DNA of 64,000 nt from Phycicoccus sp. Soil802 (lineage in GTDB: Bacteria; Actinomycetota; Actinomycetes; Actinomycetales; Dermatophilaceae), in the NCBI RefSeq assembly GCF_001429605.1, contig NZ_LMSS01000006.1, forward strand, positions 393,256 to 457,255. Reading direction: 5' to 3'. This document shows, piece after piece, positions 1-64,000 of this stretch. A program made the position numbers and the translations under genes. Every line of letters starts with the position of its first letter. The first letter of the stretch is position 1. The notes beneath the pieces are model-generated. The model was not told where the DNA came from. It did not search any database and saw nothing but the letters and a program-made list of their open reading frames with translations.

Positions 1-2
1 CC

Positions 3-221
3 GGTGTCCGCAAGGCCAAGTCCGAGGCGAAGGTCGGCATGCGCGCCGAGGTGGCGTCGATCGTGCTGGCCGGACCGGGTGCGTGGACCGACCACGTCCG
101 GCTCGCCGAGACCGACCTGCGGGCGGCAGGCCGGATCACCGGGACGGTCGACTACGCCGAGGCCGAGACGCCCGAGGTGCGCGACGCGGAGCTGATCCCG
201 GTGGCGAAGCCGAAGGCCTGA
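3..221 (+). CDS. valS: Valine-tRNA ligase, C-terminal fragment (partial at left edge)
   Basis: This is the last 72 codons of a gene entering from the left edge and ending at TGA 219-221. The visible peptide has the pattern of the end of actinobacterial valyl-tRNA synthetase (RKAKSEAKVGMR, then a segment with LRAAGRITG). In full-length ValS this part lies beyond the anticodon-binding domain, in the tRNA-contacting C-terminal region. No catalytic motif (HIGH, KMSKS) can be checked because the N-terminal part is outside the window. The 3' end overlaps the convergent minus-strand gene by about 70 nt. A sister class I synthetase cannot be fully excluded from so short a piece. Confidence 0.75.
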   Translation, partial: GVRKAKSEAKVGMRAEVASIVLAGPGAWTDHVRLAETDLRAAGRITGTVDYAEAETPEVRDAELIPVAKPKA

Positions 222-853
222 ATCCGACGGGTTCCGTTGGGCTGCACCGCGATCCACGGCACGTCCCACCCGGCGATCCGCAGCTCACGGCTGGCGAACC
301 TGCCCTCGTCCAGCAGGGTCACCTGACCCGTCGCCGGGTCGTAGACGTCGAGCACCCGGTCGCCGTCACCCGGGAGGACCAGCGTGACGTGGCGCGGCAG
401 CAGGCCGTTGCCGATGTAGAGCAGGGCCGGCTCGCCGTCGGCGACGACCTCCACGAGGCGCGCGTGCGCGTCCCGCAGCGCGCGCCGGGTGAGCTGCCGG
501 AGCACCCGCAGCTCGTAGTCGGTCCCCCGCCGCGACGCCCCGAACTCGAGCTCCTTGCGAGCACCCCAGGGTGGGGTGCCCAGCGACCGGGGCCACGGGA
601 CGTTGAGCCGGCCGCCGCCGGAGAACAGCCGGTTGGTGCGCCCCATCACGACCCGTTCGTATGCCGCGAAGCGCTCCTTCTCGGTGGCGCCGGGTGGGGC
701 GTCGGCCCGTGGGCCCTCACCGGAGGTGATCCACCGCGCGAAGACCGGGTTGACCAGCATCCTGGCCACCGTCAGGCAGGCCGAACCACACGTCACCGGG
801 GACTGCTGGACCGGCCCGATGTCACCGCTGCGCAACCGGTACCCCGAGGACAT
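152..853 (-). CDS. Papain/C39-like cysteine peptidase-fold protein, uncharacterised
   Basis: A 233-aa protein without signal peptide or membrane helix. Near the N-terminus it has Gln16/Gln17 followed by TCGSAC (Cys22, Cys26). Later come RHVTLV (His155) and VYDP (Asp172). A Gln five or six residues before a CG-containing Cys, then His and Asp about 130-150 residues on, is the layout of papain-fold C39-type peptidases, so a protease or transglutaminase-like role is inferred. Start: ATG 853 follows GAGGATGAG. An in-frame start at 892 would add 13 residues with no better ribosome site. The 3' end lies antisense to the end of valS. No ABC exporter or bacteriocin precursor is adjacent, so a C39 leader-peptidase role has no support from context. 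Confidence 0.6.
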   Translation of the reverse strand: MSSGYRLRSGDIGPVQQSPVTCGSACLTVARMLVNPVFARWITSGEGPRADAPPGATEKERFAAYERVVMGRTNRLFSGGGRLNVPWPRSLGTPPWGARKELEFGASRRGTDYELRVLRQLTRRALRDAHARLVEVVADGEPALLYIGNGLLPRHVTLVLPGDGDRVLDVYDPATGQVTLLDEGRFASRELRIAGWDVPWIAVQPNGTRRIQAFGFATGISSASRTSGVSASA

Positions 854-902
854 GGCCTCATCCTCGCGGGTGACGCCGCAAACTTCCACCAACGGCGCGC
901 GG

Positions 903-1511
903 TCACCAGCAGGTCGACCGACCGGCGTGGGCCAGGAGCCGGGCGGCAGGCGTCGCCCAGTCCGACAGCTCGACCGGTTGACCGAACCGAATCGGCCGGT
1001 CGGCGTCGGTGATGTGGTCCCGGGCGACCGGCCACAGGTCCATCGCCAGAGCCGGGGGGATCGAGCGGGGCCGGCCGATCGACTCGGCGACGTCCCAGCC
1101 GTGCAGGGCGATCTCCAGCGCCCCGACCGCCCCGAGGAGCTCCCGCGACAGGCTCAGGTCACCCAGCCGCACCGGGCCGGCCGGCACGTCGTCCTCGGGG
1201 TGCCAGTGCGCGAGCAACCCCCGCGCCCGGTGGCAGATGCTGTCGAGCAGGTCGGCGTCCTCGGTCGGCGGGACGGGCGGCACGAGGCTGAGCGAGGTGG
1301 CCCGGGCCGCCGCGACCATGGCCTCCAGCGAGTCGTCCATGTGCGTGAGCAGGTCGTGGAGCAGCCACCCCCGGCACGGAGTGCGCCGCCCCAGGTCGGC
1401 CTCGGTCACCAGGACCAGGCTGGTCCGGGTGTAGCCGATCGCCCGCTCGAGCAGCTCGACGGCCCGCGGTGGCCGGCTGTGGCCGGCCGCGCTGGACACC
1501 GGCTGCCTCAC
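903..1511 (-). CDS. DinB/maleylpyruvate isomerase-type metal-binding protein (TIGR03086-like)
   Basis: A 202-aa protein of the DinB-like four-helix family that includes mycothiol-dependent maleylpyruvate isomerase. The N-terminal half has the typical WLLHDLLTHMDDSLEAM segment with a candidate metal-binding His57. A second family motif, EIALHGWDVAESIG, lies around residue 140. Members bind a divalent metal and many are thought to act with mycothiol, the actinobacterial thiol. The substrate cannot be read from the sequence. The GTG start at 1509-1511 overlaps the TGA of the upstream sigma-factor gene by 3 nt, so the two are translationally coupled. It may be an effector or target of that sigma factor. 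Confidence 0.75.
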   Translation of the reverse strand: MRQPVSSAAGHSRPPRAVELLERAIGYTRTSLVLVTEADLGRRTPCRGWLLHDLLTHMDDSLEAMVAAARATSLSLVPPVPPTEDADLLDSICHRARGLLAHWHPEDDVPAGPVRLGDLSLSRELLGAVGALEIALHGWDVAESIGRPRSIPPALAMDLWPVARDHITDADRPIRFGQPVELSDWATPAARLLAHAGRSTCW

Positions 1512-2515
1512 GTCGGGCCGGAGTAACCGGCCGGGAGCGAGGCGGGCAGGCCGAAGGTCTCGAAGAGCGTCAGGTCGAAGAAGGCGGCGACGTGGCTGAC
1601 CCCACCCGAGGCGTCGAGGGTGAGCACCTGCAGGTGGAAGGGGGTGAACGTGCCGTCGGGCTGGCGCATGTAGAGGCCGAAGGCCGGCTGGCCGTTGGCA
1701 CGGGTCGCCACCATCGGCATGTCGTGGCGTTCGCCGGGGCACTGGGTGTCGATGAGGCGGCCGATGTTCTCGGCACCGGTGTACCAGCCGGTGAACGGGG
1801 GCATCTCCCAGACGGCGTCGCGGGTGAGCATCGCGACGATGGCGTCGACGTCCTTGTCCCAGAACGCCGTGACGTAGCGGTCGAGCAGCTCCTGCTGCTC
1901 GGCGTCCAGCTCGGCGGGCACCTCGTCCTGGCTGACCTTCGCCTTGGCGATCTGGGCGTGCGCGCGCTGCAGGGCGCTGTTGACCGCGGCCTCGCTCGTC
2001 TCGAGCGCCTCGGCGACCTCGGAGGCCTTCCAGCGCAGGACGTCGCGCAGGATCAGCACCGCGCGCTGCCGGGCCGGCAGGTGCTGCAGGGCAGCGACGA
2101 AGGCCAGCCGGATGCTCTCGCGCTGCGCGACGATCGTGGCCGGGTCGCTCGCGTCGCCCGCGACCAACGGGTCGGGCGCCGGCTCCAGCCAGGACACCTC
2201 GGTCGACTCCACGAGCCGGTCGGCGGCGTCGCTGGAGGGCGTACCCAGCCCGGCCGGGAGCGGCCGTCGGTCCTTGCCCTCGAGCGCCGTGAGGCACACG
2301 TTCGTGGCGATCCGGTAGAGCCAGGTCCGCACCGACGACCGGCCCTCGAACGCCGCGTAGGCGCGCCAGGCGCGCAGGTAGGTCTCCTGCACGAGGTCCT
2401 CGGCGTCGTGGATCGACCCCGTCATCCGGTAGCAGTGCGCGGTCAGCTCGCGCCGGTAGCCGTCGGCGGCCTCCGGGAAGTCCTGCACGTCCACCCGCTC
2501 GCGCACCTCGGTCAT
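1508..2515 (-). CDS. ECF-family sigma factor with C-terminal SnoaL-like domain
   Basis: A 335-aa sigma-70 family factor. Region 2 (about residues 27-75) includes CYRMTGSIHDAEDLVQETYLRAW and binds core polymerase and the -10 element. Region 4 (about 146-187, LPARQRAVLILRDVLRWKASEVAEAL) is the -35 helix-turn-helix. The C-terminal third (about 205-335, with FWDKDVDAIVAMLTRDAVWEMPP) is an NTF2/SnoaL-like fold. That architecture is typical of the SigJ/SigG-like ECF groups, in which the fused domain replaces a separate anti-sigma factor. The ATG at 2515 is preceded by a strong GGAGGAGG. The upstream in-frame extension is Cys/Arg-rich noise. No anti-sigma gene is adjacent; the next gene down is the DinB-like protein. 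Confidence 0.9.
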   Translation of the reverse strand: MTEVRERVDVQDFPEAADGYRRELTAHCYRMTGSIHDAEDLVQETYLRAWRAYAAFEGRSSVRTWLYRIATNVCLTALEGKDRRPLPAGLGTPSSDAADRLVESTEVSWLEPAPDPLVAGDASDPATIVAQRESIRLAFVAALQHLPARQRAVLILRDVLRWKASEVAEALETSEAAVNSALQRAHAQIAKAKVSQDEVPAELDAEQQELLDRYVTAFWDKDVDAIVAMLTRDAVWEMPPFTGWYTGAENIGRLIDTQCPGERHDMPMVATRANGQPAFGLYMRQPDGTFTPFHLQVLTLDASGGVSHVAAFFDLTLFETFGLPASLPAGYSGPT

Positions 2516-2741
2516 GGGGTCCTCCTCCGTCGTCCGACCACTGGCCAGCCCTGCGCACCCTGCCCACCTTGGCACACCGGTGCGACAGCCACACCGGTGC
2601 GACCTGGCTCCAGGGCACCTCACACCGGGCCACGTGGCACCAGCGCTACAGGGACAGACCGGTCCTCCTCCGAAAACTCATCGGTCCGTAACGAACTGTG
2701 TGCGATCTGCCCGGTTCGCTCGACTCCACGGGTGCCGTTGC

Positions 2742-2747
2742 TAGGGT
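2742..2747 (+). promoter_or_regulatory. -10-like TAGGGT before the DUF4129 operon (probable leaderless start)
   Basis: TAGGGT ends 8 nt before the GTG start at 2756 and no Shine-Dalgarno sequence lies between. This fits an actinobacterial -10 box (TANNNT) driving a leaderless mRNA. No clear -35 is visible. Confidence 0.5.
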
Positions 2748-2755
2748 CGACCATC

Positions 2756-3469
2756 GTGAACCAGCGTGGTGTGGCCGTGGGTGTGGGGGCAGGAGCGACG
2801 CTGCTGCTGGCTGCCTGGGTGTCCGGTGCGGGTCCGGTCGGCGTCTTCGCGCGCAAGGACTTCTCGGGCAAGGAGTCGGGCACGCCCGGCAAGGACTTCG
2901 GCGCCGTCACCGCCCCGCCGAGGAGGGGGAACGGCCTCAGGGGCGCGGACGTCCGGCACGGCGACCCGTGGACCGTCACCCTGGTCGAGCTGGCCCTGAA
3001 GCTGGTCCTGGTGGTCGTCGTCGTCATCGTCCTCGTCGCCATCGGCCGGGCCCTCCTCGACCGCTGGCGCACCCGCGAGGTCACCACGGACCAGGTGGCC
3101 GCGGTCGACGTCGTGCCGGAGGTGCTCCTCGAGGCCGCGCTCGAGGGAGAGCGCCAGCTGTCCCGGGGCACGCCGGCCAACGCCGTGATCGCCGCCTGGG
3201 TGGCCCTCGAGGACGCCTGTCGCGCCGCCGGCGTCCGGGACGATTACTCCCGCACCGCAGCCGAGCTCGTCACGGCGGTCCTGCGCTCGCACCGCGTCGA
3301 CCGCGCGCCCCTCGACACGCTCGCAGCGCTCTACCGCGAGGCCAGGTTCTCCACCCACCCGATCGGCGAGGACCAGCGCACCACCGCCCGCGAGGCCCTG
3401 GTGCAGGTGCAGGCCGATCTCCGACGCACCATGGCGCGGCTCGCCCAGGCGAGGACCGTCAGCCGGTGA
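2756..3469 (+). CDS. DUF4129 domain membrane protein
   Basis: A 237-aa protein with an N-terminal hydrophobic segment (about residues 8-30), a second membrane helix (about 78-104, LKLVLVVVVVIVLVAIG) and a C-terminal DUF4129 domain (about 120-225, with NAVIAAWVALEDACRAAGV and SRTAAELVTAVL). DUF4129 is commonly linked to MoxR ATPases, DUF58 proteins and transglutaminase-like proteins in cell-envelope operons. Its biochemical role is unknown. The GTG at 2756 was chosen because the signal-like segment starts there and TAGGGT lies just upstream. The reading frame is open far upstream but that part is antisense to the sigma factor. It heads a five-gene operon with overlapping stops and starts. Confidence 0.82.
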   Translation: MNQRGVAVGVGAGATLLLAAWVSGAGPVGVFARKDFSGKESGTPGKDFGAVTAPPRRGNGLRGADVRHGDPWTVTLVELALKLVLVVVVVIVLVAIGRALLDRWRTREVTTDQVAAVDVVPEVLLEAALEGERQLSRGTPANAVIAAWVALEDACRAAGVRDDYSRTAAELVTAVLRSHRVDRAPLDTLAALYREARFSTHPIGEDQRTTAREALVQVQADLRRTMARLAQARTVSR

Positions 3470-3957
3470 TCCGCCGTCTCGCGGGCCTGCCCCCCGCCCA
3501 GCTCTTCCTCGTCGTCCTCGGCGTGACGGTGGCCATCGGCGCGCTCGCGGTGTCGGTGACGGCGCTGGGCAACGTGGGCATGCTGATCGCCTCCGCCGCC
3601 CTGCTCGCGGCGCTGGCCATCGTGGCCCAGTGGCTCTGGCAGGCGCGCCAGTCGACGGACTGGGACAACACCTTCACCGAGGCCGCTGCGCCCCGCGGCG
3701 TCGACTCCCGCATCAGCCGGCTCGCCGGCGACGTGCGCGAGGCCGGCACCGGCGCCCCCGCCCCGAGCGCCCGTCTCCACGCCACGCTCAGCAGCCTGGC
3801 CACCGAACGGCTCCGCAGCCGCGGCGACGGGACCCTGACCGACGGCGCCGCGGTCCTGGGTCCCGACCTCGCGGCATACCTCGCTGCACCCCCGACCACC
3901 CGCCTCACCGCCGCCCAGCTCGCGGCGTTCACCACCACCCTGGAGGAGCTCTCGTGA
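3466..3957 (+). CDS. Small membrane protein of the MoxR/DUF58 operon
   Basis: A 163-aa protein with two hydrophobic helices at the N-terminus (about residues 10-33 and 36-56) followed by a hydrophilic, probably cytosolic, alpha/beta tail. I recognise no catalytic motif. It starts with GTG at 3466-3468, overlapping the DUF4129 stop in a GTGA junction, and its own stop overlaps the MoxR start in the same way, so all are translated together. Proteins of this size and layout occur between DUF4129 and MoxR genes in actinobacteria but have no assigned function. Confidence 0.8.
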   Translation: MIRRLAGLPPAQLFLVVLGVTVAIGALAVSVTALGNVGMLIASAALLAALAIVAQWLWQARQSTDWDNTFTEAAAPRGVDSRISRLAGDVREAGTGAPAPSARLHATLSSLATERLRSRGDGTLTDGAAVLGPDLAAYLAAPPTTRLTAAQLAAFTTTLEELS

Positions 3958-4943
3958 CCCTGACCCTCGACGAGGTCGCCGCCCGCGCGACCGCCATCCT
4001 CACCGAGGTCGAACGTGCCGTCGTCGGCAAGCGCCAGAGCCTGGAGATCGTGCTCTCCGGCATCCTCGCCGGCGGCCACGTGCTGATGGAGGACTTCCCG
4101 GGGCTGGGCAAGACGCTCGCGGCGCGGTCGTTCGCGCAGGCGCTGGGGCTCGACTTCGCGCGGGCCCAGTTCACGCCCGACCTGCTGCCCAGCGACCTGA
4201 CCGGGTCGTTCCTCTACGACCAGCGCAGCCACGAGTTCACCTTCCGCAAGGGGCCGCTGTTCACCGGGCTGCTGCTCGCCGACGAGATCAACCGGACGCC
4301 CCCCAAGACCCAGTCCGCGCTGCTCGAGGCGATGCAGGAGGGGCAGGTGACCGTCGAGGGCGAGACCTTCGTGCTGCCCAAGCCGTTCCACGTGCTGGCC
4401 ACGGCGAATCCTGTTGAGTACGAAGGGACTTACCCCCTTCCCGAGGCCCAGCTCGACCGCTTCCTGCTGCGGGTGAGCTTCGGCTACCCGACCCCGGCCG
4501 ACGAGTGGGAGGTCCTCCAACGACGGATGGCGCGCCAGCAGGAGGCCCAGGTGGTCGCCAGCGTGACCGACGGGGCCGGCCTTATCGAGATGCAGCGGGC
4601 CGTCGAGACGGTGACCGTCGACGCGGGTGTGGGCCAGTACTGCGTGCGACTCGTCGGCGCGACGCGCACCCACCAGAACCTCCTCATGGGTGCCTCGCCG
4701 CGCGCCTCGCTGGCGCTGCTGCTGACGTCCCGCGCGTATGCCGTGCTGCGCGGCCGCGACTACGTCACCCCCGAGGACGTCAAGGCGGTGGCGCACGCTG
4801 CCCTCGACCACCGCGTCACCGTGCGTCCCGAGCTGTGGATGAACGACGTCTCCGCGGCCAGCGTCGTCGACAGCGTGCTGTCCTCGGTGCCGATCCCGGC
4901 GGCCACGGAGACCGGCCCGCGGACTGGTTTCGAGCGTCCGTGA
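3954..4943 (+). CDS. MoxR-family AAA+ ATPase
   Basis: A 329-aa AAA+ protein of the MoxR/RavA clade. Walker A is GLGKT (residues 50-54), Walker B ends in Asp110-Glu111 (LLADEINR), and a further MoxR signature is ATANPVEYEGTYPLPEAQLDRF. Family members act as chaperone-like ATPases that mature or insert metal cofactors or remodel partner complexes, usually with DUF58/VWA proteins encoded next door. That partner is present immediately downstream. The GTG start at 3954 overlaps the previous stop and the stop overlaps the DUF58 GTG. The family call is secure; the substrate is unknown. Confidence 0.95.
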   Translation: MTLTLDEVAARATAILTEVERAVVGKRQSLEIVLSGILAGGHVLMEDFPGLGKTLAARSFAQALGLDFARAQFTPDLLPSDLTGSFLYDQRSHEFTFRKGPLFTGLLLADEINRTPPKTQSALLEAMQEGQVTVEGETFVLPKPFHVLATANPVEYEGTYPLPEAQLDRFLLRVSFGYPTPADEWEVLQRRMARQQEAQVVASVTDGAGLIEMQRAVETVTVDAGVGQYCVRLVGATRTHQNLLMGASPRASLALLLTSRAYAVLRGRDYVTPEDVKAVAHAALDHRVTVRPELWMNDVSAASVVDSVLSSVPIPAATETGPRTGFERP

Positions 4944-6316
4944 CCACCTCACCCGGGCGCCGGCTGGAGGCGCGCTGGCGCGTGACCTCGGCCCACCTCC
5001 GGGCGCTGTTCCTGGGGCTGCTGCTGGCGGGGATCGGCGTCCTGCTGCGTCGGCCCGACGCCCTGGTGATCGGTGCCCCGCTGCTCGTCGTCGGGCTGTG
5101 GGCCACCGCCAGCCGCCCCAGGTCCGCGCCGACCGTCGTCGCCAGGCTGGTCCACCCCCTCCTGCGGGAGGGGCAGGCGACCAGGTGGCGGGCCACGATC
5201 TCGCCCGGCCCTGGCATCGAGGAGGCCGGGCTCGCACTGCTGCCGACCCCGCACACCGAGTACACCCCGGGGCACCGCACCACGGCGACCGCCTTCGCCC
5301 GTGACGACCAGCCCCGCTCGCTCGAGGTCATCTGCCGGAGCACGCGATGGGGTCGGCGACCCCTGGGGCCCGCGATCCTCGCCGTGAGTGGGCCGTTCGG
5401 CGCCTTCCGGTGGGAGCCACCGGCGGTGTCCCTGCCCGCCATCCCGACCGTCCCCCTCCCCGACACGTTCTCGGCCCGGGTCCCGGTGCCCCACCCCGAC
5501 GGCCTGGTGGGCCAGAACCGCTCGCACCACCAGGGTTCCGGTGGCGAGCTCGACCAGATCCGGCCGTTCCGGTTCGGCGACCGGCTCCGGCGGGTGCACT
5601 GGCCGGTCTCGGTCCGCACCGGCGAGCTCCACGTCACCGCGACCCATGCCGACCAGGACACCGAGATCCTCCTGCTGGTCGACGCCATGCACGACATCGG
5701 GCAGAGCACCGGCATCGAGGGGTCGAGCAGCAGCCTCGACAACGCCGTCCGCGCCGCGGGCGCGATCGCGGAGCACTACCTGCGCAGCGGCGACCGGGTC
5801 GGGCTGCTGGTGCTCGGCTCCCGCGACACCCCGCACGTCACCGCGGCCGCCGGGAGCAACCACCTGCGCCGCCTGCTCGACGTCCTCGCCCGCGTCACCG
5901 TCGCCGACGGCACGGTCAGCGACGAGAAGCGGCTCCGGTCCCAGCTGCGCCACCACGTCTCGGCCGGCACGCTTGCGATCGTCCTCACCCCGGCCGTCTC
6001 CCCCGAGGTGCTGGCCCACGCGGTCGCGCTGGCCCGACGCGGCATCTCCGTCGTCACGGTCGACACGCTGCCCGCCGAGCTGGCCTCCCCCGGCATCCCG
6101 CAGGAGTCGCTGGCGCAGCTCGCCTCGACCGCCGACGAGCACCCGACCGAGACCCGGTTGGCCTGGCGGCTGCGGCTGCTCGAGCGGCACCGGGAGATGA
6201 CCAGGGCGCGCGAGGCCGGCGTACCGATCGTTCCGTGGGCCGGCCCCGGCACGCTCGACCTCGTGCTGCGCGACCTGGGCCGGCGGTCACGGGCGCCGAG
6301 GGTCGTGAGCCGCTGA
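4940..6316 (+). CDS. DUF58 domain protein, MoxR partner
   Basis: A 458-aa protein with two N-terminal membrane helices (about residues 22-57) followed by an extended beta-rich region. It carries the DUF58 signature around residues 205-235 (IRPFRFGDRLRRVHWPVSVRTGEL), then a VWA-like segment beginning ILLLVDAMHDIG. DUF58 proteins pair with MoxR ATPases and are thought to present a VWA-type metal-ion-dependent adhesion surface. Here the DxSxS motif is not canonical (DAMHD), as is frequent in DUF58. GTG 4940 overlaps the moxR TGA, and the stop shares one base with the next ATG. A cell-wall or envelope role is inferred from the operon type. Confidence 0.9.
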   Translation: MTTSPGRRLEARWRVTSAHLRALFLGLLLAGIGVLLRRPDALVIGAPLLVVGLWATASRPRSAPTVVARLVHPLLREGQATRWRATISPGPGIEEAGLALLPTPHTEYTPGHRTTATAFARDDQPRSLEVICRSTRWGRRPLGPAILAVSGPFGAFRWEPPAVSLPAIPTVPLPDTFSARVPVPHPDGLVGQNRSHHQGSGGELDQIRPFRFGDRLRRVHWPVSVRTGELHVTATHADQDTEILLLVDAMHDIGQSTGIEGSSSSLDNAVRAAGAIAEHYLRSGDRVGLLVLGSRDTPHVTAAAGSNHLRRLLDVLARVTVADGTVSDEKRLRSQLRHHVSAGTLAIVLTPAVSPEVLAHAVALARRGISVVTVDTLPAELASPGIPQESLAQLASTADEHPTETRLAWRLRLLERHREMTRAREAGVPIVPWAGPGTLDLVLRDLGRRSRAPRVVSR

Positions 6317-6837
6317 TGTCGCGCTCCCAGCTGGTGCTGCGCGGTCTGCTGACGGTGGCCTCGCTGACCTTCCTCGCCCTCACCCTCGCCTGGTCCCCCC
6401 ACCCGATCGTCGTGCTGGCAATCGGCATCGTCGCGCTCACCGTGTACGCCGCCGTCGAGCCGGACTCCGGGCTCGTCACCGTCCTGCTCGGGGCGCAGGC
6501 ACTGCACTGGGCGGCGGCCGTCCCCGTGCCGACCACCACCGGGGCGTGGGTGGCCCTGCTCGGCGCCGCGTGGTCGGGACTGGTCCTGCACCTCACCGCC
6601 AGCCTCGCGGCCAGCCTGCCGGGTCCGGCCCCCGTCCCCGTCCCGAGCCTGCGCCGCTGGGCCCGTCGTGGTGCCGTCGTGGCCGCGGCCACGGTGCCGG
6701 TGTGGGCGGTGGCGCTGCTCGCCGGGCAGGAGAGCGCCCGGGGTCAGGTCTCCCTGACGTATGCCGCGATCGCCGCCATCGCGCTGCTCGCGTTCGCCAC
6801 CTGGCTGCTGAGCCGCGAGGACCGCCCCCGCCCCTGA
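6316..6837 (+). CDS. Integral membrane protein, last gene of the MoxR/DUF58 operon
   Basis: A 173-aa protein with about five hydrophobic helices (roughly residues 8-27, 29-45, 49-70, 73-95 and 115-165) and almost no soluble part. No family motif is recognised. The ATG at 6316 shares its A with the last base of the DUF58 TGA. In many genomes this slot of the operon carries a transglutaminase-like protein (TgpA type). Here only this small membrane protein is found, which suggests it closes the complex. It is followed by a strong hairpin at 6941-6968. Confidence 0.78.
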   Translation: MSRSQLVLRGLLTVASLTFLALTLAWSPHPIVVLAIGIVALTVYAAVEPDSGLVTVLLGAQALHWAAAVPVPTTTGAWVALLGAAWSGLVLHLTASLAASLPGPAPVPVPSLRRWARRGAVVAAATVPVWAVALLAGQESARGQVSLTYAAIAAIALLAFATWLLSREDRPRP

Positions 6838-6940
6838 CCCACCCCGACTTCTGGCCACCCATGCCGCTCCGGGGTGCCGAAAAGGGGCGCACACCCGGCA
6901 CCGGTGGCCAGAGCTGGGTGCCACACCAGGGCAGACGTGA

Positions 6941-6968
6941 GGGGCCGTCCGGCGAACCGGGCGGCCCC
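6941..6968. terminator. Bidirectional terminator-like hairpin between MoxR operon and clpX
   Basis: A 12-bp stem, GGGGCCGTCCGG (6941-6952) with CCGGGCGGCCCC (6957-6968), has one G-U type pair and a CGAA tetraloop. It lies between two convergent units. There is no long U tract, as usual in actinobacteria. Confidence 0.7.
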
Positions 6969-6995
6969 TGGCGTCTGGGCTGGGGTCGAGCTCTC

Positions 6996-8270
<1,275 letters not shown>

Positions 8271-8285
8271 GCGACGTCCTCCGGT

Positions 8286-8311
8286 CTGTCTGACGAACCT
8301 GTCTGACGAAT
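8286..8311. repeat. Two tandem 13-bp repeats in the clpX leader
   Basis: CTGTCTGACGAAC (8286-8298) is followed at once by CTGTCTGACGAAT (8299-8311). They lie 16-41 nt upstream of the clpX start. Tandem regulator half-sites or a leader RNA element are possible; neither is shown. Confidence 0.5.
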
Positions 8312-8354
8312 CTGCCCGACGGTGTGCGGTCCACCTCGGACCGGCAACGCCCCG

Positions 8355-8360
8355 ACGCTA
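8355..8360 (-). promoter_or_regulatory. Candidate extended -10 (TGTAGCGT) for clpX
   Basis: On the minus strand TG-TAGCGT lies about 85 nt before the clpX start, which would give a leader containing the tandem repeat. No convincing -35 is seen. Confidence 0.3.
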
Positions 8361-8417
8361 CAGCGCAGGACACCGCCTTCGCTCCATTGAAACGGTCGAG
8401 TCGCCGGTTCGTCGCGC

Positions 8418-8438
8418 TTGTCCGCTGAGGGCGGACAA
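8418..8438. terminator. 8-bp inverted repeat after the exported TIMP-like gene
   Basis: TTGTCCGC (8418-8425) and GCGGACAA (8431-8438) flank a 5-nt loop, 29 nt beyond the stop of the minus-strand gene at 8467. It may be a weak terminator or an operator for clpX. Confidence 0.4.
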
Positions 8439-8466
8439 CACGCCGCAGGGGCGCCGCGACCCGTCC

Positions 8467-9069
8467 TCACTCCCTGCGGTGACCACGCTGGACCACGACG
8501 ACCAGGGCCACTCCCAGCCCGAGCGCGAGGGCCAGCCCGCCGAGCAGGGGGACCAGCCAGGCCCGTTCCGACCCCGGGGCGACGGCGCCGGGAGGCTGCC
8601 CGCTCGGGGACTCGGGCAGCGCCTGCGCCGGGGCCTGCCCCGGACCCGCCACCGCCTCGACCTCCCCCACGAGACGGGTGTCGGCCGGCGCCGTGCCACC
8701 GCAGAGGTTGGCCCACAGCTCCTCCCCACGCTCCTGCGCGAACACGACGTACTCGCGGCCCGGCTCGAGGCCCTCCAGCCCACAGCTGGCGCCGTCCGCT
8801 GCCGAGCCGACCCAGGTGGTGGGGGCCACCGTGCCCCGGTAGACCTCCGCGACCGTGAACCGATAGCTGCGCGCGGGTGCACCGGAGGACGGTTCGGCCA
8901 GCCCCGCTGGCTCCGCGACGTCCCCGAGCGTGCCGCGCAGGACGACGTCGGACCGGTCCACGAGCTGCGCCGGCGTCGCGGCGGCGCACGAGCACGCCCA
9001 CGCGGGGGCGGTCGGCAGCACCAGGAGGGCGGCGAACACCAGCGGGACGACCAGCAGCGCGCGCTTCAT
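8467..9069 (-). CDS. Exported, C-terminally anchored protein with CSC (TIMP/NTR-like) N-terminus
   Basis: A 200-aa protein with a signal peptide (about residues 1-25) ending just before ACSCA, a cysteine-rich domain of about 110 residues, a Pro/Ala/Gly-rich linker, and a single C-terminal helix (about 172-193) followed by a basic tail (RGHRRE). A mature N-terminus with Cys-x-Cys followed by a small beta domain and later single cysteines is seen in bacterial tissue-inhibitor-of-metalloproteinase-like proteins. That comparison is tentative. The ATG at 9069 begins directly with the basic n-region; GTG 9084 is an alternative. It sits between clpP2 and clpX but no functional link is evident. Confidence 0.65.
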   Translation of the reverse strand: MKRALLVVPLVFAALLVLPTAPAWACSCAAATPAQLVDRSDVVLRGTLGDVAEPAGLAEPSSGAPARSYRFTVAEVYRGTVAPTTWVGSAADGASCGLEGLEPGREYVVFAQERGEELWANLCGGTAPADTRLVGEVEAVAGPGQAPAQALPESPSGQPPGAVAPGSERAWLVPLLGGLALALGLGVALVVVVQRGHRRE

Positions 9070-9117
9070 GACGGTCGGACGCACCCCACCAGTGTGCCGT
9101 TCCCCACCCCGGGACGC

Positions 9118-9155
9118 AGGTATGCCGCCCGCTCTGGCGAGCGGGCGGCATACCT
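9118..9155. terminator. Perfect 17-bp hairpin built from two inverted GTATGCCG words
   Basis: The left arm is 9118-9134 (AGGTATGCCGCCCGCTC), the loop TGGC 9135-9138 and the right arm 9139-9155, fully complementary. It follows clpP2 (stop at 9191, minus strand) and probably ends the clpP1-clpP2 transcript. Both arms contain the over-represented word GTATGCCG, like the inverted uptake sequences that act as terminators in Neisseria and Pasteurellaceae. Confidence 0.75.
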
Positions 9156-9190
9156 GGTGGCGCGGTGTCGGGGACGAGGCCCGGGGCGGG

Positions 9191-9868
9191 TCAGTCCGCG
9201 AGGGTGCCCTTGCGCGAGAGCAGGACCTCGTCGATCAGGCCGTACTCGACGGCCTCGGCCGCGGACAGGATCTTGTCGCGCTCGATGTCGTTGCGGACCT
9301 GCTCCGGGGTGCGACCCGAGTGCTCGGCCCAGGTCTCCTCGAGCCAGGTGCGCATCCGCAGCACCTCGTTGGCCTGGATCTCGATGTCGGACGCCTGGCC
9401 GTAGTCGCCACCGACCAGCGCGGGCTGGTGGATGAGGATCCGGGCGTTCGGGAGGGCGAACCGCTTGCCCTTGGCGCCGGCCGACAGCAGCACCGCGGCA
9501 GCCGAGGCGGCCTGGCCGATCACGAACGTCTGCACGTCGGGCTTGATGTACTGCATCGTGTCGTAGATCGCGGCCATCGCCGTGAACGAGCCACCGGGGC
9601 TGTTGATGTACATCAGGATGTCGCGGTCGGGGTCCTGGGACTCCAGCACGATGAGCTGCGCGATGACGTCGTCCGCGGACGCGTCGTCCACCTGCACGCC
9701 GAGGAAGATGATGCGGTCCTCGAACAGCTTGGTGTAGGGGTCGAGCCGCTTCATGCCGTAGGAGGTGCGCTCCTCGAACTGGGGCAGGATGTAGCGGCTG
9801 GACGGACCCGGCACCTGCAGGCCGCCGCGGCCGGCCGAGTGCATCGAGGGGTTGATGTTGGCGTTCAT
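9191..9868 (-). CDS. clpP2: ATP-dependent Clp protease proteolytic subunit 2
   Basis: A 225-aa serine protease subunit. The catalytic triad is Ser122 (GQAASAA), His147 (LIHQPA) and Asp198 (ERDK). The N-terminal extension of about 30 residues is typical of actinobacterial ClpP2, which is processed before forming the mixed ClpP1P2 tetradecamer. The ATG at 9868 follows the clpP1 stop by 11 nt, so the two are co-transcribed in the usual clpP1-clpP2 order. The perfect hairpin at 9118-9155 ends the unit. In mycobacteria both subunits are needed for an active, essential protease. Confidence 0.97.
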
Positions 9869-9879
9869 GTGTCGATCCC

Positions 9880-10515
9880 TCACTTGTCCCCGGTGACCGG
9901 GTTGTCGTCGCTGCCACTGCGGCCACCGGCCTGGGCGGCGCTGCTGAACACGTGGTCGACGAAGCCGTACTCCTTGGCCTCCTCGGCACTGAACCAGCGG
10001 TCGCGGTCGGAGTCCTTCTCGATCTGTTCCTTGGTCTGACCCGTGTGCTCGGCGATCAGCTCGGCCATCTGCTTCTTCACGTAGAGCATCTGCTCGGCCT
10101 GGATCTTGATGTCCGAGGCCGTGCCGCCGATGCCGCCCGAGGGCTGGTGCATCATCACGCGGGCGTGCGGCGTGGCGTAGCGCTTGCCCTGGGTGCCGGC
10201 CGACAGCAGGAACTGCCCCATCGACGCGGCCATGCCCATCGCCACGGTCGCGACGTCGTTGGGGATCCACTTCATCGTGTCGTAGATCGCCATGCCCGCG
10301 GAGATGGAGCCGCCGGGGCTGTTGATGTAGAGCCAGATGTCCTTGCTCGGGTCCTCCGCGGCGAGCAGCAGCAGCTGGGCGCAGATCGCGTTCGCGTTGT
10401 CGTCGCGCACGTCGGAGCCGAGGAAGATGATCCGCTCCTTGAGCAGACGGTTGTAGATGTGGTCGTCCAGACCACCCTGCGGGCCCTCGCCCGCGCCGTG
10501 AATCTCGTTCACCAT
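9880..10515 (-). CDS. clpP1: ATP-dependent Clp protease proteolytic subunit 1
   Basis: A 211-aa serine protease subunit with Ser98 (GMAASMG), His123 (MMHQPSGG) and Asp172 (DSDRDRW), the same positions as in mycobacterial ClpP1. It assembles with ClpP2 and is fed by ClpX or ClpC. The ATG at 10515 is the first codon of the conserved region. A TTAGGGT sequence (10549-10554) lies 33 nt upstream as candidate -10. I looked for the ClgR box (GCGAAC-type palindrome) that controls clpP in other actinobacteria and did not see a clean one. Confidence 0.97.
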
Positions 10516-10548
10516 GTCTCCATCACTTGAGGTCCTTGCCTGTCAGTG

Positions 10549-10554
10549 ACCCTA
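10549..10554 (-). promoter_or_regulatory. Candidate -10 (TAGGGT) of the clpP1-clpP2 operon
   Basis: On the minus strand TTAGGGT lies 33 nt upstream of the clpP1 ATG, giving a short leader. The -35 region is not clear. Confidence 0.4.
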
Positions 10555-10621
10555 ACGCGGTCATGGTGGGCAGAAGTCCCCGATCCGCTCCATGTTCGCC
10601 CTGAGCGCACAGGACTCAAGT

Positions 10622-10669
10622 GCGGGGCGGGCCGGCGTCCGGACCGGTATGCCGTCCGGCCGGGCCCCG
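10622..10669. terminator. Imperfect GC-rich hairpin with GTATGCC in its loop, after the MFS gene
   Basis: A CGGGGCGGGCCGG...GTCCGGAC arm can pair with GTCCGGCCGGGCCCCG around a loop of about 9 nt that contains the over-represented GTATGCCG word (10648). It lies just past the stop of the minus-strand MFS gene. Confidence 0.45.
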
Positions 10670-10681
10670 TGGCGAACTCCC

Positions 10682-11977
10682 TCAGCTGGCCGCGTGGCCG
10701 CTGCGTGCCGACTCCTCGGCCGGCTCACCAGCCGAGTCTGCGGCCGAGTCACCAGCAGCGTCGCCCGAGGGCCGGCCGGCCAGCTCACGGGTCGCCGGGA
10801 TGACCAGCATGGCGAGCGCCACGATGACCGTGACCACCGCGAGCGAGCGCAGCACGGTGAAGCGGTCGCCGAGGAAGCCGAGCAGCGGCGGACCCGCGAT
10901 GAAGGCGGTGTAGCCGATCGTGGCCACCACGGACATCCGGGCACCGGCCCGCGCCGGGTCGTCGGCGGAGGCGGAGATCCCGACCGGGAAGCCCAGCGAG
11001 GCACCCACACCCCAGATCGCGGCACCCACGTAGGCCACCGGCGCGTTGCCGAAGATCACCAGCACCGAGCCGAGGGCAGCCATCGCGAAGGTGGCCCGCA
11101 GCACCGGCACCCGGCCGTGCCGGTCGAGCAGCCGGGTCCCCAGGATCCGGCCCAGGGTCATGAAGGACAGGAAGACCGCGAAGGCGAGCACGCCGGCCCA
11201 GTTGGGCAGGTCGTGACCCTCGACGAAGCCGACCGCGATCCAGTCGTTGGCGATGCCCTCGGTGGACGCGGCCGCGAGGACGACCAGGCCGATCATCAGG
11301 GTGCGCGGCTCGAGCCAGGCCGACCGCGGCGCGACCACGGCGGCGTCGTCGACGACCTGCGCTGCGTCGGTGTCGACCTCGACGTCGCGCGGGAGGAACG
11401 CCCGCAGCGCCCACGCGGCGACGAGCACGGTCACCACGACCGCGCCGAGGAGGTGCGGCACCAGGGTCACGCCGGACCACGACATCAGCGCCCCGACGAG
11501 CGCGGCGCCGACGGTGCCACCGGAGAAGGCGGCGTGGAAGTGCGGCATGACCGTGCGCCCGAGCAGCCGCTCGACGGCAGCGCCCTCGAGGTTCATCGCG
11601 ACGTCCCAGAGGCCGACCCCGATGCCGAGGAAGAACAGGAAGAGCGCCATCAGGGGCCGCGACTTCGCGACGTCCACCGCGACTCCGATGCCGGTCAGCC
11701 CGATCGAGGCCACCACCACACCCACGACCACGGCCCGGGCCGCCCCGATCCGGTCGGCGACCCGCCCGGCGAACGGGAGGGTGAGCACCGAGCCGACGGA
11801 GGCGGCGAAGAGGGTCAGGCCCAGCTCTCCGGCGGAGAGCCCGAGCGCCGCCTTGCTGTCGGCGATCCGCGACGCGAAGGACGAGAAGGTGATGCCGGCG
11901 AGCGCGAAGACCACGAAGACGGCGTTGCGGGCGGCCAGCACCCGGTGCTGGGGAAGGGCGAGGGAGGAGGTCGTCAC
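10682..11977 (-). CDS. MFS transporter of the sugar/FucP-type, LacI-linked
   Basis: A 431-aa membrane protein with about 12 hydrophobic helices in two bundles of six, joined by an acidic cytosolic loop (about residues 195-225). The loop between helices 2 and 3 has the MFS-type GRVADRIGAARA motif. It has an Ala/Ser/Glu-rich cytosolic tail. It is transcribed divergently from a LacI-family regulator across a 12-bp double operator, so it most likely carries the sugar or nucleoside that the regulator senses. The substrate is unknown. The GTG at 11977 is the only reasonable start before the first helix; upstream codons run into the operator. Confidence 0.85.
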   Translation of the reverse strand: MTTSSLALPQHRVLAARNAVFVVFALAGITFSSFASRIADSKAALGLSAGELGLTLFAASVGSVLTLPFAGRVADRIGAARAVVVGVVVASIGLTGIGVAVDVAKSRPLMALFLFFLGIGVGLWDVAMNLEGAAVERLLGRTVMPHFHAAFSGGTVGAALVGALMSWSGVTLVPHLLGAVVVTVLVAAWALRAFLPRDVEVDTDAAQVVDDAAVVAPRSAWLEPRTLMIGLVVLAAASTEGIANDWIAVGFVEGHDLPNWAGVLAFAVFLSFMTLGRILGTRLLDRHGRVPVLRATFAMAALGSVLVIFGNAPVAYVGAAIWGVGASLGFPVGISASADDPARAGARMSVVATIGYTAFIAGPPLLGFLGDRFTVLRSLAVVTVIVALAMLVIPATRELAGRPSGDAAGDSAADSAGEPAEESARSGHAAS

Positions 11978-12017
11978 GGAGGTGCTCTCGGCGGTCGGTA
12001 CGGAGGGAATCTGCGGA

Positions 12018-12045
12018 TCGAATCGATTCGGTCGAATCGATTCGA
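12018..12045. promoter_or_regulatory. Double LacI-type operator between MFS gene and its regulator
   Basis: Two perfect 12-bp palindromes, CGAATCGATTCG, lie at 12019-12030 and 12033-12044, 14 bp centre to centre, in the divergent MFS/LacI intergenic region. AT-flanked palindromes with a symmetric centre are usual for LacI proteins. The -10-like TAGTCT (12046-12051) of the regulator follows at once, so binding should block both directions. Confidence 0.8.
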
Positions 12046-12058
12046 TAGTCTGTCGTCC

Positions 12059-13147
12059 ATGAGCCGTCCGCGTCAACCTCGTCCCACCCTGCGCGCCGTG
12101 GCGCAGGCCGCGGGCGTGTCCACGTCGACGGCCTCGCTCGCCTTCAGCGGCAAGGGCCCCGTGGCACCGGAGACCGTCGCCCGCGTGCGCGCCGCCGCGG
12201 AGGAGCTCGGGTACGCCGGGCCGGACCCCCTCGCGTCGTCCCTGCGGCAGGGGCGCTCCGGCGTGGTCGGCGTCGTCGTCGAGGGCCGGCTGCTGCACGC
12301 CTTCCGCGACCCCTTCGCCGTCAGTGTCCTCGACGGGCTCTCCCAGGTGCTCGACGAGATCCCCGCCGGCATGCTGCTCATCGCCCAGCCTGCGGGCACC
12401 CCGGAGCGGGCCATCACCCAGCTGTCCGCCACCGCCCTCGACGCGGTGGTCTTCTCGCTCTGCGGTCCCGACACGAACCCGGCGGTCGATCACCTGGCCG
12501 CCCGCGGCATACCGATGCTCGGGGACGGCTCACCCGCCGACCCGCGCATCACCCACCTCGCCCTCGACAACCGTGGCGCCACGGTCGAGCTGGGCCGGCA
12601 CCTGGAGTCGCTGGGTCACCGCCGGGTGGCGCACGTGATGATGCCCCTGCGACACGACTCCGTGACCGGACCGGCCAGCCTGGCGGACGTCGCTGCCGCC
12701 GAGTTCGCCGACACCCGCGACCGGGCGCTCGGCTTCCTCGACGTCTTCGGCGATGCGGGCGGGGTGCCGAGCGCGCCCTCCGGCCTCGTCCAGACCTCGA
12801 TCCCCGACGTCGAGCAGGGCGCCATCGCCGCCCGCCTCTTGCTGGACGTTCCACAGGCCCAGCGACCGACGGCCGTCGTCGCGCAGTCGGACCTGCTCGC
12901 GATGGGGGTGGTCCGGGCGGCCGAGGAGCTGGGGCTCCGGGTGCCCGACGACCTGAGCGTGACCGGGTTCGACGGCGTGGAGCTGCCGTGGTTCCCCGGC
13001 ACGCTGACGACCATCGACCAGCACGGCGGCGCCAAGGGTCGGCTGATGGGCGAGATGCTGCGCAGCCTGCTCGACGGTGACCGGCCCGACGACGCCGTGC
13101 AGCGCACCGACCTGCGGATCGGCACGACCACGGCACCGGTCGGCTAG
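12059..13147 (+). CDS. LacI-family transcriptional regulator
   Basis: A 362-aa regulator. The N-terminal HTH (about residues 10-32, TLRAVAQAAGVSTSTASLAFSG) is followed by the hinge helix (about 45-60) and a periplasmic-binding-protein-like effector domain with TAVVAQSDLLAMGVVRAAEELG and the LSVTGFDG motif. Its job is to repress the divergent MFS transporter, and probably itself, through the double palindrome at 12019-12044, until its sugar or nucleoside ligand binds. The ATG is 7 nt after TAGTCT, with no ribosome-binding site, so translation is probably leaderless. Confidence 0.93.
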   Translation: MSRPRQPRPTLRAVAQAAGVSTSTASLAFSGKGPVAPETVARVRAAAEELGYAGPDPLASSLRQGRSGVVGVVVEGRLLHAFRDPFAVSVLDGLSQVLDEIPAGMLLIAQPAGTPERAITQLSATALDAVVFSLCGPDTNPAVDHLAARGIPMLGDGSPADPRITHLALDNRGATVELGRHLESLGHRRVAHVMMPLRHDSVTGPASLADVAAAEFADTRDRALGFLDVFGDAGGVPSAPSGLVQTSIPDVEQGAIAARLLLDVPQAQRPTAVVAQSDLLAMGVVRAAEELGLRVPDDLSVTGFDGVELPWFPGTLTTIDQHGGAKGRLMGEMLRSLLDGDRPDDAVQRTDLRIGTTTAPVG

Positions 13148-13162
13148 GTCACCCGGACGCGG

Positions 13163-13672
13163 TCAGGACCGCAGGATGCTGACGCTCTGCTGGGCCTCGG
13201 CGGTCTCGCCGTCGGCCTGCTCGGCGAGCTCGGCCTGGCGCTCGGCCTCCCGCTCGGCCTCGGCGGCCTGCGCCGCCTGGACCGCCTTCGTGGCCTCGGA
13301 CGGCTCGGCCACGACGTGGACGGTGATGTAGCGACCCTTGTCGTCCACCGTCACCGCGGCCTGGAAGTCCATCAGGCTGTCGGTGCACGACACGAAGTGG
13401 GCCTCCCAGGCCGTGTCGGCCGCCACGGTCTGCCACAGCCGCTCCAGGCCCATGCCGGCCTCCCACGGGAGGACGCCGTCGGCGCAGCGGCAGACCCCGA
13501 TGACCAGCTGGTCGACGTCGTCGGTGTGGCCGAGCTCGACATCGCCGAACAACCGGCTCTCGGTCAGGGCAGCCTGCAGCGCGTGCCGCAGGTGGGTGGC
13601 GAGTGCGGAGTCAGCCGGGCTGGCATTCTCCTGCACCGCGAGCCGCAGCTTGTTGAAACTCGTGACGTCCAT
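13163..13672 (-). CDS. Hypothetical protein with C-terminal charged helix
   Basis: A 169-aa cytosolic protein. The first 120 residues form a mixed alpha/beta domain with a small cysteine cluster (GVCRCADG about residues 59-66, and SCTD). The last 45 residues are an Ala/Glu/Gln/Arg-rich helix likely to be a coiled coil. No family is recognised and no catalytic set is obvious. It lies between the LacI gene (convergent, 15 nt apart) and the tig terminator. Codon use is like its neighbours, so it appears to be a resident gene. Confidence 0.7.
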   Translation of the reverse strand: MDVTSFNKLRLAVQENASPADSALATHLRHALQAALTESRLFGDVELGHTDDVDQLVIGVCRCADGVLPWEAGMGLERLWQTVAADTAWEAHFVSCTDSLMDFQAAVTVDDKGRYITVHVVAEPSEATKAVQAAQAAEAEREAERQAELAEQADGETAEAQQSVSILRS

Positions 13673-13718
13673 GCCTCATGGTCGGGCGCGGCGGGGCTCC
13701 AGGAAATCACCCAAATGC

Positions 13719-13754
13719 AGTAGGTCGCGTCCCCGGGAGGGGACGCGACCTACT
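13719..13754. terminator. Perfect 16-bp terminator hairpin after tig
   Basis: Stem 13719-13734 (AGTAGGTCGCGTCCCC) pairs perfectly with 13739-13754 around a GGGA loop. It lies 45 nt beyond the tig stop on the minus strand. Confidence 0.8.
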
Positions 13755-13798
13755 GTTTGTTGCTGGATGACCTCGTTCGGGTCGGTCAGACGGAGCGC

Positions 13799-15187
13799 TC
13801 AGGCGTGGTCGTGACCCTCGTGGTCACCGTGGTCGTGGTCGTGGTCGTGGTCGTGGGCGTGGTCGTGGCCCTCGTGGTCGTGCTCCGAACCGCCCTCGAA
13901 CAGCTGCGAGGCGACGTCGGTGGCGGTGACCTCGTTGAGGTCGACGGGCTGACCGGCCGTGTCGACGACCTTGGCCTGCTCGAGCACCGCGGCCAGCGCC
14001 TTGCGACGAGCCACCTCGGCGACCATCGCGGGGACCTGGCCCTGCTGGTCGATCGCCTGGGCGAACTGGTTGGGGTCCATGCCGTACTGCTGGGCGGACA
14101 TCACGAGGTACTCGATCAGCTCGGGCTGCTCGACCTTGACCTCGGTCTTCTCGGCGATGGCGTCGAGCAGGAACTGGGCCTTGAGGGCCTTGCGCGTGTT
14201 GGCGTCGACCTCGGCGCGGTGCTCGTCGTCCTCGAGGCGGTTCTCGCCCTCGAGGTGCTGGTTGACCTCTGCCTCGACGACGCCGTCCGGCACGGGGATG
14301 TCGATGGTCTCGAGCAGGTGCTCGAGGACCTTGTCGCGGGCCTGGACGCCCTGCTCGAACTTGGCGGCCTGGTCGGCCTGCTTGGTGACGTCCTCGCGCA
14401 GCTCCTTGAGGGTGTCGAACTCCGACGCCAGCTGGGCGAAGTCGTCGTCCAGCGCGGGGAGCTCGCGGACCTTGACCGACTGCACGGTCACGACCACGTC
14501 GGCGTCCTCGCCCTCACGGTCACCGCCGGCGAGCGGCGCGGTGAACGACTTGGTCTCCTCTGCGGCCATCCCGGTGAGGGCCTCGTCGAGCCCGTCGAGC
14601 ATGTTGCCCGAGCCGACCTCGTAGGAGACACCCGTGACCGAGTCGATCTCGTCGTCGCCGATGCTGGCCTTGAGGTCGATCGAGACGAAGTCGCCGTTCT
14701 CGACGGTGCGCTCGACGCCCTTGAGGGTGCCGAAGCGCTCCTGCAGCGCGATCAGCCGGGCCTCGACGTCCTCGGGGGACGCCTTGGCCTCGTCTACCTC
14801 GACCGTGATGCCGCTGAAGTCGTCGGGCAGCTCGACGTCGGGGCGCACGTCGACCTCGACGGTGAACTTGAGGTCCTGCCCGTCCTCGGCCGGCACCTCG
14901 GTCACGTCGACCTCGGGCTGCCCGATGGGGCGGACCTTGTTCTCCTCGACGGCCTGGCCGTAGAACTGCGGGAGGGCCTCGTTGACGGCCTCCTGCAGGA
15001 CCGCGCCGCGGCCGACCCGCTGGTCGATGATGCGCGAGGGGACCTTGCCCTTGCGGAAACCGGGCACCTGGATCTGCGAGCCGATGGTGGCGTAGGCGGC
15101 GTCGAGGCTCGGCTTGAGCTCCTCGAACGGCACCTCGACGGTCAGCTTGACCCGGGTCGGGTTCAGGGTCTCGACGGCACTCTTCAC
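13799..15187 (-). CDS. tig: Trigger factor (ribosome-associated chaperone and prolyl isomerase) with His-rich tail
   Basis: A 462-aa protein. The N-terminal ribosome-binding domain carries the signature GFRKGKVP (about residues 45-52). A PPIase FKBP-like domain spans about 155-245 (GDFVSIDLKA...) and the C-terminal SurA-like helical chaperone domain follows. It meets nascent chains at the ribosome exit tunnel. Unusual is the end: the last 26 residues alternate His with Asp, Glu and Gly (DHDHDHDHGDHEGHDHA) and could bind metal ions. GTG 15187 starts the conserved KSAVETLNP region and has GGAG about 10 nt upstream. Location near clpX and clpP matches other actinobacteria. Confidence 0.97.
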   Translation of the reverse strand: MKSAVETLNPTRVKLTVEVPFEELKPSLDAAYATIGSQIQVPGFRKGKVPSRIIDQRVGRGAVLQEAVNEALPQFYGQAVEENKVRPIGQPEVDVTEVPAEDGQDLKFTVEVDVRPDVELPDDFSGITVEVDEAKASPEDVEARLIALQERFGTLKGVERTVENGDFVSIDLKASIGDDEIDSVTGVSYEVGSGNMLDGLDEALTGMAAEETKSFTAPLAGGDREGEDADVVVTVQSVKVRELPALDDDFAQLASEFDTLKELREDVTKQADQAAKFEQGVQARDKVLEHLLETIDIPVPDGVVEAEVNQHLEGENRLEDDEHRAEVDANTRKALKAQFLLDAIAEKTEVKVEQPELIEYLVMSAQQYGMDPNQFAQAIDQQGQVPAMVAEVARRKALAAVLEQAKVVDTAGQPVDLNEVTATDVASQLFEGGSEHDHEGHDHAHDHDHDHDHGDHEGHDHA

Positions 15188-15620
15188 TGCGGGATACTCC
15201 AAGGTCGTGGGGGGCGTGGTGCTGGTGGTGGTGCTGGGGCGTGGTGCGTGCCTGCGGTGCGGAGCACCACCGGTCACCTCGCGACGGGGCAATGCGAAGG
15301 CCCGCTGCGCCGGCTTCAACAGGCGGCGACCGGGCCAAAACCTCATGGTAGCCGGTGTGCGCCCACGCTCCGAACCGGCGGCCCACCAGCCCGAGGAGTA
15401 TGCCGCGGAGCATGCCGCGCGGGACCACCGCCACATCGCCGGCCGAAGTGCCCATGACATCCGTCACGACTTTGTGTCAAGGGTCTCCCCGGCGCTTCCC
15501 AATTCTTCGCCAGCCGGGAGGTTGGGCACCGAAATCCATTGCCAGACAATGCTTTCGGAGTGAGTCTTCCACGGGTGAGGCGGTAGTGGCCGCCTCCTTC
15601 CACGTCAGGAGACACTTCGT
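15188..15620. other. 433-nt divergent intergenic region between tig and the S53 peptidase gene
   Basis: No coding region or tRNA is supported here. It must hold the tig promoter (minus) and the S53 promoter (plus), but I see no convincing -35/-10 pair for either. It contains one GTATGCCG word (15398) followed by a related GCATGCCGC, giving a short imperfect direct repeat. AGGAG at 15607-15611 is the ribosome site of the peptidase gene. Confidence 0.5.
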
Positions 15621-16817
15621 ATGCGCACGCAGATCCTCTCTGTCGCGTTGGCGGCCTCGGCATCCCTGGGGCTCGTCACGACCGCGGTCACCGCCGCTTC
15701 GGCAGCCCCCTCCCCCAAGGCGCACGCCCAGCGCGTGTGCGCGACGCCGAGCTCACCGACCGTCGCGGCGTGCCACGCCCTGAAGCTGGTCGACCCCGAC
15801 GGCCGAGCGGTCAGCCCAGCGGGACAACCGGTCACCCCGAACGCCATCTCCGGCAAGACCCCCGCGGACATCCAGAGCGCCTACAAGGTGACGGGGCTGT
15901 CGGCCGGCGGACGCACCGTCGCGATCGTCGACGCCTACGGCTACCCGAACGCCGAGCGCGACCTCGGCATCTACCGCGCCCAGTGGGGCCTGTCGGCCTG
16001 CACCACGGCCAACGGCTGCCTGCGCATCATCAACCAGACCGGCGGCACGTCGCTGCCCCGCTTCAACGTCGGCTGGGCCGGCGAGCAGGCCCTCGACCTC
16101 GACGCCGTGTCGGCGACCTGCCCGAGCTGCAAGATCGTGCTGGTGCAGGCCAACAGCGCCAGCCTCACCGACCTCGGTGCAGCGGTGAACACCGCGGCCA
16201 CGCAGGCCGGTGTCGCCGCGATCTCGAACAGCTACGGCGGAGGCGACCTTGCCGACGGCTCGTACGGCGCGGCATACAACCACCCCGGTATCGCCGTGAC
16301 CGCCTCGACCGGCGACAACGGGTACCAGGGCGGCAGCTTCCCCGCGTCATCGCACTACGTCACCGCCATCGGCGGCACCTCCCTGGTCAAGGACTCCAGC
16401 GCCCGCGGGTGGTCGGAGACGGCCTGGAGCGGCGCCGGCTCCGGCTGCACCACCCTCAACGCGGCGCCGGCCGGCCAGACCTCGGCGATGACCAGCTGCA
16501 GCGGTCGTGCCATCGCGGACGTCTCGGCCGTGGCCGACCCGGCGACCGGACTGGCCACCTACGCACCGACCACGAAGACCGCCTCGTCGTGGGCGCAGTA
16601 CGGCGGCACCAGCCTCTCCTCGCCGATCGTCGCCTCGGTCTACGCCCTCAGTGGCAACACCGCCGGTTACGCGAACACGCTCCCCTACGCCAACCCGGCG
16701 GGACTGTTCGACGTGACCTCGGGCTCCAACGGGACGTGCGCCTCCTGGTGCACGGCGAGGTCCGGCTGGGACGGCCCGACCGGGCTCGGCACCCCGAACG
16801 GCACCTCGGCGTTCTGA
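15621..16817 (+). CDS. Secreted S53-family (sedolisin/kumamolisin-like) serine peptidase
   Basis: A 398-aa exported protein. The signal peptide covers residues 1-29 (cut near ASA-AP). Catalytic residues of the Ser-Glu-Asp family are visible: Glu155 and Asp159 (AGEQALDLD), the oxyanion Asp232 in STGDNG, and Ser331 in GGTSLSSP. The C-terminal DGPTGLGTPNG is the usual calcium-site region. The pro-region is very short (about 50 residues) compared with the classical 180-residue activation domain; short forms are common in actinobacteria. It has its own AGGAG ribosome site and a strong terminator, so it is monocistronic. The expected role is extracellular protein degradation. Confidence 0.9.
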   Translation: MRTQILSVALAASASLGLVTTAVTAASAAPSPKAHAQRVCATPSSPTVAACHALKLVDPDGRAVSPAGQPVTPNAISGKTPADIQSAYKVTGLSAGGRTVAIVDAYGYPNAERDLGIYRAQWGLSACTTANGCLRIINQTGGTSLPRFNVGWAGEQALDLDAVSATCPSCKIVLVQANSASLTDLGAAVNTAATQAGVAAISNSYGGGDLADGSYGAAYNHPGIAVTASTGDNGYQGGSFPASSHYVTAIGGTSLVKDSSARGWSETAWSGAGSGCTTLNAAPAGQTSAMTSCSGRAIADVSAVADPATGLATYAPTTKTASSWAQYGGTSLSSPIVASVYALSGNTAGYANTLPYANPAGLFDVTSGSNGTCASWCTARSGWDGPTGLGTPNGTSAF

Positions 16818-16832
16818 CCTGACCGGTCAGTC

Positions 16833-16873
16833 ACACCGCCGGCCCCGGGGACGACCCCCGGGGCCGGCGGTGT
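16833..16873 (+). terminator. Perfect 18-bp terminator hairpin after the S53 peptidase
   Basis: Left arm 16833-16850 (ACACCGCCGGCCCCGGGG) pairs with 16856-16873 around a 5-nt loop, 16 nt beyond the stop. Confidence 0.85.
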
Positions 16874-17087
16874 ACCCCAGGGCACCTGCGTGTCCGGCGC
16901 TCCGGTCCTGCCGAAACCTTCCGTTCACGCCCGTTGGTGAGCAGTTGGTTGACCTTGGACAAGGCTGGGACGGCAGACCTTTGGCGCAGCCGCACCCCGC
17001 ACCTAGCATGTGCCGAACGGCCAACGGCGGCCGCTGTTCGGCGCCCCCAGTCCACGGACGTCGAGTGGACGAATAGGGGTTAGCGCT

Positions 17088-18729
17088 GTGCCGTCAGTCC
17101 AGTACTCGACGCCGCATCGGGTTGCGGCTCCTCGACGAGGTTTCCTCGTGCTGGTCGTCGCCCTGACCTCGGTCGTCACGGTCATCGCTCCCGCGGACCG
17201 GGCGCTGGCGGCCGCGGTGCCGCCCTCGGGCACCCCCGCCTCCCACCCGACCAACGGCCCACCGGCACCCGCCCCGGCCGTGGCCCCGGTCCACCCGCCC
17301 TCCGCTGAACAGAAGGACGCCAGCGACACCCCCGCGGCGCCCGAGGCGGCCGCCGCCTCTGCGGACGTCTCCATCGTCAAGACCGTCTCGCCGCCGGTGC
17401 TGGTGCCGGGGTCGACGGTCACGTACACCCTGACGGTCGACAACGACGGCCCGTCGGCGGCCACCGACGTCACCGTCGAGGACGTGCTCGATGTCGCCCT
17501 CAGCGGGGCGACGTCGACGACGACCGCCGGCACGTGCGACGCCGTGGGCACGGACAACACGCTGCGGTGCTCGCTGGGCTCCCTGGACCCGGACGACGAC
17601 CCGGTGACGATCAGCGTCATCGCGCTCCTCGACGGTGACCACGTGGGGACGATCTCCAACACCGCGAGCGTCGAGAGCGCTACGCCGGACCCCGATCCCG
17701 CCGACAACACGGACACGGTGACGGCCACGACCGGCCCGAGCGCCGACCTGTCCCTGGTGAAGTCGGTCAGCCCCCGCGCTCCCGTTGCCGGCACGAGGGT
17801 GGCCTACACGATCAGGGTGCACAACGCCGGTCCGATGACCGCCCACGGCGTCACGGTGACCGACCTGCTGGACGCGGACCTGCTCGACGCGTCCGTGACC
17901 ACGACCGTGGGCAGCTGCGCCCCGATCAGCACCGACCACACGGTCGCCTGCGCGCTCGGGTCCCTCGCCGACCGACAGACCGCCAGGATCACCATCAGGG
18001 CGACCGTCGCCGGAGGCGCCCGGGGCGCCCTCACCAACACGGCGTCGGTGTCCTCCCCCACCCGCGACCCCGATGAGGCCGACAACGCCGACACGGTCTC
18101 GACCCCGGTCGTCGTCGACACGGACGTGAGTCTCCTGAAGAGCGTCTCGAGCTCGACCGCCGAGGTGGGCGACGACGTCGTCTTCAGGCTCAAGGTCTCC
18201 AACGCCGGACCGTCGACCGCCCGCAAGGTCGTCGTCACCGACCTCCTGCCTGCAGGGCTGCGGGTGTCGCGAACCCCCGTGGCCGACGATGGTGAGTGCT
18301 CGGTCTCCGGACCCAGGGTCACCTGCCGCCTCGACGAGCTGGCGGCCGCTGCATCCACCGAGATCCGGGTGACCGCAACGGCGCTCGCCGCAGCGGGGGG
18401 CGAGTCCCTGACCAACACGGCCCGCGTGGTCACGCCGTCCAACGACCGGGTCGGCACGAACGACCAGGACTCCGTGGTGCTGGCGGTCGCCGCCCCGGAG
18501 CCTCCGCCACCGGCGGCCTCACCCGATCCACCGGCGGCGTCGCCCACGCCGCCCGCGGTCACCGACCGGTGCCCCTCGTGCCCCCCCGAGCTGGCCGTCA
18601 CGGGAGCCGACCCGGCGCCCGAGACCGCCCTGGCGCTGGCCATGCTGCTGGCCGGGCTGCTCCTCACGTGGACCGCCCGCCGTCGTGGGGCGCTCCTCGC
18701 GCACGCGGACCGACCGCCGTCTACGTTGA
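17088..18729 (+). CDS. Sortase-type surface protein with three DUF11 repeats; 3' end apparently frameshifted
   Basis: GTG 17088 begins a signal peptide (RRGFLVLVVALTS...), then a Pro/Ala linker, then three DUF11 (isopeptide-forming, beta-sandwich) repeats beginning DVSIVKTVSPPV, DLSLVKSVSPRA and DVSLLKSVSSST. A Pro-rich wall-spanning stretch follows, then the sorting signal LAVTG with a hydrophobic helix and TARRRG. As written the frame has no stop after the basic tail and stays open to 19124, 391 nt into the next gene. Removing one G from GGGG at 18687-18690 gives an Arg-rich tail ending at TGA 18727-18729, just before the next ATG. The end given here assumes that correction. It is likely covalently attached to peptidoglycan by a class E-type sortase. 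Confidence 0.75.
18722..18727 (+). promoter_or_regulatory. -10-like TACGTT before the flavoprotein gene
   Basis: TACGTT ends 6 nt before ATG 18734, the spacing seen at other probable leaderless starts in this window. Confidence 0.4.
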
Positions 18730-18733
18730 GGTC

Positions 18734-20191
18734 ATGGCTGCACAGACCCCGCCCAGCACCCCCGACCTGCCGCCCGAGTGGGACGTCATCGTCGTCGGCG
18801 CCGGCCCCGTGGGTGAGAACGCCGCGGACCGGGCGCACAAGGCCGGACTCACGGTCGCGCTCGTGGAGAAGCACCTCGTGGGCGGCGAGTGCAGCTTCTA
18901 CGCCTGCTCCCCGAGCAAGGCCCTGCTCCGCCCGATCCACGCGACGCGCGCCTCCCAGCGGGTGCAGGGCTCCGAGGGGGCACGCGTCGACCCCGCGGGG
19001 GTGCTGGCTCGCCGCGACGCGTGGGTCAACCGGATCGGCACGACCGACACGTTCGACGACGGCGGCCAGGTCGGCTGGCTCGACCACGTCGGCATCACCC
19101 TGCTGCGCGGGGAGGCCCGCCTGACCGGTGAGCTCGCGGTCGAGGTCGACGGGAAGCCGTACCGGGCCCGACGGGCCGTCGTGCTCGCGACCGGCACCAC
19201 CTCGACGATCCCGCCGATCCCCGGGCTGCGCGAGGCGCGCCCGTGGACGAACCGGGAGGCGACCACGAGCCGGCGGATCCCCGACCGGTTGGCCGTGCTC
19301 GGGGGCGGCGTGGTCGCGTGCGAGCTCGCCCAGGTCTACGCGGCGCTCGGGTCGGCGGTCACCATCATCGAGCAGGCCGACGGGATCCTCGGCCGCCACG
19401 AGGAGTTCGCGGGAGACGCGGTCGCCGAGGCGCTGGAGCGCGACGGCGTCGACCTCCGCCTGGGGACGCGAGCCGAGTCCGTCTCGCGACTGGGGCCCAC
19501 CGGCGAGGTGACCGTCCAGCTGTCCGACGGCACGAGCGTGACCGCGGACGAGCTGCTCGTCGCCGTGGGTCGCACACCCGCCACGAGTGGCCTCGGGGTG
19601 CAGGAGGTAGGCGGCGAGCTCGACGACGCGGGCTTCGTCCGGGTCACCGAACGCATGGAGGTCGAGGGCATCTCGCCGGACCACCCCTGGTTGTATGCCG
19701 TGGGCGACGTCAACGGGCGAGCCCTCCTCACGCACATGGGCAAGTACCAGGCCAGGGCCGTCGGGGACCTGCTCGGTGCGCGCGCGGCCGGCCGTGAGCC
19801 GGACCCGCGGACCACCGTCCCCTGGGCCACCGGCGCCGGGTCGCCCCAGGTCGTCTTCACCGACCCCGAGGTTGCGGCGGCCGGGCTCACCGAGGCCGAG
19901 GCTCGCGAGCGTGGCCTGACCATCCGGATGGTCGACCTGCCGATGGACTCCGCGGCCGGCGCCGGACTCCAGGCCGAGGGCTACCAGGGACAGGCGAGGA
20001 TCATCGTCGACGAGGAGGCCGGCGTCCTCGTCGGGGCGACCTTCGTCGGTCAGGACGTCGCGGAGCTGGTCCACGCCGCCACGGTGGCGATCGTCGGCAA
20101 GGTGCCGCTGACGACGCTCTGGCACGCAGTGCCGTCCTACCCGACGATGAGCGAGATCTGGCTGCGCCTGCTGGAGGAGTACGGCGTCTGA
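18734..20191 (+). CDS. FAD/NAD(P) pyridine-nucleotide disulfide oxidoreductase
   Basis: A 485-aa class I flavoprotein disulfide reductase. The N-terminal FAD dinucleotide fold is VGAGPVGENAA. The redox-active pair is Cys53/Cys58 in GGECSFYACSPSK. The NAD(P) fold is LGGGVVACELAQ, and a second FAD contact is LYAVGDVNG. In true dihydrolipoamide dehydrogenase the C-terminus has HPT with a catalytic His; here the matching place reads SYPTMSE, so the His is replaced by Tyr as in mercuric-reductase-like members. A lipoamide role is therefore doubtful and a general NAD(P)H-linked reductase is the safer call. The ATG sits 6 nt after TACGTT. Confidence 0.85.
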   Translation: MAAQTPPSTPDLPPEWDVIVVGAGPVGENAADRAHKAGLTVALVEKHLVGGECSFYACSPSKALLRPIHATRASQRVQGSEGARVDPAGVLARRDAWVNRIGTTDTFDDGGQVGWLDHVGITLLRGEARLTGELAVEVDGKPYRARRAVVLATGTTSTIPPIPGLREARPWTNREATTSRRIPDRLAVLGGGVVACELAQVYAALGSAVTIIEQADGILGRHEEFAGDAVAEALERDGVDLRLGTRAESVSRLGPTGEVTVQLSDGTSVTADELLVAVGRTPATSGLGVQEVGGELDDAGFVRVTERMEVEGISPDHPWLYAVGDVNGRALLTHMGKYQARAVGDLLGARAAGREPDPRTTVPWATGAGSPQVVFTDPEVAAAGLTEAEARERGLTIRMVDLPMDSAAGAGLQAEGYQGQARIIVDEEAGVLVGATFVGQDVAELVHAATVAIVGKVPLTTLWHAVPSYPTMSEIWLRLLEEYGV

Positions 20192-20325
20192 GCCGGGCGA
20201 CGGAAGATCTCCGTCGGCGAGCGGAGCTCTCCGTCATCCGTACGGCCCACGAGGACGTTTCGCGAGGTACGGTCCGAATTTGACCCCGGCGACCGCACGC
20301 GGGGGAAGACCTCCGAAGGGACACC

Positions 20326-21291
20326 ATGCGACTTCGCACTCCCCTGCGCCTGGGCGTCCTGACCGCGGCAGCAGCCCTCGCGTTGCTCGGTGGTGGGACG
20401 GCCGCCACCGTGAACGCCGCGGCCGTGACGTCACCGGGGGTGGCCGCGTGCCAGCCCGGCGGCAACCACAGCGGCGCCCGGGTCAAGGCCGGCAGCAAGG
20501 CCGTCGAGCCCGCGCTCTACCCCAAGAACGAGGCCAACGCCTACGGCGTGCTCACGAACCTGCCCACCCTCGCCGACGGCAGCGTGCGCATCGACACCGT
20601 CTTCCACATGGTCGACAAGGATGCCTTCACCACCGCGGAGAAGGCCCGGTGGCAGACGCTCATCGCGGCCCAGCTGAAGGTGCTCAACGACTCGTACTCG
20701 GGGGCGACCGCCACCGGTGCCGCCGACACCCCCTTCCGCTTCCGACTGGTCGACACGACGTGGACGACCAACCCGGCGTGGTACACCGCGGTGCCCGGCA
20801 GCAACGCCGAGCGGGAGATGAAGCGGACGCTGTACCGCGGCGACGCCACCACCCTCAACGTCTACGGGACCCAGGGTGGCGGGCTGTTGGGCTGGGCCTA
20901 CTTCCCCAAGGGCTACAACCACGGCCGCGACTACATCGACGGCGTGGTCATGATGGCCGAGTCGATGCCCGGAGGGACCGGGCTGGGATACCCGCAGTAC
21001 ACCGGGGGCGACACCCTCACCCATGAGTCCGGCCACTGGCTGATGCTCGAGCACACGTTCGCGCACGGCTGCGCAGCCAACGGCGACTGGGTGGCCGACA
21101 CCGCACCCGAGGCGATCCCGCAGTTCGACTGCCCGATCGGCGCGGACACCTGCGCCGCCCCCGGGGTCGACCCGATCCACAACTTCATGGACTACACGCA
21201 GGACTCGTGCATGAACATGTTCACGAAGGGTCAGGCGGACCGGATGAGCGACGCCTGGCAGCAGTTCCGCGCCAGAGGCGGCAAGAGCTGA
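20326..21291 (+). CDS. Secreted M43-like zinc metalloprotease (metzincin) with altered zinc motif
   Basis: A 321-aa exported protein with a signal peptide (about 1-32). The zinc site reads HESGHWLMLEH: His233, Glu234, His237 and His243 are intact. The residue at the conserved metzincin Gly position (third after His237) is Met240. The Met-turn follows at NFMDYTQDSCM (Met288). Cysteine pairs in the C-terminal part suggest disulfides. This fits the cytophagalysin/pappalysin group (M43). It has an AAGGG ribosome site 5 nt upstream and a terminator at 21314-21342. Its role is probably extracellular proteolysis, together with the S53 enzyme 5 kb upstream. Confidence 0.85.
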   Translation: MRLRTPLRLGVLTAAAALALLGGGTAATVNAAAVTSPGVAACQPGGNHSGARVKAGSKAVEPALYPKNEANAYGVLTNLPTLADGSVRIDTVFHMVDKDAFTTAEKARWQTLIAAQLKVLNDSYSGATATGAADTPFRFRLVDTTWTTNPAWYTAVPGSNAEREMKRTLYRGDATTLNVYGTQGGGLLGWAYFPKGYNHGRDYIDGVVMMAESMPGGTGLGYPQYTGGDTLTHESGHWLMLEHTFAHGCAANGDWVADTAPEAIPQFDCPIGADTCAAPGVDPIHNFMDYTQDSCMNMFTKGQADRMSDAWQQFRARGGKS

Positions 21292-21313
21292 CCCTCCTGG
21301 GCACCGTCAGCGA

Positions 21314-21342
21314 GGGCCCGCACCGGACGTCGGTGCGGGCCC
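21314..21342 (+). terminator. 12-bp terminator hairpin after the metalloprotease gene
   Basis: GGGCCCGCACCG (21314-21325) pairs with CGGTGCGGGCCC (21331-21342) around GACGT, followed by TTGGCT. It also lies 12 nt past the 3' end of the minus-strand tRNA-Gly and may serve both. Confidence 0.8.
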
Positions 21343-21353
21343 TTGGCTGACTC

Positions 21354-21427
21354 TGGAGCGGGTGACGAGAATCGAACTCGCGTAGCTAGTTTGGAAGACT
21401 AGGGCTCTACCATTGAGCTACACCCGC
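21354..21427 (-). tRNA. tRNA-Gly (anticodon TCC)
   Basis: A 74-nt cloverleaf with CCA encoded. The acceptor arm GCGGGTG/CACCCGC is followed by T and CCA. The anticodon loop is CTTCCAA in a CTAGT/ACTAG stem, and the T-loop is GTTCGATTC. The anticodon TCC lies at 21393-21395 (as GGA on the plus strand). It reads GGA/GGG codons. Confidence 0.97.
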
Positions 21428-21516
21428 GTGGACCGACAGACCCCCGGAGGGGCGGCTGATCCGAGGCGTTAGCCTAATGCCCGCGATCGTGTGACCTGAA
21501 ATCGGCACACCATCGA

Positions 21517-21590
21517 CGGGGTATGGCGCAGGTTGGTAGCGCGTCCGCTTTGGGAGCGGAAGGTCGCCGGTTCAAATCCGGCTACCCCGA
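21517..21590 (+). tRNA. tRNA-Pro (anticodon TGG)
   Basis: A 74-nt cloverleaf. The acceptor arm CGGGGTA/TACCCCG with discriminator A has no encoded CCA. The anticodon stem TCCGC/GCGGA has loop TTTGGGA, placing anticodon TGG at 21551-21553. The T-arm is GCCGGTTCAAATCCGGC. It is divergent from tRNA-Gly. Confidence 0.97.
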
Positions 21591-21602
21591 CACAGGGCTC
21601 GG

Positions 21603-22262
21603 TCAGCGCGGGGTGGCCCGGAACTCGCTGACCCGACGGCCCGCGGCCAGCCCCTTGGCCTCGAACCCGTCGGTGGGTCGCCACGGCGGCCGCTCCCCCT
21701 CCTTGACGTCGAACCCCCCGTGCGCCGCGAGCTCGGAGCGCACGTGGGCGGCATACCCGTCGTGGTCGGTGGCGAGCAGGAGGTGGCCACCGGGGGCGAG
21801 CCGATCGGCCACCAGGTCGAGGGTCTGTCGTGAGACGAAGCGGCGCTTGGCGTGCTTGGCCTTGGGCCACGGGTCGGGGAAGAAGACGTGCACCGCGGCG
21901 AGGGAGCCCGGGAGCACCCGGTCGGCCAGCAGCAGGACCGCGTCGCCCTGGTGCATCCAGACGTTGCCGAGCCCCCGGCGCTCCGCCTCGGCCAGCATCC
22001 GGGCGAGCGCGGGCGTGAAGACGTCGACGGCGAGGAGGTCGTGCCCCGGGTGGGTGGCCGCGTAGGCCAGGGCGGCGGCGCCGTGACCGCAGCCGACCTC
22101 GAGCACGACGGGTGCGGTCCGCCCGAACGCCTCCTCCGGCACGAGCGGACCGTCGGTCGGGACCGAGTGCGCGGGGGCGAGGGTCTGCATGCGCTCGACG
22201 GTGAGCGCCGACAGCCGTCCCCGGCGGGCGTTGTAGGACCGCACGCGTCCCTCGGTGTCCAC
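21603..22262 (-). CDS. trmB: tRNA (guanine-N7)-methyltransferase
   Basis: A 219-aa class I SAM-dependent methyltransferase that makes m7G46 in tRNA. The SAM-binding motif I is VLEVGCGHG (about residues 53-61). The family hallmark VFFPDPWPKAKHAKRR lies near residue 126, and the C-terminal FEAKG segment is also conserved. Length is normal. The GTG start at 22262 begins the conserved region. The gene ends 12 nt from tRNA-Pro in the opposite orientation, a simple juxtaposition with its substrates. Confidence 0.93.
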   Translation of the reverse strand: MDTEGRVRSYNARRGRLSALTVERMQTLAPAHSVPTDGPLVPEEAFGRTAPVVLEVGCGHGAAALAYAATHPGHDLLAVDVFTPALARMLAEAERRGLGNVWMHQGDAVLLLADRVLPGSLAAVHVFFPDPWPKAKHAKRRFVSRQTLDLVADRLAPGGHLLLATDHDGYAAHVRSELAAHGGFDVKEGERPPWRPTDGFEAKGLAAGRRVSEFRATPR

Positions 22263-22389
22263 CGCCCCAGCCTAGGGACCGGACGACGTCCCCTGACCCC
22301 GGCCTGCGGAGTGGCTGCCGACACCCTCCCCGTCCCGACCTGCGACCCACGGGTCGATAACCGACGCTTATGTAACCCATAATGTGGGC

Positions 22390-22914
22390 ATGCGCATCTC
22401 CCGCTTCCCCAACATCGTCGACGACGTCACCGTCCGCCTCATCGCGGGCGTCATCCTGGTGCTCGCCGTCGTCGCCCTCGCGGCGCACCAGTGGTGGCTG
22501 TATGCCGTGCTCGCGACGGACTTCGTGCTGCGCTCGGGCTGGGGACCGTCGGCCAGCCCGGTGGCGATCCTCGTCAACCGCTGGATCCGACCCCGGGTGT
22601 CGGCCGCCCCGCGCTACACGGCCGGGCCCCCCAAGCGCTTCGCCGCGACCGTCGGGGCCGTCTTCACCCTGGCCGCGACGATCCTCTGGCTGGCCGGGAC
22701 GAGCCTGCCGGTCATCCTCATCGGCGTCGTCATGGTGGTCTTCCCCGCGCTGGAGTCGCTCGCCGGGATCTGCGTGGGGTGCATCGTCTTCGGCTGGTTG
22801 ATGCGACTCGGCCTGATCCCCGAGTCGGTCTGCCTCGAGTGCGCCGACATCACCCGCCGCGCGGCCCAGCGCCAGGCGGCGGCCGCAGGGGCCCCCGCGG
22901 GTTCGCAGGCCTGA
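22390..22914 (+). CDS. DUF4395 membrane protein
   Basis: A 174-aa protein with about four membrane helices (about residues 14-48 and 80-122) and two conserved cysteine motifs, ICVGCIVFGWL and VCLECAD. DUF4395 proteins often sit beside thioredoxin-like or sulfurtransferase genes; none is adjacent here. Start: CATAAT (22378-22383) ends 6 nt before ATG 22390, the leaderless spacing seen elsewhere in this window, so I prefer it to GTG 22384. It converges on the phosphatase gene with a 39-nt gap. Confidence 0.82.
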   Translation: MRISRFPNIVDDVTVRLIAGVILVLAVVALAAHQWWLYAVLATDFVLRSGWGPSASPVAILVNRWIRPRVSAAPRYTAGPPKRFAATVGAVFTLAATILWLAGTSLPVILIGVVMVVFPALESLAGICVGCIVFGWLMRLGLIPESVCLECADITRRAAQRQAAAAGAPAGSQA

Positions 22915-22953
22915 CCACGACCGGGCCGGCGCCCACCCGACGCAGGCTCGGGC

Positions 22954-24009
22954 TCAGCGGCGCCAGACGAGGACGGCCGCGCGGTCGTCGGTCTCGCCGG
23001 CCCGGGCCGCGTTGCACACCTTCGCAGCCATGCCCTCGAAGCCCTTGCCGATCATCCGCTCCGCCGTCCCGAGCATCCGGTCGATGCCGTCGCGCAGGTC
23101 GCGGTTGCGGACCTCGATGACCCCGTCGGTGTAGAGGAGCAGCGCGTCGCCACGGCCGAGCTGGCCGCGGATCCGGGGGAAGGCCAGCCCCTCGGTGACG
23201 CCGAGCACTGGGCCCTCGTCACCCTCGAGGACCTCCCACCGGCCCGAGCCGGCCGAGAAGCGCACGCCCGGGGGGTGACCGGCCGACCCCAGGCTGTACT
23301 CCCCCGTGGTCAGGTTGATCATGGCGTGCGCCGCGGTCGCGAAGCCCTCGTCCCACGCCTGGCGCAGCAGGTAGGAGTTGGCGGCCGGCAGGAAGGTGTC
23401 GTAGGGCAGCGACCCGAGGAGGCCCCCGAACGCCCCGGACAGCAGCAGTGACCGCGTGCCGGCAGCGATGCCCTTGCCCGAGACGTCGACCAGCGCGAGC
23501 TCGAGGACGTCGTCGTGGCGGCTGGTGACGAGGAAGTCGCCGGAGAACGAGTCACCGTACGCGGACAGGACGGACAGCTCGGCGCCCCACCCGCTCGGCA
23601 GCTCCGGGAGCTCGCCCTGGGTGCGCAGCCGGTCGCGCAGGTCGACCAGCATCGACTCCCCGAGGTTGCCCTGCACGCCCAGGCGGGCCCGCGAGGCAGC
23701 CACCCAGAACATGATGATCATGACGAGCGTCAGCACGCCGTACGCGGCCAGGATGCCGGGGGAGGCGTCCCGGTCCAGCACCGTGTAGGCCCCGGCGATG
23801 AGGATCGCGACGTCGACCGCGGCCAGCACCTTCGGGGTGAGGAAGAGGCCCGCGAGGACGGCCACCGGGACGTACGCCGAGAAGGGGACGTTGTCGGGCC
23901 ACAGGGACATGGACCAGCAGAGCAGCGTGTTCGCAGCGATGACGCCCGCCGCGGTCGCCGCCTGGCCCCAGCGCACGAACCTGTACCGACTGCGCTGGAC
24001 CCGGGACAT
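22954..24009 (-). CDS. Membrane-bound SpoIIE-type PP2C serine phosphatase
   Basis: A 351-aa protein. The N-terminal third has about four membrane helices (about residues 12-105, including AATAAGVIAANTLLCW). The rest is a SpoIIE/RsbU-type phosphatase domain with the metal-binding motifs GDFL...DVSGKGIAAG, LLLYTDGVIEVR and DDRAAVLV. RsbU-like enzymes dephosphorylate anti-sigma-factor antagonists, so it may feed a partner-switching stress pathway. No STAS or RsbW gene is near. ATG 24009 was chosen because the basic n-region and first helix follow. An upstream GTG (VVVERTFLARRSV) is possible and no good ribosome site supports either. Confidence 0.87.
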   Translation of the reverse strand: MSRVQRSRYRFVRWGQAATAAGVIAANTLLCWSMSLWPDNVPFSAYVPVAVLAGLFLTPKVLAAVDVAILIAGAYTVLDRDASPGILAAYGVLTLVMIIMFWVAASRARLGVQGNLGESMLVDLRDRLRTQGELPELPSGWGAELSVLSAYGDSFSGDFLVTSRHDDVLELALVDVSGKGIAAGTRSLLLSGAFGGLLGSLPYDTFLPAANSYLLRQAWDEGFATAAHAMINLTTGEYSLGSAGHPPGVRFSAGSGRWEVLEGDEGPVLGVTEGLAFPRIRGQLGRGDALLLYTDGVIEVRNRDLRDGIDRMLGTAERMIGKGFEGMAAKVCNAARAGETDDRAAVLVWRR

Positions 24010-24184
24010 GACGGATCGCCGAGCGAGAAAAGTCCTCTCGACAACCACTGTGAAGTTCCTTCGGCAAGGCAGGGTGCGGGCACCCTTGTGCGTCTGCGGG
24101 ATGGGTCGACCCCTATCCGACCCGCCGCCAGCGTAGTGGGAGGTCAGTGGGTGCGCGCCAGATCGGTGGAGATCAGGCGGCGAG

Positions 24185-24652
24185 TCAGGCCTGCGGCGGC
24201 AGCGTGCCGGACTCCTCGTAGGCGCTGACCATGTCGATCCGGCGCTGGTGCCTCGGCGCACCGGAGAACGGCGTCGCGAGGAACGCCGCCACCATCGCCT
24301 TGGCCTCCTCGACGGTGTTCATCCGGCCCCCGATCGAGATGACCTGGGCGTTGTTGTGCTCCCGAGCGAGGGTCGCGAGCTCGGCGTTGTAGCACAGGGC
24401 CGCGCGGATGCCGGCGACCTTGTTGGCCGCCATCTGCTCTCCGTTGCCCGAGCCACCGAGCACGACACCCAGCGAGTCCGCGTCAGCGGCGACGGCCTCG
24501 GCTGCACGCAGCACGAAGACGGGGTAGTCGTCCTCGGGGTCGAGGGTGTGCGGCCCGTGGTTGGTCACGTCGTGGCCCTCGGCCTCGAGGAACGAGACCA
24601 GCTCACCGAGCAGCTCGTATGCCGCGTGGTCGCCGCCGATGTGGACGCGCAT
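24185..24652 (-). CDS. rpiB: Ribose-5-phosphate isomerase B (RpiB/LacAB family)
   Basis: A 155-aa enzyme interconverting ribose-5-phosphate and ribulose-5-phosphate in the pentose phosphate pathway. It shows GGDHAAYELL at the N-terminus with the phosphate and ring-opening residues, and GGSGNGEQ with Glu72 as the probable base, the mycobacterial form in which Glu replaces the Cys of the E. coli enzyme. ATG 24652 has GGAGGA 7 nt upstream, so the 12 extra codons upstream are rejected. It lies 128 nt downstream of the Rv2466c-like gene, the gap being filled partly by 17-bp tandem repeats. Confidence 0.93.
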   Translation of the reverse strand: MRVHIGGDHAAYELLGELVSFLEAEGHDVTNHGPHTLDPEDDYPVFVLRAAEAVAADADSLGVVLGGSGNGEQMAANKVAGIRAALCYNAELATLAREHNNAQVISIGGRMNTVEEAKAMVAAFLATPFSGAPRHQRRIDMVSAYEESGTLPPQA

Positions 24653-24735
24653 CTGGTGCTCCTCCGTCGAAGTCTGCTGTGTCGCCAACAGCGCGCAGCG
24701 ATCCTATTGCGCCCTGCAGCCCCCGTCTCTCAGTC

Positions 24736-24786
24736 GCTGCGTGGGTCTGGCTGCTGCGTGGGTCTAGCTGCTGCGTGGGTCTAGCT
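24736..24786. repeat. Three tandem 17-bp repeats at a gene end
   Basis: GCTGCGTGGGTCTGGCT (24736-24752) is followed by two copies of GCTGCGTGGGTCTAGCT (24753-24769, 24770-24786). The last copy holds the TAG stop of the upstream minus-strand gene and the middle copy holds the same TAG in the intergenic part. It is probably a slippage expansion. Confidence 0.85.
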
Positions 24787-25407
24787 GAAGATCGGGCCGA
24801 CGGTCCGCGACCGCTTGAGCTCGTAGAAACCGGGGGTGCCGGCCACCAGGACGCAGCCGTCCCAGAGCCGACCCGCAGCCTCACCCTTGGGGGCGGGTGA
24901 GACGACCGGACCGAAGAAGGCCTCGCCGTCGACCGCGACGACCGGCGTGCCGACGTCGTCACCGACCAGGTCGATGGCCCGCTGGTGGCTCGCGCGCAGC
25001 TCTGCGTCGACCGCGTCGGACTCGGCGAAGTCGGCCAGCTCCCAGGGCAGCCCGACCTCTTCCAGGGCAGGGCCGATGACCTTGGCGTAGTCCTTCTCGC
25101 CACCGAGGTGGATGCGCGTGCCCATGGCGTCGTAGAGGGGCCTGATCACCTTGTCGCCGTGGTCGCGCGCCGCGGCGATGATGACCCGCACCGGGCCCCA
25201 GGCTCGATCCATCATCTCGCGGTAGCTGTCGGGGAGGTCGCGACCCTCGTTGAGGACCGCCAGGCTCATCACCGACCAGGTCACGTCGACGGGACGGACC
25301 TCCTCGACCTCCATCATCCAGCGGGACGTCATCCACGCCCACGGACACAGGGGGTCGAACCAGAACTCGGCGGACGTACGGGTCTCGGACACAGGGGTGG
25401 CAGTCAC
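24781..25407 (-). CDS. Rv2466c-like DsbA-family oxidoreductase (mycothiol-dependent nitroreductase type)
   Basis: A 208-aa thioredoxin-fold protein of the DsbA/FrnE type. The active-site segment is DPLCPWAW with Cys21; the second cysteine of the CPWC motif known from mycobacterial Rv2466c is Ala24 here. A one-cysteine form would work through a mixed disulfide with mycothiol. The cis-Pro region is VGTPVVAVDG. The start is GTG 25407, or GTG 25413 two codons upstream; neither has a clear ribosome site. It is divergent from pepN and upstream of rpiB on the same strand. Confidence 0.85.
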   Translation of the reverse strand: MTATPVSETRTSAEFWFDPLCPWAWMTSRWMMEVEEVRPVDVTWSVMSLAVLNEGRDLPDSYREMMDRAWGPVRVIIAAARDHGDKVIRPLYDAMGTRIHLGGEKDYAKVIGPALEEVGLPWELADFAESDAVDAELRASHQRAIDLVGDDVGTPVVAVDGEAFFGPVVSPAPKGEAAGRLWDGCVLVAGTPGFYELKRSRTVGPIFS

Positions 25408-25522
25408 ACCCACAATCCTGCCACTGCCCTCCGGGAGCCACACCAGCGGTGGTCGCCCGGTGGCCCACCCGTGCGAGGATGGCCGCCGAAACCACTCGAC
25501 CTCCCTACGTGCAGGAGCACCG

Positions 25523-28087
25523 TTGCCTGGCATGAACCTCACCCGCGACGAGGCCACCGCCCGCGCCGCTGTCATCGCCGTCGACCACTACGACGTCACC
25601 CTGGACCTGACCACCTCGGACACGACGTTCCGGAGCACGACCACGATCACGTTCACGAGCGCCGAGCCCGGCGTCGAGACGTTCGTCGACCTGATCGCCC
25701 CGTCCGTGGAAGCGATCACCCTGAACGGCGAGCCGCTCGACCCGGCCACCCACTTCGACGGCGTGCGCGTCCGGGTCCCGGCCACGGCGGAGCGCAACAC
25801 GCTCACGGTCGACGCCACCGCGGCATACATGAACACCGGCGAGGGGCTGCACCGCTTCACCGACCCGGTGGACGGGGAGGTCTACCTCTACTCGCAGTTC
25901 GAGGTGGCCGACTGCCGCCGGATGTTCGCGGTCTTCGAGCAGCCCGACCTCAAGGCGACCTTCGCGTTCACCGTGACCGCCCCGGACCACTGGCAGGTGG
26001 TGTCCAACTCCCCCACCCCCGAGCCGACGCCGGTGCGTGCCGGCGTGGCCACGTGGGCGTTCGGCACGACCGCGCGGATGTCCTGCTACATCACCGCGCT
26101 CGTCGCCGGCCCCTACGCCGTGGTGCGCGACGAGGTGGAGACCCGCCGCGGCACGGTGCCCCTGGGGATCTTCTGCCGCCAGTCGCTGCTGGAGCACCTG
26201 GACGCCGACAACGTCTTCGCCTGCACCAAGCTCGGCTTCGCCTTCTTCGAGGAGGAGTTCGACTGCGAGTACCCGTTCGAGAAGTACGACCAGCTCTTCA
26301 CTCCCGAGTACAACATGGGCGCGATGGAGAACGCCGGCGCCGTCACCATCAGCGAGATCTACGTCTTCCGCTCGAAGGTGACCGAGGCCCTCGTCGAGCG
26401 TCGCGCGCTCACCCTGCTCCACGAGCTGGCCCACATGTGGTTCGGCAACCTCGTGACGATGAAGTGGTGGAACGACCTGTGGCTCAACGAGTCGTTCGCC
26501 GAGTGGGCCTCGACCACCTGCCAGGCGGAGGCCACCGAGTGGACCAGCGCCTGGACCACCTTCGGCACCTCCGAGAAGTCCTGGGCCTACCGCCAGGACC
26601 AGCTGTCCTCGACCCACCCGATCGTCGCGCCGATCCGCGACCTGCAGGACGTCGAGGTCAACTTCGACGGGATCACCTATGCCAAGGGCGCCTCGGTGCT
26701 CAAGCAGCTGGTCGCCTACGTCGGCCGCGAGCCGTTCACCGCCGGTCTGCGGGCCTACTTCGCCAAGCACGCCTGGGGCAACACCCGGCTCGAGGACCTG
26801 CTGCGCGAGCTCGAGGCCACCTCCGGGCGCGACCTGGGATCCTGGTCGAAGCTGTGGCTGGAGACCGCCGGCGTCAACACCCTCCACCCCGAGATCGACA
26901 CCGATGACCAGGGTCTGGTCTCCTCCGCGCGGATCGTCCAGACCTACGCCGAGGGGTTCGAGACGCTGCGTCCGCACCGCCTGGCCGTGGGCCTGTACGA
27001 CGTCGACGACAGCGCCCCCGGCGGTGGCGCGCTGGTCCGCACCGACCGGATCGAGCTCGACGTCGACGGGGAGTCCACCGACCTGCCGCAGCTGGTCGGT
27101 CGCCCGGCCCCCGACCTGCTCCTCGTCAACGACGACGACCTCGCCTACGCCAAGATCCGCCTCGACGAGCGTTCGCTCGCGACCGCCCTGGCGCACCCGC
27201 GCGGGTTCCAGGACAGCCTGCCCCGCGCCCTCGTCCTCGGCGCCGCGTGGGACATGACCCGCGACGCCGAGATGTCGGCCCGCGACTTCGCGGCGCTCGT
27301 CCTCGCCTCGCTCCCCGGCGAGACCGACTCGACCCTGCTCCGGGTGCTCCTGGGCCAGCTGCAGACGGCGTTGCACCTCTATGTCGCGCCGGCCCACCGC
27401 GAGGCGGCGCTCGCGAGCGCCGCCCGCGACCTGCGGGCCCTCGCTGTGGCCGCCGAGCCCGGCAGTGACGCCCAGCTCCAGCTGGTCGGGGCGTATGCCG
27501 CGCACCAGCGCGGTGGCGAAGACGCGGCATACCTGCGTGGCCTCCTCGACGGCACGGAGGTGCTGGACGGCCTCGCCATCGACACCGACATGCGCTGGCG
27601 ACTGCTCACCACGCTCGCCGCCTGTGGCGCGGCGACGACGGCCGACATCGACGCCGAGCTGGCGCGCGACAACACGGCCACCGGGCGCGAGCACGCCGAG
27701 CAGGCCCGCGCGTCCTTCCCGACCGCCGAGGCCAAGGCCGAGGCCTGGCGCCGTGGCGTGGAGGAGACCGGTCTGCCCAACTCGATCCTCGAGTCGGTCG
27801 CCGCCGGCTTCGCGACGGTGCACGACAACACGCTCCTGGAGCCCTACGTCGAGAAGTACCACGCGATGCTCGACACCGTGGAGGGCAAGGGGTCGCACGC
27901 CATCATCGAGATCCTGGTCCGCGGCTTCTACCCCACGGTCCTGGCCGACCAGCGGCTCCACGACGCCACCGAGGCCTGGCTGTTGGCGCACCCCGACGCG
28001 CCCGCGGCCCTGCGCCGCCTGGTCACGGAGAACCGCGACCCGATCGCCCGCGCCCTGCGCGCGCAGCAGCGTGATGCCGATGCCTGA
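25523..28087 (+). CDS. pepN: Aminopeptidase N (M1 zinc metallopeptidase)
   Basis: An 854-aa cytosolic aminopeptidase. The substrate N-terminus motif GAMEN starts at residue 266. The zinc motif HELAH is at 300-304, with Glu323 18 residues later (NESFAEW). The C-terminal ERAP1-like helical domain takes up the last 350 residues. The start is probably TTG 25523 (peptide LPGMNLTRDEA) because AGGAG lies 5 nt before it and actinobacterial PepN usually begins with a similar PG-NLTR string; ATG 25532 is the alternative. The mscS start overlaps its stop, so pepN, mscS and glbO form one unit. Confidence 0.95.
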   Translation: MPGMNLTRDEATARAAVIAVDHYDVTLDLTTSDTTFRSTTTITFTSAEPGVETFVDLIAPSVEAITLNGEPLDPATHFDGVRVRVPATAERNTLTVDATAAYMNTGEGLHRFTDPVDGEVYLYSQFEVADCRRMFAVFEQPDLKATFAFTVTAPDHWQVVSNSPTPEPTPVRAGVATWAFGTTARMSCYITALVAGPYAVVRDEVETRRGTVPLGIFCRQSLLEHLDADNVFACTKLGFAFFEEEFDCEYPFEKYDQLFTPEYNMGAMENAGAVTISEIYVFRSKVTEALVERRALTLLHELAHMWFGNLVTMKWWNDLWLNESFAEWASTTCQAEATEWTSAWTTFGTSEKSWAYRQDQLSSTHPIVAPIRDLQDVEVNFDGITYAKGASVLKQLVAYVGREPFTAGLRAYFAKHAWGNTRLEDLLRELEATSGRDLGSWSKLWLETAGVNTLHPEIDTDDQGLVSSARIVQTYAEGFETLRPHRLAVGLYDVDDSAPGGGALVRTDRIELDVDGESTDLPQLVGRPAPDLLLVNDDDLAYAKIRLDERSLATALAHPRGFQDSLPRALVLGAAWDMTRDAEMSARDFAALVLASLPGETDSTLLRVLLGQLQTALHLYVAPAHREAALASAARDLRALAVAAEPGSDAQLQLVGAYAAHQRGGEDAAYLRGLLDGTEVLDGLAIDTDMRWRLLTTLAACGAATTADIDAELARDNTATGREHAEQARASFPTAEAKAEAWRRGVEETGLPNSILESVAAGFATVHDNTLLEPYVEKYHAMLDTVEGKGSHAIIEILVRGFYPTVLADQRLHDATEAWLLAHPDAPAALRRLVTENRDPIARALRAQQRDADA

Positions 28088-29024
28088 GAGGTTCTTGGAC
28101 GGGTTCAACCTGCATGCCCTGCTCGAGGTCACTCCCCACTCGGCCTGGGACTGGTTCACCGGCCAGCCGTTGGACATCGTCATCACGGTGGTCGCGGCCG
28201 TCATCCTCCGCTGGCTGGCGCTGAGATCGATCGGTCGGGTGGTCGCCACGACCCTCGCCCGGTCGGACGCCCGGCGGACCGGCGAGAGCAGCCGGGCGGG
28301 ACGAGTGCTGGCCCAGGCCACCGGCTCGGCCCACGAGCGGCACCGCCAGCGCACCCTGACCATGGGCTCGCTGCTGCGGAGCATGGTCACCTTCGTCGTC
28401 GTCATGGTCACGGTCCTCACGATCCTGACCACGGTGGGGATCAACCTCGGACCGGTGCTCGCCACGGCCGGGGTCGGCGGTGTGGCGCTCGGGTTCGGCG
28501 CCCAGAGCCTCGTCAAGGACTTCCTCTCGGGCATCTTCATGATCCTCGAGGACCAGTACGGCGTCGGTGACGTCGTCGACACCGGCGAGGCCATCGGCAC
28601 CGTCGAGGAGGTCTCGCTGCGAGTCACCCGGCTGCGCGACGGCCAGGGCGTGGTCTGGTACATCCGCAACGGCGAGATCATCCGGATCGGCAACAAGAGC
28701 CAGGGCTGGTCCACCGCGATGGTCGACATCCCGGTCGCCTACTCCGAGAACCTCGACAAGGTGATCCCGCTGATCCGCACCGTGGTCCACGAGCTCGACC
28801 AGAGCCCCGACTGGACCGACAAGCTGCTGGAGGAGCCCCAGGTCGTCGGGGTCGAGTCGATGACCGGCTCGGTCGTGACGATCCGCGTGATCGCCAAGAC
28901 CGCCCCCGAGCAGCAGTACGGCGTCTCGCGCGAGATCCGCGAGCGGGTCAAGGCCGCCTTCGACGAGAACGGCGTCAAGGCCCCGGTCATGACGCCCTTC
29001 GGCCCCGCGGCAGGCGCCCGATGA
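28074..29024 (+). CDS. mscS: Small-conductance mechanosensitive channel (MscS family)
   Basis: A 316-aa channel. It has about three membrane helices: about residues 28-48, 98-120, and the pore helix around 126-160 with the Gly/Ala-rich [20 protein letters not shown] beta domain ([26 protein letters not shown]) and an alpha/beta C-terminal vestibule follow. The channel releases solutes at hypo-osmotic shock. Candidate starts are GTG 28071, ATG 28074 and ATG 28080; all overlap the end of pepN. Its stop overlaps the globin ATG (ATGA). Confidence 0.93.
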
Positions 29025-29431
29025 GCATCCAGTCGCCCGGTGGCGAGCAGTTCGGCAGCTTCTACGACCAGGTCGGCGGGCACGAGACCTTCCGCAAGCT
29101 GGTCCACGAGTTCTACCGGGGAGTGGCCACCGACCCCCCGCTGCGCGCCCTCTACCCCGAGGACGACCTCGGACCGGCCGAGGAGCGGTTCCGGATGTTC
29201 CTCGAGCAGTACTGGGGTGGCCCGACCACCTACTCCGACCAACGTGGCCACCCCCGGCTGCGGATGCGGCACCACCCGTTCAAGGTGACCCCTCTGCAGC
29301 GCGACCGCTGGCTGCACCACATCATGGCCGCGGTCGACACCCTCGACCTCCCCCCGGCGAACGACCTGCTGCTGCGCGACTACCTCGAGCGCGCCGCCCA
29401 CTCGATGGTGAACTCGCTCGACGAGGACTGA
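29021..29431 (+). CDS. glbO: Group II truncated hemoglobin (trHbO type)
   Basis: A 136-aa globin. It shows the TrHb2 pattern: [22 protein letters not shown], then LRALYPEDD, the [29 protein letters not shown] segment with the proximal His, and a Trp in the G helix (DRWLHH). It binds O2 or NO. Pairing pepN-mscS-glbO is frequent in actinobacteria. The ATG overlaps the mscS TGA. A hairpin at 29454-29476 follows. Confidence 0.93.
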
Positions 29432-29453
29432 CCCACCGCTCACGGTGCGGGGT

Positions 29454-29476
29454 GCCGCGTGGCCCGGCCACGCGGC
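29454..29476 (+). terminator. 9-bp terminator hairpin after glbO overlapping a GTATGCCG word
   Basis: GCCGCGTGG (29454-29462) pairs with CCACGCGGC (29468-29476). The right arm runs into CGGCATAC, the reverse complement of the over-represented word. Confidence 0.6.
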
Positions 29477-29533
29477 ATACCCTCCGGCTCGCGGGTGGTT
29501 CCGCTGGGCAAGACGGTGGCAGGCTGGTTTCCC

Positions 29534-29545
29534 CGAACGCGTTCG
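29534..29545. promoter_or_regulatory. LacI-type operator CGAACGCGTTCG before the alpha-glucosidase gene
   Basis: A perfect 12-bp palindrome with a CG centre lies 21 nt upstream of the GTG of the GH13 gene. This form is typical of LacI/GalR-family maltose or glucoside regulators. No LacI gene is adjacent; the regulator at 12059 has a different box (CGAATCGATTCG). Confidence 0.65.
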
Positions 29546-29565
29546 ATGCGTCAGCATTGTCTCCC

Positions 29566-31266
29566 GTGACGACGACCCTCTCCACGCACCTCATCCACCC
29601 CGCAGCCTCGGCCGACGCAGCCTGGTGGCGGCACGCCGTGATCTACCAGATCTACCCCAGGTCCTGGGCCGACGCCGACGGTGACGGCATCGGCGACCTG
29701 CCCGGTGTCACCGCCCGGCTCGACTACCTCAAGGCGCTCGGCGTCGACGCCGTGTGGTTCAGCCCGTTCTACAAGTCGCCCCAGGCCGATGCGGGCTACG
29801 ACGTCGCCGACTACCGCGACATCGACGACCTGTTCGGCACGCTCGAGGACGCCGACGCGATGGTCGCGCGGGCCCACGAGCTCGGTCTGAAGGTGATCGT
29901 CGACCTCGTCCCCAACCACACCAGCGACGAGCACGAGTGGTTCCAGGCGGCGCTCGCCGCCGCACCCGGCAGCCCGGAGCGCGACCGCTACATCTTCCGC
30001 GACGGCAAGGGCCCGGACGGCGCCCTGCCGCCCAACGACTGGCACTCGGTCTTCGGCGGCAACGGCTGGACGCGCATCACCGAGGCCGACGGACAGCCCG
30101 GCCAGTGGTACCTCCACCTGTTCGACACCAAGCAGCCCGACCTCAACTGGGACAACCCCGAGGTCGGCGACGAGTTCGAGTCGATCCTGCGCTTCTGGCT
30201 CGACCGCGGCATCGACGGCTTCCGGGTCGACGTGGCGCACGGCCTCATCAAGGAGAAGGGGCTGCCCGACTACGACGCCGAGCTGCACATCCTCGACGGC
30301 GAGGTGAAGCCCGGCGCCCCGATGCCGCCGATGTGGGACCAGGACCCGGTCCACGACGTCTACCGCCGTTGGCACAAGGTGCTGGCCGAGTACGGCGAGC
30401 CCGACCGGATCCTCGTGGCCGAGGCCTGGGTGCGACCCCAGGAGCGCGCGGTGCGCTACATCCGCCCGGACGAGATGCACCAGACGTTCAACTTCGACTT
30501 CCTGCAGAGCCAGTGGCGCGCCGAGGACCTGCGCGAGGTGATCGAGTCCTCGCTCGCGGCGGCCGACTCCGTGGGCGCCCCCAGCACCTGGGTGCTGTCC
30601 AACCACGACGTGGTGCGGCACGCCTCCAGGCTGGGCCTGCCGGTCGGCGAGCGCCGGCCCAACGGCATCAGCGCCGAGGACCCGCAGCCCGACCGGGCGC
30701 TCGGGCTCCGGCGGGCGCGGGCGGCGACCACGCTCATGCTCGCCCTGCCGGGTGGGGCCTACCTCTACCAGGCCGAGGAGCTTGGCCTGCCCGACTCCAC
30801 CGACATGCCCGGCGAGTTCCGCCAGGACCCGACCTTCATCCGCAGCAAGGGCAAGGAGATCGGCCGCGACGGGTGTCGCGTCCCGATCCCGTGGGAGAAG
30901 GACGCGCCGTCGTTCGGCTTCGGTCCCACCGACCAGACCTGGCTCCCGCAGCCCGCGATCTACGGCGACTACGCCGTCGACCAGCAGGACGGCGTGGAGG
31001 GGTCGACGCTCGAGCTCTACCGCACCCTGCTGCGGACGCGGCGCGACCGCCAGCTCGGCACGGGTGGGCTGCGGTTCGCGGAGGGCTTCGGCGACGAGGT
31101 GGTCGCCCTGGTCAACACGGGCCAGGGCCAGGACACCCTCGTCATCGCGAACCTCGGCACCGAGCCGGTGGCGCTGCCCGACGGCGCGACCGTCGTGGTG
31201 GCCTCGGGCGACCTGACCGACGACGGCCTGGTGCCGACCGACACGACGGTCTGGGCCGCTCTCTGA
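29566..31266 (+). CDS. Alpha-glucosidase (GH13, oligo-1,6-/alpha-1,4-glucosidase type)
   Basis: A 566-aa (beta/alpha)8 glycoside hydrolase. Conserved regions are IVDLVPNHTS (about 111-120), GFRVD with nucleophile Asp222, AEAW with acid/base Glu286, and SNHD with Asp348. It hydrolyses malto- or isomalto-oligosaccharides in the cytosol; the exact linkage cannot be decided from these motifs. GTG 29566 was chosen because the conserved WWRHAVIYQIYPRSW starts 19 residues on. Upstream is a LacI-type palindrome and downstream a 20-bp perfect terminator, so it is a single-gene unit, probably induced by maltose or related sugars. It may supply glucose from oligosaccharides released by the treXYZ pathway. 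Confidence 0.9.
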   Translation: MTTTLSTHLIHPAASADAAWWRHAVIYQIYPRSWADADGDGIGDLPGVTARLDYLKALGVDAVWFSPFYKSPQADAGYDVADYRDIDDLFGTLEDADAMVARAHELGLKVIVDLVPNHTSDEHEWFQAALAAAPGSPERDRYIFRDGKGPDGALPPNDWHSVFGGNGWTRITEADGQPGQWYLHLFDTKQPDLNWDNPEVGDEFESILRFWLDRGIDGFRVDVAHGLIKEKGLPDYDAELHILDGEVKPGAPMPPMWDQDPVHDVYRRWHKVLAEYGEPDRILVAEAWVRPQERAVRYIRPDEMHQTFNFDFLQSQWRAEDLREVIESSLAAADSVGAPSTWVLSNHDVVRHASRLGLPVGERRPNGISAEDPQPDRALGLRRARAATTLMLALPGGAYLYQAEELGLPDSTDMPGEFRQDPTFIRSKGKEIGRDGCRVPIPWEKDAPSFGFGPTDQTWLPQPAIYGDYAVDQQDGVEGSTLELYRTLLRTRRDRQLGTGGLRFAEGFGDEVVALVNTGQGQDTLVIANLGTEPVALPDGATVVVASGDLTDDGLVPTDTTVWAAL

Positions 31267-31283
31267 CGTGACCCTCACCCTCA

Positions 31284-31327
31284 TTCGATGTGAACGCGCC
31301 GGGAATCCCCGGCGCGTTCACATCGAA
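31284..31327 (+). terminator. Perfect 20-bp terminator hairpin after the alpha-glucosidase
   Basis: Arms 31284-31303 and 31308-31327 are fully complementary around AATC. The top of the stem is GCGCCGGG. It starts 18 nt after the stop. Confidence 0.85.
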
Positions 31328-31353
31328 CCGGCTGACGGAGTCGGGTCGTGGCA

Positions 31354-31359
31354 CAGAAT
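31354..31359 (+). promoter_or_regulatory. -10-like CAGAAT before glpQ
   Basis: CAGAAT ends 6 nt before GTG 31366, matching the leaderless spacing at other genes, and supports that start. Confidence 0.4.
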
Positions 31360-31365
31360 GGGCGC

Positions 31366-32160
31366 GTGAGAGCCGCGGACTTCGCCTTCTTCGACGCCCC
31401 GACCCCCATCGGGCTGGCGCACCGGGGTGGGGCGAAGCTCGCGGCCAACCTGCACCTCGAGAACACCCTCGCGGCCTTCCGCGAGGCGGTACGGATGGGT
31501 TACCGCTACCTCGAGACCGACGTGCACGCCACGGTGGACGGCACGCTGCTCGCCTTCCACGACCTGCGGCTCGACCGGGTCACCGACCAGCGTGGCGTGA
31601 TCGCCGACCTCCCGTATGCCGCGGTGCGGGTCGCCCGGATCCACGGCACCGAGCCGATCCCCCTGCTCTCGGACCTGCTCGAGGAGTTTCCGGACACCCG
31701 GATCAACATCGACGTCAAGGCGCCGGGAGCCATCGAGCCCCTGGCCGAGGTGATCCGTCGACACAGGGCGATCGACCGCGTCTGCGTCGGCTCGTTCTCC
31801 GACCGGCGGCTGCGGGCCGTGCGCCGGCTCCTCGGACCGGGGTTGGCCACCGCGACCGGACCGGCTGAGGTGGCCGCCCTGCGCCTGGCCCCCCAGCGGG
31901 TCGCCTCGTGGCTGCGCTCCCCCGCGGCCGTCCTGCAGATCCCGACCGGGCACCTCGTCGGCGGTCGTCGCCTCGACCTGGTCACGCCGGGGCTGGTCGA
32001 GCGGGTGCACGCGATGGGCAAGCACGTCCACGTCTGGACCATCGACGACGCCGACGAGATGCACCGGCTCTTCGACCTCGGCGTGGACGGCATCGTGTCC
32101 GACCGCATCGACACCCTCGCCGACGTCCTGACCGAGCGCGGCGTACCGTTGCGCCAGTGA
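31366..32160 (+). CDS. glpQ: Glycerophosphodiester phosphodiesterase
   Basis: A 264-aa cytosolic GDPD-family enzyme that splits glycerophosphodiesters into an alcohol and glycerol-3-phosphate. Catalytic and metal residues visible are His19-Arg20 (AHRGG), Glu32 (ENTLAAF), Glu50 and Asp52 (LETDVH) and His65 (FHD). The C-terminal TIDDADEM and GVDGIVSDR strings are typical. No signal peptide is present. I prefer GTG 31366 over GTG 31348 because of the CAGAAT 6 nt upstream and the conserved start of the domain. The stop overlaps the following MFS start (GTGA). Confidence 0.92.
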   Translation: MRAADFAFFDAPTPIGLAHRGGAKLAANLHLENTLAAFREAVRMGYRYLETDVHATVDGTLLAFHDLRLDRVTDQRGVIADLPYAAVRVARIHGTEPIPLLSDLLEEFPDTRINIDVKAPGAIEPLAEVIRRHRAIDRVCVGSFSDRRLRAVRRLLGPGLATATGPAEVAALRLAPQRVASWLRSPAAVLQIPTGHLVGGRRLDLVTPGLVERVHAMGKHVHVWTIDDADEMHRLFDLGVDGIVSDRIDTLADVLTERGVPLRQ

Positions 32161-33593
32161 CCACGCCCACCCCACACCCTGCCCCGGAGGGTGTCGAGGA
32201 TGCTGGTCCGGGCAGCGCACCCGAGGCGCGTGTCGGCGTCTTCCACCCGCGCTACGTGCTGCTGTCCGTCTCCCTGCTGGCGCTGATCACGGTGATCGCC
32301 TTCGAGGGCATGGCGGTCTCCACGGCGATGCCGGACGCCGCCCGCGAGCTCGACGCGGTGCGGTCCTACGGGCTCGCCTTCTCGGTCATGCTGACGACCC
32401 AGCTGCTCGGCATCGTGCTGGCCGGTGTCTGGTGCGACCGGTTGGGTCCGCTGCCCTCCCTCTTCGCGGGCCAGCTCCTGTTCGCGGCCGGGTGCGGCCT
32501 GTGTGGCGGCTCGCAGTCGTTCGGGCCGTTCCTCGCCGGGCGTGGGGTCGCCGGCCTGGGAGCCGGGCTGATCATCGTCGCCGGCTACGTCGTCATCGGC
32601 CGGGCCTACCCGGAGTCGTTGCGGCCCAAGGTGTTCAGCGTGATCTCCGCCGCGTGGGTGCTGCCCTCGCTGCTGGGTCCACCGGTCGCCGCATGGGTCA
32701 CGACGACGTGGTCCTGGCGCTGGGTCTTCTGGCTCGTGGTCGTGCCGGTCGTCGCCGCCCTCGCGCTGGTCTTCGCCCGGCGCGCACAGATCGCAGCCGC
32801 CGACGAGGGTATCGACGAGTCGAGCCGCGACCACCGCGAGCACGCCCGGGCAGCGTGGTTCGGGGTGCTCATCGCGGTGTCCGCGGGCGCCCTCCAGTGG
32901 GGCACCCACGACCTCGAGCTCAGCTGGTCGACCAAGACCGCGGTCGCCGTCCTCGGTGTGGCGGGGATCGCCGCCACCGCACCGATGCTCCTGCCGCGCG
33001 GCACCTGGCTGCTGCGTCGCGGGCTGCCGTCGGTGATGCTGGCGCGCTTCCTGCTGACCTGTTCGTTCTTCGGCACGATCACCTACATCCCGCTCATGCT
33101 GGTCAACGAGCGTGGTCAGACCCTCGCGACGGCCGGCACGATCCTGGCGGTCGGGTCGCTCGGGTGGTCCACCGGTTCGTGGGTGCAGGGCCGCGACCGC
33201 TGGGCCGGGCGTCGCCACCAGCTCGTGGTCGCCGGTGGCGTGCTGCTGACCGCGGGCCTGCTCGCGATCGTGGCGGTCGCGCAGTTCGCCTGGCCTCCGT
33301 GGCTGATCGCCGTGGCGCTCGTCTCCTGCGGCATGGGCATGGGCCTGGGCACCGCGAGCCTCTCGGTGCTCTCACTCACCCTCACGTCGCCTGCCGACCA
33401 CGGCACGACGTCGTCGTCGCTCCAGCTCGCCGACGTCCTGGGCTCGGTGCTCGGCATCGCCGCCGCCGGCGCGGTCTTCGCGGCCCGGCACACGACCGCC
33501 GGCCAGGACGTCCCGGTGTTCGTGAGCATGTGGCTGGGACTCAGCGTCGTCGCCGCCCTGGTCGTGGTCGCCGGTCAGCGGATCAGGACCTGA
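32157..33593 (+). CDS. MFS transporter (14-TM drug-efflux-like)
   Basis: A 478-aa membrane protein with about 14 hydrophobic segments. It has CDRLGPLPS after helix 2 and the helix-5 region LGAGLIIVAGYVVIGRAYPE, in the manner of EmrB/QacA-type transporters. The GTG at 32157 overlaps the glpQ stop. Its last codons (VVAGQRIRT and stop) lie inside a 31-bp sequence that is repeated at 36289-36319 and overlap the convergent dehydrogenase gene by 19 nt. The substrate is unknown; linkage to glpQ may be positional only. Confidence 0.87.
   Translation: MTTPTPHPAPEGVEDAGPGSAPEARVGVFHPRYVLLSVSLLALITVIAFEGMAVSTAMPDAARELDAVRSYGLAFSVMLTTQLLGIVLAGVWCDRLGPLPSLFAGQLLFAAGCGLCGGSQSFGPFLAGRGVAGLGAGLIIVAGYVVIGRAYPESLRPKVFSVISAAWVLPSLLGPPVAAWVTTTWSWRWVFWLVVVPVVAALALVFARRAQIAAADEGIDESSRDHREHARAAWFGVLIAVSAGALQWGTHDLELSWSTKTAVAVLGVAGIAATAPMLLPRGTWLLRRGLPSVMLARFLLTCSFFGTITYIPLMLVNERGQTLATAGTILAVGSLGWSTGSWVQGRDRWAGRRHQLVVAGGVLLTAGLLAIVAVAQFAWPPWLIAVALVSCGMGMGLGTASLSVLSLTLTSPADHGTTSSSLQLADVLGSVLGIAAAGAVFAARHTTAGQDVPVFVSMWLGLSVVAALVVVAGQRIRT
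33563..33593. repeat. 31-bp direct repeat, left copy (end of MFS gene)
   Basis: It matches 36289-36319 at 29 of 31 positions, with a 20-bp identical core GCCGGTCAGCGGATCAGGAC. It encodes the MFS C-terminus on the plus strand and the dehydrogenase C-terminus (VLIR, stop) on the minus strand. Confidence 0.9.
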
Positions 33594-34492
33594 GCCCGCG
33601 GCCCCGGCTCCGCACCGCCGGGACGGCTGGACCGCGCCCGGACTGCAGCGATGACCGCGGCCATGTCGAGGCCTCCCCACCCCCCGTCCACGGTCTCGGC
33701 GAACAGGTCGTGCGCCGCATCGGCCAGTGGTGTGGCGACCCCGGCCTGCCGGGCGGCCGAGACCACGAGCTCGGCATTCATGAGCACGTCGGCGGCGCCT
33801 GCCTGCACGGCCCAGTCACCCGCGACCAGCTTGGCCAGCTTGGCGCGGGACACCGTGCTCGCCATCGGCCCCTCGTCGACGACCCGTTGCAACACCTCGA
33901 GGTCGAGCTCGTGCGCGGCCGCGAAGTGGAACGCCTCGACCAGGCCGGTCACCTGGGTGATGAGGAAGAGGTTCACCGCCAGCTTGGTGAGGAGCGCGCT
34001 GCCCACCGGGCCCGTCTCGACGACCGCCCTGCCGAGCGGCGCGAGAAGCGGCGCGACGCGGGACCGCACCGCTGCCTCACCGGCGAGCATGATGACGAGC
34101 TGGGCCGCCTCTGCGACCGGTCGCGACCCCGAGACAGGTGCCTCTGCGTACCAGCCACCGGCTGCCTCGACCTCGCGTCCCAGTGCGACCGAGAAGGACG
34201 GTGACGTGGTCCCGAGGTGGACCACGGTGCGTCCCCGGACCAGGTGGGTGAGCTCTTCGGTGCCTCTCGGCAACGCGGCGTCCACCCCACTCTCCCCGGC
34301 CAGCATGAGCAGGACGACCTCGCTTCGCTCGAAGACCTCGGCCACGTCGACAGCCCTCCGTGCACCCAGGCTCGCGAGGTGGTCGAGCGCCGGTGCCGAG
34401 CGGTTCCACACCACCAGGTCCTGACCTGCTGCGAGCAGGTTCGCCGCCATCGGTCGCCCCATAATGCCCAGCCCGATGAATCCGACCGTCAT
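33575..34492 (-). CDS. NAD(P)-dependent beta-hydroxyacid dehydrogenase-like protein
   Basis: A 305-aa protein of the 6-phosphogluconate/3-hydroxyisobutyrate dehydrogenase family. The Rossmann motif GFIGLGIMGRPMAANL covers residues 4-19. The substrate motif APVSGSRPVAE lies near 118, and the catalytic Lys is in SALLTKLAVNL. ATG 34492 has AGGAGG 7 nt upstream. It is transcribed divergently from a TetR regulator across two identical inverted operators, so it is the regulator's likely target. Homologues include imine reductases and 3-hydroxyisobutyrate dehydrogenases; the substrate is not evident. Its C-terminal VLIR codons are borrowed from the 31-bp repeat. Confidence 0.87.
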   Translation of the reverse strand: MTVGFIGLGIMGRPMAANLLAAGQDLVVWNRSAPALDHLASLGARRAVDVAEVFERSEVVLLMLAGESGVDAALPRGTEELTHLVRGRTVVHLGTTSPSFSVALGREVEAAGGWYAEAPVSGSRPVAEAAQLVIMLAGEAAVRSRVAPLLAPLGRAVVETGPVGSALLTKLAVNLFLITQVTGLVEAFHFAAAHELDLEVLQRVVDEGPMASTVSRAKLAKLVAGDWAVQAGAADVLMNAELVVSAARQAGVATPLADAAHDLFAETVDGGWGGLDMAAVIAAVRARSSRPGGAEPGPRAQVLIR

Positions 34493-34528
34493 GTCGATCC
34501 TCCTGTCCAGGTGTGTCACGACCCTGTC

Positions 34529-34568
34529 ATGACACTTGTCATAGTAGAGCGATCATGACAAGTGTCAT
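34529..34568. promoter_or_regulatory. Two TetR operators between the dehydrogenase and its regulator
   Basis: ATGACACTTGTCAT (34529-34542) and its exact reverse complement ATGACAAGTGTCAT (34555-34568) are 26 bp apart centre to centre. The second overlaps the -10-like TAGTGT (34568-34573) of the tetR gene, giving autorepression. Confidence 0.8.
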
Positions 34569-34579
34569 AGTGTGGGTCG

Positions 34580-35167
34580 ATGGAGAAGCCGCAGCGGTCC
34601 CCACGGGAACGGATGGTCTACGAGGCCGCGCAGGCCATGCGCGAGGACGGTGTCGGAGGCGCGGCCCTGCGGACCGTCGCCACCCGTGCCGCCGCCCCGC
34701 GCGGCTCACTCCAGCACTACTTCCCCGGCGGGAAGGACCAGCTGGTGACCGAGGCGCTCGAGTGGTCAGGAGAATTCGCTGCCGCACAGGTCCGCGCCTA
34801 CCTCCGCGACACACGTCGGCCCAGTCCTTCTGGCATGTTCAACGACTTGGTGCGCCAGTGGGCTGCGGAGCTCGAGGACCGGCAGTTCGCGCGCGGCTGC
34901 CCTGTCGCCGCCTCGGTCGTCGACACCGCCAACGCCAACCCGCAGGTACGGGCGGCCGCAGCGGCTGCTCTCGCCACCTGGCAGAAGCCCCTGCGCTCCG
35001 GCCTGCGGACCATGGGAGTGCGGCCGGCTCGGGCCGCCGCCCTCGCCACGCTGATGCTCGCAGCGTTGGAAGGAAGCCTGGTCCTGGCCCGCGCCGAGCG
35101 GGACACCCACGCGCTTCGGGTGGTGTCCAGGGAGCTCGCGCCGCTGTTGGACGCAGCCCTGCCGTGA
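34580..35167 (+). CDS. TetR-family regulator (LmrA/YxaF-like)
   Basis: A 195-aa regulator with an N-terminal HTH (about residues 10-55; ALRTVATRAAAPRGSLQHYFPGGKDQL) and an all-helical C-terminal ligand domain with the FARGCPVAASVVD segment typical of LmrA/YxaF-type TetR proteins. It should repress the divergent dehydrogenase and itself via the two ATGACAAGTGTCAT sites. The ATG lies 6 nt after TAGTGT with no ribosome site, so it is probably leaderless. Its stop overlaps the GTG of the lipoprotein gene by 4 nt, so these are co-expressed. Confidence 0.93.
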   Translation: MEKPQRSPRERMVYEAAQAMREDGVGGAALRTVATRAAAPRGSLQHYFPGGKDQLVTEALEWSGEFAAAQVRAYLRDTRRPSPSGMFNDLVRQWAAELEDRQFARGCPVAASVVDTANANPQVRAAAAAALATWQKPLRSGLRTMGVRPARAAALATLMLAALEGSLVLARAERDTHALRVVSRELAPLLDAALP

Positions 35168-36287
35168 GGAGGCTGCGAACGGTCGTGGCGAGCGCCCTGC
35201 TGCTCGGCGGCGCCGTGGGCTGCAGCAGCACCCCTGCGCCGGTGCCCATGCCCTCTCCCCGGCCCATGCAGTGGGCGGCCGTGGACCTCCCTGCCGGTGC
35301 GCGCCCGCTGCTGGTCCGCGCGGGCGACGGAGTCGTCCTGGTCGCGACCCGCACCGGGGAACGGGCATCGATGTACCGGGTCGACGTGCCGGGCACGGCC
35401 GCTCCGGCCCGGTCAGGCTCGAGCCGCACAGCGTCTACGCCCCGGGCGCCCGCTGGGTCGACCTTGCCACCGACGGCCGGCGCGTCCTGGCGCTCGGGCG
35501 AGCGTCAGGCGGGGCCCACGGCCTCCCCCGGTGGACCGTGTGGGACGGCACGCCGGCACGCCTCGTCGAGGAACCCCAGCCGTTCGAGACCTTCGGTGGA
35601 CCACGATCGGGCGGGCTGGCCGCGGTCGGACTCGGCCGAGGAGCTGTGGTGGCGGGGACGTGGGACGACGACGGCCCGGGCCTGGACGCCAGGCTCTGGA
35701 CGGACACCGCGCCGCACGGGTGGGACCGCGTCCCTGCCGACCCTGCTCTGGCCAGCACCGGCCGCCTCCTGCCCCAGCCTGCGGCAGTCGGCTGGTCAGC
35801 CACGCGGCTCCTCGTGGCCGGCTCCGTGACCGACCTGGGCGGAGGTTCGTCCGTCGTCACCCGCGCCACGACGTGGACGGCACCCAAGGTGAGCGGGCCG
35901 TGGACGCGCCATGACCTGCCCACGAGGAGCCCCTCGGCCCGCGCCACCAGTGCGGCCTGCGCAGGTGACGCCTGCTGGGTCGCCGGGCTCGACGGGGATG
36001 CTCCCGCGGCATGGGAGGTGGCGCCGGCGTCCGTCACCCGATCGCCCCTGCCCGCGGTGCCGACCTCATCGGGCGTGCCTCCAGCCCTTTCCGTGACAGC
36101 GGGCTCTGTCTGGGTCGCGGTGGCCGGGCGCGAGGCCGTCGTGCTGGCTCGTCAGGAGGGCAGCGGCTGGGTCGCCTTCCGGGGACCTCCCGGTCGACCG
36201 GTGTCGCTGGCCGCGTCACCCGGGCGGCTGGTCCTCGTGACGGGCACGGCGACCGGCACCCGGCTCTGGACGGCCGCGACGGAGTGA
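35164..36287 (+). pseudogene. Lipoprotein gene with a one-base frameshift near 35411
   Basis: The N-terminal part (GTG 35164) is a lipoprotein signal with lipobox GAVGC (Cys20) followed by STPAPVP. That frame is coherent up to about 35410. The continuation, RLEPHSVYAPGARWVDLATDG and on to a beta-strand-rich, Trp-rich domain of about 290 residues ending at TGA 36285-36287, is in another frame. Adding one G to the GG at 35411-35412 rejoins them as APARVRLEPH. The repeated strand pattern (e.g. GRRVLALGRASGG, TRLLVAGSVTDLGG) suggests a beta-propeller. Either the gene is broken or the base is a sequencing error. It is co-transcribed with tetR. Confidence 0.75.
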
Positions 36288-36288
36288 C

Positions 36289-36319
36289 CGTGGTGGCCGG
36301 TCAGCGGATCAGGACGTGA
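36289..36319. repeat. 31-bp direct repeat, right copy (end of minus-strand hypothetical gene)
   Basis: Partner of 33563-33593. Here it encodes the C-terminal GHVLIR and stop of the 36301-36924 gene. The interval of 2.7 kb between the copies contains the dehydrogenase, TetR and lipoprotein genes. Confidence 0.9.
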
Positions 36320-36924
36320 CCTGCGGGCGTTGACAGCCGGGTCCACCGGCCGTGCGCCCACACCGTCATCTCTGCCCCGGGAGCAGCGAACCCCAGCACG
36401 TATGCCGCGAAGGCGCCGCCCGCAGGAACCGGCGGGGTCGTGGTCGTCAGCCGCCCCCACACCCGTCGGCGCAGGGCCGTGACGGCCGCGCTCCCCGCGT
36501 CCGCAGGGGCGCCCGAGGCGACCTCCTCGATCCCCTGTCGCGCCACGGCATACACCTCGTCGGCGGTGACCGCCCCGACGCGCTCCCACCCGCCACGCGG
36601 CGGCGCCATCGCCGCCCAGGCGACGCTGACGGTCACCGGGGGCAGGGACAGGGTGGAGCCGCCCTCGCGGGCGAGGCGGTCGGTGACCGCGGCCAGCGAC
36701 ACCGTGACGTCGAGGTGGACCGGCTCGGCCAGCGGCATCGCCCGCAGGCCGATCACGACCCCCTCGGCCATCAGGCCGCTGCCCGGCAGGACGCCGACGT
36801 AGGCGGCCAACGTCTGCCCGGTCGCCTGGAGCCGGATCGCGCCGTCCTCGTCCGCGGCCTTGGCGCGGGCGACGTAGGTGCGCAGGTCGTCGAGGCCCTG
36901 CGGGTCGGGGAAGGTCAGCTCCAT
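36301..36924 (-). CDS. Conserved hypothetical protein, thioesterase-linked
   Basis: A 207-aa soluble protein without recognised motif. It is rich in beta strands (e.g. PVHLDVTVSLAAVTDRLA, LPPVTVSVAWAAM) with a helical middle (ADEVYAVARQGIEEVASG), ending VWAHGRWTRLSTPAGHVLIR. The ATG overlaps the stop of the upstream hotdog thioesterase (ATGA), so the two are co-translated and may act together in acyl-CoA metabolism. The C-terminal GHVLIR flows naturally from the rest of this protein, which suggests that this copy of the 31-bp repeat is the original one for this reading frame. Confidence 0.75.
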   Translation of the reverse strand: MELTFPDPQGLDDLRTYVARAKAADEDGAIRLQATGQTLAAYVGVLPGSGLMAEGVVIGLRAMPLAEPVHLDVTVSLAAVTDRLAREGGSTLSLPPVTVSVAWAAMAPPRGGWERVGAVTADEVYAVARQGIEEVASGAPADAGSAAVTALRRRVWGRLTTTTPPVPAGGAFAAYVLGFAAPGAEMTVWAHGRWTRLSTPAGHVLIR

Positions 36925-37442
36925 CAGCGTCGACGCCAGCGGAAGGGCACCGGCTCACCCGAGTGCGCCCTGAGCATGGCCCGCAGCGTGTCGTCCATCC
37001 GTCGCGGGGTGCTGGTTGCGAAGTCGTAGAGGACCAGCGTCGTCTCCGCGCGGGCGTAGACCACGTCGCCCTCGCCACCTTCGGCCGACGGCCGCCCGTC
37101 GCGCACCTCGTAGGCGAGGTCGAAGCCGGCGCCCCCGATCTTGGTGGCCCACATCTCCACGACGATGGGCGGCACCCGGAACAGCAGGGGCGCGAGGTAC
37201 TCGATCTCGTGGCGCGCGACGAGGATCCCCTCCGAGAGCACCGACCGGTCCTGGCCGAACCAGTCCTCGAAGCCGATCACGCGGGCGTCCTCGAGCAGCC
37301 GGAGGAACTGCACGTTGTTGACGTGGCCATAGGCGTCCATGTCGCTCCAGCGGAGCGGCACGTTGACCCGGTACCGGGCGGTGGGCTCGGTGGAGTCGCG
37401 GCGGTCGTCGGGACTCCCGTCGGGGTGCTGGTCGTGGGCCAT
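36924..37442 (-). CDS. Hotdog-fold acyl-CoA thioesterase (4HBT/YbgC-like)
   Basis: A 172-aa hotdog protein. After a hydrophilic N-terminal extension of about 22 residues, the signature RWSDMDAYGHVNNVQFLRLLEDARV carries the catalytic Asp and the HVNN loop. Later come the beta-strand pairs EIEYLAPLLFRVPPIVVEMW and ETTLVLYDFATSTPRRM. Members hydrolyse acyl- or hydroxybenzoyl-CoA; the substrate is unknown. ATG 37442 follows GAGGATG. It is divergent from recQ. Confidence 0.9.
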   Translation of the reverse strand: MAHDQHPDGSPDDRRDSTEPTARYRVNVPLRWSDMDAYGHVNNVQFLRLLEDARVIGFEDWFGQDRSVLSEGILVARHEIEYLAPLLFRVPPIVVEMWATKIGGAGFDLAYEVRDGRPSAEGGEGDVVYARAETTLVLYDFATSTPRRMDDTLRAMLRAHSGEPVPFRWRRR

Positions 37443-37477
37443 GTGGACATCCTCGCAGGGCTGTCGGGCCGGCGGCA

Positions 37478-37483
37478 TACGGT
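37478..37483 (+). promoter_or_regulatory. -10-like TACGGT before recQ, overlapping a GTATGCCG word
   Basis: TACGGT ends 7 nt before ATG 37491. Its first bases belong to GCGGCATAC, one of the intergenic copies of the repeated word. Confidence 0.4.
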
Positions 37484-37490
37484 GGTCGCC

Positions 37491-39608
<2,118 letters not shown>

Positions 39609-40298
39609 CGCCGGAGGGTTGCCTGCAGCCGTCAGGCCGGCCACGCCTGCCATGCCGTCGAGCGGCACGGTGAAGATCGGCAGGAACACCTGCACGACCG
39701 GGCCGATCAGCACGGCATACAGCACGGTGCCGAGCCCGACCACCCCGCCGAGCAGCCAGCCCACGACGAGCACGGTCACCTCGATGCTGGTCCGCACCAA
39801 CCGGAAGCTGCGCCCGGTGCGGCGCACGAGACCGGTCATCAGACCGTCGCGCGGACCGGGGCCGAACTGGCTCCCGATGTAGAGCGCGCCGGCCAACCCG
39901 TTGAGGACGATCCCGCCCACCAGGAGCACGACCCGCAAGACCATCGCGTCGGGCGCCTCGAGCAGCGCCAGCGTCGCGTCGGTGGCCAGACCGATGACGA
40001 CCACGTTGGCGACGGTGCCCAGCCCGGGCCACTGCCGCAGCGGGATCCACAGCAGCAGCACCGCCACCCCGACGATGATCGTCACGGTGCCGAAGCTGAC
40101 CGGCAGGTGCTGGGCGATGCCGTAGTGGAACACGTCCCACGGGTCCAGCCCGAGCCCGGAGCGGACCATCATCCCCATCGAGACCCCGTAGAGGGTCAGG
40201 CCCACGGCGAGCTGGACCAGCCGACGGGTGGTGCGGCCGGCCCGCAGCTGCTGCCGGGGAGTGAGGGAGGCGAGGGAGGTGCGGGTCATGGTGCCAAG

Positions 40299-40333
40299 AT
40301 TGGCCTGCATTGGTCTGTTCTTCCATAGCCAAT
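40299..40333. promoter_or_regulatory. Probable MocR operator (two direct, one inverted ATTGG box)
   Basis: ATTGGCC (40299-40305) and ATTGGTC (40309-40315) are direct repeats 10 bp apart; GCCAAT (40328-40333) is an inverted copy. Direct repeats one turn apart plus an inverted box are characteristic of PdxR/MocR binding sites. It lies between the divergent yczE-like and mocR genes. Confidence 0.65.
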
Positions 40334-40351
40334 CGTGAGAAAGTGGTCTGC

Positions 40352-41803
40352 ATGGCGACCCGAGCAATCTCCGCGACCCGGCTGGTGCCGATGCTGGGCG
40401 CGGCCCTCGAGACGGCGCCGGCGTACCGCGGGCTCGCCGACGCCGTGCGGCTCCTCGTCGCAGACGGGCGGGTCCCCGTGGGCACCCGGCTGCCCAGCGA
40501 ACGCGACCTCACCACCGCCCTCGGGGTGAGCCGCACCACCGTCACGCGCGCGTATGCCGAGCTGCGCGACCGCGGGTACCTCACCTCGCGGCAGGGCTCC
40601 GGCAGCGTCGTCGCGCTGCCGGGCGACCCGGCCGGGCGACGGCAGGGCACCGCGCTGCACCCGTCGTCCGAGCAGCACGACGGAGGCGTCATCGACCTCA
40701 CCTGCGCCTCGATGAGCGCCCCGCCGGGGACGGTCGCCGCCTACGAGCGCGCCGTGGCCGAGCTGCCCCGCTACCTCGCCGGCACGGGCTACCACCCACT
40801 CGGCCTGATGTCCTTGCGCGAGGCCCTCGCCCAGCGGTTCACCGAGCGCGGGCTGGCGACGACACCCGACCAGGTCATGGTGACCAGCGGAGCCCTCGCC
40901 GGGCTCGCCGTGACGGCTCGCGCGCTGCTCTCCCCCGGCGACCGCGTGCTGCTCGAGAGCCCGACCTACCCCAACGCGATCGACACGTTGCGGCGCTCCG
41001 GGTCGCGCGCGGTGGCCCTGCCCCTCGACCGCAGCGGCTGGGACATCGGCGCCGCCGAGGCCGCCCTGCGCCAGACCGCCCCGCGTGCCGCCTACCTGAT
41101 CCCCGACTTCCACAACCCGACCGGCGCGCTCATGCCCGACGCCCAGCGCGCCGAGCTCGGCGACGCCCTGGCCGGCACCCACACGGTCGGGGTCGTCGAC
41201 GAGACGCTGGTCGACCTCGCCCACGACCCCGACCTCCGCATGCCCCGCCCGCTCGGCGCCCACCACCCGCGCACCGTGACCCTGGGCGGCGCCAGCAAGT
41301 CGTTCTGGGGTGGCCTGCGGATCGGCTGGATCCGCGCCCCCCGCGAGCTGATGCCCGCCCTCGTGGGCGCCCGGCTGACCCTCGACCTCGGGGCGCCGGT
41401 GCTGGAGCAGCTCGTGCTGACCGACCTGCTCGCGCACCGGGAAGAGATCATCGCGGACCGGCGCGCTGCCATCGTGTCCACTCGTGACGCCCTGGTCGAC
41501 GCGTTGCGGATTCGCTTGCCGCAGTGGAGGTTCCGCATGCCCGAGGGCGGCCTGTGCCTGTGGGTGGAGCTGCCCGAGGCGTTGTCGACCCCGCTGTGCG
41601 CGGCGGCCGACCAGCGCGGCCTCGTGCTGGCTCCCGGGGCCCAGTTCGCGGTCGAGGGTGGCATGGAGCGGTTCCTCCGGTTGCCGTTCACCGGTCACCC
41701 GACGGAGGTGGTCGGCGAGGCGGTCGAGCGCCTGGCCCTGGCCTGGGACGACGCGCAGTCGGCCCGGCCGTCGAGGCACGGTGGCTCACCCCTCGTCGCG
41801 TGA
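40352..41803 (+). CDS. MocR-family regulator (GntR HTH fused to aminotransferase domain)
   Basis: A 483-aa protein. The GntR winged HTH spans about residues 25-88 (LPSERDLTTALGVSRTTVTRAYAELRDRGYL). The fold-type I PLP domain follows with HNPTG (Asn255), Asp283 and the PLP-binding Lys316 in GGASKSFWGGLR. MocR proteins sense PLP or an aminated ligand and regulate a neighbouring gene; here this is the divergent YczE-like membrane protein, as in the described YczR/YczE pairs. ATG 40352 begins the HTH region. The 3' end overlaps the convergent EamA gene by 18 nt. Confidence 0.93.
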   Translation: MATRAISATRLVPMLGAALETAPAYRGLADAVRLLVADGRVPVGTRLPSERDLTTALGVSRTTVTRAYAELRDRGYLTSRQGSGSVVALPGDPAGRRQGTALHPSSEQHDGGVIDLTCASMSAPPGTVAAYERAVAELPRYLAGTGYHPLGLMSLREALAQRFTERGLATTPDQVMVTSGALAGLAVTARALLSPGDRVLLESPTYPNAIDTLRRSGSRAVALPLDRSGWDIGAAEAALRQTAPRAAYLIPDFHNPTGALMPDAQRAELGDALAGTHTVGVVDETLVDLAHDPDLRMPRPLGAHHPRTVTLGGASKSFWGGLRIGWIRAPRELMPALVGARLTLDLGAPVLEQLVLTDLLAHREEIIADRRAAIVSTRDALVDALRIRLPQWRFRMPEGGLCLWVELPEALSTPLCAAADQRGLVLAPGAQFAVEGGMERFLRLPFTGHPTEVVGEAVERLALAWDDAQSARPSRHGGSPLVA

Positions 41804-42754
41804 GCGCGGGCGGCGGCGGCTGACCACCACGCCGACCAGGCAGACCGCTCCGCCGACCAGGGCGAGCGTGCTCGGCACCTCCGACAGGAAGACCCAGGAC
41901 ATCAGCACGGACAGCACGGTCACGAGGTAGCCGAGCGGTCCGAGGCGACCAGCCGGCATACGTCGCAGCGCGTAGGCCCACGTCGTGAAGGCCACCGCCG
42001 TCGGGAACGCACCGAGGTAGGCCGCCCCGAGCAGCGCCGACGTGGGTGCATCCTGCGCCTCGCGCACCAGCTCGCCCGCGTACGGCAGGGTGACCACGGT
42101 GCCGACCAGGCAGCCGAGCCAGGTGGCCCGCAGCGCGTCCACGCTGCGAAGTGTGACCTTCTGCAGGAGCACCGACGACGCGTAGAGCACCGCGGCCACG
42201 AGGGCGAAGGCGATGCCCGCGCCGTCGCGCCGTCCACTGGAGTCCGACGCCATCAGGGCGACGCCCGCGAAGGCCACGGCGCACCCGAGGAAGACCGGTC
42301 GCGAGAAGCCCTCACGGAGGAAGAGCCCGCCGCCGAGGGCGATGAGGACGGGGGCGACGTTGACCAGGAGCGCCGCCGTGCCGGCGTCGACGTGCCGCTC
42401 CGCGGCGTTGAGCGCGACGTTGTAGCCCGCGAACCAGAGCGCGCCGTACCCCACGACGGGAAGCACCGCGCGCCAACCGCGGGGCAGCAGCGGGCCGGCA
42501 GCGCGTCCGGGCCCGAGCAGCACGAACGGGGTGAGCCCGACCGCGGCGACCGCGACCCTGGCGAGGGCCATCGGCCCGGGCGACAGGTGCGCACCGCTGC
42601 TGCGGATGACGACGAAGGCCGACGCCCAGAGCACGATGGTCACGAGCGCGGCCCCGGCCGCCCGGGTGGCGGGGCTGACCAGCCGCCGCGGCTGCGCGGT
42701 CTCCGGCAGGGTGGCGTCGCGGGGCTCGAGGACTGGACTGGTCGCGGTGGTCAC
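41786..42754 (-). CDS. EamA-family (DMT superfamily) transporter
   Basis: A 322-aa protein with ten membrane helices in two EamA repeats (about residues 30-160 and 175-312), e.g. TIVLWASAFVVIRSS and LGAAYLGAFPTAVAFTTWAYALRR. It probably exports amino acids or other small metabolites. It starts with GTG 42754 and is divergent from a LysR regulator 82 nt away, a very common EamA-LysR pair. Confidence 0.9.
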   Translation of the reverse strand: MTTATSPVLEPRDATLPETAQPRRLVSPATRAAGAALVTIVLWASAFVVIRSSGAHLSPGPMALARVAVAAVGLTPFVLLGPGRAAGPLLPRGWRAVLPVVGYGALWFAGYNVALNAAERHVDAGTAALLVNVAPVLIALGGGLFLREGFSRPVFLGCAVAFAGVALMASDSSGRRDGAGIAFALVAAVLYASSVLLQKVTLRSVDALRATWLGCLVGTVVTLPYAGELVREAQDAPTSALLGAAYLGAFPTAVAFTTWAYALRRMPAGRLGPLGYLVTVLSVLMSWVFLSEVPSTLALVGGAVCLVGVVVSRRRPRSRDEG

Positions 42755-42824
42755 CGGTCAATCGTCGAGGGCGGGGACACATCAGCACAAGCGATGGTTC
42801 CTTCACTTCCGTTAAGCATCACTG

Positions 42825-42830
42825 TATGGT
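42825..42830 (+). promoter_or_regulatory. -10-like TATGGT before the lysR gene
   Basis: TATGGT ends 6 nt before ATG 42837. The AT-richer stretch just upstream (TTCACTTCCGTTAAGCATCACTG, 42797-42819) is the likely LysR binding region. Confidence 0.45.
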
Positions 42831-42836
42831 CGGAGC

Positions 42837-43748
42837 ATGCTCGACGTGCATCGCCTCCGTGTCCTGCGCACCGTCGTCGCCACCGGTTCGGTCGGTGCGG
42901 CAGCCACCACGCTCGGCTACACCCCGTCCGCGGTGAGCCAGCACCTGGCCACTCTGCAGCGCGAGACCGGCCTGCTGCTCATCGAGCGCAAGGGTCGCGG
43001 CATCCAGCCGACCGCGGCGGGCCGCACCCTGGCTGACGAGGCCGGCCGCGTGCTGGAGTCGCTCAGCGGCGTCGAGGGGGTGGTCGGTGACCTGCGCGCC
43101 GGTCGGGTGGGGCGGCTCTCGATCAGCTACTTCGCCTCTGCCGGGGCGGCGTGGATCCCGCCGATCGTCGCCGGGCTGATGCAGGAGTTCCCCGAGCTGC
43201 GCCTCGACCTGCGGCTCATCGAGCTGCTCGGCGACGGGCACCCCGATCCCGACCTCGAGATCTTCGTCGGCGGTGCCGACGAGCACCTGCGCCCGGGCCG
43301 CGCCCAGTCCCGCGTGCACCACCTGCTCGACGACCCCTATGCCGTGGTCGTGCCGACCGACCATCCGCTGGCCCGGGCTCGGAGCGTCCCGCTCGCCGAG
43401 CTGGCGAGCGAGCAGTGGGTGGACAACGACTTCAACCGCGGCTTCTGCCGCCAGGTCATCCTCGACGCCTGTGCCGAGGCGGGTTTCAGCCCCGACTTCC
43501 GCATCGAGACGCACGACTACCCCACCGCGATCGCCTTCGTGGCGGCCGGCGTCGGCGTCACCGTCCTGCCCGGTCTGGGGGCGACCCGGCTGCCCCCGGG
43601 TGTCGTCGCGATCCCGCTCGTGGCACCCACGCCGGTGCGGCACGTCTACGTCGCCGTGAAGGCCTCCGTCGAGCACCACCCGGCCGCCCGGAGAGCCGTC
43701 GCACTGCTGCGTGAGCGCGTCACCGCCCCCGCTAGGGTCGAGGCGTGA
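42837..43748 (+). CDS. LysR-family transcriptional regulator
   Basis: A 303-aa regulator. The N-terminal HTH (about residues 3-60, LRVLRTVVATGSVGAAATTLGYTPSAVSQHLATLQRETG) is followed by a PBP-like effector domain. It should control the divergent EamA transporter. The start lies 6 nt after TATGGT, without ribosome site. The stop overlaps the tesB GTG (GTGA), but tesB also has its own TAGGGT inside the lysR end. Confidence 0.93.
   Translation: MLDVHRLRVLRTVVATGSVGAAATTLGYTPSAVSQHLATLQRETGLLLIERKGRGIQPTAAGRTLADEAGRVLESLSGVEGVVGDLRAGRVGRLSISYFASAGAAWIPPIVAGLMQEFPELRLDLRLIELLGDGHPDPDLEIFVGGADEHLRPGRAQSRVHHLLDDPYAVVVPTDHPLARARSVPLAELASEQWVDNDFNRGFCRQVILDACAEAGFSPDFRIETHDYPTAIAFVAAGVGVTVLPGLGATRLPPGVVAIPLVAPTPVRHVYVAVKASVEHHPAARRAVALLRERVTAPARVEA
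43733..43738 (+). promoter_or_regulatory. -10-like TAGGGT inside the lysR 3' end, before tesB
   Basis: TAGGGT ends 6 nt before GTG 43745 and would allow tesB to be transcribed independently as a leaderless message. Confidence 0.45.
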
Positions 43749-44716
43749 GCGACGAGAGCACCCCTGACATCGCCCCTGGGTCAGACCCCGACTTCGACCC
43801 CCTGGCCGACCTGCTCGACACCCTCGACCTCGAGGAGCTGGGCACGGCCAGGATCACCGTCGAGGGCGTCGGCGACCGCGCCGACTTCGGCGAGTCCGGG
43901 GCAACGGTCTTCCTGGGGCGCAGCCAGAAGATGCCCCACGGGCGGGTCTTCGGCGGGCAGGTCCTGGCGCAGTGCGTGATCGCCGCCGGCCGCACGATGC
44001 AGGACGTCGACGACGGCGACGGCCCCCGGCACATCCACTCCCTGCACGGCTACTTCATGCGGCCCGGCGACGACACGCAACCCATCCGGTTCGCGGTCGA
44101 GCGGATGCGCGACGGCAACTCGTTCTCCACTCGTCGCGTGCACGCCATCCAGGACGGCTTGCCCATCCTGTCGATGATCACGTCGTTCCAGGAGGCCTCC
44201 GGGGGCCTGGACCACCAGGACCCGATGCCCGTCGTCCCCGGCCCGGACGAGCTCCGCTCGCTCGCCGACGAGTTCGGCGGCATCGACCACCCGGGTGCCC
44301 GTCACCTGGTGAAGCGCCCGATCGAGCACCGCCACGTCGAGAACAACCTCTTCGTGGCGCCCGGGCCCGAGCTCACCGCCCACCAGAGTGTCTGGATGAG
44401 GGCGCTGGGGCGGCTGCCCGACGACCCGCTGATCCACGCGGCGGTGCTCGCCTACGCCTCGGACTACACGCTCCTCGAGCCGGTGATCCGCAAGCACGGG
44501 CTCACCTGGACCGACCGCCGGCTGCGCCCGGCGAGCCTCGACCACGCGATGTGGTTCCACCGGCCGGTGCACGCCGACGAGTGGATCCTCTACACGCAGG
44601 AGTCGCCCTCGGCCTCGGGCGGCCGCGGGTTGGGGATCGGGCGGATGTTCGCCGCCGACGGCACCCTCGTCGCGACCGTCGCCCAGGAGGGCATGGTCCG
44701 CGTCAAGGAGTCCTGA
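43745..44716 (+). CDS. tesB: Acyl-CoA thioesterase II
   Basis: A 323-aa double-hotdog thioesterase that hydrolyses medium- and long-chain acyl-CoA. The N-terminal hotdog has GRVFGGQVLAQ and HSLHGYFMRPGD. The second hotdog has LAYASDYTLLEP and SLDHAMWFHRP, carrying the Asp/Thr/Gln catalytic network region. Length is normal apart from an acidic N-terminal extension of about 35 residues. GTG 43745 overlaps the lysR stop. It is followed after 2 nt by a GNAT gene. Confidence 0.93.
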   Translation: MSDESTPDIAPGSDPDFDPLADLLDTLDLEELGTARITVEGVGDRADFGESGATVFLGRSQKMPHGRVFGGQVLAQCVIAAGRTMQDVDDGDGPRHIHSLHGYFMRPGDDTQPIRFAVERMRDGNSFSTRRVHAIQDGLPILSMITSFQEASGGLDHQDPMPVVPGPDELRSLADEFGGIDHPGARHLVKRPIEHRHVENNLFVAPGPELTAHQSVWMRALGRLPDDPLIHAAVLAYASDYTLLEPVIRKHGLTWTDRRLRPASLDHAMWFHRPVHADEWILYTQESPSASGGRGLGIGRMFAADGTLVATVAQEGMVRVKES

Positions 44717-44718
44717 CC

Positions 44719-45198
44719 GTGACCGAGGCGGGACCGCGCGACCCGGGCCAGTGGGTGGTCGACGACCTCCGCGCCGACGACCACGAGGCCTGGTCCCGGC
44801 TGCACCGCGGCTACCTCGACTTCTACGAGTCCACCCGCCCCGACGAGGTCAGCGCCATCGTCTGGGGCTGGCTGACGGACCCGGCCCACGAGCTCGAGTG
44901 CCTGGTGGTCCGCAAGGCAGCTGGCTCGGAACCCGTTGGCATCGCTCACCTCCGACCCTTCATCCGACCGCTGCACGGATCGGTGGCCGGCTTCCTCGAC
45001 GACCTGTTCGTGGCACCGGGGCACCGTGGCAGCGGAGCCGTCGACGCACTCCTCCGCGGCGTGCAGGAGCGCGCCCGTGAGCGGGGGTGGACCACGGTCC
45101 GCTGGATCACCCGGGCGTCGAACACCAGGGCCCGGTCGACCTACGACCGGCTCGCCGTGCAGACCGACCTGGTGACCTACGACCTCGCCGTCGACTGA
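44719..45198 (+). CDS. GNAT-family N-acetyltransferase
   Basis: A 159-aa acetyltransferase. The acetyl-CoA motif A is DDLFVAPGHRGSGAVDALLRGVQERARERGW (about residues 91-121), and the C-terminal strand has RSTYDRLA. The acceptor is unknown. GTG 44719 follows the tesB stop by 2 nt. Its 3' end overlaps the convergent treZ gene by 22 nt. Confidence 0.88.
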   Translation: MTEAGPRDPGQWVVDDLRADDHEAWSRLHRGYLDFYESTRPDEVSAIVWGWLTDPAHELECLVVRKAAGSEPVGIAHLRPFIRPLHGSVAGFLDDLFVAPGHRGSGAVDALLRGVQERARERGWTTVRWITRASNTRARSTYDRLAVQTDLVTYDLAVD

Positions 45199-47075
45199 CC
45201 CATCCGCACGACTGCCGCGGTGAACGGCGGCAGGTGCACGCCATGGCCCCGGAGCCGGGTCTGTGCCGGCTCCCAGGCGAGCACGACACTCTCGGGTGCT
45301 GCGTCGAGGGGCACGGTCCAGCGCGACTCGGCCAGGTTGACGACCACCCGGTGGGCGCCACGACGGACGACGAACCAGCCGGCACCCTCATCGAAGTCGA
45401 CTGCCACTGACTCCAGGCTTCCGTTGCCGAGGTCGAACTCCTTGCGCCGCAACGCGATCAACGCCTGGTACCACGCGAACATCCGCGCGTGCTCCCCTTC
45501 GTGGAGCTCGGCCCAGTCGAGCTGCGAGCGACGGTAGGTCTGCTCGTCCTGCGGGTCCGGCACGTCCTCGGCGGCCCAGCCGTGGGCCTCGAACTCGCGA
45601 CGGCGGCCTTCGGTGACGGCCCGCTTCATCTCCGGCTCGTCGAAGTCGGTGAAGAACTGGAACGGCGTCGTGGCCGCCCACTCCTCCCCCATGAACACCA
45701 TCGGCGTGAACGGACCGGTGAGGTAGAGGGCTGCCCCGATGGCTTGGCGACCCGGTGTCACGACAGCGGAGATGCGGTCGCCGACGGCCCGGTTGCCGAC
45801 CTGGTCGTGGGTCTGCAGGTAGGCGAGGAACCGTCGCCCGTCGACCTTCCGGCGGTCGACCGGGGCACCCCACTCGGCGTCGCGGAAGCTGGACCAGCGG
45901 CCGTCGTGGAGGAACGCCCTCGTGAGCGTCTTGGCCAGCACCGCGAGCGGCCCGCCGTCGGGCAGGGCACGGCAGTGACCGGCGAAGTCACCGTAGTAGC
46001 CCTGGGTCTCACCGGTCAGGGTGACGTGGAGGGCGTGGTGGATGTCGTCGTCCCACTGGGCGTCCATGCCGAGCCCACCGTCGGCGGTCGGGGTGACGGT
46101 GCGGGGGTCGTTCAGGTCGCTCTCGGCGATGAGGTCGAGGGGCCGGCCCAGGCGCGCGCTCAGCGTCGCCACCTCGTCGGCCAGCTGCGCGAGCACGTGC
46201 TGGTCGGAGTCGTCCCTGAGCTCGTGCACGGCGTCGAGGCGCAGCGCGTCGACGTGGAAGTCCGCGAACCACCGCAACGCGTTGTCGATGATCCAGCGCC
46301 GCACGTGGAGGCTGCCCGGGCCGTCGAGGTTGAACCCGTGGCCCCACGGCGTGGGGTGCGACTCGGTGAAGTAGGGACCGAACCGCGACAGGTAGTTCCC
46401 GACCGGCCCGAGGTGGTTGTAGACGAGGTCGAGGCACACGCCGAGGCCGAGGCCGTGACACGCGTCGACGAAGCGCTGGAGCGCCGCGGGCCCGTCGTAC
46501 TCGTCGTCGACCGCCCACGGCCCGACGCCGTCGTAGCCCCAGTTCCAGCGACCCGGCCACGAGGCCACCGGCATCAGCTCGACGACATCGACCCCGAGGT
46601 CGACCAGGTGCTGCAGCCGACGCTGCGCAGCGTCGAGGGTGCCCTCGGGGGTGAAGGTCCCCACGTGCAACTCGTAGACCACGGCCCCGAGCACACCCTC
46701 ACCGTGCTGCGGCCCGGCCCAGGTCGCGTCGCGCCAGGCGTGCCGGCCCGCGTCGAACCAGCGGCTCTCGCCGTGCACGCCGTGGGGCTGCCAGGCCGAG
46801 CGCGGGTCCGGGGTCACGTCACCGCCGTCGACGCGGAACGCATAGTCCAGACACGGGTATGCCGCCGTGCCCGGCTCAGCGGCGGGGGCCTCCCAGCGCC
46901 ACCAGCCGTCGCCCTTGCGCTCCATCTCCGAGCGCCGCGCCGGGCCGTCGTCGAGCGACCACTCGACCTCCACGTGCTGGGCAGCGGGCGCCCACACGGT
47001 GAGCTCGGGCCCGGGAAGGACCGGCTCGCCTGCCGGCTTCGTCGCGGGCGAGGACGTCATTTGTGCGGTGTTCAT
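45177..47075 (-). CDS. treZ: Malto-oligosyltrehalose trehalohydrolase
   Basis: A 632-aa GH13 enzyme that releases trehalose from the end of maltooligosyl-trehalose. An N-terminal CBM48-like beta domain (LTVWAPAAQHVEVEW) precedes the barrel. Catalytic residues are Asp281 (LRLDAVH), Glu318 (IAESD) and Asp424 (THDQVGN). Last gene of the treX-treY-treZ operon; its ATG overlaps the treY stop by 3 nt. The pathway makes the compatible solute trehalose from glycogen or maltodextrin. Confidence 0.96.
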   Translation of the reverse strand: MNTAQMTSSPATKPAGEPVLPGPELTVWAPAAQHVEVEWSLDDGPARRSEMERKGDGWWRWEAPAAEPGTAAYPCLDYAFRVDGGDVTPDPRSAWQPHGVHGESRWFDAGRHAWRDATWAGPQHGEGVLGAVVYELHVGTFTPEGTLDAAQRRLQHLVDLGVDVVELMPVASWPGRWNWGYDGVGPWAVDDEYDGPAALQRFVDACHGLGLGVCLDLVYNHLGPVGNYLSRFGPYFTESHPTPWGHGFNLDGPGSLHVRRWIIDNALRWFADFHVDALRLDAVHELRDDSDQHVLAQLADEVATLSARLGRPLDLIAESDLNDPRTVTPTADGGLGMDAQWDDDIHHALHVTLTGETQGYYGDFAGHCRALPDGGPLAVLAKTLTRAFLHDGRWSSFRDAEWGAPVDRRKVDGRRFLAYLQTHDQVGNRAVGDRISAVVTPGRQAIGAALYLTGPFTPMVFMGEEWAATTPFQFFTDFDEPEMKRAVTEGRRREFEAHGWAAEDVPDPQDEQTYRRSQLDWAELHEGEHARMFAWYQALIALRRKEFDLGNGSLESVAVDFDEGAGWFVVRRGAHRVVVNLAESRWTVPLDAAPESVVLAWEPAQTRLRGHGVHLPPFTAAVVRMGQSTARS

Positions 47076-49591
47076 TTGGGGTCAAGGCTGCCATGCCGCA
47101 CGAGCAAGGCAACTGGAAGGGCCGCCAGCACCTCCGAGAGCTGTGCTGACCCGCTCGGCCCGGGCGGCACGGGCCGGCCGGTGAGCAGGTCCTCCCACGC
47201 ACCCTCGGGGAGGTCGAGCCCGGCAGCGCCCCAGCCGCCGTCGGCGCGCAGCCGCTCGCCGAGGCGAGTCATGACCGCGACCACCTGGGTGCCGCTCGCG
47301 TCGCCCCTCCCCAGGGCCAGGGCGTGCGCGCTCGAGGTGGGGACGGCGGCATACGTGGCGTCCTCGCCGGTGAACCACTCGGGGTGGTCACGGCGCAGCC
47401 GGAGGGTGCGTGAGGTCACGAGCAGCTTCTCGTCGTCGAGGTCGCTGGCGGGCTCGCCGGCGTCGAGCCGGGTGAGCCGCTGCCTGCGAGTGGCGTAGTC
47501 GACAGGCCGGCGGTTGTCGGGGTCGACGAGGGAGAGGTCGACCAGCTCGGTGCCCTGGTAGACGTCGGGGACGCCGGGCAGCACGAGCTGGAGGAGCTTC
47601 TGGCCCAGCAGCGTCTCGCGGGCGGCCGGGGCGGCGCGGTCCACCCATCGGCCGACCTGCTCGACGAGGGCGGGCTCGGTGGTCAGGGCCGCCACGAACG
47701 TCGCGACGTCGGCCTCGTAGTCGCTGTCAGGGTCGGTCCAGGTGGTGTGCTGCTTGGCCTCGCGGACCGCCTTGGTGGCGTAGGCCTGCAGGCGGTCGTT
47801 GTCGACCGGCCAGGCGCCGACGGCGGTCTGGAGCAGGAGGTACTCGGTGGCCGGGTCGAGCCGGCTGCCCCGGTGGCGCGCCGCGAGGTCGCGGGTCGCG
47901 CGCACCCAGGCCGCCCACTCCCCCGGCAGCTCGGCGAGGACCGAGAGCCGGGCGCGGACGTCCTCGGACCGCTTGGTGTCGTGCGTGGAGAGCGTCGTCA
48001 TCGTGGTCGGCCAGCTGGCGAGCTGACGGCTGGCGAACGCGTGCAGCTCGGTCGGGTCGAGGCCGAGGTGGCCGGGGTCGCCGCCGACCTCGTTCAGACC
48101 GGTGAGGCGTGCGTAGCGGTAGAACGCGGTGTCCTCGATGCCCTTGGCCATGACCGGGCCGCAGGTCTGCTGGAACCGCACCATGAACTCGCGGTGGGCG
48201 GCCTCGGCGGCCTCGTCCAGCTCGTCGAGCGGCGTGCCCTCGGCCAGGAGCGAGACGATCCCCACCGCGTCCTGGTCGGCCTCGGCGACGTGGGTGGCGG
48301 CGCGGGCCTCGGCGTGGGCGAGCACCTGCAGCTGGTCGTGGTCGTCGGGCTGGCCGGGCACGAGGTAGGCGCGGTAGCGGTCCATCGCCACGAGCAGCGC
48401 GCCCAGGCCACGGCGCAGGGAGGCCTGGTCCTCGTCGGGCACGATCTTCGCGAGCAGGCGCATGAGCCGGTTGACCTCGGCCTCCTGGACCTGGGCGACG
48501 ACCTGCTCCTTGGCGGCCAGCACCAGCTCGTCGAGCTCCTGTCGCTCACCCACGAGCTCGGCGAGCAGGTCGGTCAGCGGCGCTTCGCCCTCGGGGTCGA
48601 CGAACACCTGCTGCACGCGCAGGAGGGTGTCGTAACCGGTCGTGCCCGCGCAGCGCCAGTCGTCGGGCAGCTGCTCGTGGCCCTCGAGGATCTTCTCGGC
48701 GACCACCCACGCGTCGCCGGTGGCGTCGGCCAGCCGGGCGAGGTAGCCCGCCGGGTCGGCCAGCCCGTCGGGGTGGTCGATCCGGAACCCGTCGATCGTG
48801 CCGGCCCCGAACTCCTCCAGCAGGAGCCGGTGGGTGTGGTGGAACACGTCGGGGTCCTCGACCCTGACGGCGACCAGGGTGGTGACGTCGAAGAACCGCC
48901 GGTAGTTGAGCCAACTGCCGCCCTCGCGCCAGTCGCAGAGCCGATAGTGCTGCGCTGCAACGAGATCGGCGAGGTCGAGCGACTCGGTCCCGGACCGGAC
49001 GGGAAAGACGTGGTCGTAGTAGCGCAGGACCGTCTCGTCACCGTGCGGCCCACCGCCCGCCTCGACGGAGAGCTCGTCGGCGGCCAGCACGGCCTCGAGC
49101 GACTGGCCGAGCACCGGCACCAGGACGCGCCCGTCCTCGGCGTCCCAGTCGACGTCGAACCAGTGCGCGTGGTCGGAGTCGCGCCCCTCGCGCAGCAGGA
49201 ACCACCAGGGGTGGTTGAGCGACGCCGGGGTCGGCGTCGTCATGTGATTGGGCACCACGTCGACGACCGTGCCGAGGCCGGCCTGCCGGAGGGCGGCAGC
49301 CAACAGGTCGAAACCCTCCGCGCCACCCGCCTCCTCGTTGAGGAACTCGTGGCTGACCACGTCGTACCCGTGCGTCGACCCGGGGGCCGGCGCCAGGATC
49401 GGCGACAGGTAGGCGTGTGAGACCCCCAGTGCGGCCAGGTAGTCCGCCTGCTCGGCAGCAGCACCGAAGGTGAAGGCCGGCTGTACCTGCAGCCGGTAGG
49501 TCGCGGTGGGCACCACCCGCCCGGCGGCGGGCCGGTGCGGTGCTGCACCCCCCGGCATACCGGTCTGCACTGCGCCCGTCGACGAGCTCAT
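47072..49591 (-). CDS. treY: Malto-oligosyltrehalose synthase
   Basis: An 839-aa GH13 enzyme that turns the terminal alpha-1,4 bond of a maltooligosaccharide into alpha,alpha-1,1. TreY signatures are TYRLQVQPAFTF near the N-terminus, VVDVVPNHM, GFRIDHPDGL with nucleophile Asp272, Glu299 (VAEKILEGHE) and STHDTKRSEDVRAR. It is somewhat longer than average, with insertions. ATG 49591 overlaps the treX stop. The product goes to TreZ downstream. Confidence 0.96.
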   Translation of the reverse strand: MSSSTGAVQTGMPGGAAPHRPAAGRVVPTATYRLQVQPAFTFGAAAEQADYLAALGVSHAYLSPILAPAPGSTHGYDVVSHEFLNEEAGGAEGFDLLAAALRQAGLGTVVDVVPNHMTTPTPASLNHPWWFLLREGRDSDHAHWFDVDWDAEDGRVLVPVLGQSLEAVLAADELSVEAGGGPHGDETVLRYYDHVFPVRSGTESLDLADLVAAQHYRLCDWREGGSWLNYRRFFDVTTLVAVRVEDPDVFHHTHRLLLEEFGAGTIDGFRIDHPDGLADPAGYLARLADATGDAWVVAEKILEGHEQLPDDWRCAGTTGYDTLLRVQQVFVDPEGEAPLTDLLAELVGERQELDELVLAAKEQVVAQVQEAEVNRLMRLLAKIVPDEDQASLRRGLGALLVAMDRYRAYLVPGQPDDHDQLQVLAHAEARAATHVAEADQDAVGIVSLLAEGTPLDELDEAAEAAHREFMVRFQQTCGPVMAKGIEDTAFYRYARLTGLNEVGGDPGHLGLDPTELHAFASRQLASWPTTMTTLSTHDTKRSEDVRARLSVLAELPGEWAAWVRATRDLAARHRGSRLDPATEYLLLQTAVGAWPVDNDRLQAYATKAVREAKQHTTWTDPDSDYEADVATFVAALTTEPALVEQVGRWVDRAAPAARETLLGQKLLQLVLPGVPDVYQGTELVDLSLVDPDNRRPVDYATRRQRLTRLDAGEPASDLDDEKLLVTSRTLRLRRDHPEWFTGEDATYAAVPTSSAHALALGRGDASGTQVVAVMTRLGERLRADGGWGAAGLDLPEGAWEDLLTGRPVPPGPSGSAQLSEVLAALPVALLVRHGSLDPK

Positions 49592-51753
49592 CGGCGCGCG
49601 AGCGCCGCTCCGGCCGGCGACCCTGACGGAAGCACTCGAGGACAGCGCAGCACCACGACGCTGCGGCCCTGCGCGGTGATCTTGGCGTCGGGCTTGTACT
49701 CCTTCGCCTCGACCTCCTGCGCGGACGTGTCGAGCTCGGTGACCCAGCGGTCGCCGTACTCCTTGCCTGGGAGCACGAACGGGAGCGGGTCGTGGTGGCC
49801 GTTGAAGATCACGAGGAAGTGGTCGTCGAGGGTCTGCTGCCCGCGGGTGTCGGGCTCGGGGATCGTCTGTCCGTTGAGGAAGACCATCATCGAGCGCGCA
49901 TAGCCGTTGGCCCAGGAGTCCTCGTCCATGTGGTTGCCGCCAGGCTCGAACCAGGCGATGTCGCCGACCGCGCTCTCGCCACCGTGGTCGGCCGACCCGG
50001 CGAAGAACCGGCGCCGACGGAACACCGGGTGGTCACGACGCAGCGCGACGAGCTTCTGGGTGAAGGAGATGAGGTCGAGCTGGTCCTGGTCGAGGTCCCA
50101 GTCGATCCACGAGATCTCGTTGTCCTGGCAGTAGCCGTTGTTGTTGCCGGACTGGGTGCGGCCAAGCTCGTCACCGTGCAGGAGCATCGGCACGCCCTGC
50201 GAGAGCAGCAGGGTCGCGAGCATGTTGCGCTGCTGGCGCAGCCGGAGCGCGTTGATCTTCTTGTCCTTGGTGGGGCCCTCGACGCCGCAGTTCCAGGAGC
50301 GGTTGTGGCTCTCGCCGTCGTTGCCGTCCTCGCCGTTGGCATCGTTGTGCTTCTCGTTGTAGGACACCAGGTCTCGCAACGTGAAGCCGTCGTGCGCGGT
50401 GACGAAGTTGATCGAGGCGATCGGCTTGCGCCCGCTGTGCTCGTAGAGGTCGCTCGAGCCGGTGAGCCGCGAGGCGAACTCGCCCAGCGTCGCGGACTCG
50501 CCACGCCAGAAGTCGCGGACCGTGTCGCGGTACTTGCCGTTCCACTCGGTCCACAGGGGCGGGAAGTTGCCGACCTGGTAGCCGCCGTCGCCGACGTCCC
50601 ACGGCTCCGCGATGAGCTTGACCTGGCTCACCACCGGGTCCTGCTGGACGAGGTCGAAGAAGGCCGACAGCTTGTCGACCTCGTGGAACTGGCGGGCCAG
50701 CGTCGCCGCGAGGTCGAACCGGAAGCCGTCGACGTGCATCTCGGTGACCCAGTAGCGCAGCGAGTCCATGATCAGCTGCAGCACGTGGGGGTGCCGCATG
50801 AGCAGGCTGTTCCCGGTGCCGGTGGTGTCGTAGTAGTGCGCCTTGTCGTCGTCGACGAGCCGGTAGTAGGCGGCGTTGTCGATCCCGCGGAAGCAGATGG
50901 TGGGGCCGAGCTGGTTGCCCTCGGCCGTGTGGTTGTAGACCACGTCGAGGATGACCTCGATGCCCGCCTCGTGGAGCGCCTTGACCATGCCCTTGAACTC
51001 GGCGACCTGCTCCCCCCGCGTGCCGTATGCCGCGTAGCCGTTGTGCGGCGCGAGGAACCCGATCGTGTTGTAGCCCCAGTAGTTGGACAGGCCCTTGTCG
51101 CGCAGGGTGAAGTCGTTGACGAACTGGTGCACCGGCATCAGCTCGATGGCCGTGATGCCGAGGCCCTTGAGGTGCTCGATGATCACCGGGTGGGCGATGC
51201 CCGCGTAGGTGCCGCGGATCTCGTCGGGGATGTCGGGGTGGGTCTCGGTGAGGCCCTTGACGTGGGCTTCGTAGATGACGCTGTTGTGGTACTCGTGCCG
51301 TGGCAGGCGGTCCTGGCCCCAGTCGAAGAACGGGTTGATCACGACCGAGAGCATCGTGTGGCCGAGACTGTCCTCGACGTTGGCCTTGGCCGGGTCCTCG
51401 CTGGGGGCGTCGAAGTCGTAGGAGAAGAGCGACTGGTCGCCGTCGGGCTGGCCGTCGATCGCCTTGGCGTAGGGGTCGATGAGGAGCTTGTTGGGGTTGC
51501 AGCGATGGCCCTCGGCCGGCTTGTAGGGGCCGTGCACGCGGTAGCCGTAGCGCTGGCCGGGCTGCACGCCCGGGAGGTAGGCATGCCACACGAACCCGTC
51601 GACCTCGGGGAGCTCGACCCGGGTCTCCGCGCCGTTGTCGTCGATGAGGCAGAGCTCGACCTTCTGCGCCACCTCGGAGAAGAGCGCGAAGTTCACCCCG
51701 GTGCCGTCATACGTGGCGCCGAGGGGGTAGGACTTGCCGGGCCAGATTTCCAT
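49588..51753 (-). CDS. treX: Glycogen debranching enzyme (isoamylase type)
   Basis: A 721-aa GH13_11 enzyme that cuts alpha-1,6 branches of glycogen to give linear maltodextrins for TreY. The N-terminal CBM48 (GVNFALFSEVAQKVELCLID) is followed by the barrel with nucleophile Asp347 (GFRFDLAATL), acid/base Glu383 (IAEPWDVG) and TAHDGFTL. ATG 51753 starts MEIWPGKSYPLG, as in homologues, with AAGG about 7 nt upstream. It is first in the operon. The 206-nt gap to fabG carries the TetR box of that gene; no specific tre operator was recognised. glgX is an equally used name. Confidence 0.95.
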   Translation of the reverse strand: MEIWPGKSYPLGATYDGTGVNFALFSEVAQKVELCLIDDNGAETRVELPEVDGFVWHAYLPGVQPGQRYGYRVHGPYKPAEGHRCNPNKLLIDPYAKAIDGQPDGDQSLFSYDFDAPSEDPAKANVEDSLGHTMLSVVINPFFDWGQDRLPRHEYHNSVIYEAHVKGLTETHPDIPDEIRGTYAGIAHPVIIEHLKGLGITAIELMPVHQFVNDFTLRDKGLSNYWGYNTIGFLAPHNGYAAYGTRGEQVAEFKGMVKALHEAGIEVILDVVYNHTAEGNQLGPTICFRGIDNAAYYRLVDDDKAHYYDTTGTGNSLLMRHPHVLQLIMDSLRYWVTEMHVDGFRFDLAATLARQFHEVDKLSAFFDLVQQDPVVSQVKLIAEPWDVGDGGYQVGNFPPLWTEWNGKYRDTVRDFWRGESATLGEFASRLTGSSDLYEHSGRKPIASINFVTAHDGFTLRDLVSYNEKHNDANGEDGNDGESHNRSWNCGVEGPTKDKKINALRLRQQRNMLATLLLSQGVPMLLHGDELGRTQSGNNNGYCQDNEISWIDWDLDQDQLDLISFTQKLVALRRDHPVFRRRRFFAGSADHGGESAVGDIAWFEPGGNHMDEDSWANGYARSMMVFLNGQTIPEPDTRGQQTLDDHFLVIFNGHHDPLPFVLPGKEYGDRWVTELDTSAQEVEAKEYKPDAKITAQGRSVVVLRCPRVLPSGSPAGAALARR

Positions 51754-51876
51754 GCATCGCCTTCGTCGTTGATCAGCCCACGGGGGTGCGGGGCCGGGTG
51801 AAGAAGGACGTCGACGGCCTCCAGCGAACCCATTGTGCACGACTCCTCGCCATTCACACGCCAGGTCCACCCCAAC

Positions 51877-51894
51877 CACTAAGCGGTCGCTTAG
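51877..51894. promoter_or_regulatory. TetR operator ACTAAGCG-GT-CGCTTAGT before fabG
   Basis: A perfect 8+8 palindrome around GT, 66 nt before the fabG start. It matches the site at 56722-56739 in both half-sites except one base, so both should bind the TetR encoded at 56768. Confidence 0.8.
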
Positions 51895-51959
51895 TACACT
51901 CGCCGGGAGACCCACTCGCGGCGCATCCCCGGCGCCACCCACCAGCAGCAGGAGTCCCC

Positions 51960-52715
51960 ATGAGCACCCAGCGCGTCGCAGTCGTCACCGGAGCAGCCCG
52001 CGGCATCGGGGCGGCCACCGCCCTGCGGCTGGCCCGCGACGGGAACGCGGTCGCGGTCCTGGACCTCGACGAGGCGTCCTGCGCCGGCACGGTCGAGGCG
52101 ATCGAGGCCGCGGGCGGTCGAGCCATCGCCGTGGGGGTCGACGTCAGCAAGGCCGACCAGGTCGAGGCGGCCGTCGCCCGCGTGGCCGACGAGCTGGGGG
52201 CGCCGACGATCCTGGTCAACAACGCCGGCATCATCCGCGACAACCTCATCTTCAAGATGACCGAGGACGACTGGGACGCCGTGATGGGCGTGCACCTGCG
52301 GGGGTCCTTCCTGATGACCCGCGCGGTGCAGGCGCACATGTCCGCCGAGAAGTACGGGCGCATCGTCAACCTCTCGTCGTCCTCGGCGCTGGGCAACCGT
52401 GGCCAGGCGAACTACTCGGCGGCCAAGGCCGGGCTCCAGGGCTTCACGAAGACCCTCGCCATCGAGCTGGGTCGCTTCGGCGTCACCGCCAACGCGGTCG
52501 CCCCCGGGTTCATCCAGACCGACATGACGGCCGCCACCGCCGAGCGCATCGGGGTGCCGTTCGAGGAATTCATCAAGCACTCGGCCGCCCAGATCCCGGT
52601 GCAGCGGGTCGGCCAGCCCGAGGACATCGCGGCCACGATCTCCTTCCTGTGCTCCGAGGAGGCCGGCTTCGTCTCCGGCCAGGTCATCTACGTGGCCGGT
52701 GGCCCGCTCGACTGA
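51960..52715 (+). CDS. fabG: 3-oxoacyl-ACP reductase-like SDR (FabG family)
   Basis: A 251-aa classical short-chain dehydrogenase. The NADP(H) motif is TGAARGIG (10-17) and NNAG is at 87-90. The catalytic Ser139, Tyr152 and Lys156 are in NLSSSSALGNRGQANYSAAKAG. It ends FVSGQVIYVAGGPLD. It acts on 3-oxoacyl-ACP or -CoA. Context favours a beta-oxidation/CoA role because its promoter carries the same TetR box as the acyl-CoA dehydrogenase unit. ATG 51960 follows AGGAG by 6 nt. Confidence 0.88.
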   Translation: MSTQRVAVVTGAARGIGAATALRLARDGNAVAVLDLDEASCAGTVEAIEAAGGRAIAVGVDVSKADQVEAAVARVADELGAPTILVNNAGIIRDNLIFKMTEDDWDAVMGVHLRGSFLMTRAVQAHMSAEKYGRIVNLSSSSALGNRGQANYSAAKAGLQGFTKTLAIELGRFGVTANAVAPGFIQTDMTAATAERIGVPFEEFIKHSAAQIPVQRVGQPEDIAATISFLCSEEAGFVSGQVIYVAGGPLD

Positions 52716-52778
52716 CGGGTCACCGAGGGCCTTGACAGTCGGCACTCCGTGGGTTGATAGTTTCCGTATCAGTTAATA

Positions 52779-52790
52779 AACCGATCGGTT
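52779..52790. promoter_or_regulatory. Palindrome AACCGATCGGTT before the ArsR-type gene
   Basis: A perfect 12-bp palindrome, flanked by TTAATA on the left and AA on the right, ends 7 nt before the ATG at 52798. It would cover the transcription start and allow autorepression by the ArsR-type protein. Confidence 0.6.
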
Positions 52791-52797
52791 AAGGATC

Positions 52798-53193
52798 ATG
52801 GACCACCACGACCAGCTCAGCACCACCTTCGCCGCCCTGGCCGATCCGACGCGACGCGCCATCCTCGAGCGCCTCGCCGACGGTGACGCCACGGTCGGGG
52901 AGCTCGCCGAGCCGTTCGCCATGACCCTGCCGGCCATCTCCAAGCACCTCTCGGTGCTCGAGCGGGCTGGGCTGGTCGCCAAGGACCGGGACGGCCAGCG
53001 ACGCAACTGCCGCATCACTGCCACCCCACTGAAGAGCGCGACGTCGTGGCTAGAGGAGTACCGCCGCCACTGGGAGGCCAACCTCGACAGCCTCGACGCC
53101 TACCTCAACCGCCTCCAACAGCCCCGCATCCAGGGGACCGCACGCCCCACCCGCACCGGCCACGCCGACACCCACCAGGAGAAGCAGTCATGA
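52798..53193 (+). CDS. ArsR-family winged-helix regulator
   Basis: A 131-aa regulator. The winged HTH covers about residues 8-85 (FAALADPTRRAILERLADGDATVGELAEPFAMTLPAISKHLSVLERAGLV). There is no cysteine metal-site motif, which places it in the SdpR/PhnF-like group that regulates a linked SRPBCC gene. Its stop overlaps the ATG of that gene (ATGA). Confidence 0.92.
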   Translation: MDHHDQLSTTFAALADPTRRAILERLADGDATVGELAEPFAMTLPAISKHLSVLERAGLVAKDRDGQRRNCRITATPLKSATSWLEEYRRHWEANLDSLDAYLNRLQQPRIQGTARPTRTGHADTHQEKQS

Positions 53194-53681
53194 GCAACGC
53201 AGCCGACACCCACCAGCGCGCCACCATCACCCACGACGGCTGCGAGGTCGTCATCACCCGCACCTTCGCGGCCCCCGCGGCCCTCGTCTACGAGGCGATG
53301 ACCAAGCCCGAGCACATCCGCCAGTGGTGGGGGGCCGGCCACGGTGAGGTCACCACCTGCGAGGTCGACCTGCGCGTCGGCGGCAAGTGGCACTTCGCCC
53401 AGACCACCCCAGGCGGCGACGTGGTGTCGTTCTCCGGCGAGTACCGCGAGCTCGACCCGCCCGGCCGGATGGTGCACACCGAGATCTTCGACAACATCCA
53501 GAGCCCGGAGTCGGTGATCGAGTCCACGTTCTCCGAGCAGGACGGGTTCACCACGCTGACCGCCGTGATCACCTACGACTCGCCCGAGACCGTCGAGATG
53601 GTGCTCGCCTCGGGCATGGAGGTCGGGATGAACGACTCCTACGACGCCCTCGAGAAGGTCGCCCAGGGGCTGGCTGCCTGA
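53190..53681 (+). CDS. SRPBCC (AHSA1-type) domain protein
   Basis: A 163-aa helix-grip protein of the Aha1/START superfamily with ITRTFAAPAALVYEAMTKPEHIRQWWG near the N-terminus and a final helix MEVGMNDSYDALEKVAQGL. It binds a hydrophobic ligand in a cavity; the ligand is unknown. Pairing with an ArsR regulator in one operon is very common. It converges on the MDR gene with a 1-nt gap. Confidence 0.9.
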   Translation: MSNAADTHQRATITHDGCEVVITRTFAAPAALVYEAMTKPEHIRQWWGAGHGEVTTCEVDLRVGGKWHFAQTTPGGDVVSFSGEYRELDPPGRMVHTEIFDNIQSPESVIESTFSEQDGFTTLTAVITYDSPETVEMVLASGMEVGMNDSYDALEKVAQGLAA

Positions 53682-53682
53682 G

Positions 53683-54669
53683 TCAGGCGCCGAGCACGAC
53701 CAGGCGTCCGGTGCTCTCCCCGGCTCCGAGCCGGGTGAGGGCTCCGGGCGCCTCGTCGAACGGCACCTGCTGCGACACGACCGGTCGCACCAGACCGGCG
53801 CCGGCCCAGGCCACGAGTTGGTCGTGCGCCGCGGCCGCGACGGCATGGTCGCGCTGGAGGTACAGGCCCCAGTGCAGCCCGAGGATCGAGTAGTTCTTGA
53901 CCAGGGCGTGGTTCAGCGCGGGCGCCGGGATCGAGCCGCTGGTGAAGCCCACCACCACGATCCGGCCCTCGAACGCCACCACCTTGGTCGAGGCGTCGTA
54001 CGCCGCGCCGCCCACGGGGTCGAAGACCACGTCGGCACCCGAGCGCCCCAGCGCGTCCTTCAGGGCGGCCACGAGGTCGCCGGCCGAGCGGTCGAGGACC
54101 ACATCGGCCCCGGCCGATCGCGCGACGTCCCCCTTGGCTGCGCTGCCGACCACGGCCACGACCCGAGCGCCGAGCGCCTTGCCCACCTGCACCGCCGCCG
54201 TGCCGACCCCGCCTGCCGCCGCGTGCACGAGCAGGGTCTCCCCCGCCTTGAGTGCGGCTCGCCGCACGAGCCCCACGTATGCCGTCTGGTAGCCGATCGT
54301 CAGCGCGCTCGCCTCGGCGTCGGTGAGGGACACCGGTGCCGCGAACGTGCCGGTGGCCGGCATGAGGCACTCCTGGGCCAGCCCTCCGTGCGGCACCGCC
54401 GTCGTGCCGACGACCCGGTCCCCGACCGCGAACCCCGCGACACCGTCGCCGAGCTCGAGCACCTCGCCGCAGACCTCGACGCCGGGGGTGAAGGGGAGGT
54501 CGGGGCGCACCTGGTAGTGACCGCGCACCATCAGGACGTCGGGGAAGTTGAGCGCCGTGGCCAGCACCCGCACGCGCAGGTGACCGGGCCCGACCTCGGG
54601 CAGCGGCGCCTCGACGGCACCCATCACGTCGGCCGGCTCACCCAGGGCGGCGACCTGCCACGCCCTCAC
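53683..54669 (-). CDS. Zinc-free medium-chain dehydrogenase (NADPH:quinone oxidoreductase type)
   Basis: A 328-aa MDR protein. The GroES-like domain has TALNFPDVLMVRGHYQ and GVEVCGEV, and the Rossmann motif is AAAGGVGTAAVQ (about residues 149-160). Zinc-ligand cysteines of alcohol dehydrogenases are absent, as in quinone or enoyl-CoA reductases. It is 49 nt downstream of the SDR gene on the same strand and so may belong to the acyl-CoA dehydrogenase-SDR unit controlled by the TetR box. Confidence 0.88.
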   Translation of the reverse strand: MRAWQVAALGEPADVMGAVEAPLPEVGPGHLRVRVLATALNFPDVLMVRGHYQVRPDLPFTPGVEVCGEVLELGDGVAGFAVGDRVVGTTAVPHGGLAQECLMPATGTFAAPVSLTDAEASALTIGYQTAYVGLVRRAALKAGETLLVHAAAGGVGTAAVQVGKALGARVVAVVGSAAKGDVARSAGADVVLDRSAGDLVAALKDALGRSGADVVFDPVGGAAYDASTKVVAFEGRIVVVGFTSGSIPAPALNHALVKNYSILGLHWGLYLQRDHAVAAAAHDQLVAWAGAGLVRPVVSQQVPFDEAPGALTRLGAGESTGRLVVLGA

Positions 54670-54718
54670 GCGTGTGTCCGATCCGCCGAGGCGGCCGGGA
54701 CCGAATGACGTTGCGACA

Positions 54719-55516
54719 CTAGAGGTTGGCGCCGAGGGTCACGCCACCGTCGACCACGAGGGTCTGCCCGGTCACCCAGCTGGCATCCGGTGACAGGAGG
54801 AACGAGACGGCCCCCGCGATGTCGTCGGGAGCGCCCAGCCGCTTCATCGGGTAGCGCGCGGCGACCTTCTCCTCGCGACCCTCGTACAACGCCTGCGCGA
54901 ACTGCGTCTTGACGATCGCCGGCGCCACCGCGTTCACGCGGATCGACGGCCCGAGCTGGTACGCCAGCTCGACGGTGAGGTGGATCAGCGCAGCCTTGCT
55001 CACGGCATACCAGCCGATCGTGCCGGTGGCCCCGAGCCCCGCGATGGACGCGACGTTGACGACGGCACCGGGGCGCTCGCCCTCTCCGAGCCCGGCGGCG
55101 ATCGCCTTCTGGGTCCAGGCGAACGCGGCCAGCACGTTGACGTCCATGATCTTGCGGGCGACGTCGAGGGGTGCGTCGAGGATCGGGCCGTAGACCGGGT
55201 TGATCCCGGTGTTGTTGACCAGGTGGTCGAGCCCGCCGAACGCCTCGTGGGCGAGCCGGATCACCTCGTCCTGGTGCGCCTCGTCCGCGGCATTGCCCGC
55301 GACGCCGAGCGCCCTGGACTCGCCACCGAGCTGCTCGACGGCCTCCGCGAGGGCCTCGGGCTTGCGGGCGGTGATGACGACCCGAGCCCCCTCCGCCACC
55401 AGCTTCTGGGCGATGCCGAGACCGATGCCCCGGGAGGCGCCGGTGACGATCGCGACCTTGCCGGCGTGGACGCCCGGGCCCGCAGCGTCAGGACCAGCCG
55501 TGTCAGGAGCAGCCAC
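54719..55516 (-). CDS. Short-chain dehydrogenase/reductase
   Basis: A 265-aa SDR with an Ala/Pro/Gly N-terminal extension, the cofactor motif TGASRGIG (25-32), NNTG (101-104) and catalytic Ser157, Tyr170 and Lys174. It ends WVTGQTLVVDGGVTLG. GTG 55516 lies 1 nt after the acyl-CoA dehydrogenase stop, so it is co-translated. It is probably a hydroxyacyl-CoA or alcohol oxidation step after the dehydrogenase. Confidence 0.9.
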   Translation of the reverse strand: MAAPDTAGPDAAGPGVHAGKVAIVTGASRGIGLGIAQKLVAEGARVVITARKPEALAEAVEQLGGESRALGVAGNAADEAHQDEVIRLAHEAFGGLDHLVNNTGINPVYGPILDAPLDVARKIMDVNVLAAFAWTQKAIAAGLGEGERPGAVVNVASIAGLGATGTIGWYAVSKAALIHLTVELAYQLGPSIRVNAVAPAIVKTQFAQALYEGREEKVAARYPMKRLGAPDDIAGAVSFLLSPDASWVTGQTLVVDGGVTLGANL

Positions 55517-55517
55517 G

Positions 55518-56663
55518 TCAGAGACCGAGGTCTCGGCCGATGAGCTCCTTCATGATCTCGTTCGACCCGGCCCAGATCTTGGAGACCCGGGCGTCGCGCC
55601 AGGCGCGGGCCACGCGGTACTCGTTCATGAAGCCGTAGCCGCCGTAGAGCTGGACGCACTCGTCGAGCACGTCGTTCTGCACCTGGGCCGAGAACCACTT
55701 GGCCTTGGCGGCGTCGACCGCCGTGAGCTTCTGCTCGGCGTGGGCGGCGATGCAGTCGTCGACGTAGGCCTGGGTGACCTCGAGCTTGGTCTGCAGCTCG
55801 GCCATCTTGAACTTGTTGTGCTGGAACGAGCCGACCGGCTGACCGAAGGCCTTGCGCTCCTTGGTGTAGGCGACCGTCTCACGGAAGATCTGGAAGGCGT
55901 GCGCGGTGTTGGCCACGGCCGCGCCGACGCGCTCCTGCGGGAGGCGCTGCATCATCGAGATGAAGCCAAGCCCCTCCTCACCGAGCCGGTTGGCGTCGGG
56001 GACCCTGACGTCCTCGAAGAAGAGCTCGGACGTGTCCGCCTCCTCCTGACCGACCTTGTCGAGCTTGCGGCCCCGGCTGAAGCCCTCCATGCCGGCCTCG
56101 ACCATGAACAACGTGATGCCCTTGGCGCCCTTGGCCGGGTCGGTGCGGGCGGCGACGATCACGAGGTCGGCCTGGTAGCCGTTGGTGATGAACGTCTTGG
56201 AGCCGTTGAGGACCCAGCCGTCACCGTCACGGACGGCGGTGGTCTTCAGGGCGGCGAGGTCGGACCCGCCGGACGGCTCGGTCATCGCGATGGCGCAGAT
56301 CAGGTCGCCGTTGGCCATGCCGGGCAGCCAGCGCTCCTTCTGCTCCTGGGTGCCGAGGTCGACGATGTAGGGCGGGCAGACGTCGGAGTGGATGCCGAAG
56401 CACGACGAGACGGCGAAGTTGAAGCCCGCGATCTCCTCGGCCGCGACGGCGTTGAACCGGTAGTCGTCGGCGCCGGCGCCACCGAACTCCTCCGGGATGT
56501 CGAGCCCGAACAGGCCCTGCTTGCCCGCTTCCTTCCAGATGTCACGGTCGACCGACTTCACCTCGAGCATCTGCTCGGCGCGCGGCTTGAGCGTGCGCTC
56601 GACGAACTCCCGGACCGAGCTGCGGAAGGCCTCGTGGTCGGGACCGTAGACGTTGCGGGGCAT
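55518..56663 (-). CDS. Acyl-CoA dehydrogenase (long-chain/isovaleryl type)
   Basis: A 381-aa flavoprotein catalysing alpha,beta-desaturation of acyl-CoA. It shows the FAD motifs AIAMTEPSGGSD (about 124-135) and FITNGYQAD, and the C-terminal QLYGGYGFM and IWAGSNEIM. The MCAD-type catalytic Glu of YEGT is Ala here, but LPQER (Glu244) matches the catalytic position of long-chain and isovaleryl-CoA dehydrogenases, so the enzyme should be active. ATG 56663 has AAGGAG 5 nt upstream. It heads the unit Acd-SDR(-MDR) and is divergent from its TetR across the ACTAAGCG box. Confidence 0.93.
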   Translation of the reverse strand: MPRNVYGPDHEAFRSSVREFVERTLKPRAEQMLEVKSVDRDIWKEAGKQGLFGLDIPEEFGGAGADDYRFNAVAAEEIAGFNFAVSSCFGIHSDVCPPYIVDLGTQEQKERWLPGMANGDLICAIAMTEPSGGSDLAALKTTAVRDGDGWVLNGSKTFITNGYQADLVIVAARTDPAKGAKGITLFMVEAGMEGFSRGRKLDKVGQEEADTSELFFEDVRVPDANRLGEEGLGFISMMQRLPQERVGAAVANTAHAFQIFRETVAYTKERKAFGQPVGSFQHNKFKMAELQTKLEVTQAYVDDCIAAHAEQKLTAVDAAKAKWFSAQVQNDVLDECVQLYGGYGFMNEYRVARAWRDARVSKIWAGSNEIMKELIGRDLGL

Positions 56664-56721
56664 GGCTCTCCTTGACGATGACACTGCTGGTGAGGCTGGC
56701 TGGCACGCTGAACTCCGGGTA

Positions 56722-56739
56722 ACTAAGCGCTTGCTTAGT
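56722..56739. promoter_or_regulatory. TetR operator ACTAAGCG-CT-TGCTTAGT between acyl-CoA dehydrogenase and tetR
   Basis: An 8+8 palindrome with one mismatch, overlapping TAGTGT (56736-56741), the probable -10 of tetR. It is almost identical to the box before fabG at 51877-51894. Confidence 0.8.
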
Positions 56740-56767
56740 GTCCGATGGCTGGGGCATGCTGTCAACC

Positions 56768-57364
56768 ATGTCCACCTCCGCGCGCCCCATCGAACCCGTG
56801 GTGGACACCGCACACCGCCTGCTCGAGGCGGCCGCCGAGGCGTTCGCCGACCGCGGCTTCCACGCGACCACGACCCGCGACATCGCCTCGCGCGCCGGGC
56901 TGTCCCCCGCCGGGGTCTACGTGCACTTCGCCTCCAAGGAGGAGCTGCTCTACCAGCTCAGCCGCGAGGGCCACGTCGCTGCCCGCGACATGCTGCGCGC
57001 CGCGGCCGAGGGGGCGGCGTCCCCCACCGAGGCGCTCCGCGCGATCATGGGCCGGTTCGCCACCTGGCACGCCGAGCACTTCCGCGTGGCGCGGATCGTC
57101 CAGTACGAGTTCGCGAACCTCACCCCCGAGCACCGCGACGCCGTCCTCGCCCTGCGCAAGCAGATCGACGCGGTCGTCCGCGACGTCGTGACGGCAGGTG
57201 TGGCCAGCGGCGAGTTCTCCGTCGACGACGTCCCCGACACCACCTTGGCGCTGATGTCGATGGCCGTCGACGTCGCCCGCTGGTACGACCCGGAGATCAA
57301 GCGCACCCCCGACGCCATCGGCGCGGCCTACGCCGACCTCGGCATCCGCCTGGTCACCGGCTGA
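56768..57364 (+). CDS. TetR-family regulator of the acyl-CoA/SDR genes
   Basis: A 198-aa regulator with an N-terminal HTH (about residues 15-60, FADRGFHATTTRDIASRAGLSPAGVYVHFASKEELL) and a C-terminal domain of the KstR2/FadR-like TetR_C type (YEFANLTPEHRDAVLALRKQID). It probably represses acd-SDR-MDR, fabG and itself by binding ACTAAGCG...CGCTTAGT and responds to an acyl-CoA. Possible starts are GTG 56738, ATG 56756 and ATG 56768. I prefer 56768 because the earlier ones overlap the operator or the -10. Confidence 0.88.
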   Translation: MSTSARPIEPVVDTAHRLLEAAAEAFADRGFHATTTRDIASRAGLSPAGVYVHFASKEELLYQLSREGHVAARDMLRAAAEGAASPTEALRAIMGRFATWHAEHFRVARIVQYEFANLTPEHRDAVLALRKQIDAVVRDVVTAGVASGEFSVDDVPDTTLALMSMAVDVARWYDPEIKRTPDAIGAAYADLGIRLVTG

Positions 57365-57468
57365 GCCGCCCGCACCACGCGGAGGCGACCGCACGCTGAC
57401 GCGCGACCCCGGTCGTCCGGGAGCCCCGCATCGCCTGCTGCCGGCCGTTCAGGGCTCGACACCGGTGG

Positions 57469-58083
57469 TCACAGCGTGAGTCGCATGACCGGCCTCGTGG
57501 CACCGGTGCGACCGACCTCCACGAACCCGGCGCGCTCGAAGGTCGTCAGGACCCCGTGGTAGAGCTCGGCACCGCCGACCTTGCCGGACCGTGCGGCCAC
57601 GTCGACCGGGTGTCCCTCGAGGGTGCGGGCGCCCTGGGCCCGGGCCAGGTCGACGGCCGCCGCCAGGAGCGCGGAGGCGACGCCCCTGCGGCGGCGTCCG
57701 ACCTTGACCACGAAACAGGTCACCGCCCAGACCGACGGGTCGTCGATGTCCTCGCCCGTCACCGCGCGCAGGGCCCGGCTCTCGCACAGCCGCGGGTAAG
57801 CCGAGCGCGGACCGAGCTGCGCCCACCCAACCGCCTCGTCCCCCAGCCGGGCGATCACGCCCTGCGGGCGGGGGTCGTCCCGCACCTGTGCGTGCAGCGC
57901 CGCCTTGTTGTCGGCGCTGGAGTGCGTGTAGTCCTTGCCGGTCGTGCGGAAGAACTGGCACCAGCACCACGACGGGTCACCCCGCGTGCCGAACAACGCG
58001 ACGAGGTCGTCCCAGTCCCGCTCGGTGAGCGGGGCGGTGACGACCTCGTCGGGGTCCGTGGTCACGCGTCGTGCCGTGGACAT
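57469..58083 (-). CDS. GNAT-family N-acetyltransferase
   Basis: A 204-aa protein. The N-terminal part carries a Trp/Cys string DPSWCWCQFF typical of a GNAT subgroup with this cysteine motif. The acetyl-CoA-binding motif is FVVKVGRRRRGVASALLAAAVDLARAQGA (about residues 124-152). It lies 19 nt downstream of ettA on the same strand, so it is probably on the same mRNA. The acceptor is unknown. Confidence 0.87.
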   Translation of the reverse strand: MSTARRVTTDPDEVVTAPLTERDWDDLVALFGTRGDPSWCWCQFFRTTGKDYTHSSADNKAALHAQVRDDPRPQGVIARLGDEAVGWAQLGPRSAYPRLCESRALRAVTGEDIDDPSVWAVTCFVVKVGRRRRGVASALLAAAVDLARAQGARTLEGHPVDVAARSGKVGGAELYHGVLTTFERAGFVEVGRTGATRPVMRLTL

Positions 58084-58102
58084 GCGTTATGCGGGAGACC
58101 GG

Positions 58103-59785
<1,683 letters not shown>

Positions 59786-59828
59786 GGGGGCAAGGCTATC
59801 GGCCGGGGCCCCCACGCCCGAATCCGCG

Positions 59829-60428
59829 TCACACGGTCGAGAGCTCCCGGCCGCCGTCCTGTCGAGGCACCTCACCGGTCGGCTCGACCGCCACCTCGTA
59901 GTCGTCCGTCTCGGGATCGTGCTCCCCCGAGGCGCGGCGGGTGGCGAGGTCGCCGGGGTCGTAGGAGGCAAAGTCCTCCTCGACCGCGACCGGTTCACCC
60001 TCGAGGGCGGCCATCGCGTCCTGCACGCCCTCGTCAGCCATCCGGTCCTGCGTGTCGAGCTGCGCCCGTGACACGCGCGTCAGCGAGGTGGTGCCCCAGC
60101 TGAGGTCGTGACCGACGTTGTAGGCGTCGATCTCGACCGAGGTCGCGTGGCTGTTGTCCTGGCGCAGCCACTGGTTGATCCGGAGCCGGCCGTAGACGAC
60201 CACGGGCTCGCCCTTCTTGAGCGAGTTCGCGACGTTCGCGCCGAGCGACCGGAACGCCGTCACGTTGTAGAAGCTGGTGCCGCCGTCCTCGTACTCGCGC
60301 GTCTTGGGATTGAGCCGGCGCACCGTCGACGCCAGGCGGAAGGCCGCGAACGGCACCCCGTGGCGGGTGGTCCGCGACTCGGGGTCGGCCACCACCCGAC
60401 CGGTCACCGTGATGTAGGACTCGTTCAT
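59829..60428 (-). CDS. ssb: Single-stranded DNA-binding protein lacking the acidic C-terminal tip (SsbB-like)
   Basis: A 199-aa protein. The OB fold fills residues 1-110 (SYITVTGRVVADPESR...FYNVTAFRSLGANVANSLKKGEPVVVYGRLRINQW). The tail is long and acidic but ends GGRELSTV, without the DDDIPF-type tip that recruits replication and repair partners. Streptomyces SsbB, needed for chromosome segregation rather than replication, is also tail-less, so this is probably an SsbB-like paralogue and the replicative ssb lies elsewhere. ATG 60428 has GAGGTGAGCG upstream. Confidence 0.9.
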   Translation of the reverse strand: MNESYITVTGRVVADPESRTTRHGVPFAAFRLASTVRRLNPKTREYEDGGTSFYNVTAFRSLGANVANSLKKGEPVVVYGRLRINQWLRQDNSHATSVEIDAYNVGHDLSWGTTSLTRVSRAQLDTQDRMADEGVQDAMAALEGEPVAVEEDFASYDPGDLATRRASGEHDPETDDYEVAVEPTGEVPRQDGGRELSTV

Positions 60429-60469
60429 CTCGCTCACCTCATCTGTGTCGTGTCTCAGCTGTCCATGAG

Positions 60470-60493
60470 CCCCGGGGAGGTGACTCCCCGGGG
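60470..60493 (-). terminator. Perfect 10-bp hairpin between GTPase operon and ssb
   Basis: CCCCGGGGAG (60470-60479) pairs with CTCCCCGGGG (60484-60493) around GTGA. It lies 102 nt past the end of the second GTPase gene and 42 nt before the ssb ATG on the minus strand, so it may attenuate read-through. Confidence 0.65.
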
Positions 60494-60594
60494 TACGACG
60501 CAACAGTGGTGCGGCCGCCAGGCCCCCGCGACAGTGCGGGCTGTCGCCTGTGGACACACCGAGGGAGCGGGACGACCGGTGGACGAGCGACGCC

Positions 60595-62286
60595 TCAACG
60601 GCGCGAGATCTGCTCCGCCCGGTCGAGTGACTCGCGGGTCTGGCGGTGCCGTTCGAGCACGGCGCGCACCGGGCCGACGATGCGCTCACCGGCCACCTCG
60701 GCGACCTTGTCGGTGAGCCGCCGTCGGATCTGCCGGCCCCGGCGTCGTGCGCCCCTGCGCCCGAGGGCGCGGGCCAGTGCGGCCAGACCCAGTCCGAGCA
60801 GCAGACCACCGACCAGCATCAGCAGCGGGTAGGGCAGCGGACCCAGCCGAGGCGTGTCGATGTCGGGCAGCGCGAGCCATCCCATCACCACGAGCACGGC
60901 GAGCCAGCCGAAACCGAGCACCGCGACGAGGGCGAGCACGAGCTGCGCCGCACCGAAGAGCCGCCACCACAAGGGAGCCCGCATCTTCAGGGAGGTGCCC
61001 ACGACGGCCTGGTCGAGCGCGTCGGCGAGCTCGGGGCCCGCTGGCGTCGCCGCGTCGGCGACCGCCTGGGCCCACCGGTTCGGCAGGCCCTCGGCTGCCT
61101 GGTCCCCGACCCGCCGGGTGGCCAGCTCGACCGCGGACCGCGCGGCAGGGGTCGGGGGCGGCAGCGACGAGCGACCGAGCACGGTGCGCACGTCGCCGGC
61201 GGTGACGGCGAGCTTCTCCTCGACGGCGTCACGGGTGTTGAGCCGGAGCCGCTTCATCGGGTCGGGGCGCAGGGCGCGGACCCACCGGGTGAACGGCCAG
61301 CCCGTGCGGCCCCAGGCCTGGTTGCGGTAGTCACGCTCGACCGCGGCCACGACGGTGGGGATGCCGGCGGCCCGCGAGAGGGCGTCGACGAGCTCGGCGT
61401 CGACCGACTCGGGCAGGGTCGGCTCGGTCGGGGCCACTCCCCCGCGCAACGTCGCGGCGCTGGCCGAGACGTCGGCGAGCAGGCGGTGCTGTGCAGCGTT
61501 CTGGGCAGCCACCGCGGTCGCGAGTCGCATCCGCAGGTCGTCGACCCCGACGCCGGTCGTGGCCGAGGTGGTGATGACCTGGAGACCGCGGATCCCGTCA
61601 TCCGCGGCGAGCCGCGTGAGGTCCTTGCGGATCTGGCCGGTGGCGTCGCCGGTGAGGCGGTCGGACTGGTTGAGGACCACCACGGTCACGGCGTCGTGCG
61701 TGGCGAGCACGCGCAGGTAGTCGTCGTGCAGTCGCGCGTCGGCGTACTTCTGCGGGTCGGTGACCCACACGAACACGTCCACGAGCTCGAGCACCCGCTC
61801 GGACTCCTCACGGTGGGCGACCACCCGCGAGTCGAAGTCGGGCAGGTCGAGCAGCACCAGCCCGTCGAGGGTCCAGGGCGTGACCCGGGTCGCGTCGGTC
61901 GCCCCCGGCGCCACGTGGTGCCGCTGCGACACCGACAGCCAGTCGAGCAGCTCGGTGGCGTCCTCGTCGCCCCAGACCGCGGCCACGGGCCGCGAGGTCG
62001 TGGGCCGCCGGGCGCCGACCACGGCGACCTCGGCTCCGACCAGTGCGTTGAAGAGGCTGGACTTGCCCGAACCCGTGGCGCCCGCGAGCGCGACCACGGT
62101 GTGGTTGCCGGCTTTGGAGATCCGCTCACCGATCTTGTCGACCACGGCCCGGGCGGCAGCGACCGCGGCAGGGTCGAGCTCACGACCGCCGGTCTCCACC
62201 GCCTGTTCCAGAGCCGCCGACCTGGAGGTCAGCTCCTCGGCACTGACTGCCTTGACCTGCTTGCTGCCCATTTTCAACGGGCTCAT
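60595..62286 (-). CDS. YfjP-like membrane-anchored GTPase (second of a tandem pair)
   Basis: A 563-aa protein with an N-terminal Era/dynamin-type G domain: G1 GATGSGKSS (69-77), G3 DLPDFD (about 146-151) and G4 NQSD (about 205-208). A helical middle follows, then two membrane helices near residues 440-515 (AAQLVLALVAVLGFGWLAVLVVMGW; LPYPLLMLVGGLLLGLGLAAL) and a basic cytosolic tail. The layout resembles bacterial dynamin-like proteins. The ATG overlaps the stop of the first GTPase (ATGA), so they are made together and may form a hetero-oligomer. Confidence 0.88.
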   Translation of the reverse strand: MSPLKMGSKQVKAVSAEELTSRSAALEQAVETGGRELDPAAVAAARAVVDKIGERISKAGNHTVVALAGATGSGKSSLFNALVGAEVAVVGARRPTTSRPVAAVWGDEDATELLDWLSVSQRHHVAPGATDATRVTPWTLDGLVLLDLPDFDSRVVAHREESERVLELVDVFVWVTDPQKYADARLHDDYLRVLATHDAVTVVVLNQSDRLTGDATGQIRKDLTRLAADDGIRGLQVITTSATTGVGVDDLRMRLATAVAAQNAAQHRLLADVSASAATLRGGVAPTEPTLPESVDAELVDALSRAAGIPTVVAAVERDYRNQAWGRTGWPFTRWVRALRPDPMKRLRLNTRDAVEEKLAVTAGDVRTVLGRSSLPPPTPAARSAVELATRRVGDQAAEGLPNRWAQAVADAATPAGPELADALDQAVVGTSLKMRAPLWWRLFGAAQLVLALVAVLGFGWLAVLVVMGWLALPDIDTPRLGPLPYPLLMLVGGLLLGLGLAALARALGRRGARRRGRQIRRRLTDKVAEVAGERIVGPVRAVLERHRQTRESLDRAEQISRR

Positions 62287-63989
62287 CGAACCGCCTTCAC
62301 CGCTGCTGCCGCGTCGGCCAGGCGTTGCGCCTGGCCGGATCTGGTCTCCACGTCCTCGAGGGCCTGGTCGTAGCGGACCCGCTCCGCGGCATACAGCTCC
62401 TGCACGTGCTCGAGGAGGCGCTTGCGCGCCTTGGTCGCCATCTCTCGCACCGCCTGGTCGCCGAAGATCGCCTCGAGCACCTTCTGGGCCAGCACGGCGG
62501 TGCCGCCGGCGATGCCCACCTCGGCGCCGATCAGGCCACCGGTGTGCGCGAAGGCCACCAGCATGAGGATCACGCCGATGCCGTTGAGCCCGTATGCCGC
62601 GATGCGGGCCGTCGTGCGACGGTCCTTGCCCTCGCCGCGCACCAGCTCGAGCACCTCGCCCTGCCAGTCACGGACCAGCCGCTCCGTGCGCTCCCCCAGG
62701 TCCGGGGACGCCTTCGACAGCCCTGTCGTCTCGTCCAACAGCGCATCACCGCCGGGGAGCTTGCGCCACTGGCGGGCCACGGTCGCGGCGGCGCCCTGCC
62801 CCTGGGCGTCGATCAGGGCCGCGACGCCGGTCTGCAGCGCCTCACCGAGGTCGCCGGACGGTGGGGCCTGGCCCTTGAGCGCCGCGGTGATCCGGTCGCG
62901 GACCTTGGAGATCGTCGACTCGACCTGCTTGAAGAACTCGCCGGTGCCGACGTACTCCTGCCAGCGAGCCAGCACCTCGCCGCGCAGGAGGGTGCCGTCG
63001 GTCATGCCGTGCTCGACGTTGGCCAGCGCCTCGCGGTAGGCCGTGTCGGACTCCCGCTGCAGCGCGGCCAAGGCCTGCGCCTGCTGGTGGGTCGCCGTCA
63101 CGAGCACCGCGGCCCGCTCGTCGAGGCTGCCGAGAGCGCCGTCGAGGGTCTGCTTGACGATCACCGAGCGGGCTCGGGCGTCGCTGGCCAGGGCGGTGAG
63201 CCACGACCGCAGCCGGGCCACGTCGGGCTCGGGCAGGCGTCCCTCGGCCGTCAGGGTCGCCTCCGGGATGCCGAAGATGGGTGCGGTCGACAGGCCCTGC
63301 TCGCGCAACATGGAGGCGAGGTGGCTGCGGATGTCGGCCATCGCCTCTGGCGGCACCCGGTCGAGGACGATCGCGATGGCGGTGCCGCGCTCGGCGGCTT
63401 CGCGCAGCAGGTCCCACGGCACCGCATCCGCATAGCGCGCGGCAGTCGTGACGAAGAGCCAGAGGTCCGCCGCGGCGAGCAGCTGCGCGGCCAGCGCGCG
63501 GTTGGCGCTGACCACCGAGTCGATGTCAGGGGCGTCGAGCAGGGCCATGCCCGGCGGCAGGGAGCTGGACGGCACGAGGCGCAGGGTGTTGGCCCCGTCA
63601 CCCTCGGTCGGCGCGCCGGTGATCCGGCTCAGGGTCGGGAGCACGCGGTCGTCGGCGAACCACCGCTCGTCCTGGGGGTGGTGCACCAGCACCGGGGTCG
63701 TGGTCGTGGGTCGCAGCACCCCGGAGCGACTCACCTCGGCGTCGACGATCGAGTTCACCAGGGTCGACTTGCCGGCTCCGGTCGACCCGCCGACGACGGC
63801 CAGCAGGGGCGCGTCGAGGGAGCGCAGCCGCGGGATGACGTAGTCGTCGAGCTGCTTCAGGAGGGCGTCCCGGGTCGCGCGCCCGGTCATCGCATCGGGG
63901 ATGTCGAGAGGCAGCCGGGCCTGCTCGACCTCTTCGCGGAGGATCGACACGGCGCCCAGCATGGACACGGCGTCGTCCCTGGAAATCAC
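62283..63989 (-). CDS. Dynamin-like GTPase (first of a tandem pair)
   Basis: A 568-aa protein. The P-loop is GSTGAGKST (68-76), followed by LLDAPDID (G3-like) and VLDRVPPEA in place of a canonical NKxD G4 motif. A long helical stalk spans about 250-460. Near residue 470-505 there is a hydrophobic segment (LNGIGVILMLVAFAHTGGLIGAEVGIAGGTAVLA) typical of a membrane paddle, then coiled-coil helices. GTG 63989 is close to the right edge and no ribosome site is clear, so a start further upstream cannot be excluded. It forms an operon with the following GTPase. Confidence 0.87.
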   Translation of the reverse strand: MISRDDAVSMLGAVSILREEVEQARLPLDIPDAMTGRATRDALLKQLDDYVIPRLRSLDAPLLAVVGGSTGAGKSTLVNSIVDAEVSRSGVLRPTTTTPVLVHHPQDERWFADDRVLPTLSRITGAPTEGDGANTLRLVPSSSLPPGMALLDAPDIDSVVSANRALAAQLLAAADLWLFVTTAARYADAVPWDLLREAAERGTAIAIVLDRVPPEAMADIRSHLASMLREQGLSTAPIFGIPEATLTAEGRLPEPDVARLRSWLTALASDARARSVIVKQTLDGALGSLDERAAVLVTATHQQAQALAALQRESDTAYREALANVEHGMTDGTLLRGEVLARWQEYVGTGEFFKQVESTISKVRDRITAALKGQAPPSGDLGEALQTGVAALIDAQGQGAAATVARQWRKLPGGDALLDETTGLSKASPDLGERTERLVRDWQGEVLELVRGEGKDRRTTARIAAYGLNGIGVILMLVAFAHTGGLIGAEVGIAGGTAVLAQKVLEAIFGDQAVREMATKARKRLLEHVQELYAAERVRYDQALEDVETRSGQAQRLADAAAAVKAVR

Positions 63990-64000
63990 ACCGCAAGCCT

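What the first reader, a model, noticed from the sequence alone, without database searches (positions are those of the whole stretch)
659..62597. GTATGCCG is a strongly over-represented word spread over the whole window
Scanning both strands by eye I count 34 copies of TATGCCG/CGGCATA, 33 of them preceded by G (GTATGCCG), usually followed by C or T. Examples start near 659, 4738, 6760, 9120, 10648, 12506, 15398, 22500, 27490, 31614, 40550, 51026 and 62590. At about 72% GC a given 7-mer of this composition is expected about six times on two strands. Orientation is balanced (18 versus 16). In genes it occurs in several registers: TAT-GCC, GCA-TAC, GGC-ATA-CC (in the LacI gene) and ATG-CCG (EamA, TreY). 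At least six copies are intergenic. Rare codons TAT and GCA-before-TAC appear almost only inside it. This points to selection on DNA rather than protein: a DNA uptake sequence, a methylation or recognition site, or a nucleoid-protein site.
Basis: partly seen in the sequence, partly recalled or inferred. Interest (0 to 1): 0.78.

Follow-up and report, generated by a model that had tools for sequence, protein, structure and literature searches.

The report
DNA-uptake-type tag word in Actinobacteria
An eight-letter DNA word is scattered about two thousand times over this actinobacterial genome, held there at the level of DNA, and looks like a 'self' tag for taking up DNA of its own kind, a device so far described only in two families of Gram-negative bacteria; uptake itself has not been tested.

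Summary
GTATGCCG occurs 33 times in the window (0.72 expected) and 2,241 times in the 4.29 Mb genome, against 51 for the reversed word. It is no codon effect: 172 copies in sampled coding sequence against 28.8 under a codon-pair chain that keeps the proteins. It is locally strand-balanced, denser between genes, and forms 79 inverted pairs genome-wide. All 10 intergenic pairs in a 449 kb sample sit just behind a gene end, like terminators. Copies are kept in relatives at 65%, against 24% for all 8-mers. In its family (Dermatophilaceae) 41 of 71 genomes are enriched. One-base dialects exist, two shared by sister lineages. A second family has the related CGGATGCC. One BREX/Tn7-like island has none. 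comEA-comEC, dprA and two Tad pilus clusters are present. This is the anatomy of Neisseria/Haemophilus uptake sequences, which a 2025 paper restricts to two proteobacterial families. Uptake is untested, no receptor was found, and near-match words show no excess.

The parts
659..666 (+). copy of GTATGCCG
3872..3879 (-). copy of GTATGCCG
4736..4743 (+). copy of GTATGCCG
6759..6766 (+). copy of GTATGCCG
9120..9127 (+). copy of GTATGCCG, left arm of an intergenic inverted pair
9120..9153 (.). inverted pair of the word with an extended hairpin stem, 37 bases behind the called gene whose 3' end is at 9191 on the minus strand; terminator-like
   Evidence: fold energy -49.9 kcal/mol with flanks
9146..9153 (-). 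copy of GTATGCCG, right arm of the inverted pair
10647..10654 (+). copy of GTATGCCG, intergenic by the gene model
12505..12512 (-). copy of GTATGCCG
15398..15405 (+). copy of GTATGCCG, intergenic by the gene model
16270..16277 (-). copy of GTATGCCG
19693..19700 (+). copy of GTATGCCG
21749..21756 (-). copy of GTATGCCG
22500..22507 (+). copy of GTATGCCG
24617..24624 (+). copy of GTATGCCG
25821..25828 (-). copy of GTATGCCG, inside the M1 peptidase gene 25532-28087
27493..27500 (+). copy of GTATGCCG, one arm of an inverted pair inside the M1 peptidase gene
27525..27532 (-). copy of GTATGCCG, other arm of that intragenic pair
29473..29480 (-). copy of GTATGCCG, intergenic by the gene model
31614..31621 (+). 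copy of GTATGCCG
36400..36407 (+). copy of GTATGCCG
36546..36553 (-). copy of GTATGCCG
37473..37480 (-). copy of GTATGCCG
39713..39720 (-). copy of GTATGCCG, intergenic by the gene model
40552..40559 (+). copy of GTATGCCG
41954..41961 (-). copy of GTATGCCG
46857..46864 (+). copy of GTATGCCG
47347..47354 (-). copy of GTATGCCG
49553..49560 (-). copy of GTATGCCG, intergenic by the gene model (inside a possible 5' extension of the gene, ORF 47072-49591)
51025..51032 (+). copy of GTATGCCG
54277..54284 (+). copy of GTATGCCG
55003..55010 (-). copy of GTATGCCG
62387..62394 (-). copy of GTATGCCG
62592..62599 (+). copy of GTATGCCG

Best explanation
GTATGCCG (loosely GTATGCCG[C/T]G) is the uptake sequence of a self-preferring natural-transformation system in Dermatophilaceae, with a sister version (C)GGATGCC[G/T]CG in a second family of the same order. 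Shown: the word is massively over-represented, non-palindromic, locally strand-balanced, denser between genes, doubled into inverted pairs behind genes, kept in relatives against codon bias, split into one-base dialects, and missing from the one foreign island examined. Inferred: a surface DNA receptor, most likely attached to the Tad/Flp pilus (classical type IV pilus markers were not found in this genome), binds the word on either strand. Fragments carrying it are pulled to ComEA, imported as single strands through ComEC and recombined with DprA and RecA. Because imported alleles carry the word more often than not, biased uptake plus recombination makes it accumulate and keeps it wherever protein and regulation tolerate it. 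A drift in receptor specificity gives a dialect; loss of the receptor or of competence lets the word decay, as in the family members without it.
For: Genome count 2,241 against 51 for the reversed word. Codon-preserving nulls 15.1 and 28.8 against 172 in coding sequence. Intergenic density 0.97 per kb against 0.44 in genes. 79 inverted pairs in the own genome against 0 for the reversed control, and about 9 if copies lay independently (my arithmetic); present in 11 of 11 same-genus genomes. In the 448,784-base sample 10 of 10 intergenic pairs lie 12-44 bases behind a gene end. Similar numbers on both strands in each of the 19 of 21 sampled stretches that carry the word. Word sites conserved in 75 of 115 site-by-genome cells against 35,042 of 144,463 for all 8-mers and 12,252 of 41,069 for 8-mers with three A/T. 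Codon GCA kept in 23 of 30 cells inside the word and 59 of 258 outside. Dialects GGATGCCG, GAATGCCG, GTATGACG, GTATGCGG, each above a codon shuffle; GGATGCCG genome counts 3,949 and 3,816 against controls 289 and 392 in two genomes. Sister genomes share dialects on a ComEC tree (G026/G036 100/99; G013/G037 100/100). A BREX plus Tn7-like island has 0 copies in 20 kb, about 10 expected from the genome mean. comEA next to comEC, DprA, two Tad clusters. Two tad clusters are simultaneously needed for transformation in the actinobacterium Micrococcus luteus, which also has comEA/comEC (PMC4322843, passages seen). Inverted pairs, and dialects following phylogeny, are described for Neisseriaceae (PMC3630211, passages seen), and strong drops of the word in islands too (PMC7371117, passages seen).
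Against: No uptake or binding experiment exists. No receptor found: the DUF4244-type Tad cluster has its three small pilin-like genes in 9 of 9 word-free loci tested as well as in 5 of 5 word-bearing ones of the family (gene order in 28 loci), and ComEC, T2SSE, DUF4244 and DprA do not separate the two groups. Two word-bearing family genomes do have classical type IV pilus markers (G035 both, G015 N_methyl), so the pilus inference rests on the own genus. One-mismatch words are not over-represented in coding sequence (sum 245 observed against 284 under the shuffle, added up from the table), whereas the mismatch-load trail described for Haemophilus and Neisseria (PMC1939737, passages seen) would predict an excess. 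Only one foreign island was examined. In the second family inverted pairs are rare: CGGATGCC pairs 1 in G227, 1 in G391, 0 in G090, G454, G422 and G106. G011's GGATGCCG excess (1,336 against 310) is weaker than in the other two and lies on a different branch; it did not rank among the top words of 80 kb. The tree is of one gene; with dialect genomes that lack GTATGCCG labelled as lacking the word it needs 6 changes of state, at least 4 by its well-supported branches.
Confidence: 0.8

Rival explanations
1. The word is the binding site of a chromosome-organising or nucleoid protein, spread over the genome to give it anchoring points.
For: Genome-wide, both strands, under DNA-level constraint; conserved between relatives.
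Against: Does not predict doubling into terminator-like inverted pairs behind genes, presence in some and absence in other lineages of the same family (41 of 71 genomes), or the one-base dialects. Spacing is irregular (CV 0.86).
Confidence: 0.07
2. The word is a recombination or repair hot spot of the Chi kind.
For: Frequent short non-palindromic word inside genes.
Against: Chi-type and KOPS-type words are strand-polar (recalled); here strands are locally balanced, 17 to 16 in the window and similar in each 20 kb stretch with copies. Inverted pairs behind genes unexplained.
Confidence: 0.05
3. The word is a methylation, restriction or other modification site whose self-marking favours its presence.
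For: Sequence-specific and absent from a foreign island.
Against: Restriction sites are usually avoided and change from strain to strain (recalled); this word is enriched in 29 of 52 sampled genera of one family and a related word in 45 of 85 of another. An 8-base non-palindromic site is unusual for a methylase (recalled).
Confidence: 0.04
4. By-product of codon-pair preference, mutation bias or repair bias.
For: Most genic copies encode Tyr-Ala (93 of 172) or Ala-Tyr (54 of 172) in two registers.
Against: Codon-pair chain gives 28.8 against 172; intergenic density is higher than genic; the rare codon GCA is kept three times better inside the word than outside, and TAT in 47 of 67 cells inside against 0 of only 4 outside.
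Confidence: 0.02

Closest known systems
DNA uptake sequence (DUS) of Neisseriaceae, receptor ComP
   Same: Short non-palindromic word in thousands of copies; inverted pairs linked to terminators; dialects that follow phylogeny; reduced in islands (PMC3630211, PMC7371117, passages seen).
   Different: Unrelated sequence; high-GC Gram-positive hosts; 1 copy per about 1.9 kb here against 1 per 0.4-1.1 kb in Neisseria; no hit to the classical type IV pilus family PilM or to the N-methyl pilin signal in the own genome, so a ComP-type pilin is not expected; receptor unknown.
Uptake signal sequence (USS) of Pasteurellaceae
   Same: Short core word highly enriched in the genome, uptake preference; two types within the family (PMC12616744, passages seen).
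   Different: Unrelated sequence; the USS has flanking T-rich parts (PMC1939737, passages seen), here the flank adds mainly C or T and then G directly behind the word.
HIP1 of cyanobacteria (recalled)
   Same: Highly iterated octamer at DNA level, frequent in genes.
   Different: HIP1 is a palindrome; this word is not and forms separate inverted pairs.
Tad/Flp-pilus natural transformation of Micrococcus luteus
   Same: Two tad clusters plus comEA/comEC, the same toolkit found in the window's genome (PMC4322843, passages seen).
   Different: No uptake sequence of M. luteus is mentioned in the passages of PMC4322843 and PMC6370729 that I saw.

Membership tests
DUS/USS-type uptake sequence | Short non-palindromic word over-represented genome-wide on both strands | tested here: met
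   1143 + 1098 copies against 25 + 26 for the reversed word
DUS/USS-type uptake sequence | Over-representation not explained by protein or codon pairs | tested here: met
   172 against 15.1 and 28.8; top 8-mer by codon-shuffle excess
DUS/USS-type uptake sequence | Inverted pairs forming terminator-like hairpins behind genes | tested here: met
   79 pairs in G000, 11 of 11 same-genus genomes have them; 10 of 10 intergenic pairs of the sample behind a gene end. Rare in the second family
DUS/USS-type uptake sequence | Dialects differing by one or few bases, congruent with phylogeny | tested here: met
   Four dialect words; sister pairs share GGATGCCG and GTATGACG (one-gene tree). Exception: G011 (weaker GGATGCCG excess on another branch)
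DUS/USS-type uptake sequence | Depleted in horizontally acquired DNA | tested here: inconclusive
   0 copies in a 20 kb BREX/Tn7-like island, but only this one island was examined
DUS/USS-type uptake sequence | Competence genes present | tested here: met
   comEA-comEC, DprA, two Tad clusters; but these families are equally present in relatives without the word
DUS/USS-type uptake sequence | Graded excess of near-matching words | tested here: not met
   One-mismatch words 245 against 284 expected in coding sequence; of these only GGATGCCG (74 against 45) is clearly above. Described as a footprint in two species (PMC1939737), not as a definition
DUS/USS-type uptake sequence | Preferential binding and uptake of DNA carrying the word | not testable with these tools
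   needs an experiment
Neisserial DUS/ComP system | ComP-type minor pilin of a classical type IV pilus | tested here: not met
   PilM_2 (PF11104) and N_methyl (PF07963) give no match in G000 or in any of the other 10 same-genus genomes; ComP itself was not searched for
Neisserial DUS | Sequence of the neisserial DUS (core CTG) | tested here: not met
   core here is ATG within GNATG
Chi / KOPS polar words | Strand bias along the replichore (recalled) | tested here: not met
   local balance in the 19 stretches with copies
Restriction-modification site | Methylated base in the word | not testable with these tools
   no kinetics data
HIP1 | Palindromic GCGATCGC octamer (recalled) | tested here: not met
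   the word is GTATGCCG, not a palindrome

The most novel reading that the evidence does not exclude
Self-recognising natural transformation evolved a third time, in high-GC Gram-positive bacteria: an uptake-sequence system working through Tad pili, shared by two families of one order under related words (GTATGCCG and its one-base dialects; CGGATGCC), shaping codon choice and terminators in tens of genera, and with a DNA receptor unlike ComP still to be found.
Probability: 0.72. Interest if true: 0.93.

Novelty: new variant of a known kind. Interest (0 to 1): 0.87.

Why it matters
[quoted passage not shown] A third, independent case in Gram-positive actinobacteria would show that the device is a convergent solution, would make the old question 'why are uptake sequences so rare' testable across dozens of genera with and without the word, would reveal natural transformation where it was not suspected, would point to a new class of sequence-specific DNA receptor, and would give a practical handle: adding the word to DNA may make these bacteria easier to transform.

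Tried and rejected
Rejected: codon or codon-pair origin; strand-polar word; a word tied to classical type IV pili (over the 71 family genomes among the 117 searched, PilM matches 3 and N_methyl 2, none of the own genus). Considered and dropped as a dialect: GTACGCCG in G033, G034 and G057, because the same word is frequent in Kribbella and Micromonospora loci and is an ordinary Tyr-Ala codon pair.

Led nowhere: presence/absence of ComEC (66 of 68), T2SSE (70 of 70), DUF4244 pilin (65 of 70), DprA (70 of 70) does not separate genomes with and without the word. In the gene order of the DUF4244-type Tad cluster in 28 loci my gene caller missed small genes in some word-free loci; a direct look (15 loci: 9 word-free, 5 word-bearing, 1 of the second family) found the pilin and the two small genes behind it in 15 of 15. 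Literature: ten searches of open-licence PMC papers. Seven were aimed at an actinobacterial case; no listed title or abstract start describes one. Four of these found no paper at all; one search listed 25 of 220, 12 of 13, 18 of 18. Searches listed 15 of 643, 10 of 43 and 15 of 54. Subscription papers and preprints were not searched.
Full report
WHAT WAS CHECKED. The window holds 33 GTATGCCG, 17 on the plus and 16 on the minus strand, and one more TATGCCG. Dinucleotide shuffles give 0.72 (largest of 100: 4). It is the top 8-mer of the window by excess over a dinucleotide model. The window is C6:393256-457255 of a 4,294,604-base genome in 9 contigs; the word occurs there 1143 + 1098 times, against 25 + 26 for the word read backwards, one copy per about 1.9 kb.

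DNA LEVEL, NOT PROTEIN LEVEL. I sampled the own genome: the window plus 20 stretches, 448,784 bases in all, 233 copies. Gene calls (strand choice right in the contested ORFs tested with Pfam) cover 87% of it. Coding sequence holds 172 copies; shuffling synonymous codons within genes gives 15.1 (max 22 of 20 runs), and a first-order codon chain that keeps the proteins and the codon-pair statistics gives 28.8 (max 40 of 20 runs). 57 copies are intergenic and 4 at gene edges; density is 0.97 per kb between genes and 0.44 in them. Since the caller misses some genes, some 'intergenic' copies may be genic. Main registers are xxG-TAT-GCC-Gxx (93, Tyr-Ala) and xCG-GCA-TAC (54, Ala-Tyr). Half of all TAT codons (93 of 189) and 54 of 56 GCA-TAC pairs are inside the word. 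By excess over the codon shuffle it is the first of all 8-mers with at least 20 copies; the next seven are shifts overlapping it. Flanks add a preference for C or T and then G directly behind the word and an avoidance of A directly before it.

CONSERVATION. The comEC region (own L021) was aligned to that of 10 same-genus genomes at 77-84% identity over the aligned part. Copies of the word are kept in 75 of 115 cells, against 35,042 of 144,463 (24%) for all 8-mers and 29.8% for 8-mers with three A/T letters. Inside the word the rare codon GCA is kept in 23 of 30 cells, outside in 59 of 258; TAT in 47 of 67 inside and 0 of 4 outside. This is one region with 13 own copies.

INVERTED PAIRS. GTATGCCG-N(0-30)-CGGCATAC occurs at 79 sites of the own genome and in 11 of 11 same-genus genomes (9 to 108 sites), the reversed control at none; independent placement would give about 9 in the own genome (my arithmetic). 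In the sample there are 11 inward pairs; one lies inside the M1 peptidase gene of the window, and the other 10 lie 12-44 bases behind a called gene end, most with stems extended beyond the word. The window's own example is 9120-9153. This is what has been described for the neisserial DUS (PMC3630211, passages seen).

STRAND. Each of the 19 stretches that carry the word carries it on both strands in similar numbers, so the word has no polarity along the replichore.

DISTRIBUTION. Of 117 genomes, 71 belong to the own family; with a threshold of 100 per Mb and twice the reversed control, 41 of 71 genomes and 29 of 52 genera are enriched, and 0 of the 46 genomes of other families (read off the table). 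Over 296 genomes of the class (6 of the own family), none outside the family exceeds about 52 per Mb by my reading of the table. Named ComEC relatives and equal contig lengths place the family; that it is called Dermatophilaceae in GTDB is recalled. Named loci with the word include Knoellia remsis, Intrasporangium oryzae, Phycicoccus elongatus, Humibacillus xanthopallidus, Terrabacter sp. Root85 and Ornithinimicrobium cavernae; loci of 12-22 kb without a copy include Janibacter indicus, Intrasporangium flavum, Dermacoccus abyssi and an uncultured Phycicoccus. The genus of the window itself I cannot name.

DIALECTS. Sampling family members showed other top words one base away, confirmed with more sequence and a codon shuffle: GGATGCCG in G036 (97 in 100 kb; coding 65 against 11.8) and G026 (57 in 80 kb; 42 against 12.5); GAATGCCG with GTATGCCG in G022 (23 and 14 in 35 kb); GTATGACG with GTATGCCG in G013 (24 and 50 in 60 kb) and, with GTATGGCG too, in G037 (30, 28 and 19); GTATGCGG in G030 (17 in 80 kb; coding 12 against 2.4). 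GGATGCCG also forms inverted pairs in G036 (4) and G026 (2). Genome-wide, G036 has 3,949 and G026 3,816 GGATGCCG against 289 and 392 reversed; G011 has 1,336 against 310, but there it was not among the top words of 80 kb. On a ComEC tree of 37 rows the pair G026/G036 are sisters (100/99) inside a clade whose other members bear GTATGCCG (G025, G031) or neither word (G038), and the GTATGACG pair G013/G037 are sisters (100/100). G011 lies on another branch, so that shift, if real, is independent. The tree is of one gene.

SECOND FAMILY. G090, of another family (f19), stood out for GGATGCCG (1,548 against 184). In 80 kb its word is CGGATGCC, mostly followed by G or T and then CG: 53 in coding sequence against 5-15 in ten codon shuffles, on both strands in each stretch. 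Of 120 f19 genomes, 56 (45 of 85 genera) have CGGATGCC at 200 per Mb or more and at least five times the reversed control; the reversed control is not codon-matched. Three more f19 genomes sampled at 20 kb each are above the codon shuffle (18 against 2.0, 14 against 3.9, 13 against 3.2); in two of them GGATGCCG ranks first. CGGATGCC pairs were seen once each in G227 and G391 and not in G090, G454, G422 or G106. The GGATGCC core is thus shared by the two families. That f19 is Microbacteriaceae is my inference from its many genera and the small genomes among them; no call named it.

FOREIGN DNA. Stretch C1:1-20000 has no copy where about 10 are expected; its genes include BREX genes (PglX pieces, BrxL), a TnsB-like transposase with an ATPase, and a GmrSD-type restriction enzyme. 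The 4.8 kb contig C9 also has none. One island is a thin sample. Drops of DUS in islands are described in Neisseria (PMC7371117, passages seen).

MACHINERY. The own genome has a ComEA-type protein (SLBB plus helix-hairpin-helix) next to ComEC, dprA, a Tad cluster with CpaB, TadZ-type, TadA, TadB/C proteins and three Flp-like pilin genes, one of them scanned (C5, L175), and a second cluster with a TadA and a DUF4244 pilin (C2, L176); the two small genes behind that pilin I call TadE-like from recall (the one scanned gave no Pfam match). In Micrococcus luteus two tad clusters are simultaneously needed for transformation (PMC4322843, passages seen). Classical type IV pilus markers are absent from the own genome and the other 10 same-genus genomes, but G035, which bears the word, has both and G015 one. 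None of these families separates genomes with the word from those without, so the toolkit is necessary at most, and the receptor is not identified.

READING. The anatomical marks of an uptake sequence that could be tested are met, except the excess of one-mismatch words (245 against 284 expected), reported for Haemophilus and Neisseria (PMC1939737, passages seen), and with the island test resting on one case. The missing excess could mean sharp recognition, or another origin of the word. I file it as working like DUS/USS, not as a member of either: sequence, hosts and probably pilus type differ, and uptake is unproven. As of October 2025 a paper in the field names Neisseriaceae and Pasteurellaceae as the only families known to do this (PMC12616744, passage seen); my seven searches for an actinobacterial case listed none in open-licence papers.

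Noticed in passing
L011 (G000:C1:1-20000): Defence island with BREX genes (PglX in pieces, BrxL), a TnsB-like transposase with an ATPase, an AbiV/REase-ARP protein and a GmrSD-type enzyme; no copy of the word.
   Followed up: partly
L175 8149-10128 (G000:C5): Tad cluster protein in which a von Willebrand A domain precedes the T2SSF (TadB-type) domain; three Flp-like pilin genes lie in tandem in the same cluster.
   Followed up: no
L160-L162 (G046, G047), L058 (Janibacter indicus): Another iterated word, around CGAAGGGGG / CCCCCTTCG (23 GAAGGGGG in 20 kb of G047 against 1.5 expected), in family members that lack GTATGCCG.
   Followed up: no
L164 (G050:C1:1-20000): TCGCTACG, GTAGCGAT and TAGGAGGG are strongly repeated (14, 9 and 10 in 20 kb); local repeat or another word, not examined.
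   Followed up: no
L136 (G006): GGGTCAGT and TCAGTCCG each 14 times in 20 kb, perhaps a local repeat.
   Followed up: no
L030 19449-19480 (G000:C4:219449-219480): Three copies of the word in tandem at 12-base spacing between called genes.
   Followed up: no
G005:C1:1517076-1517881: ComEC match split over two frames, so the gene may be broken or the assembly in error, in a genome that still bears 2,537 copies of the word.
   Followed up: no
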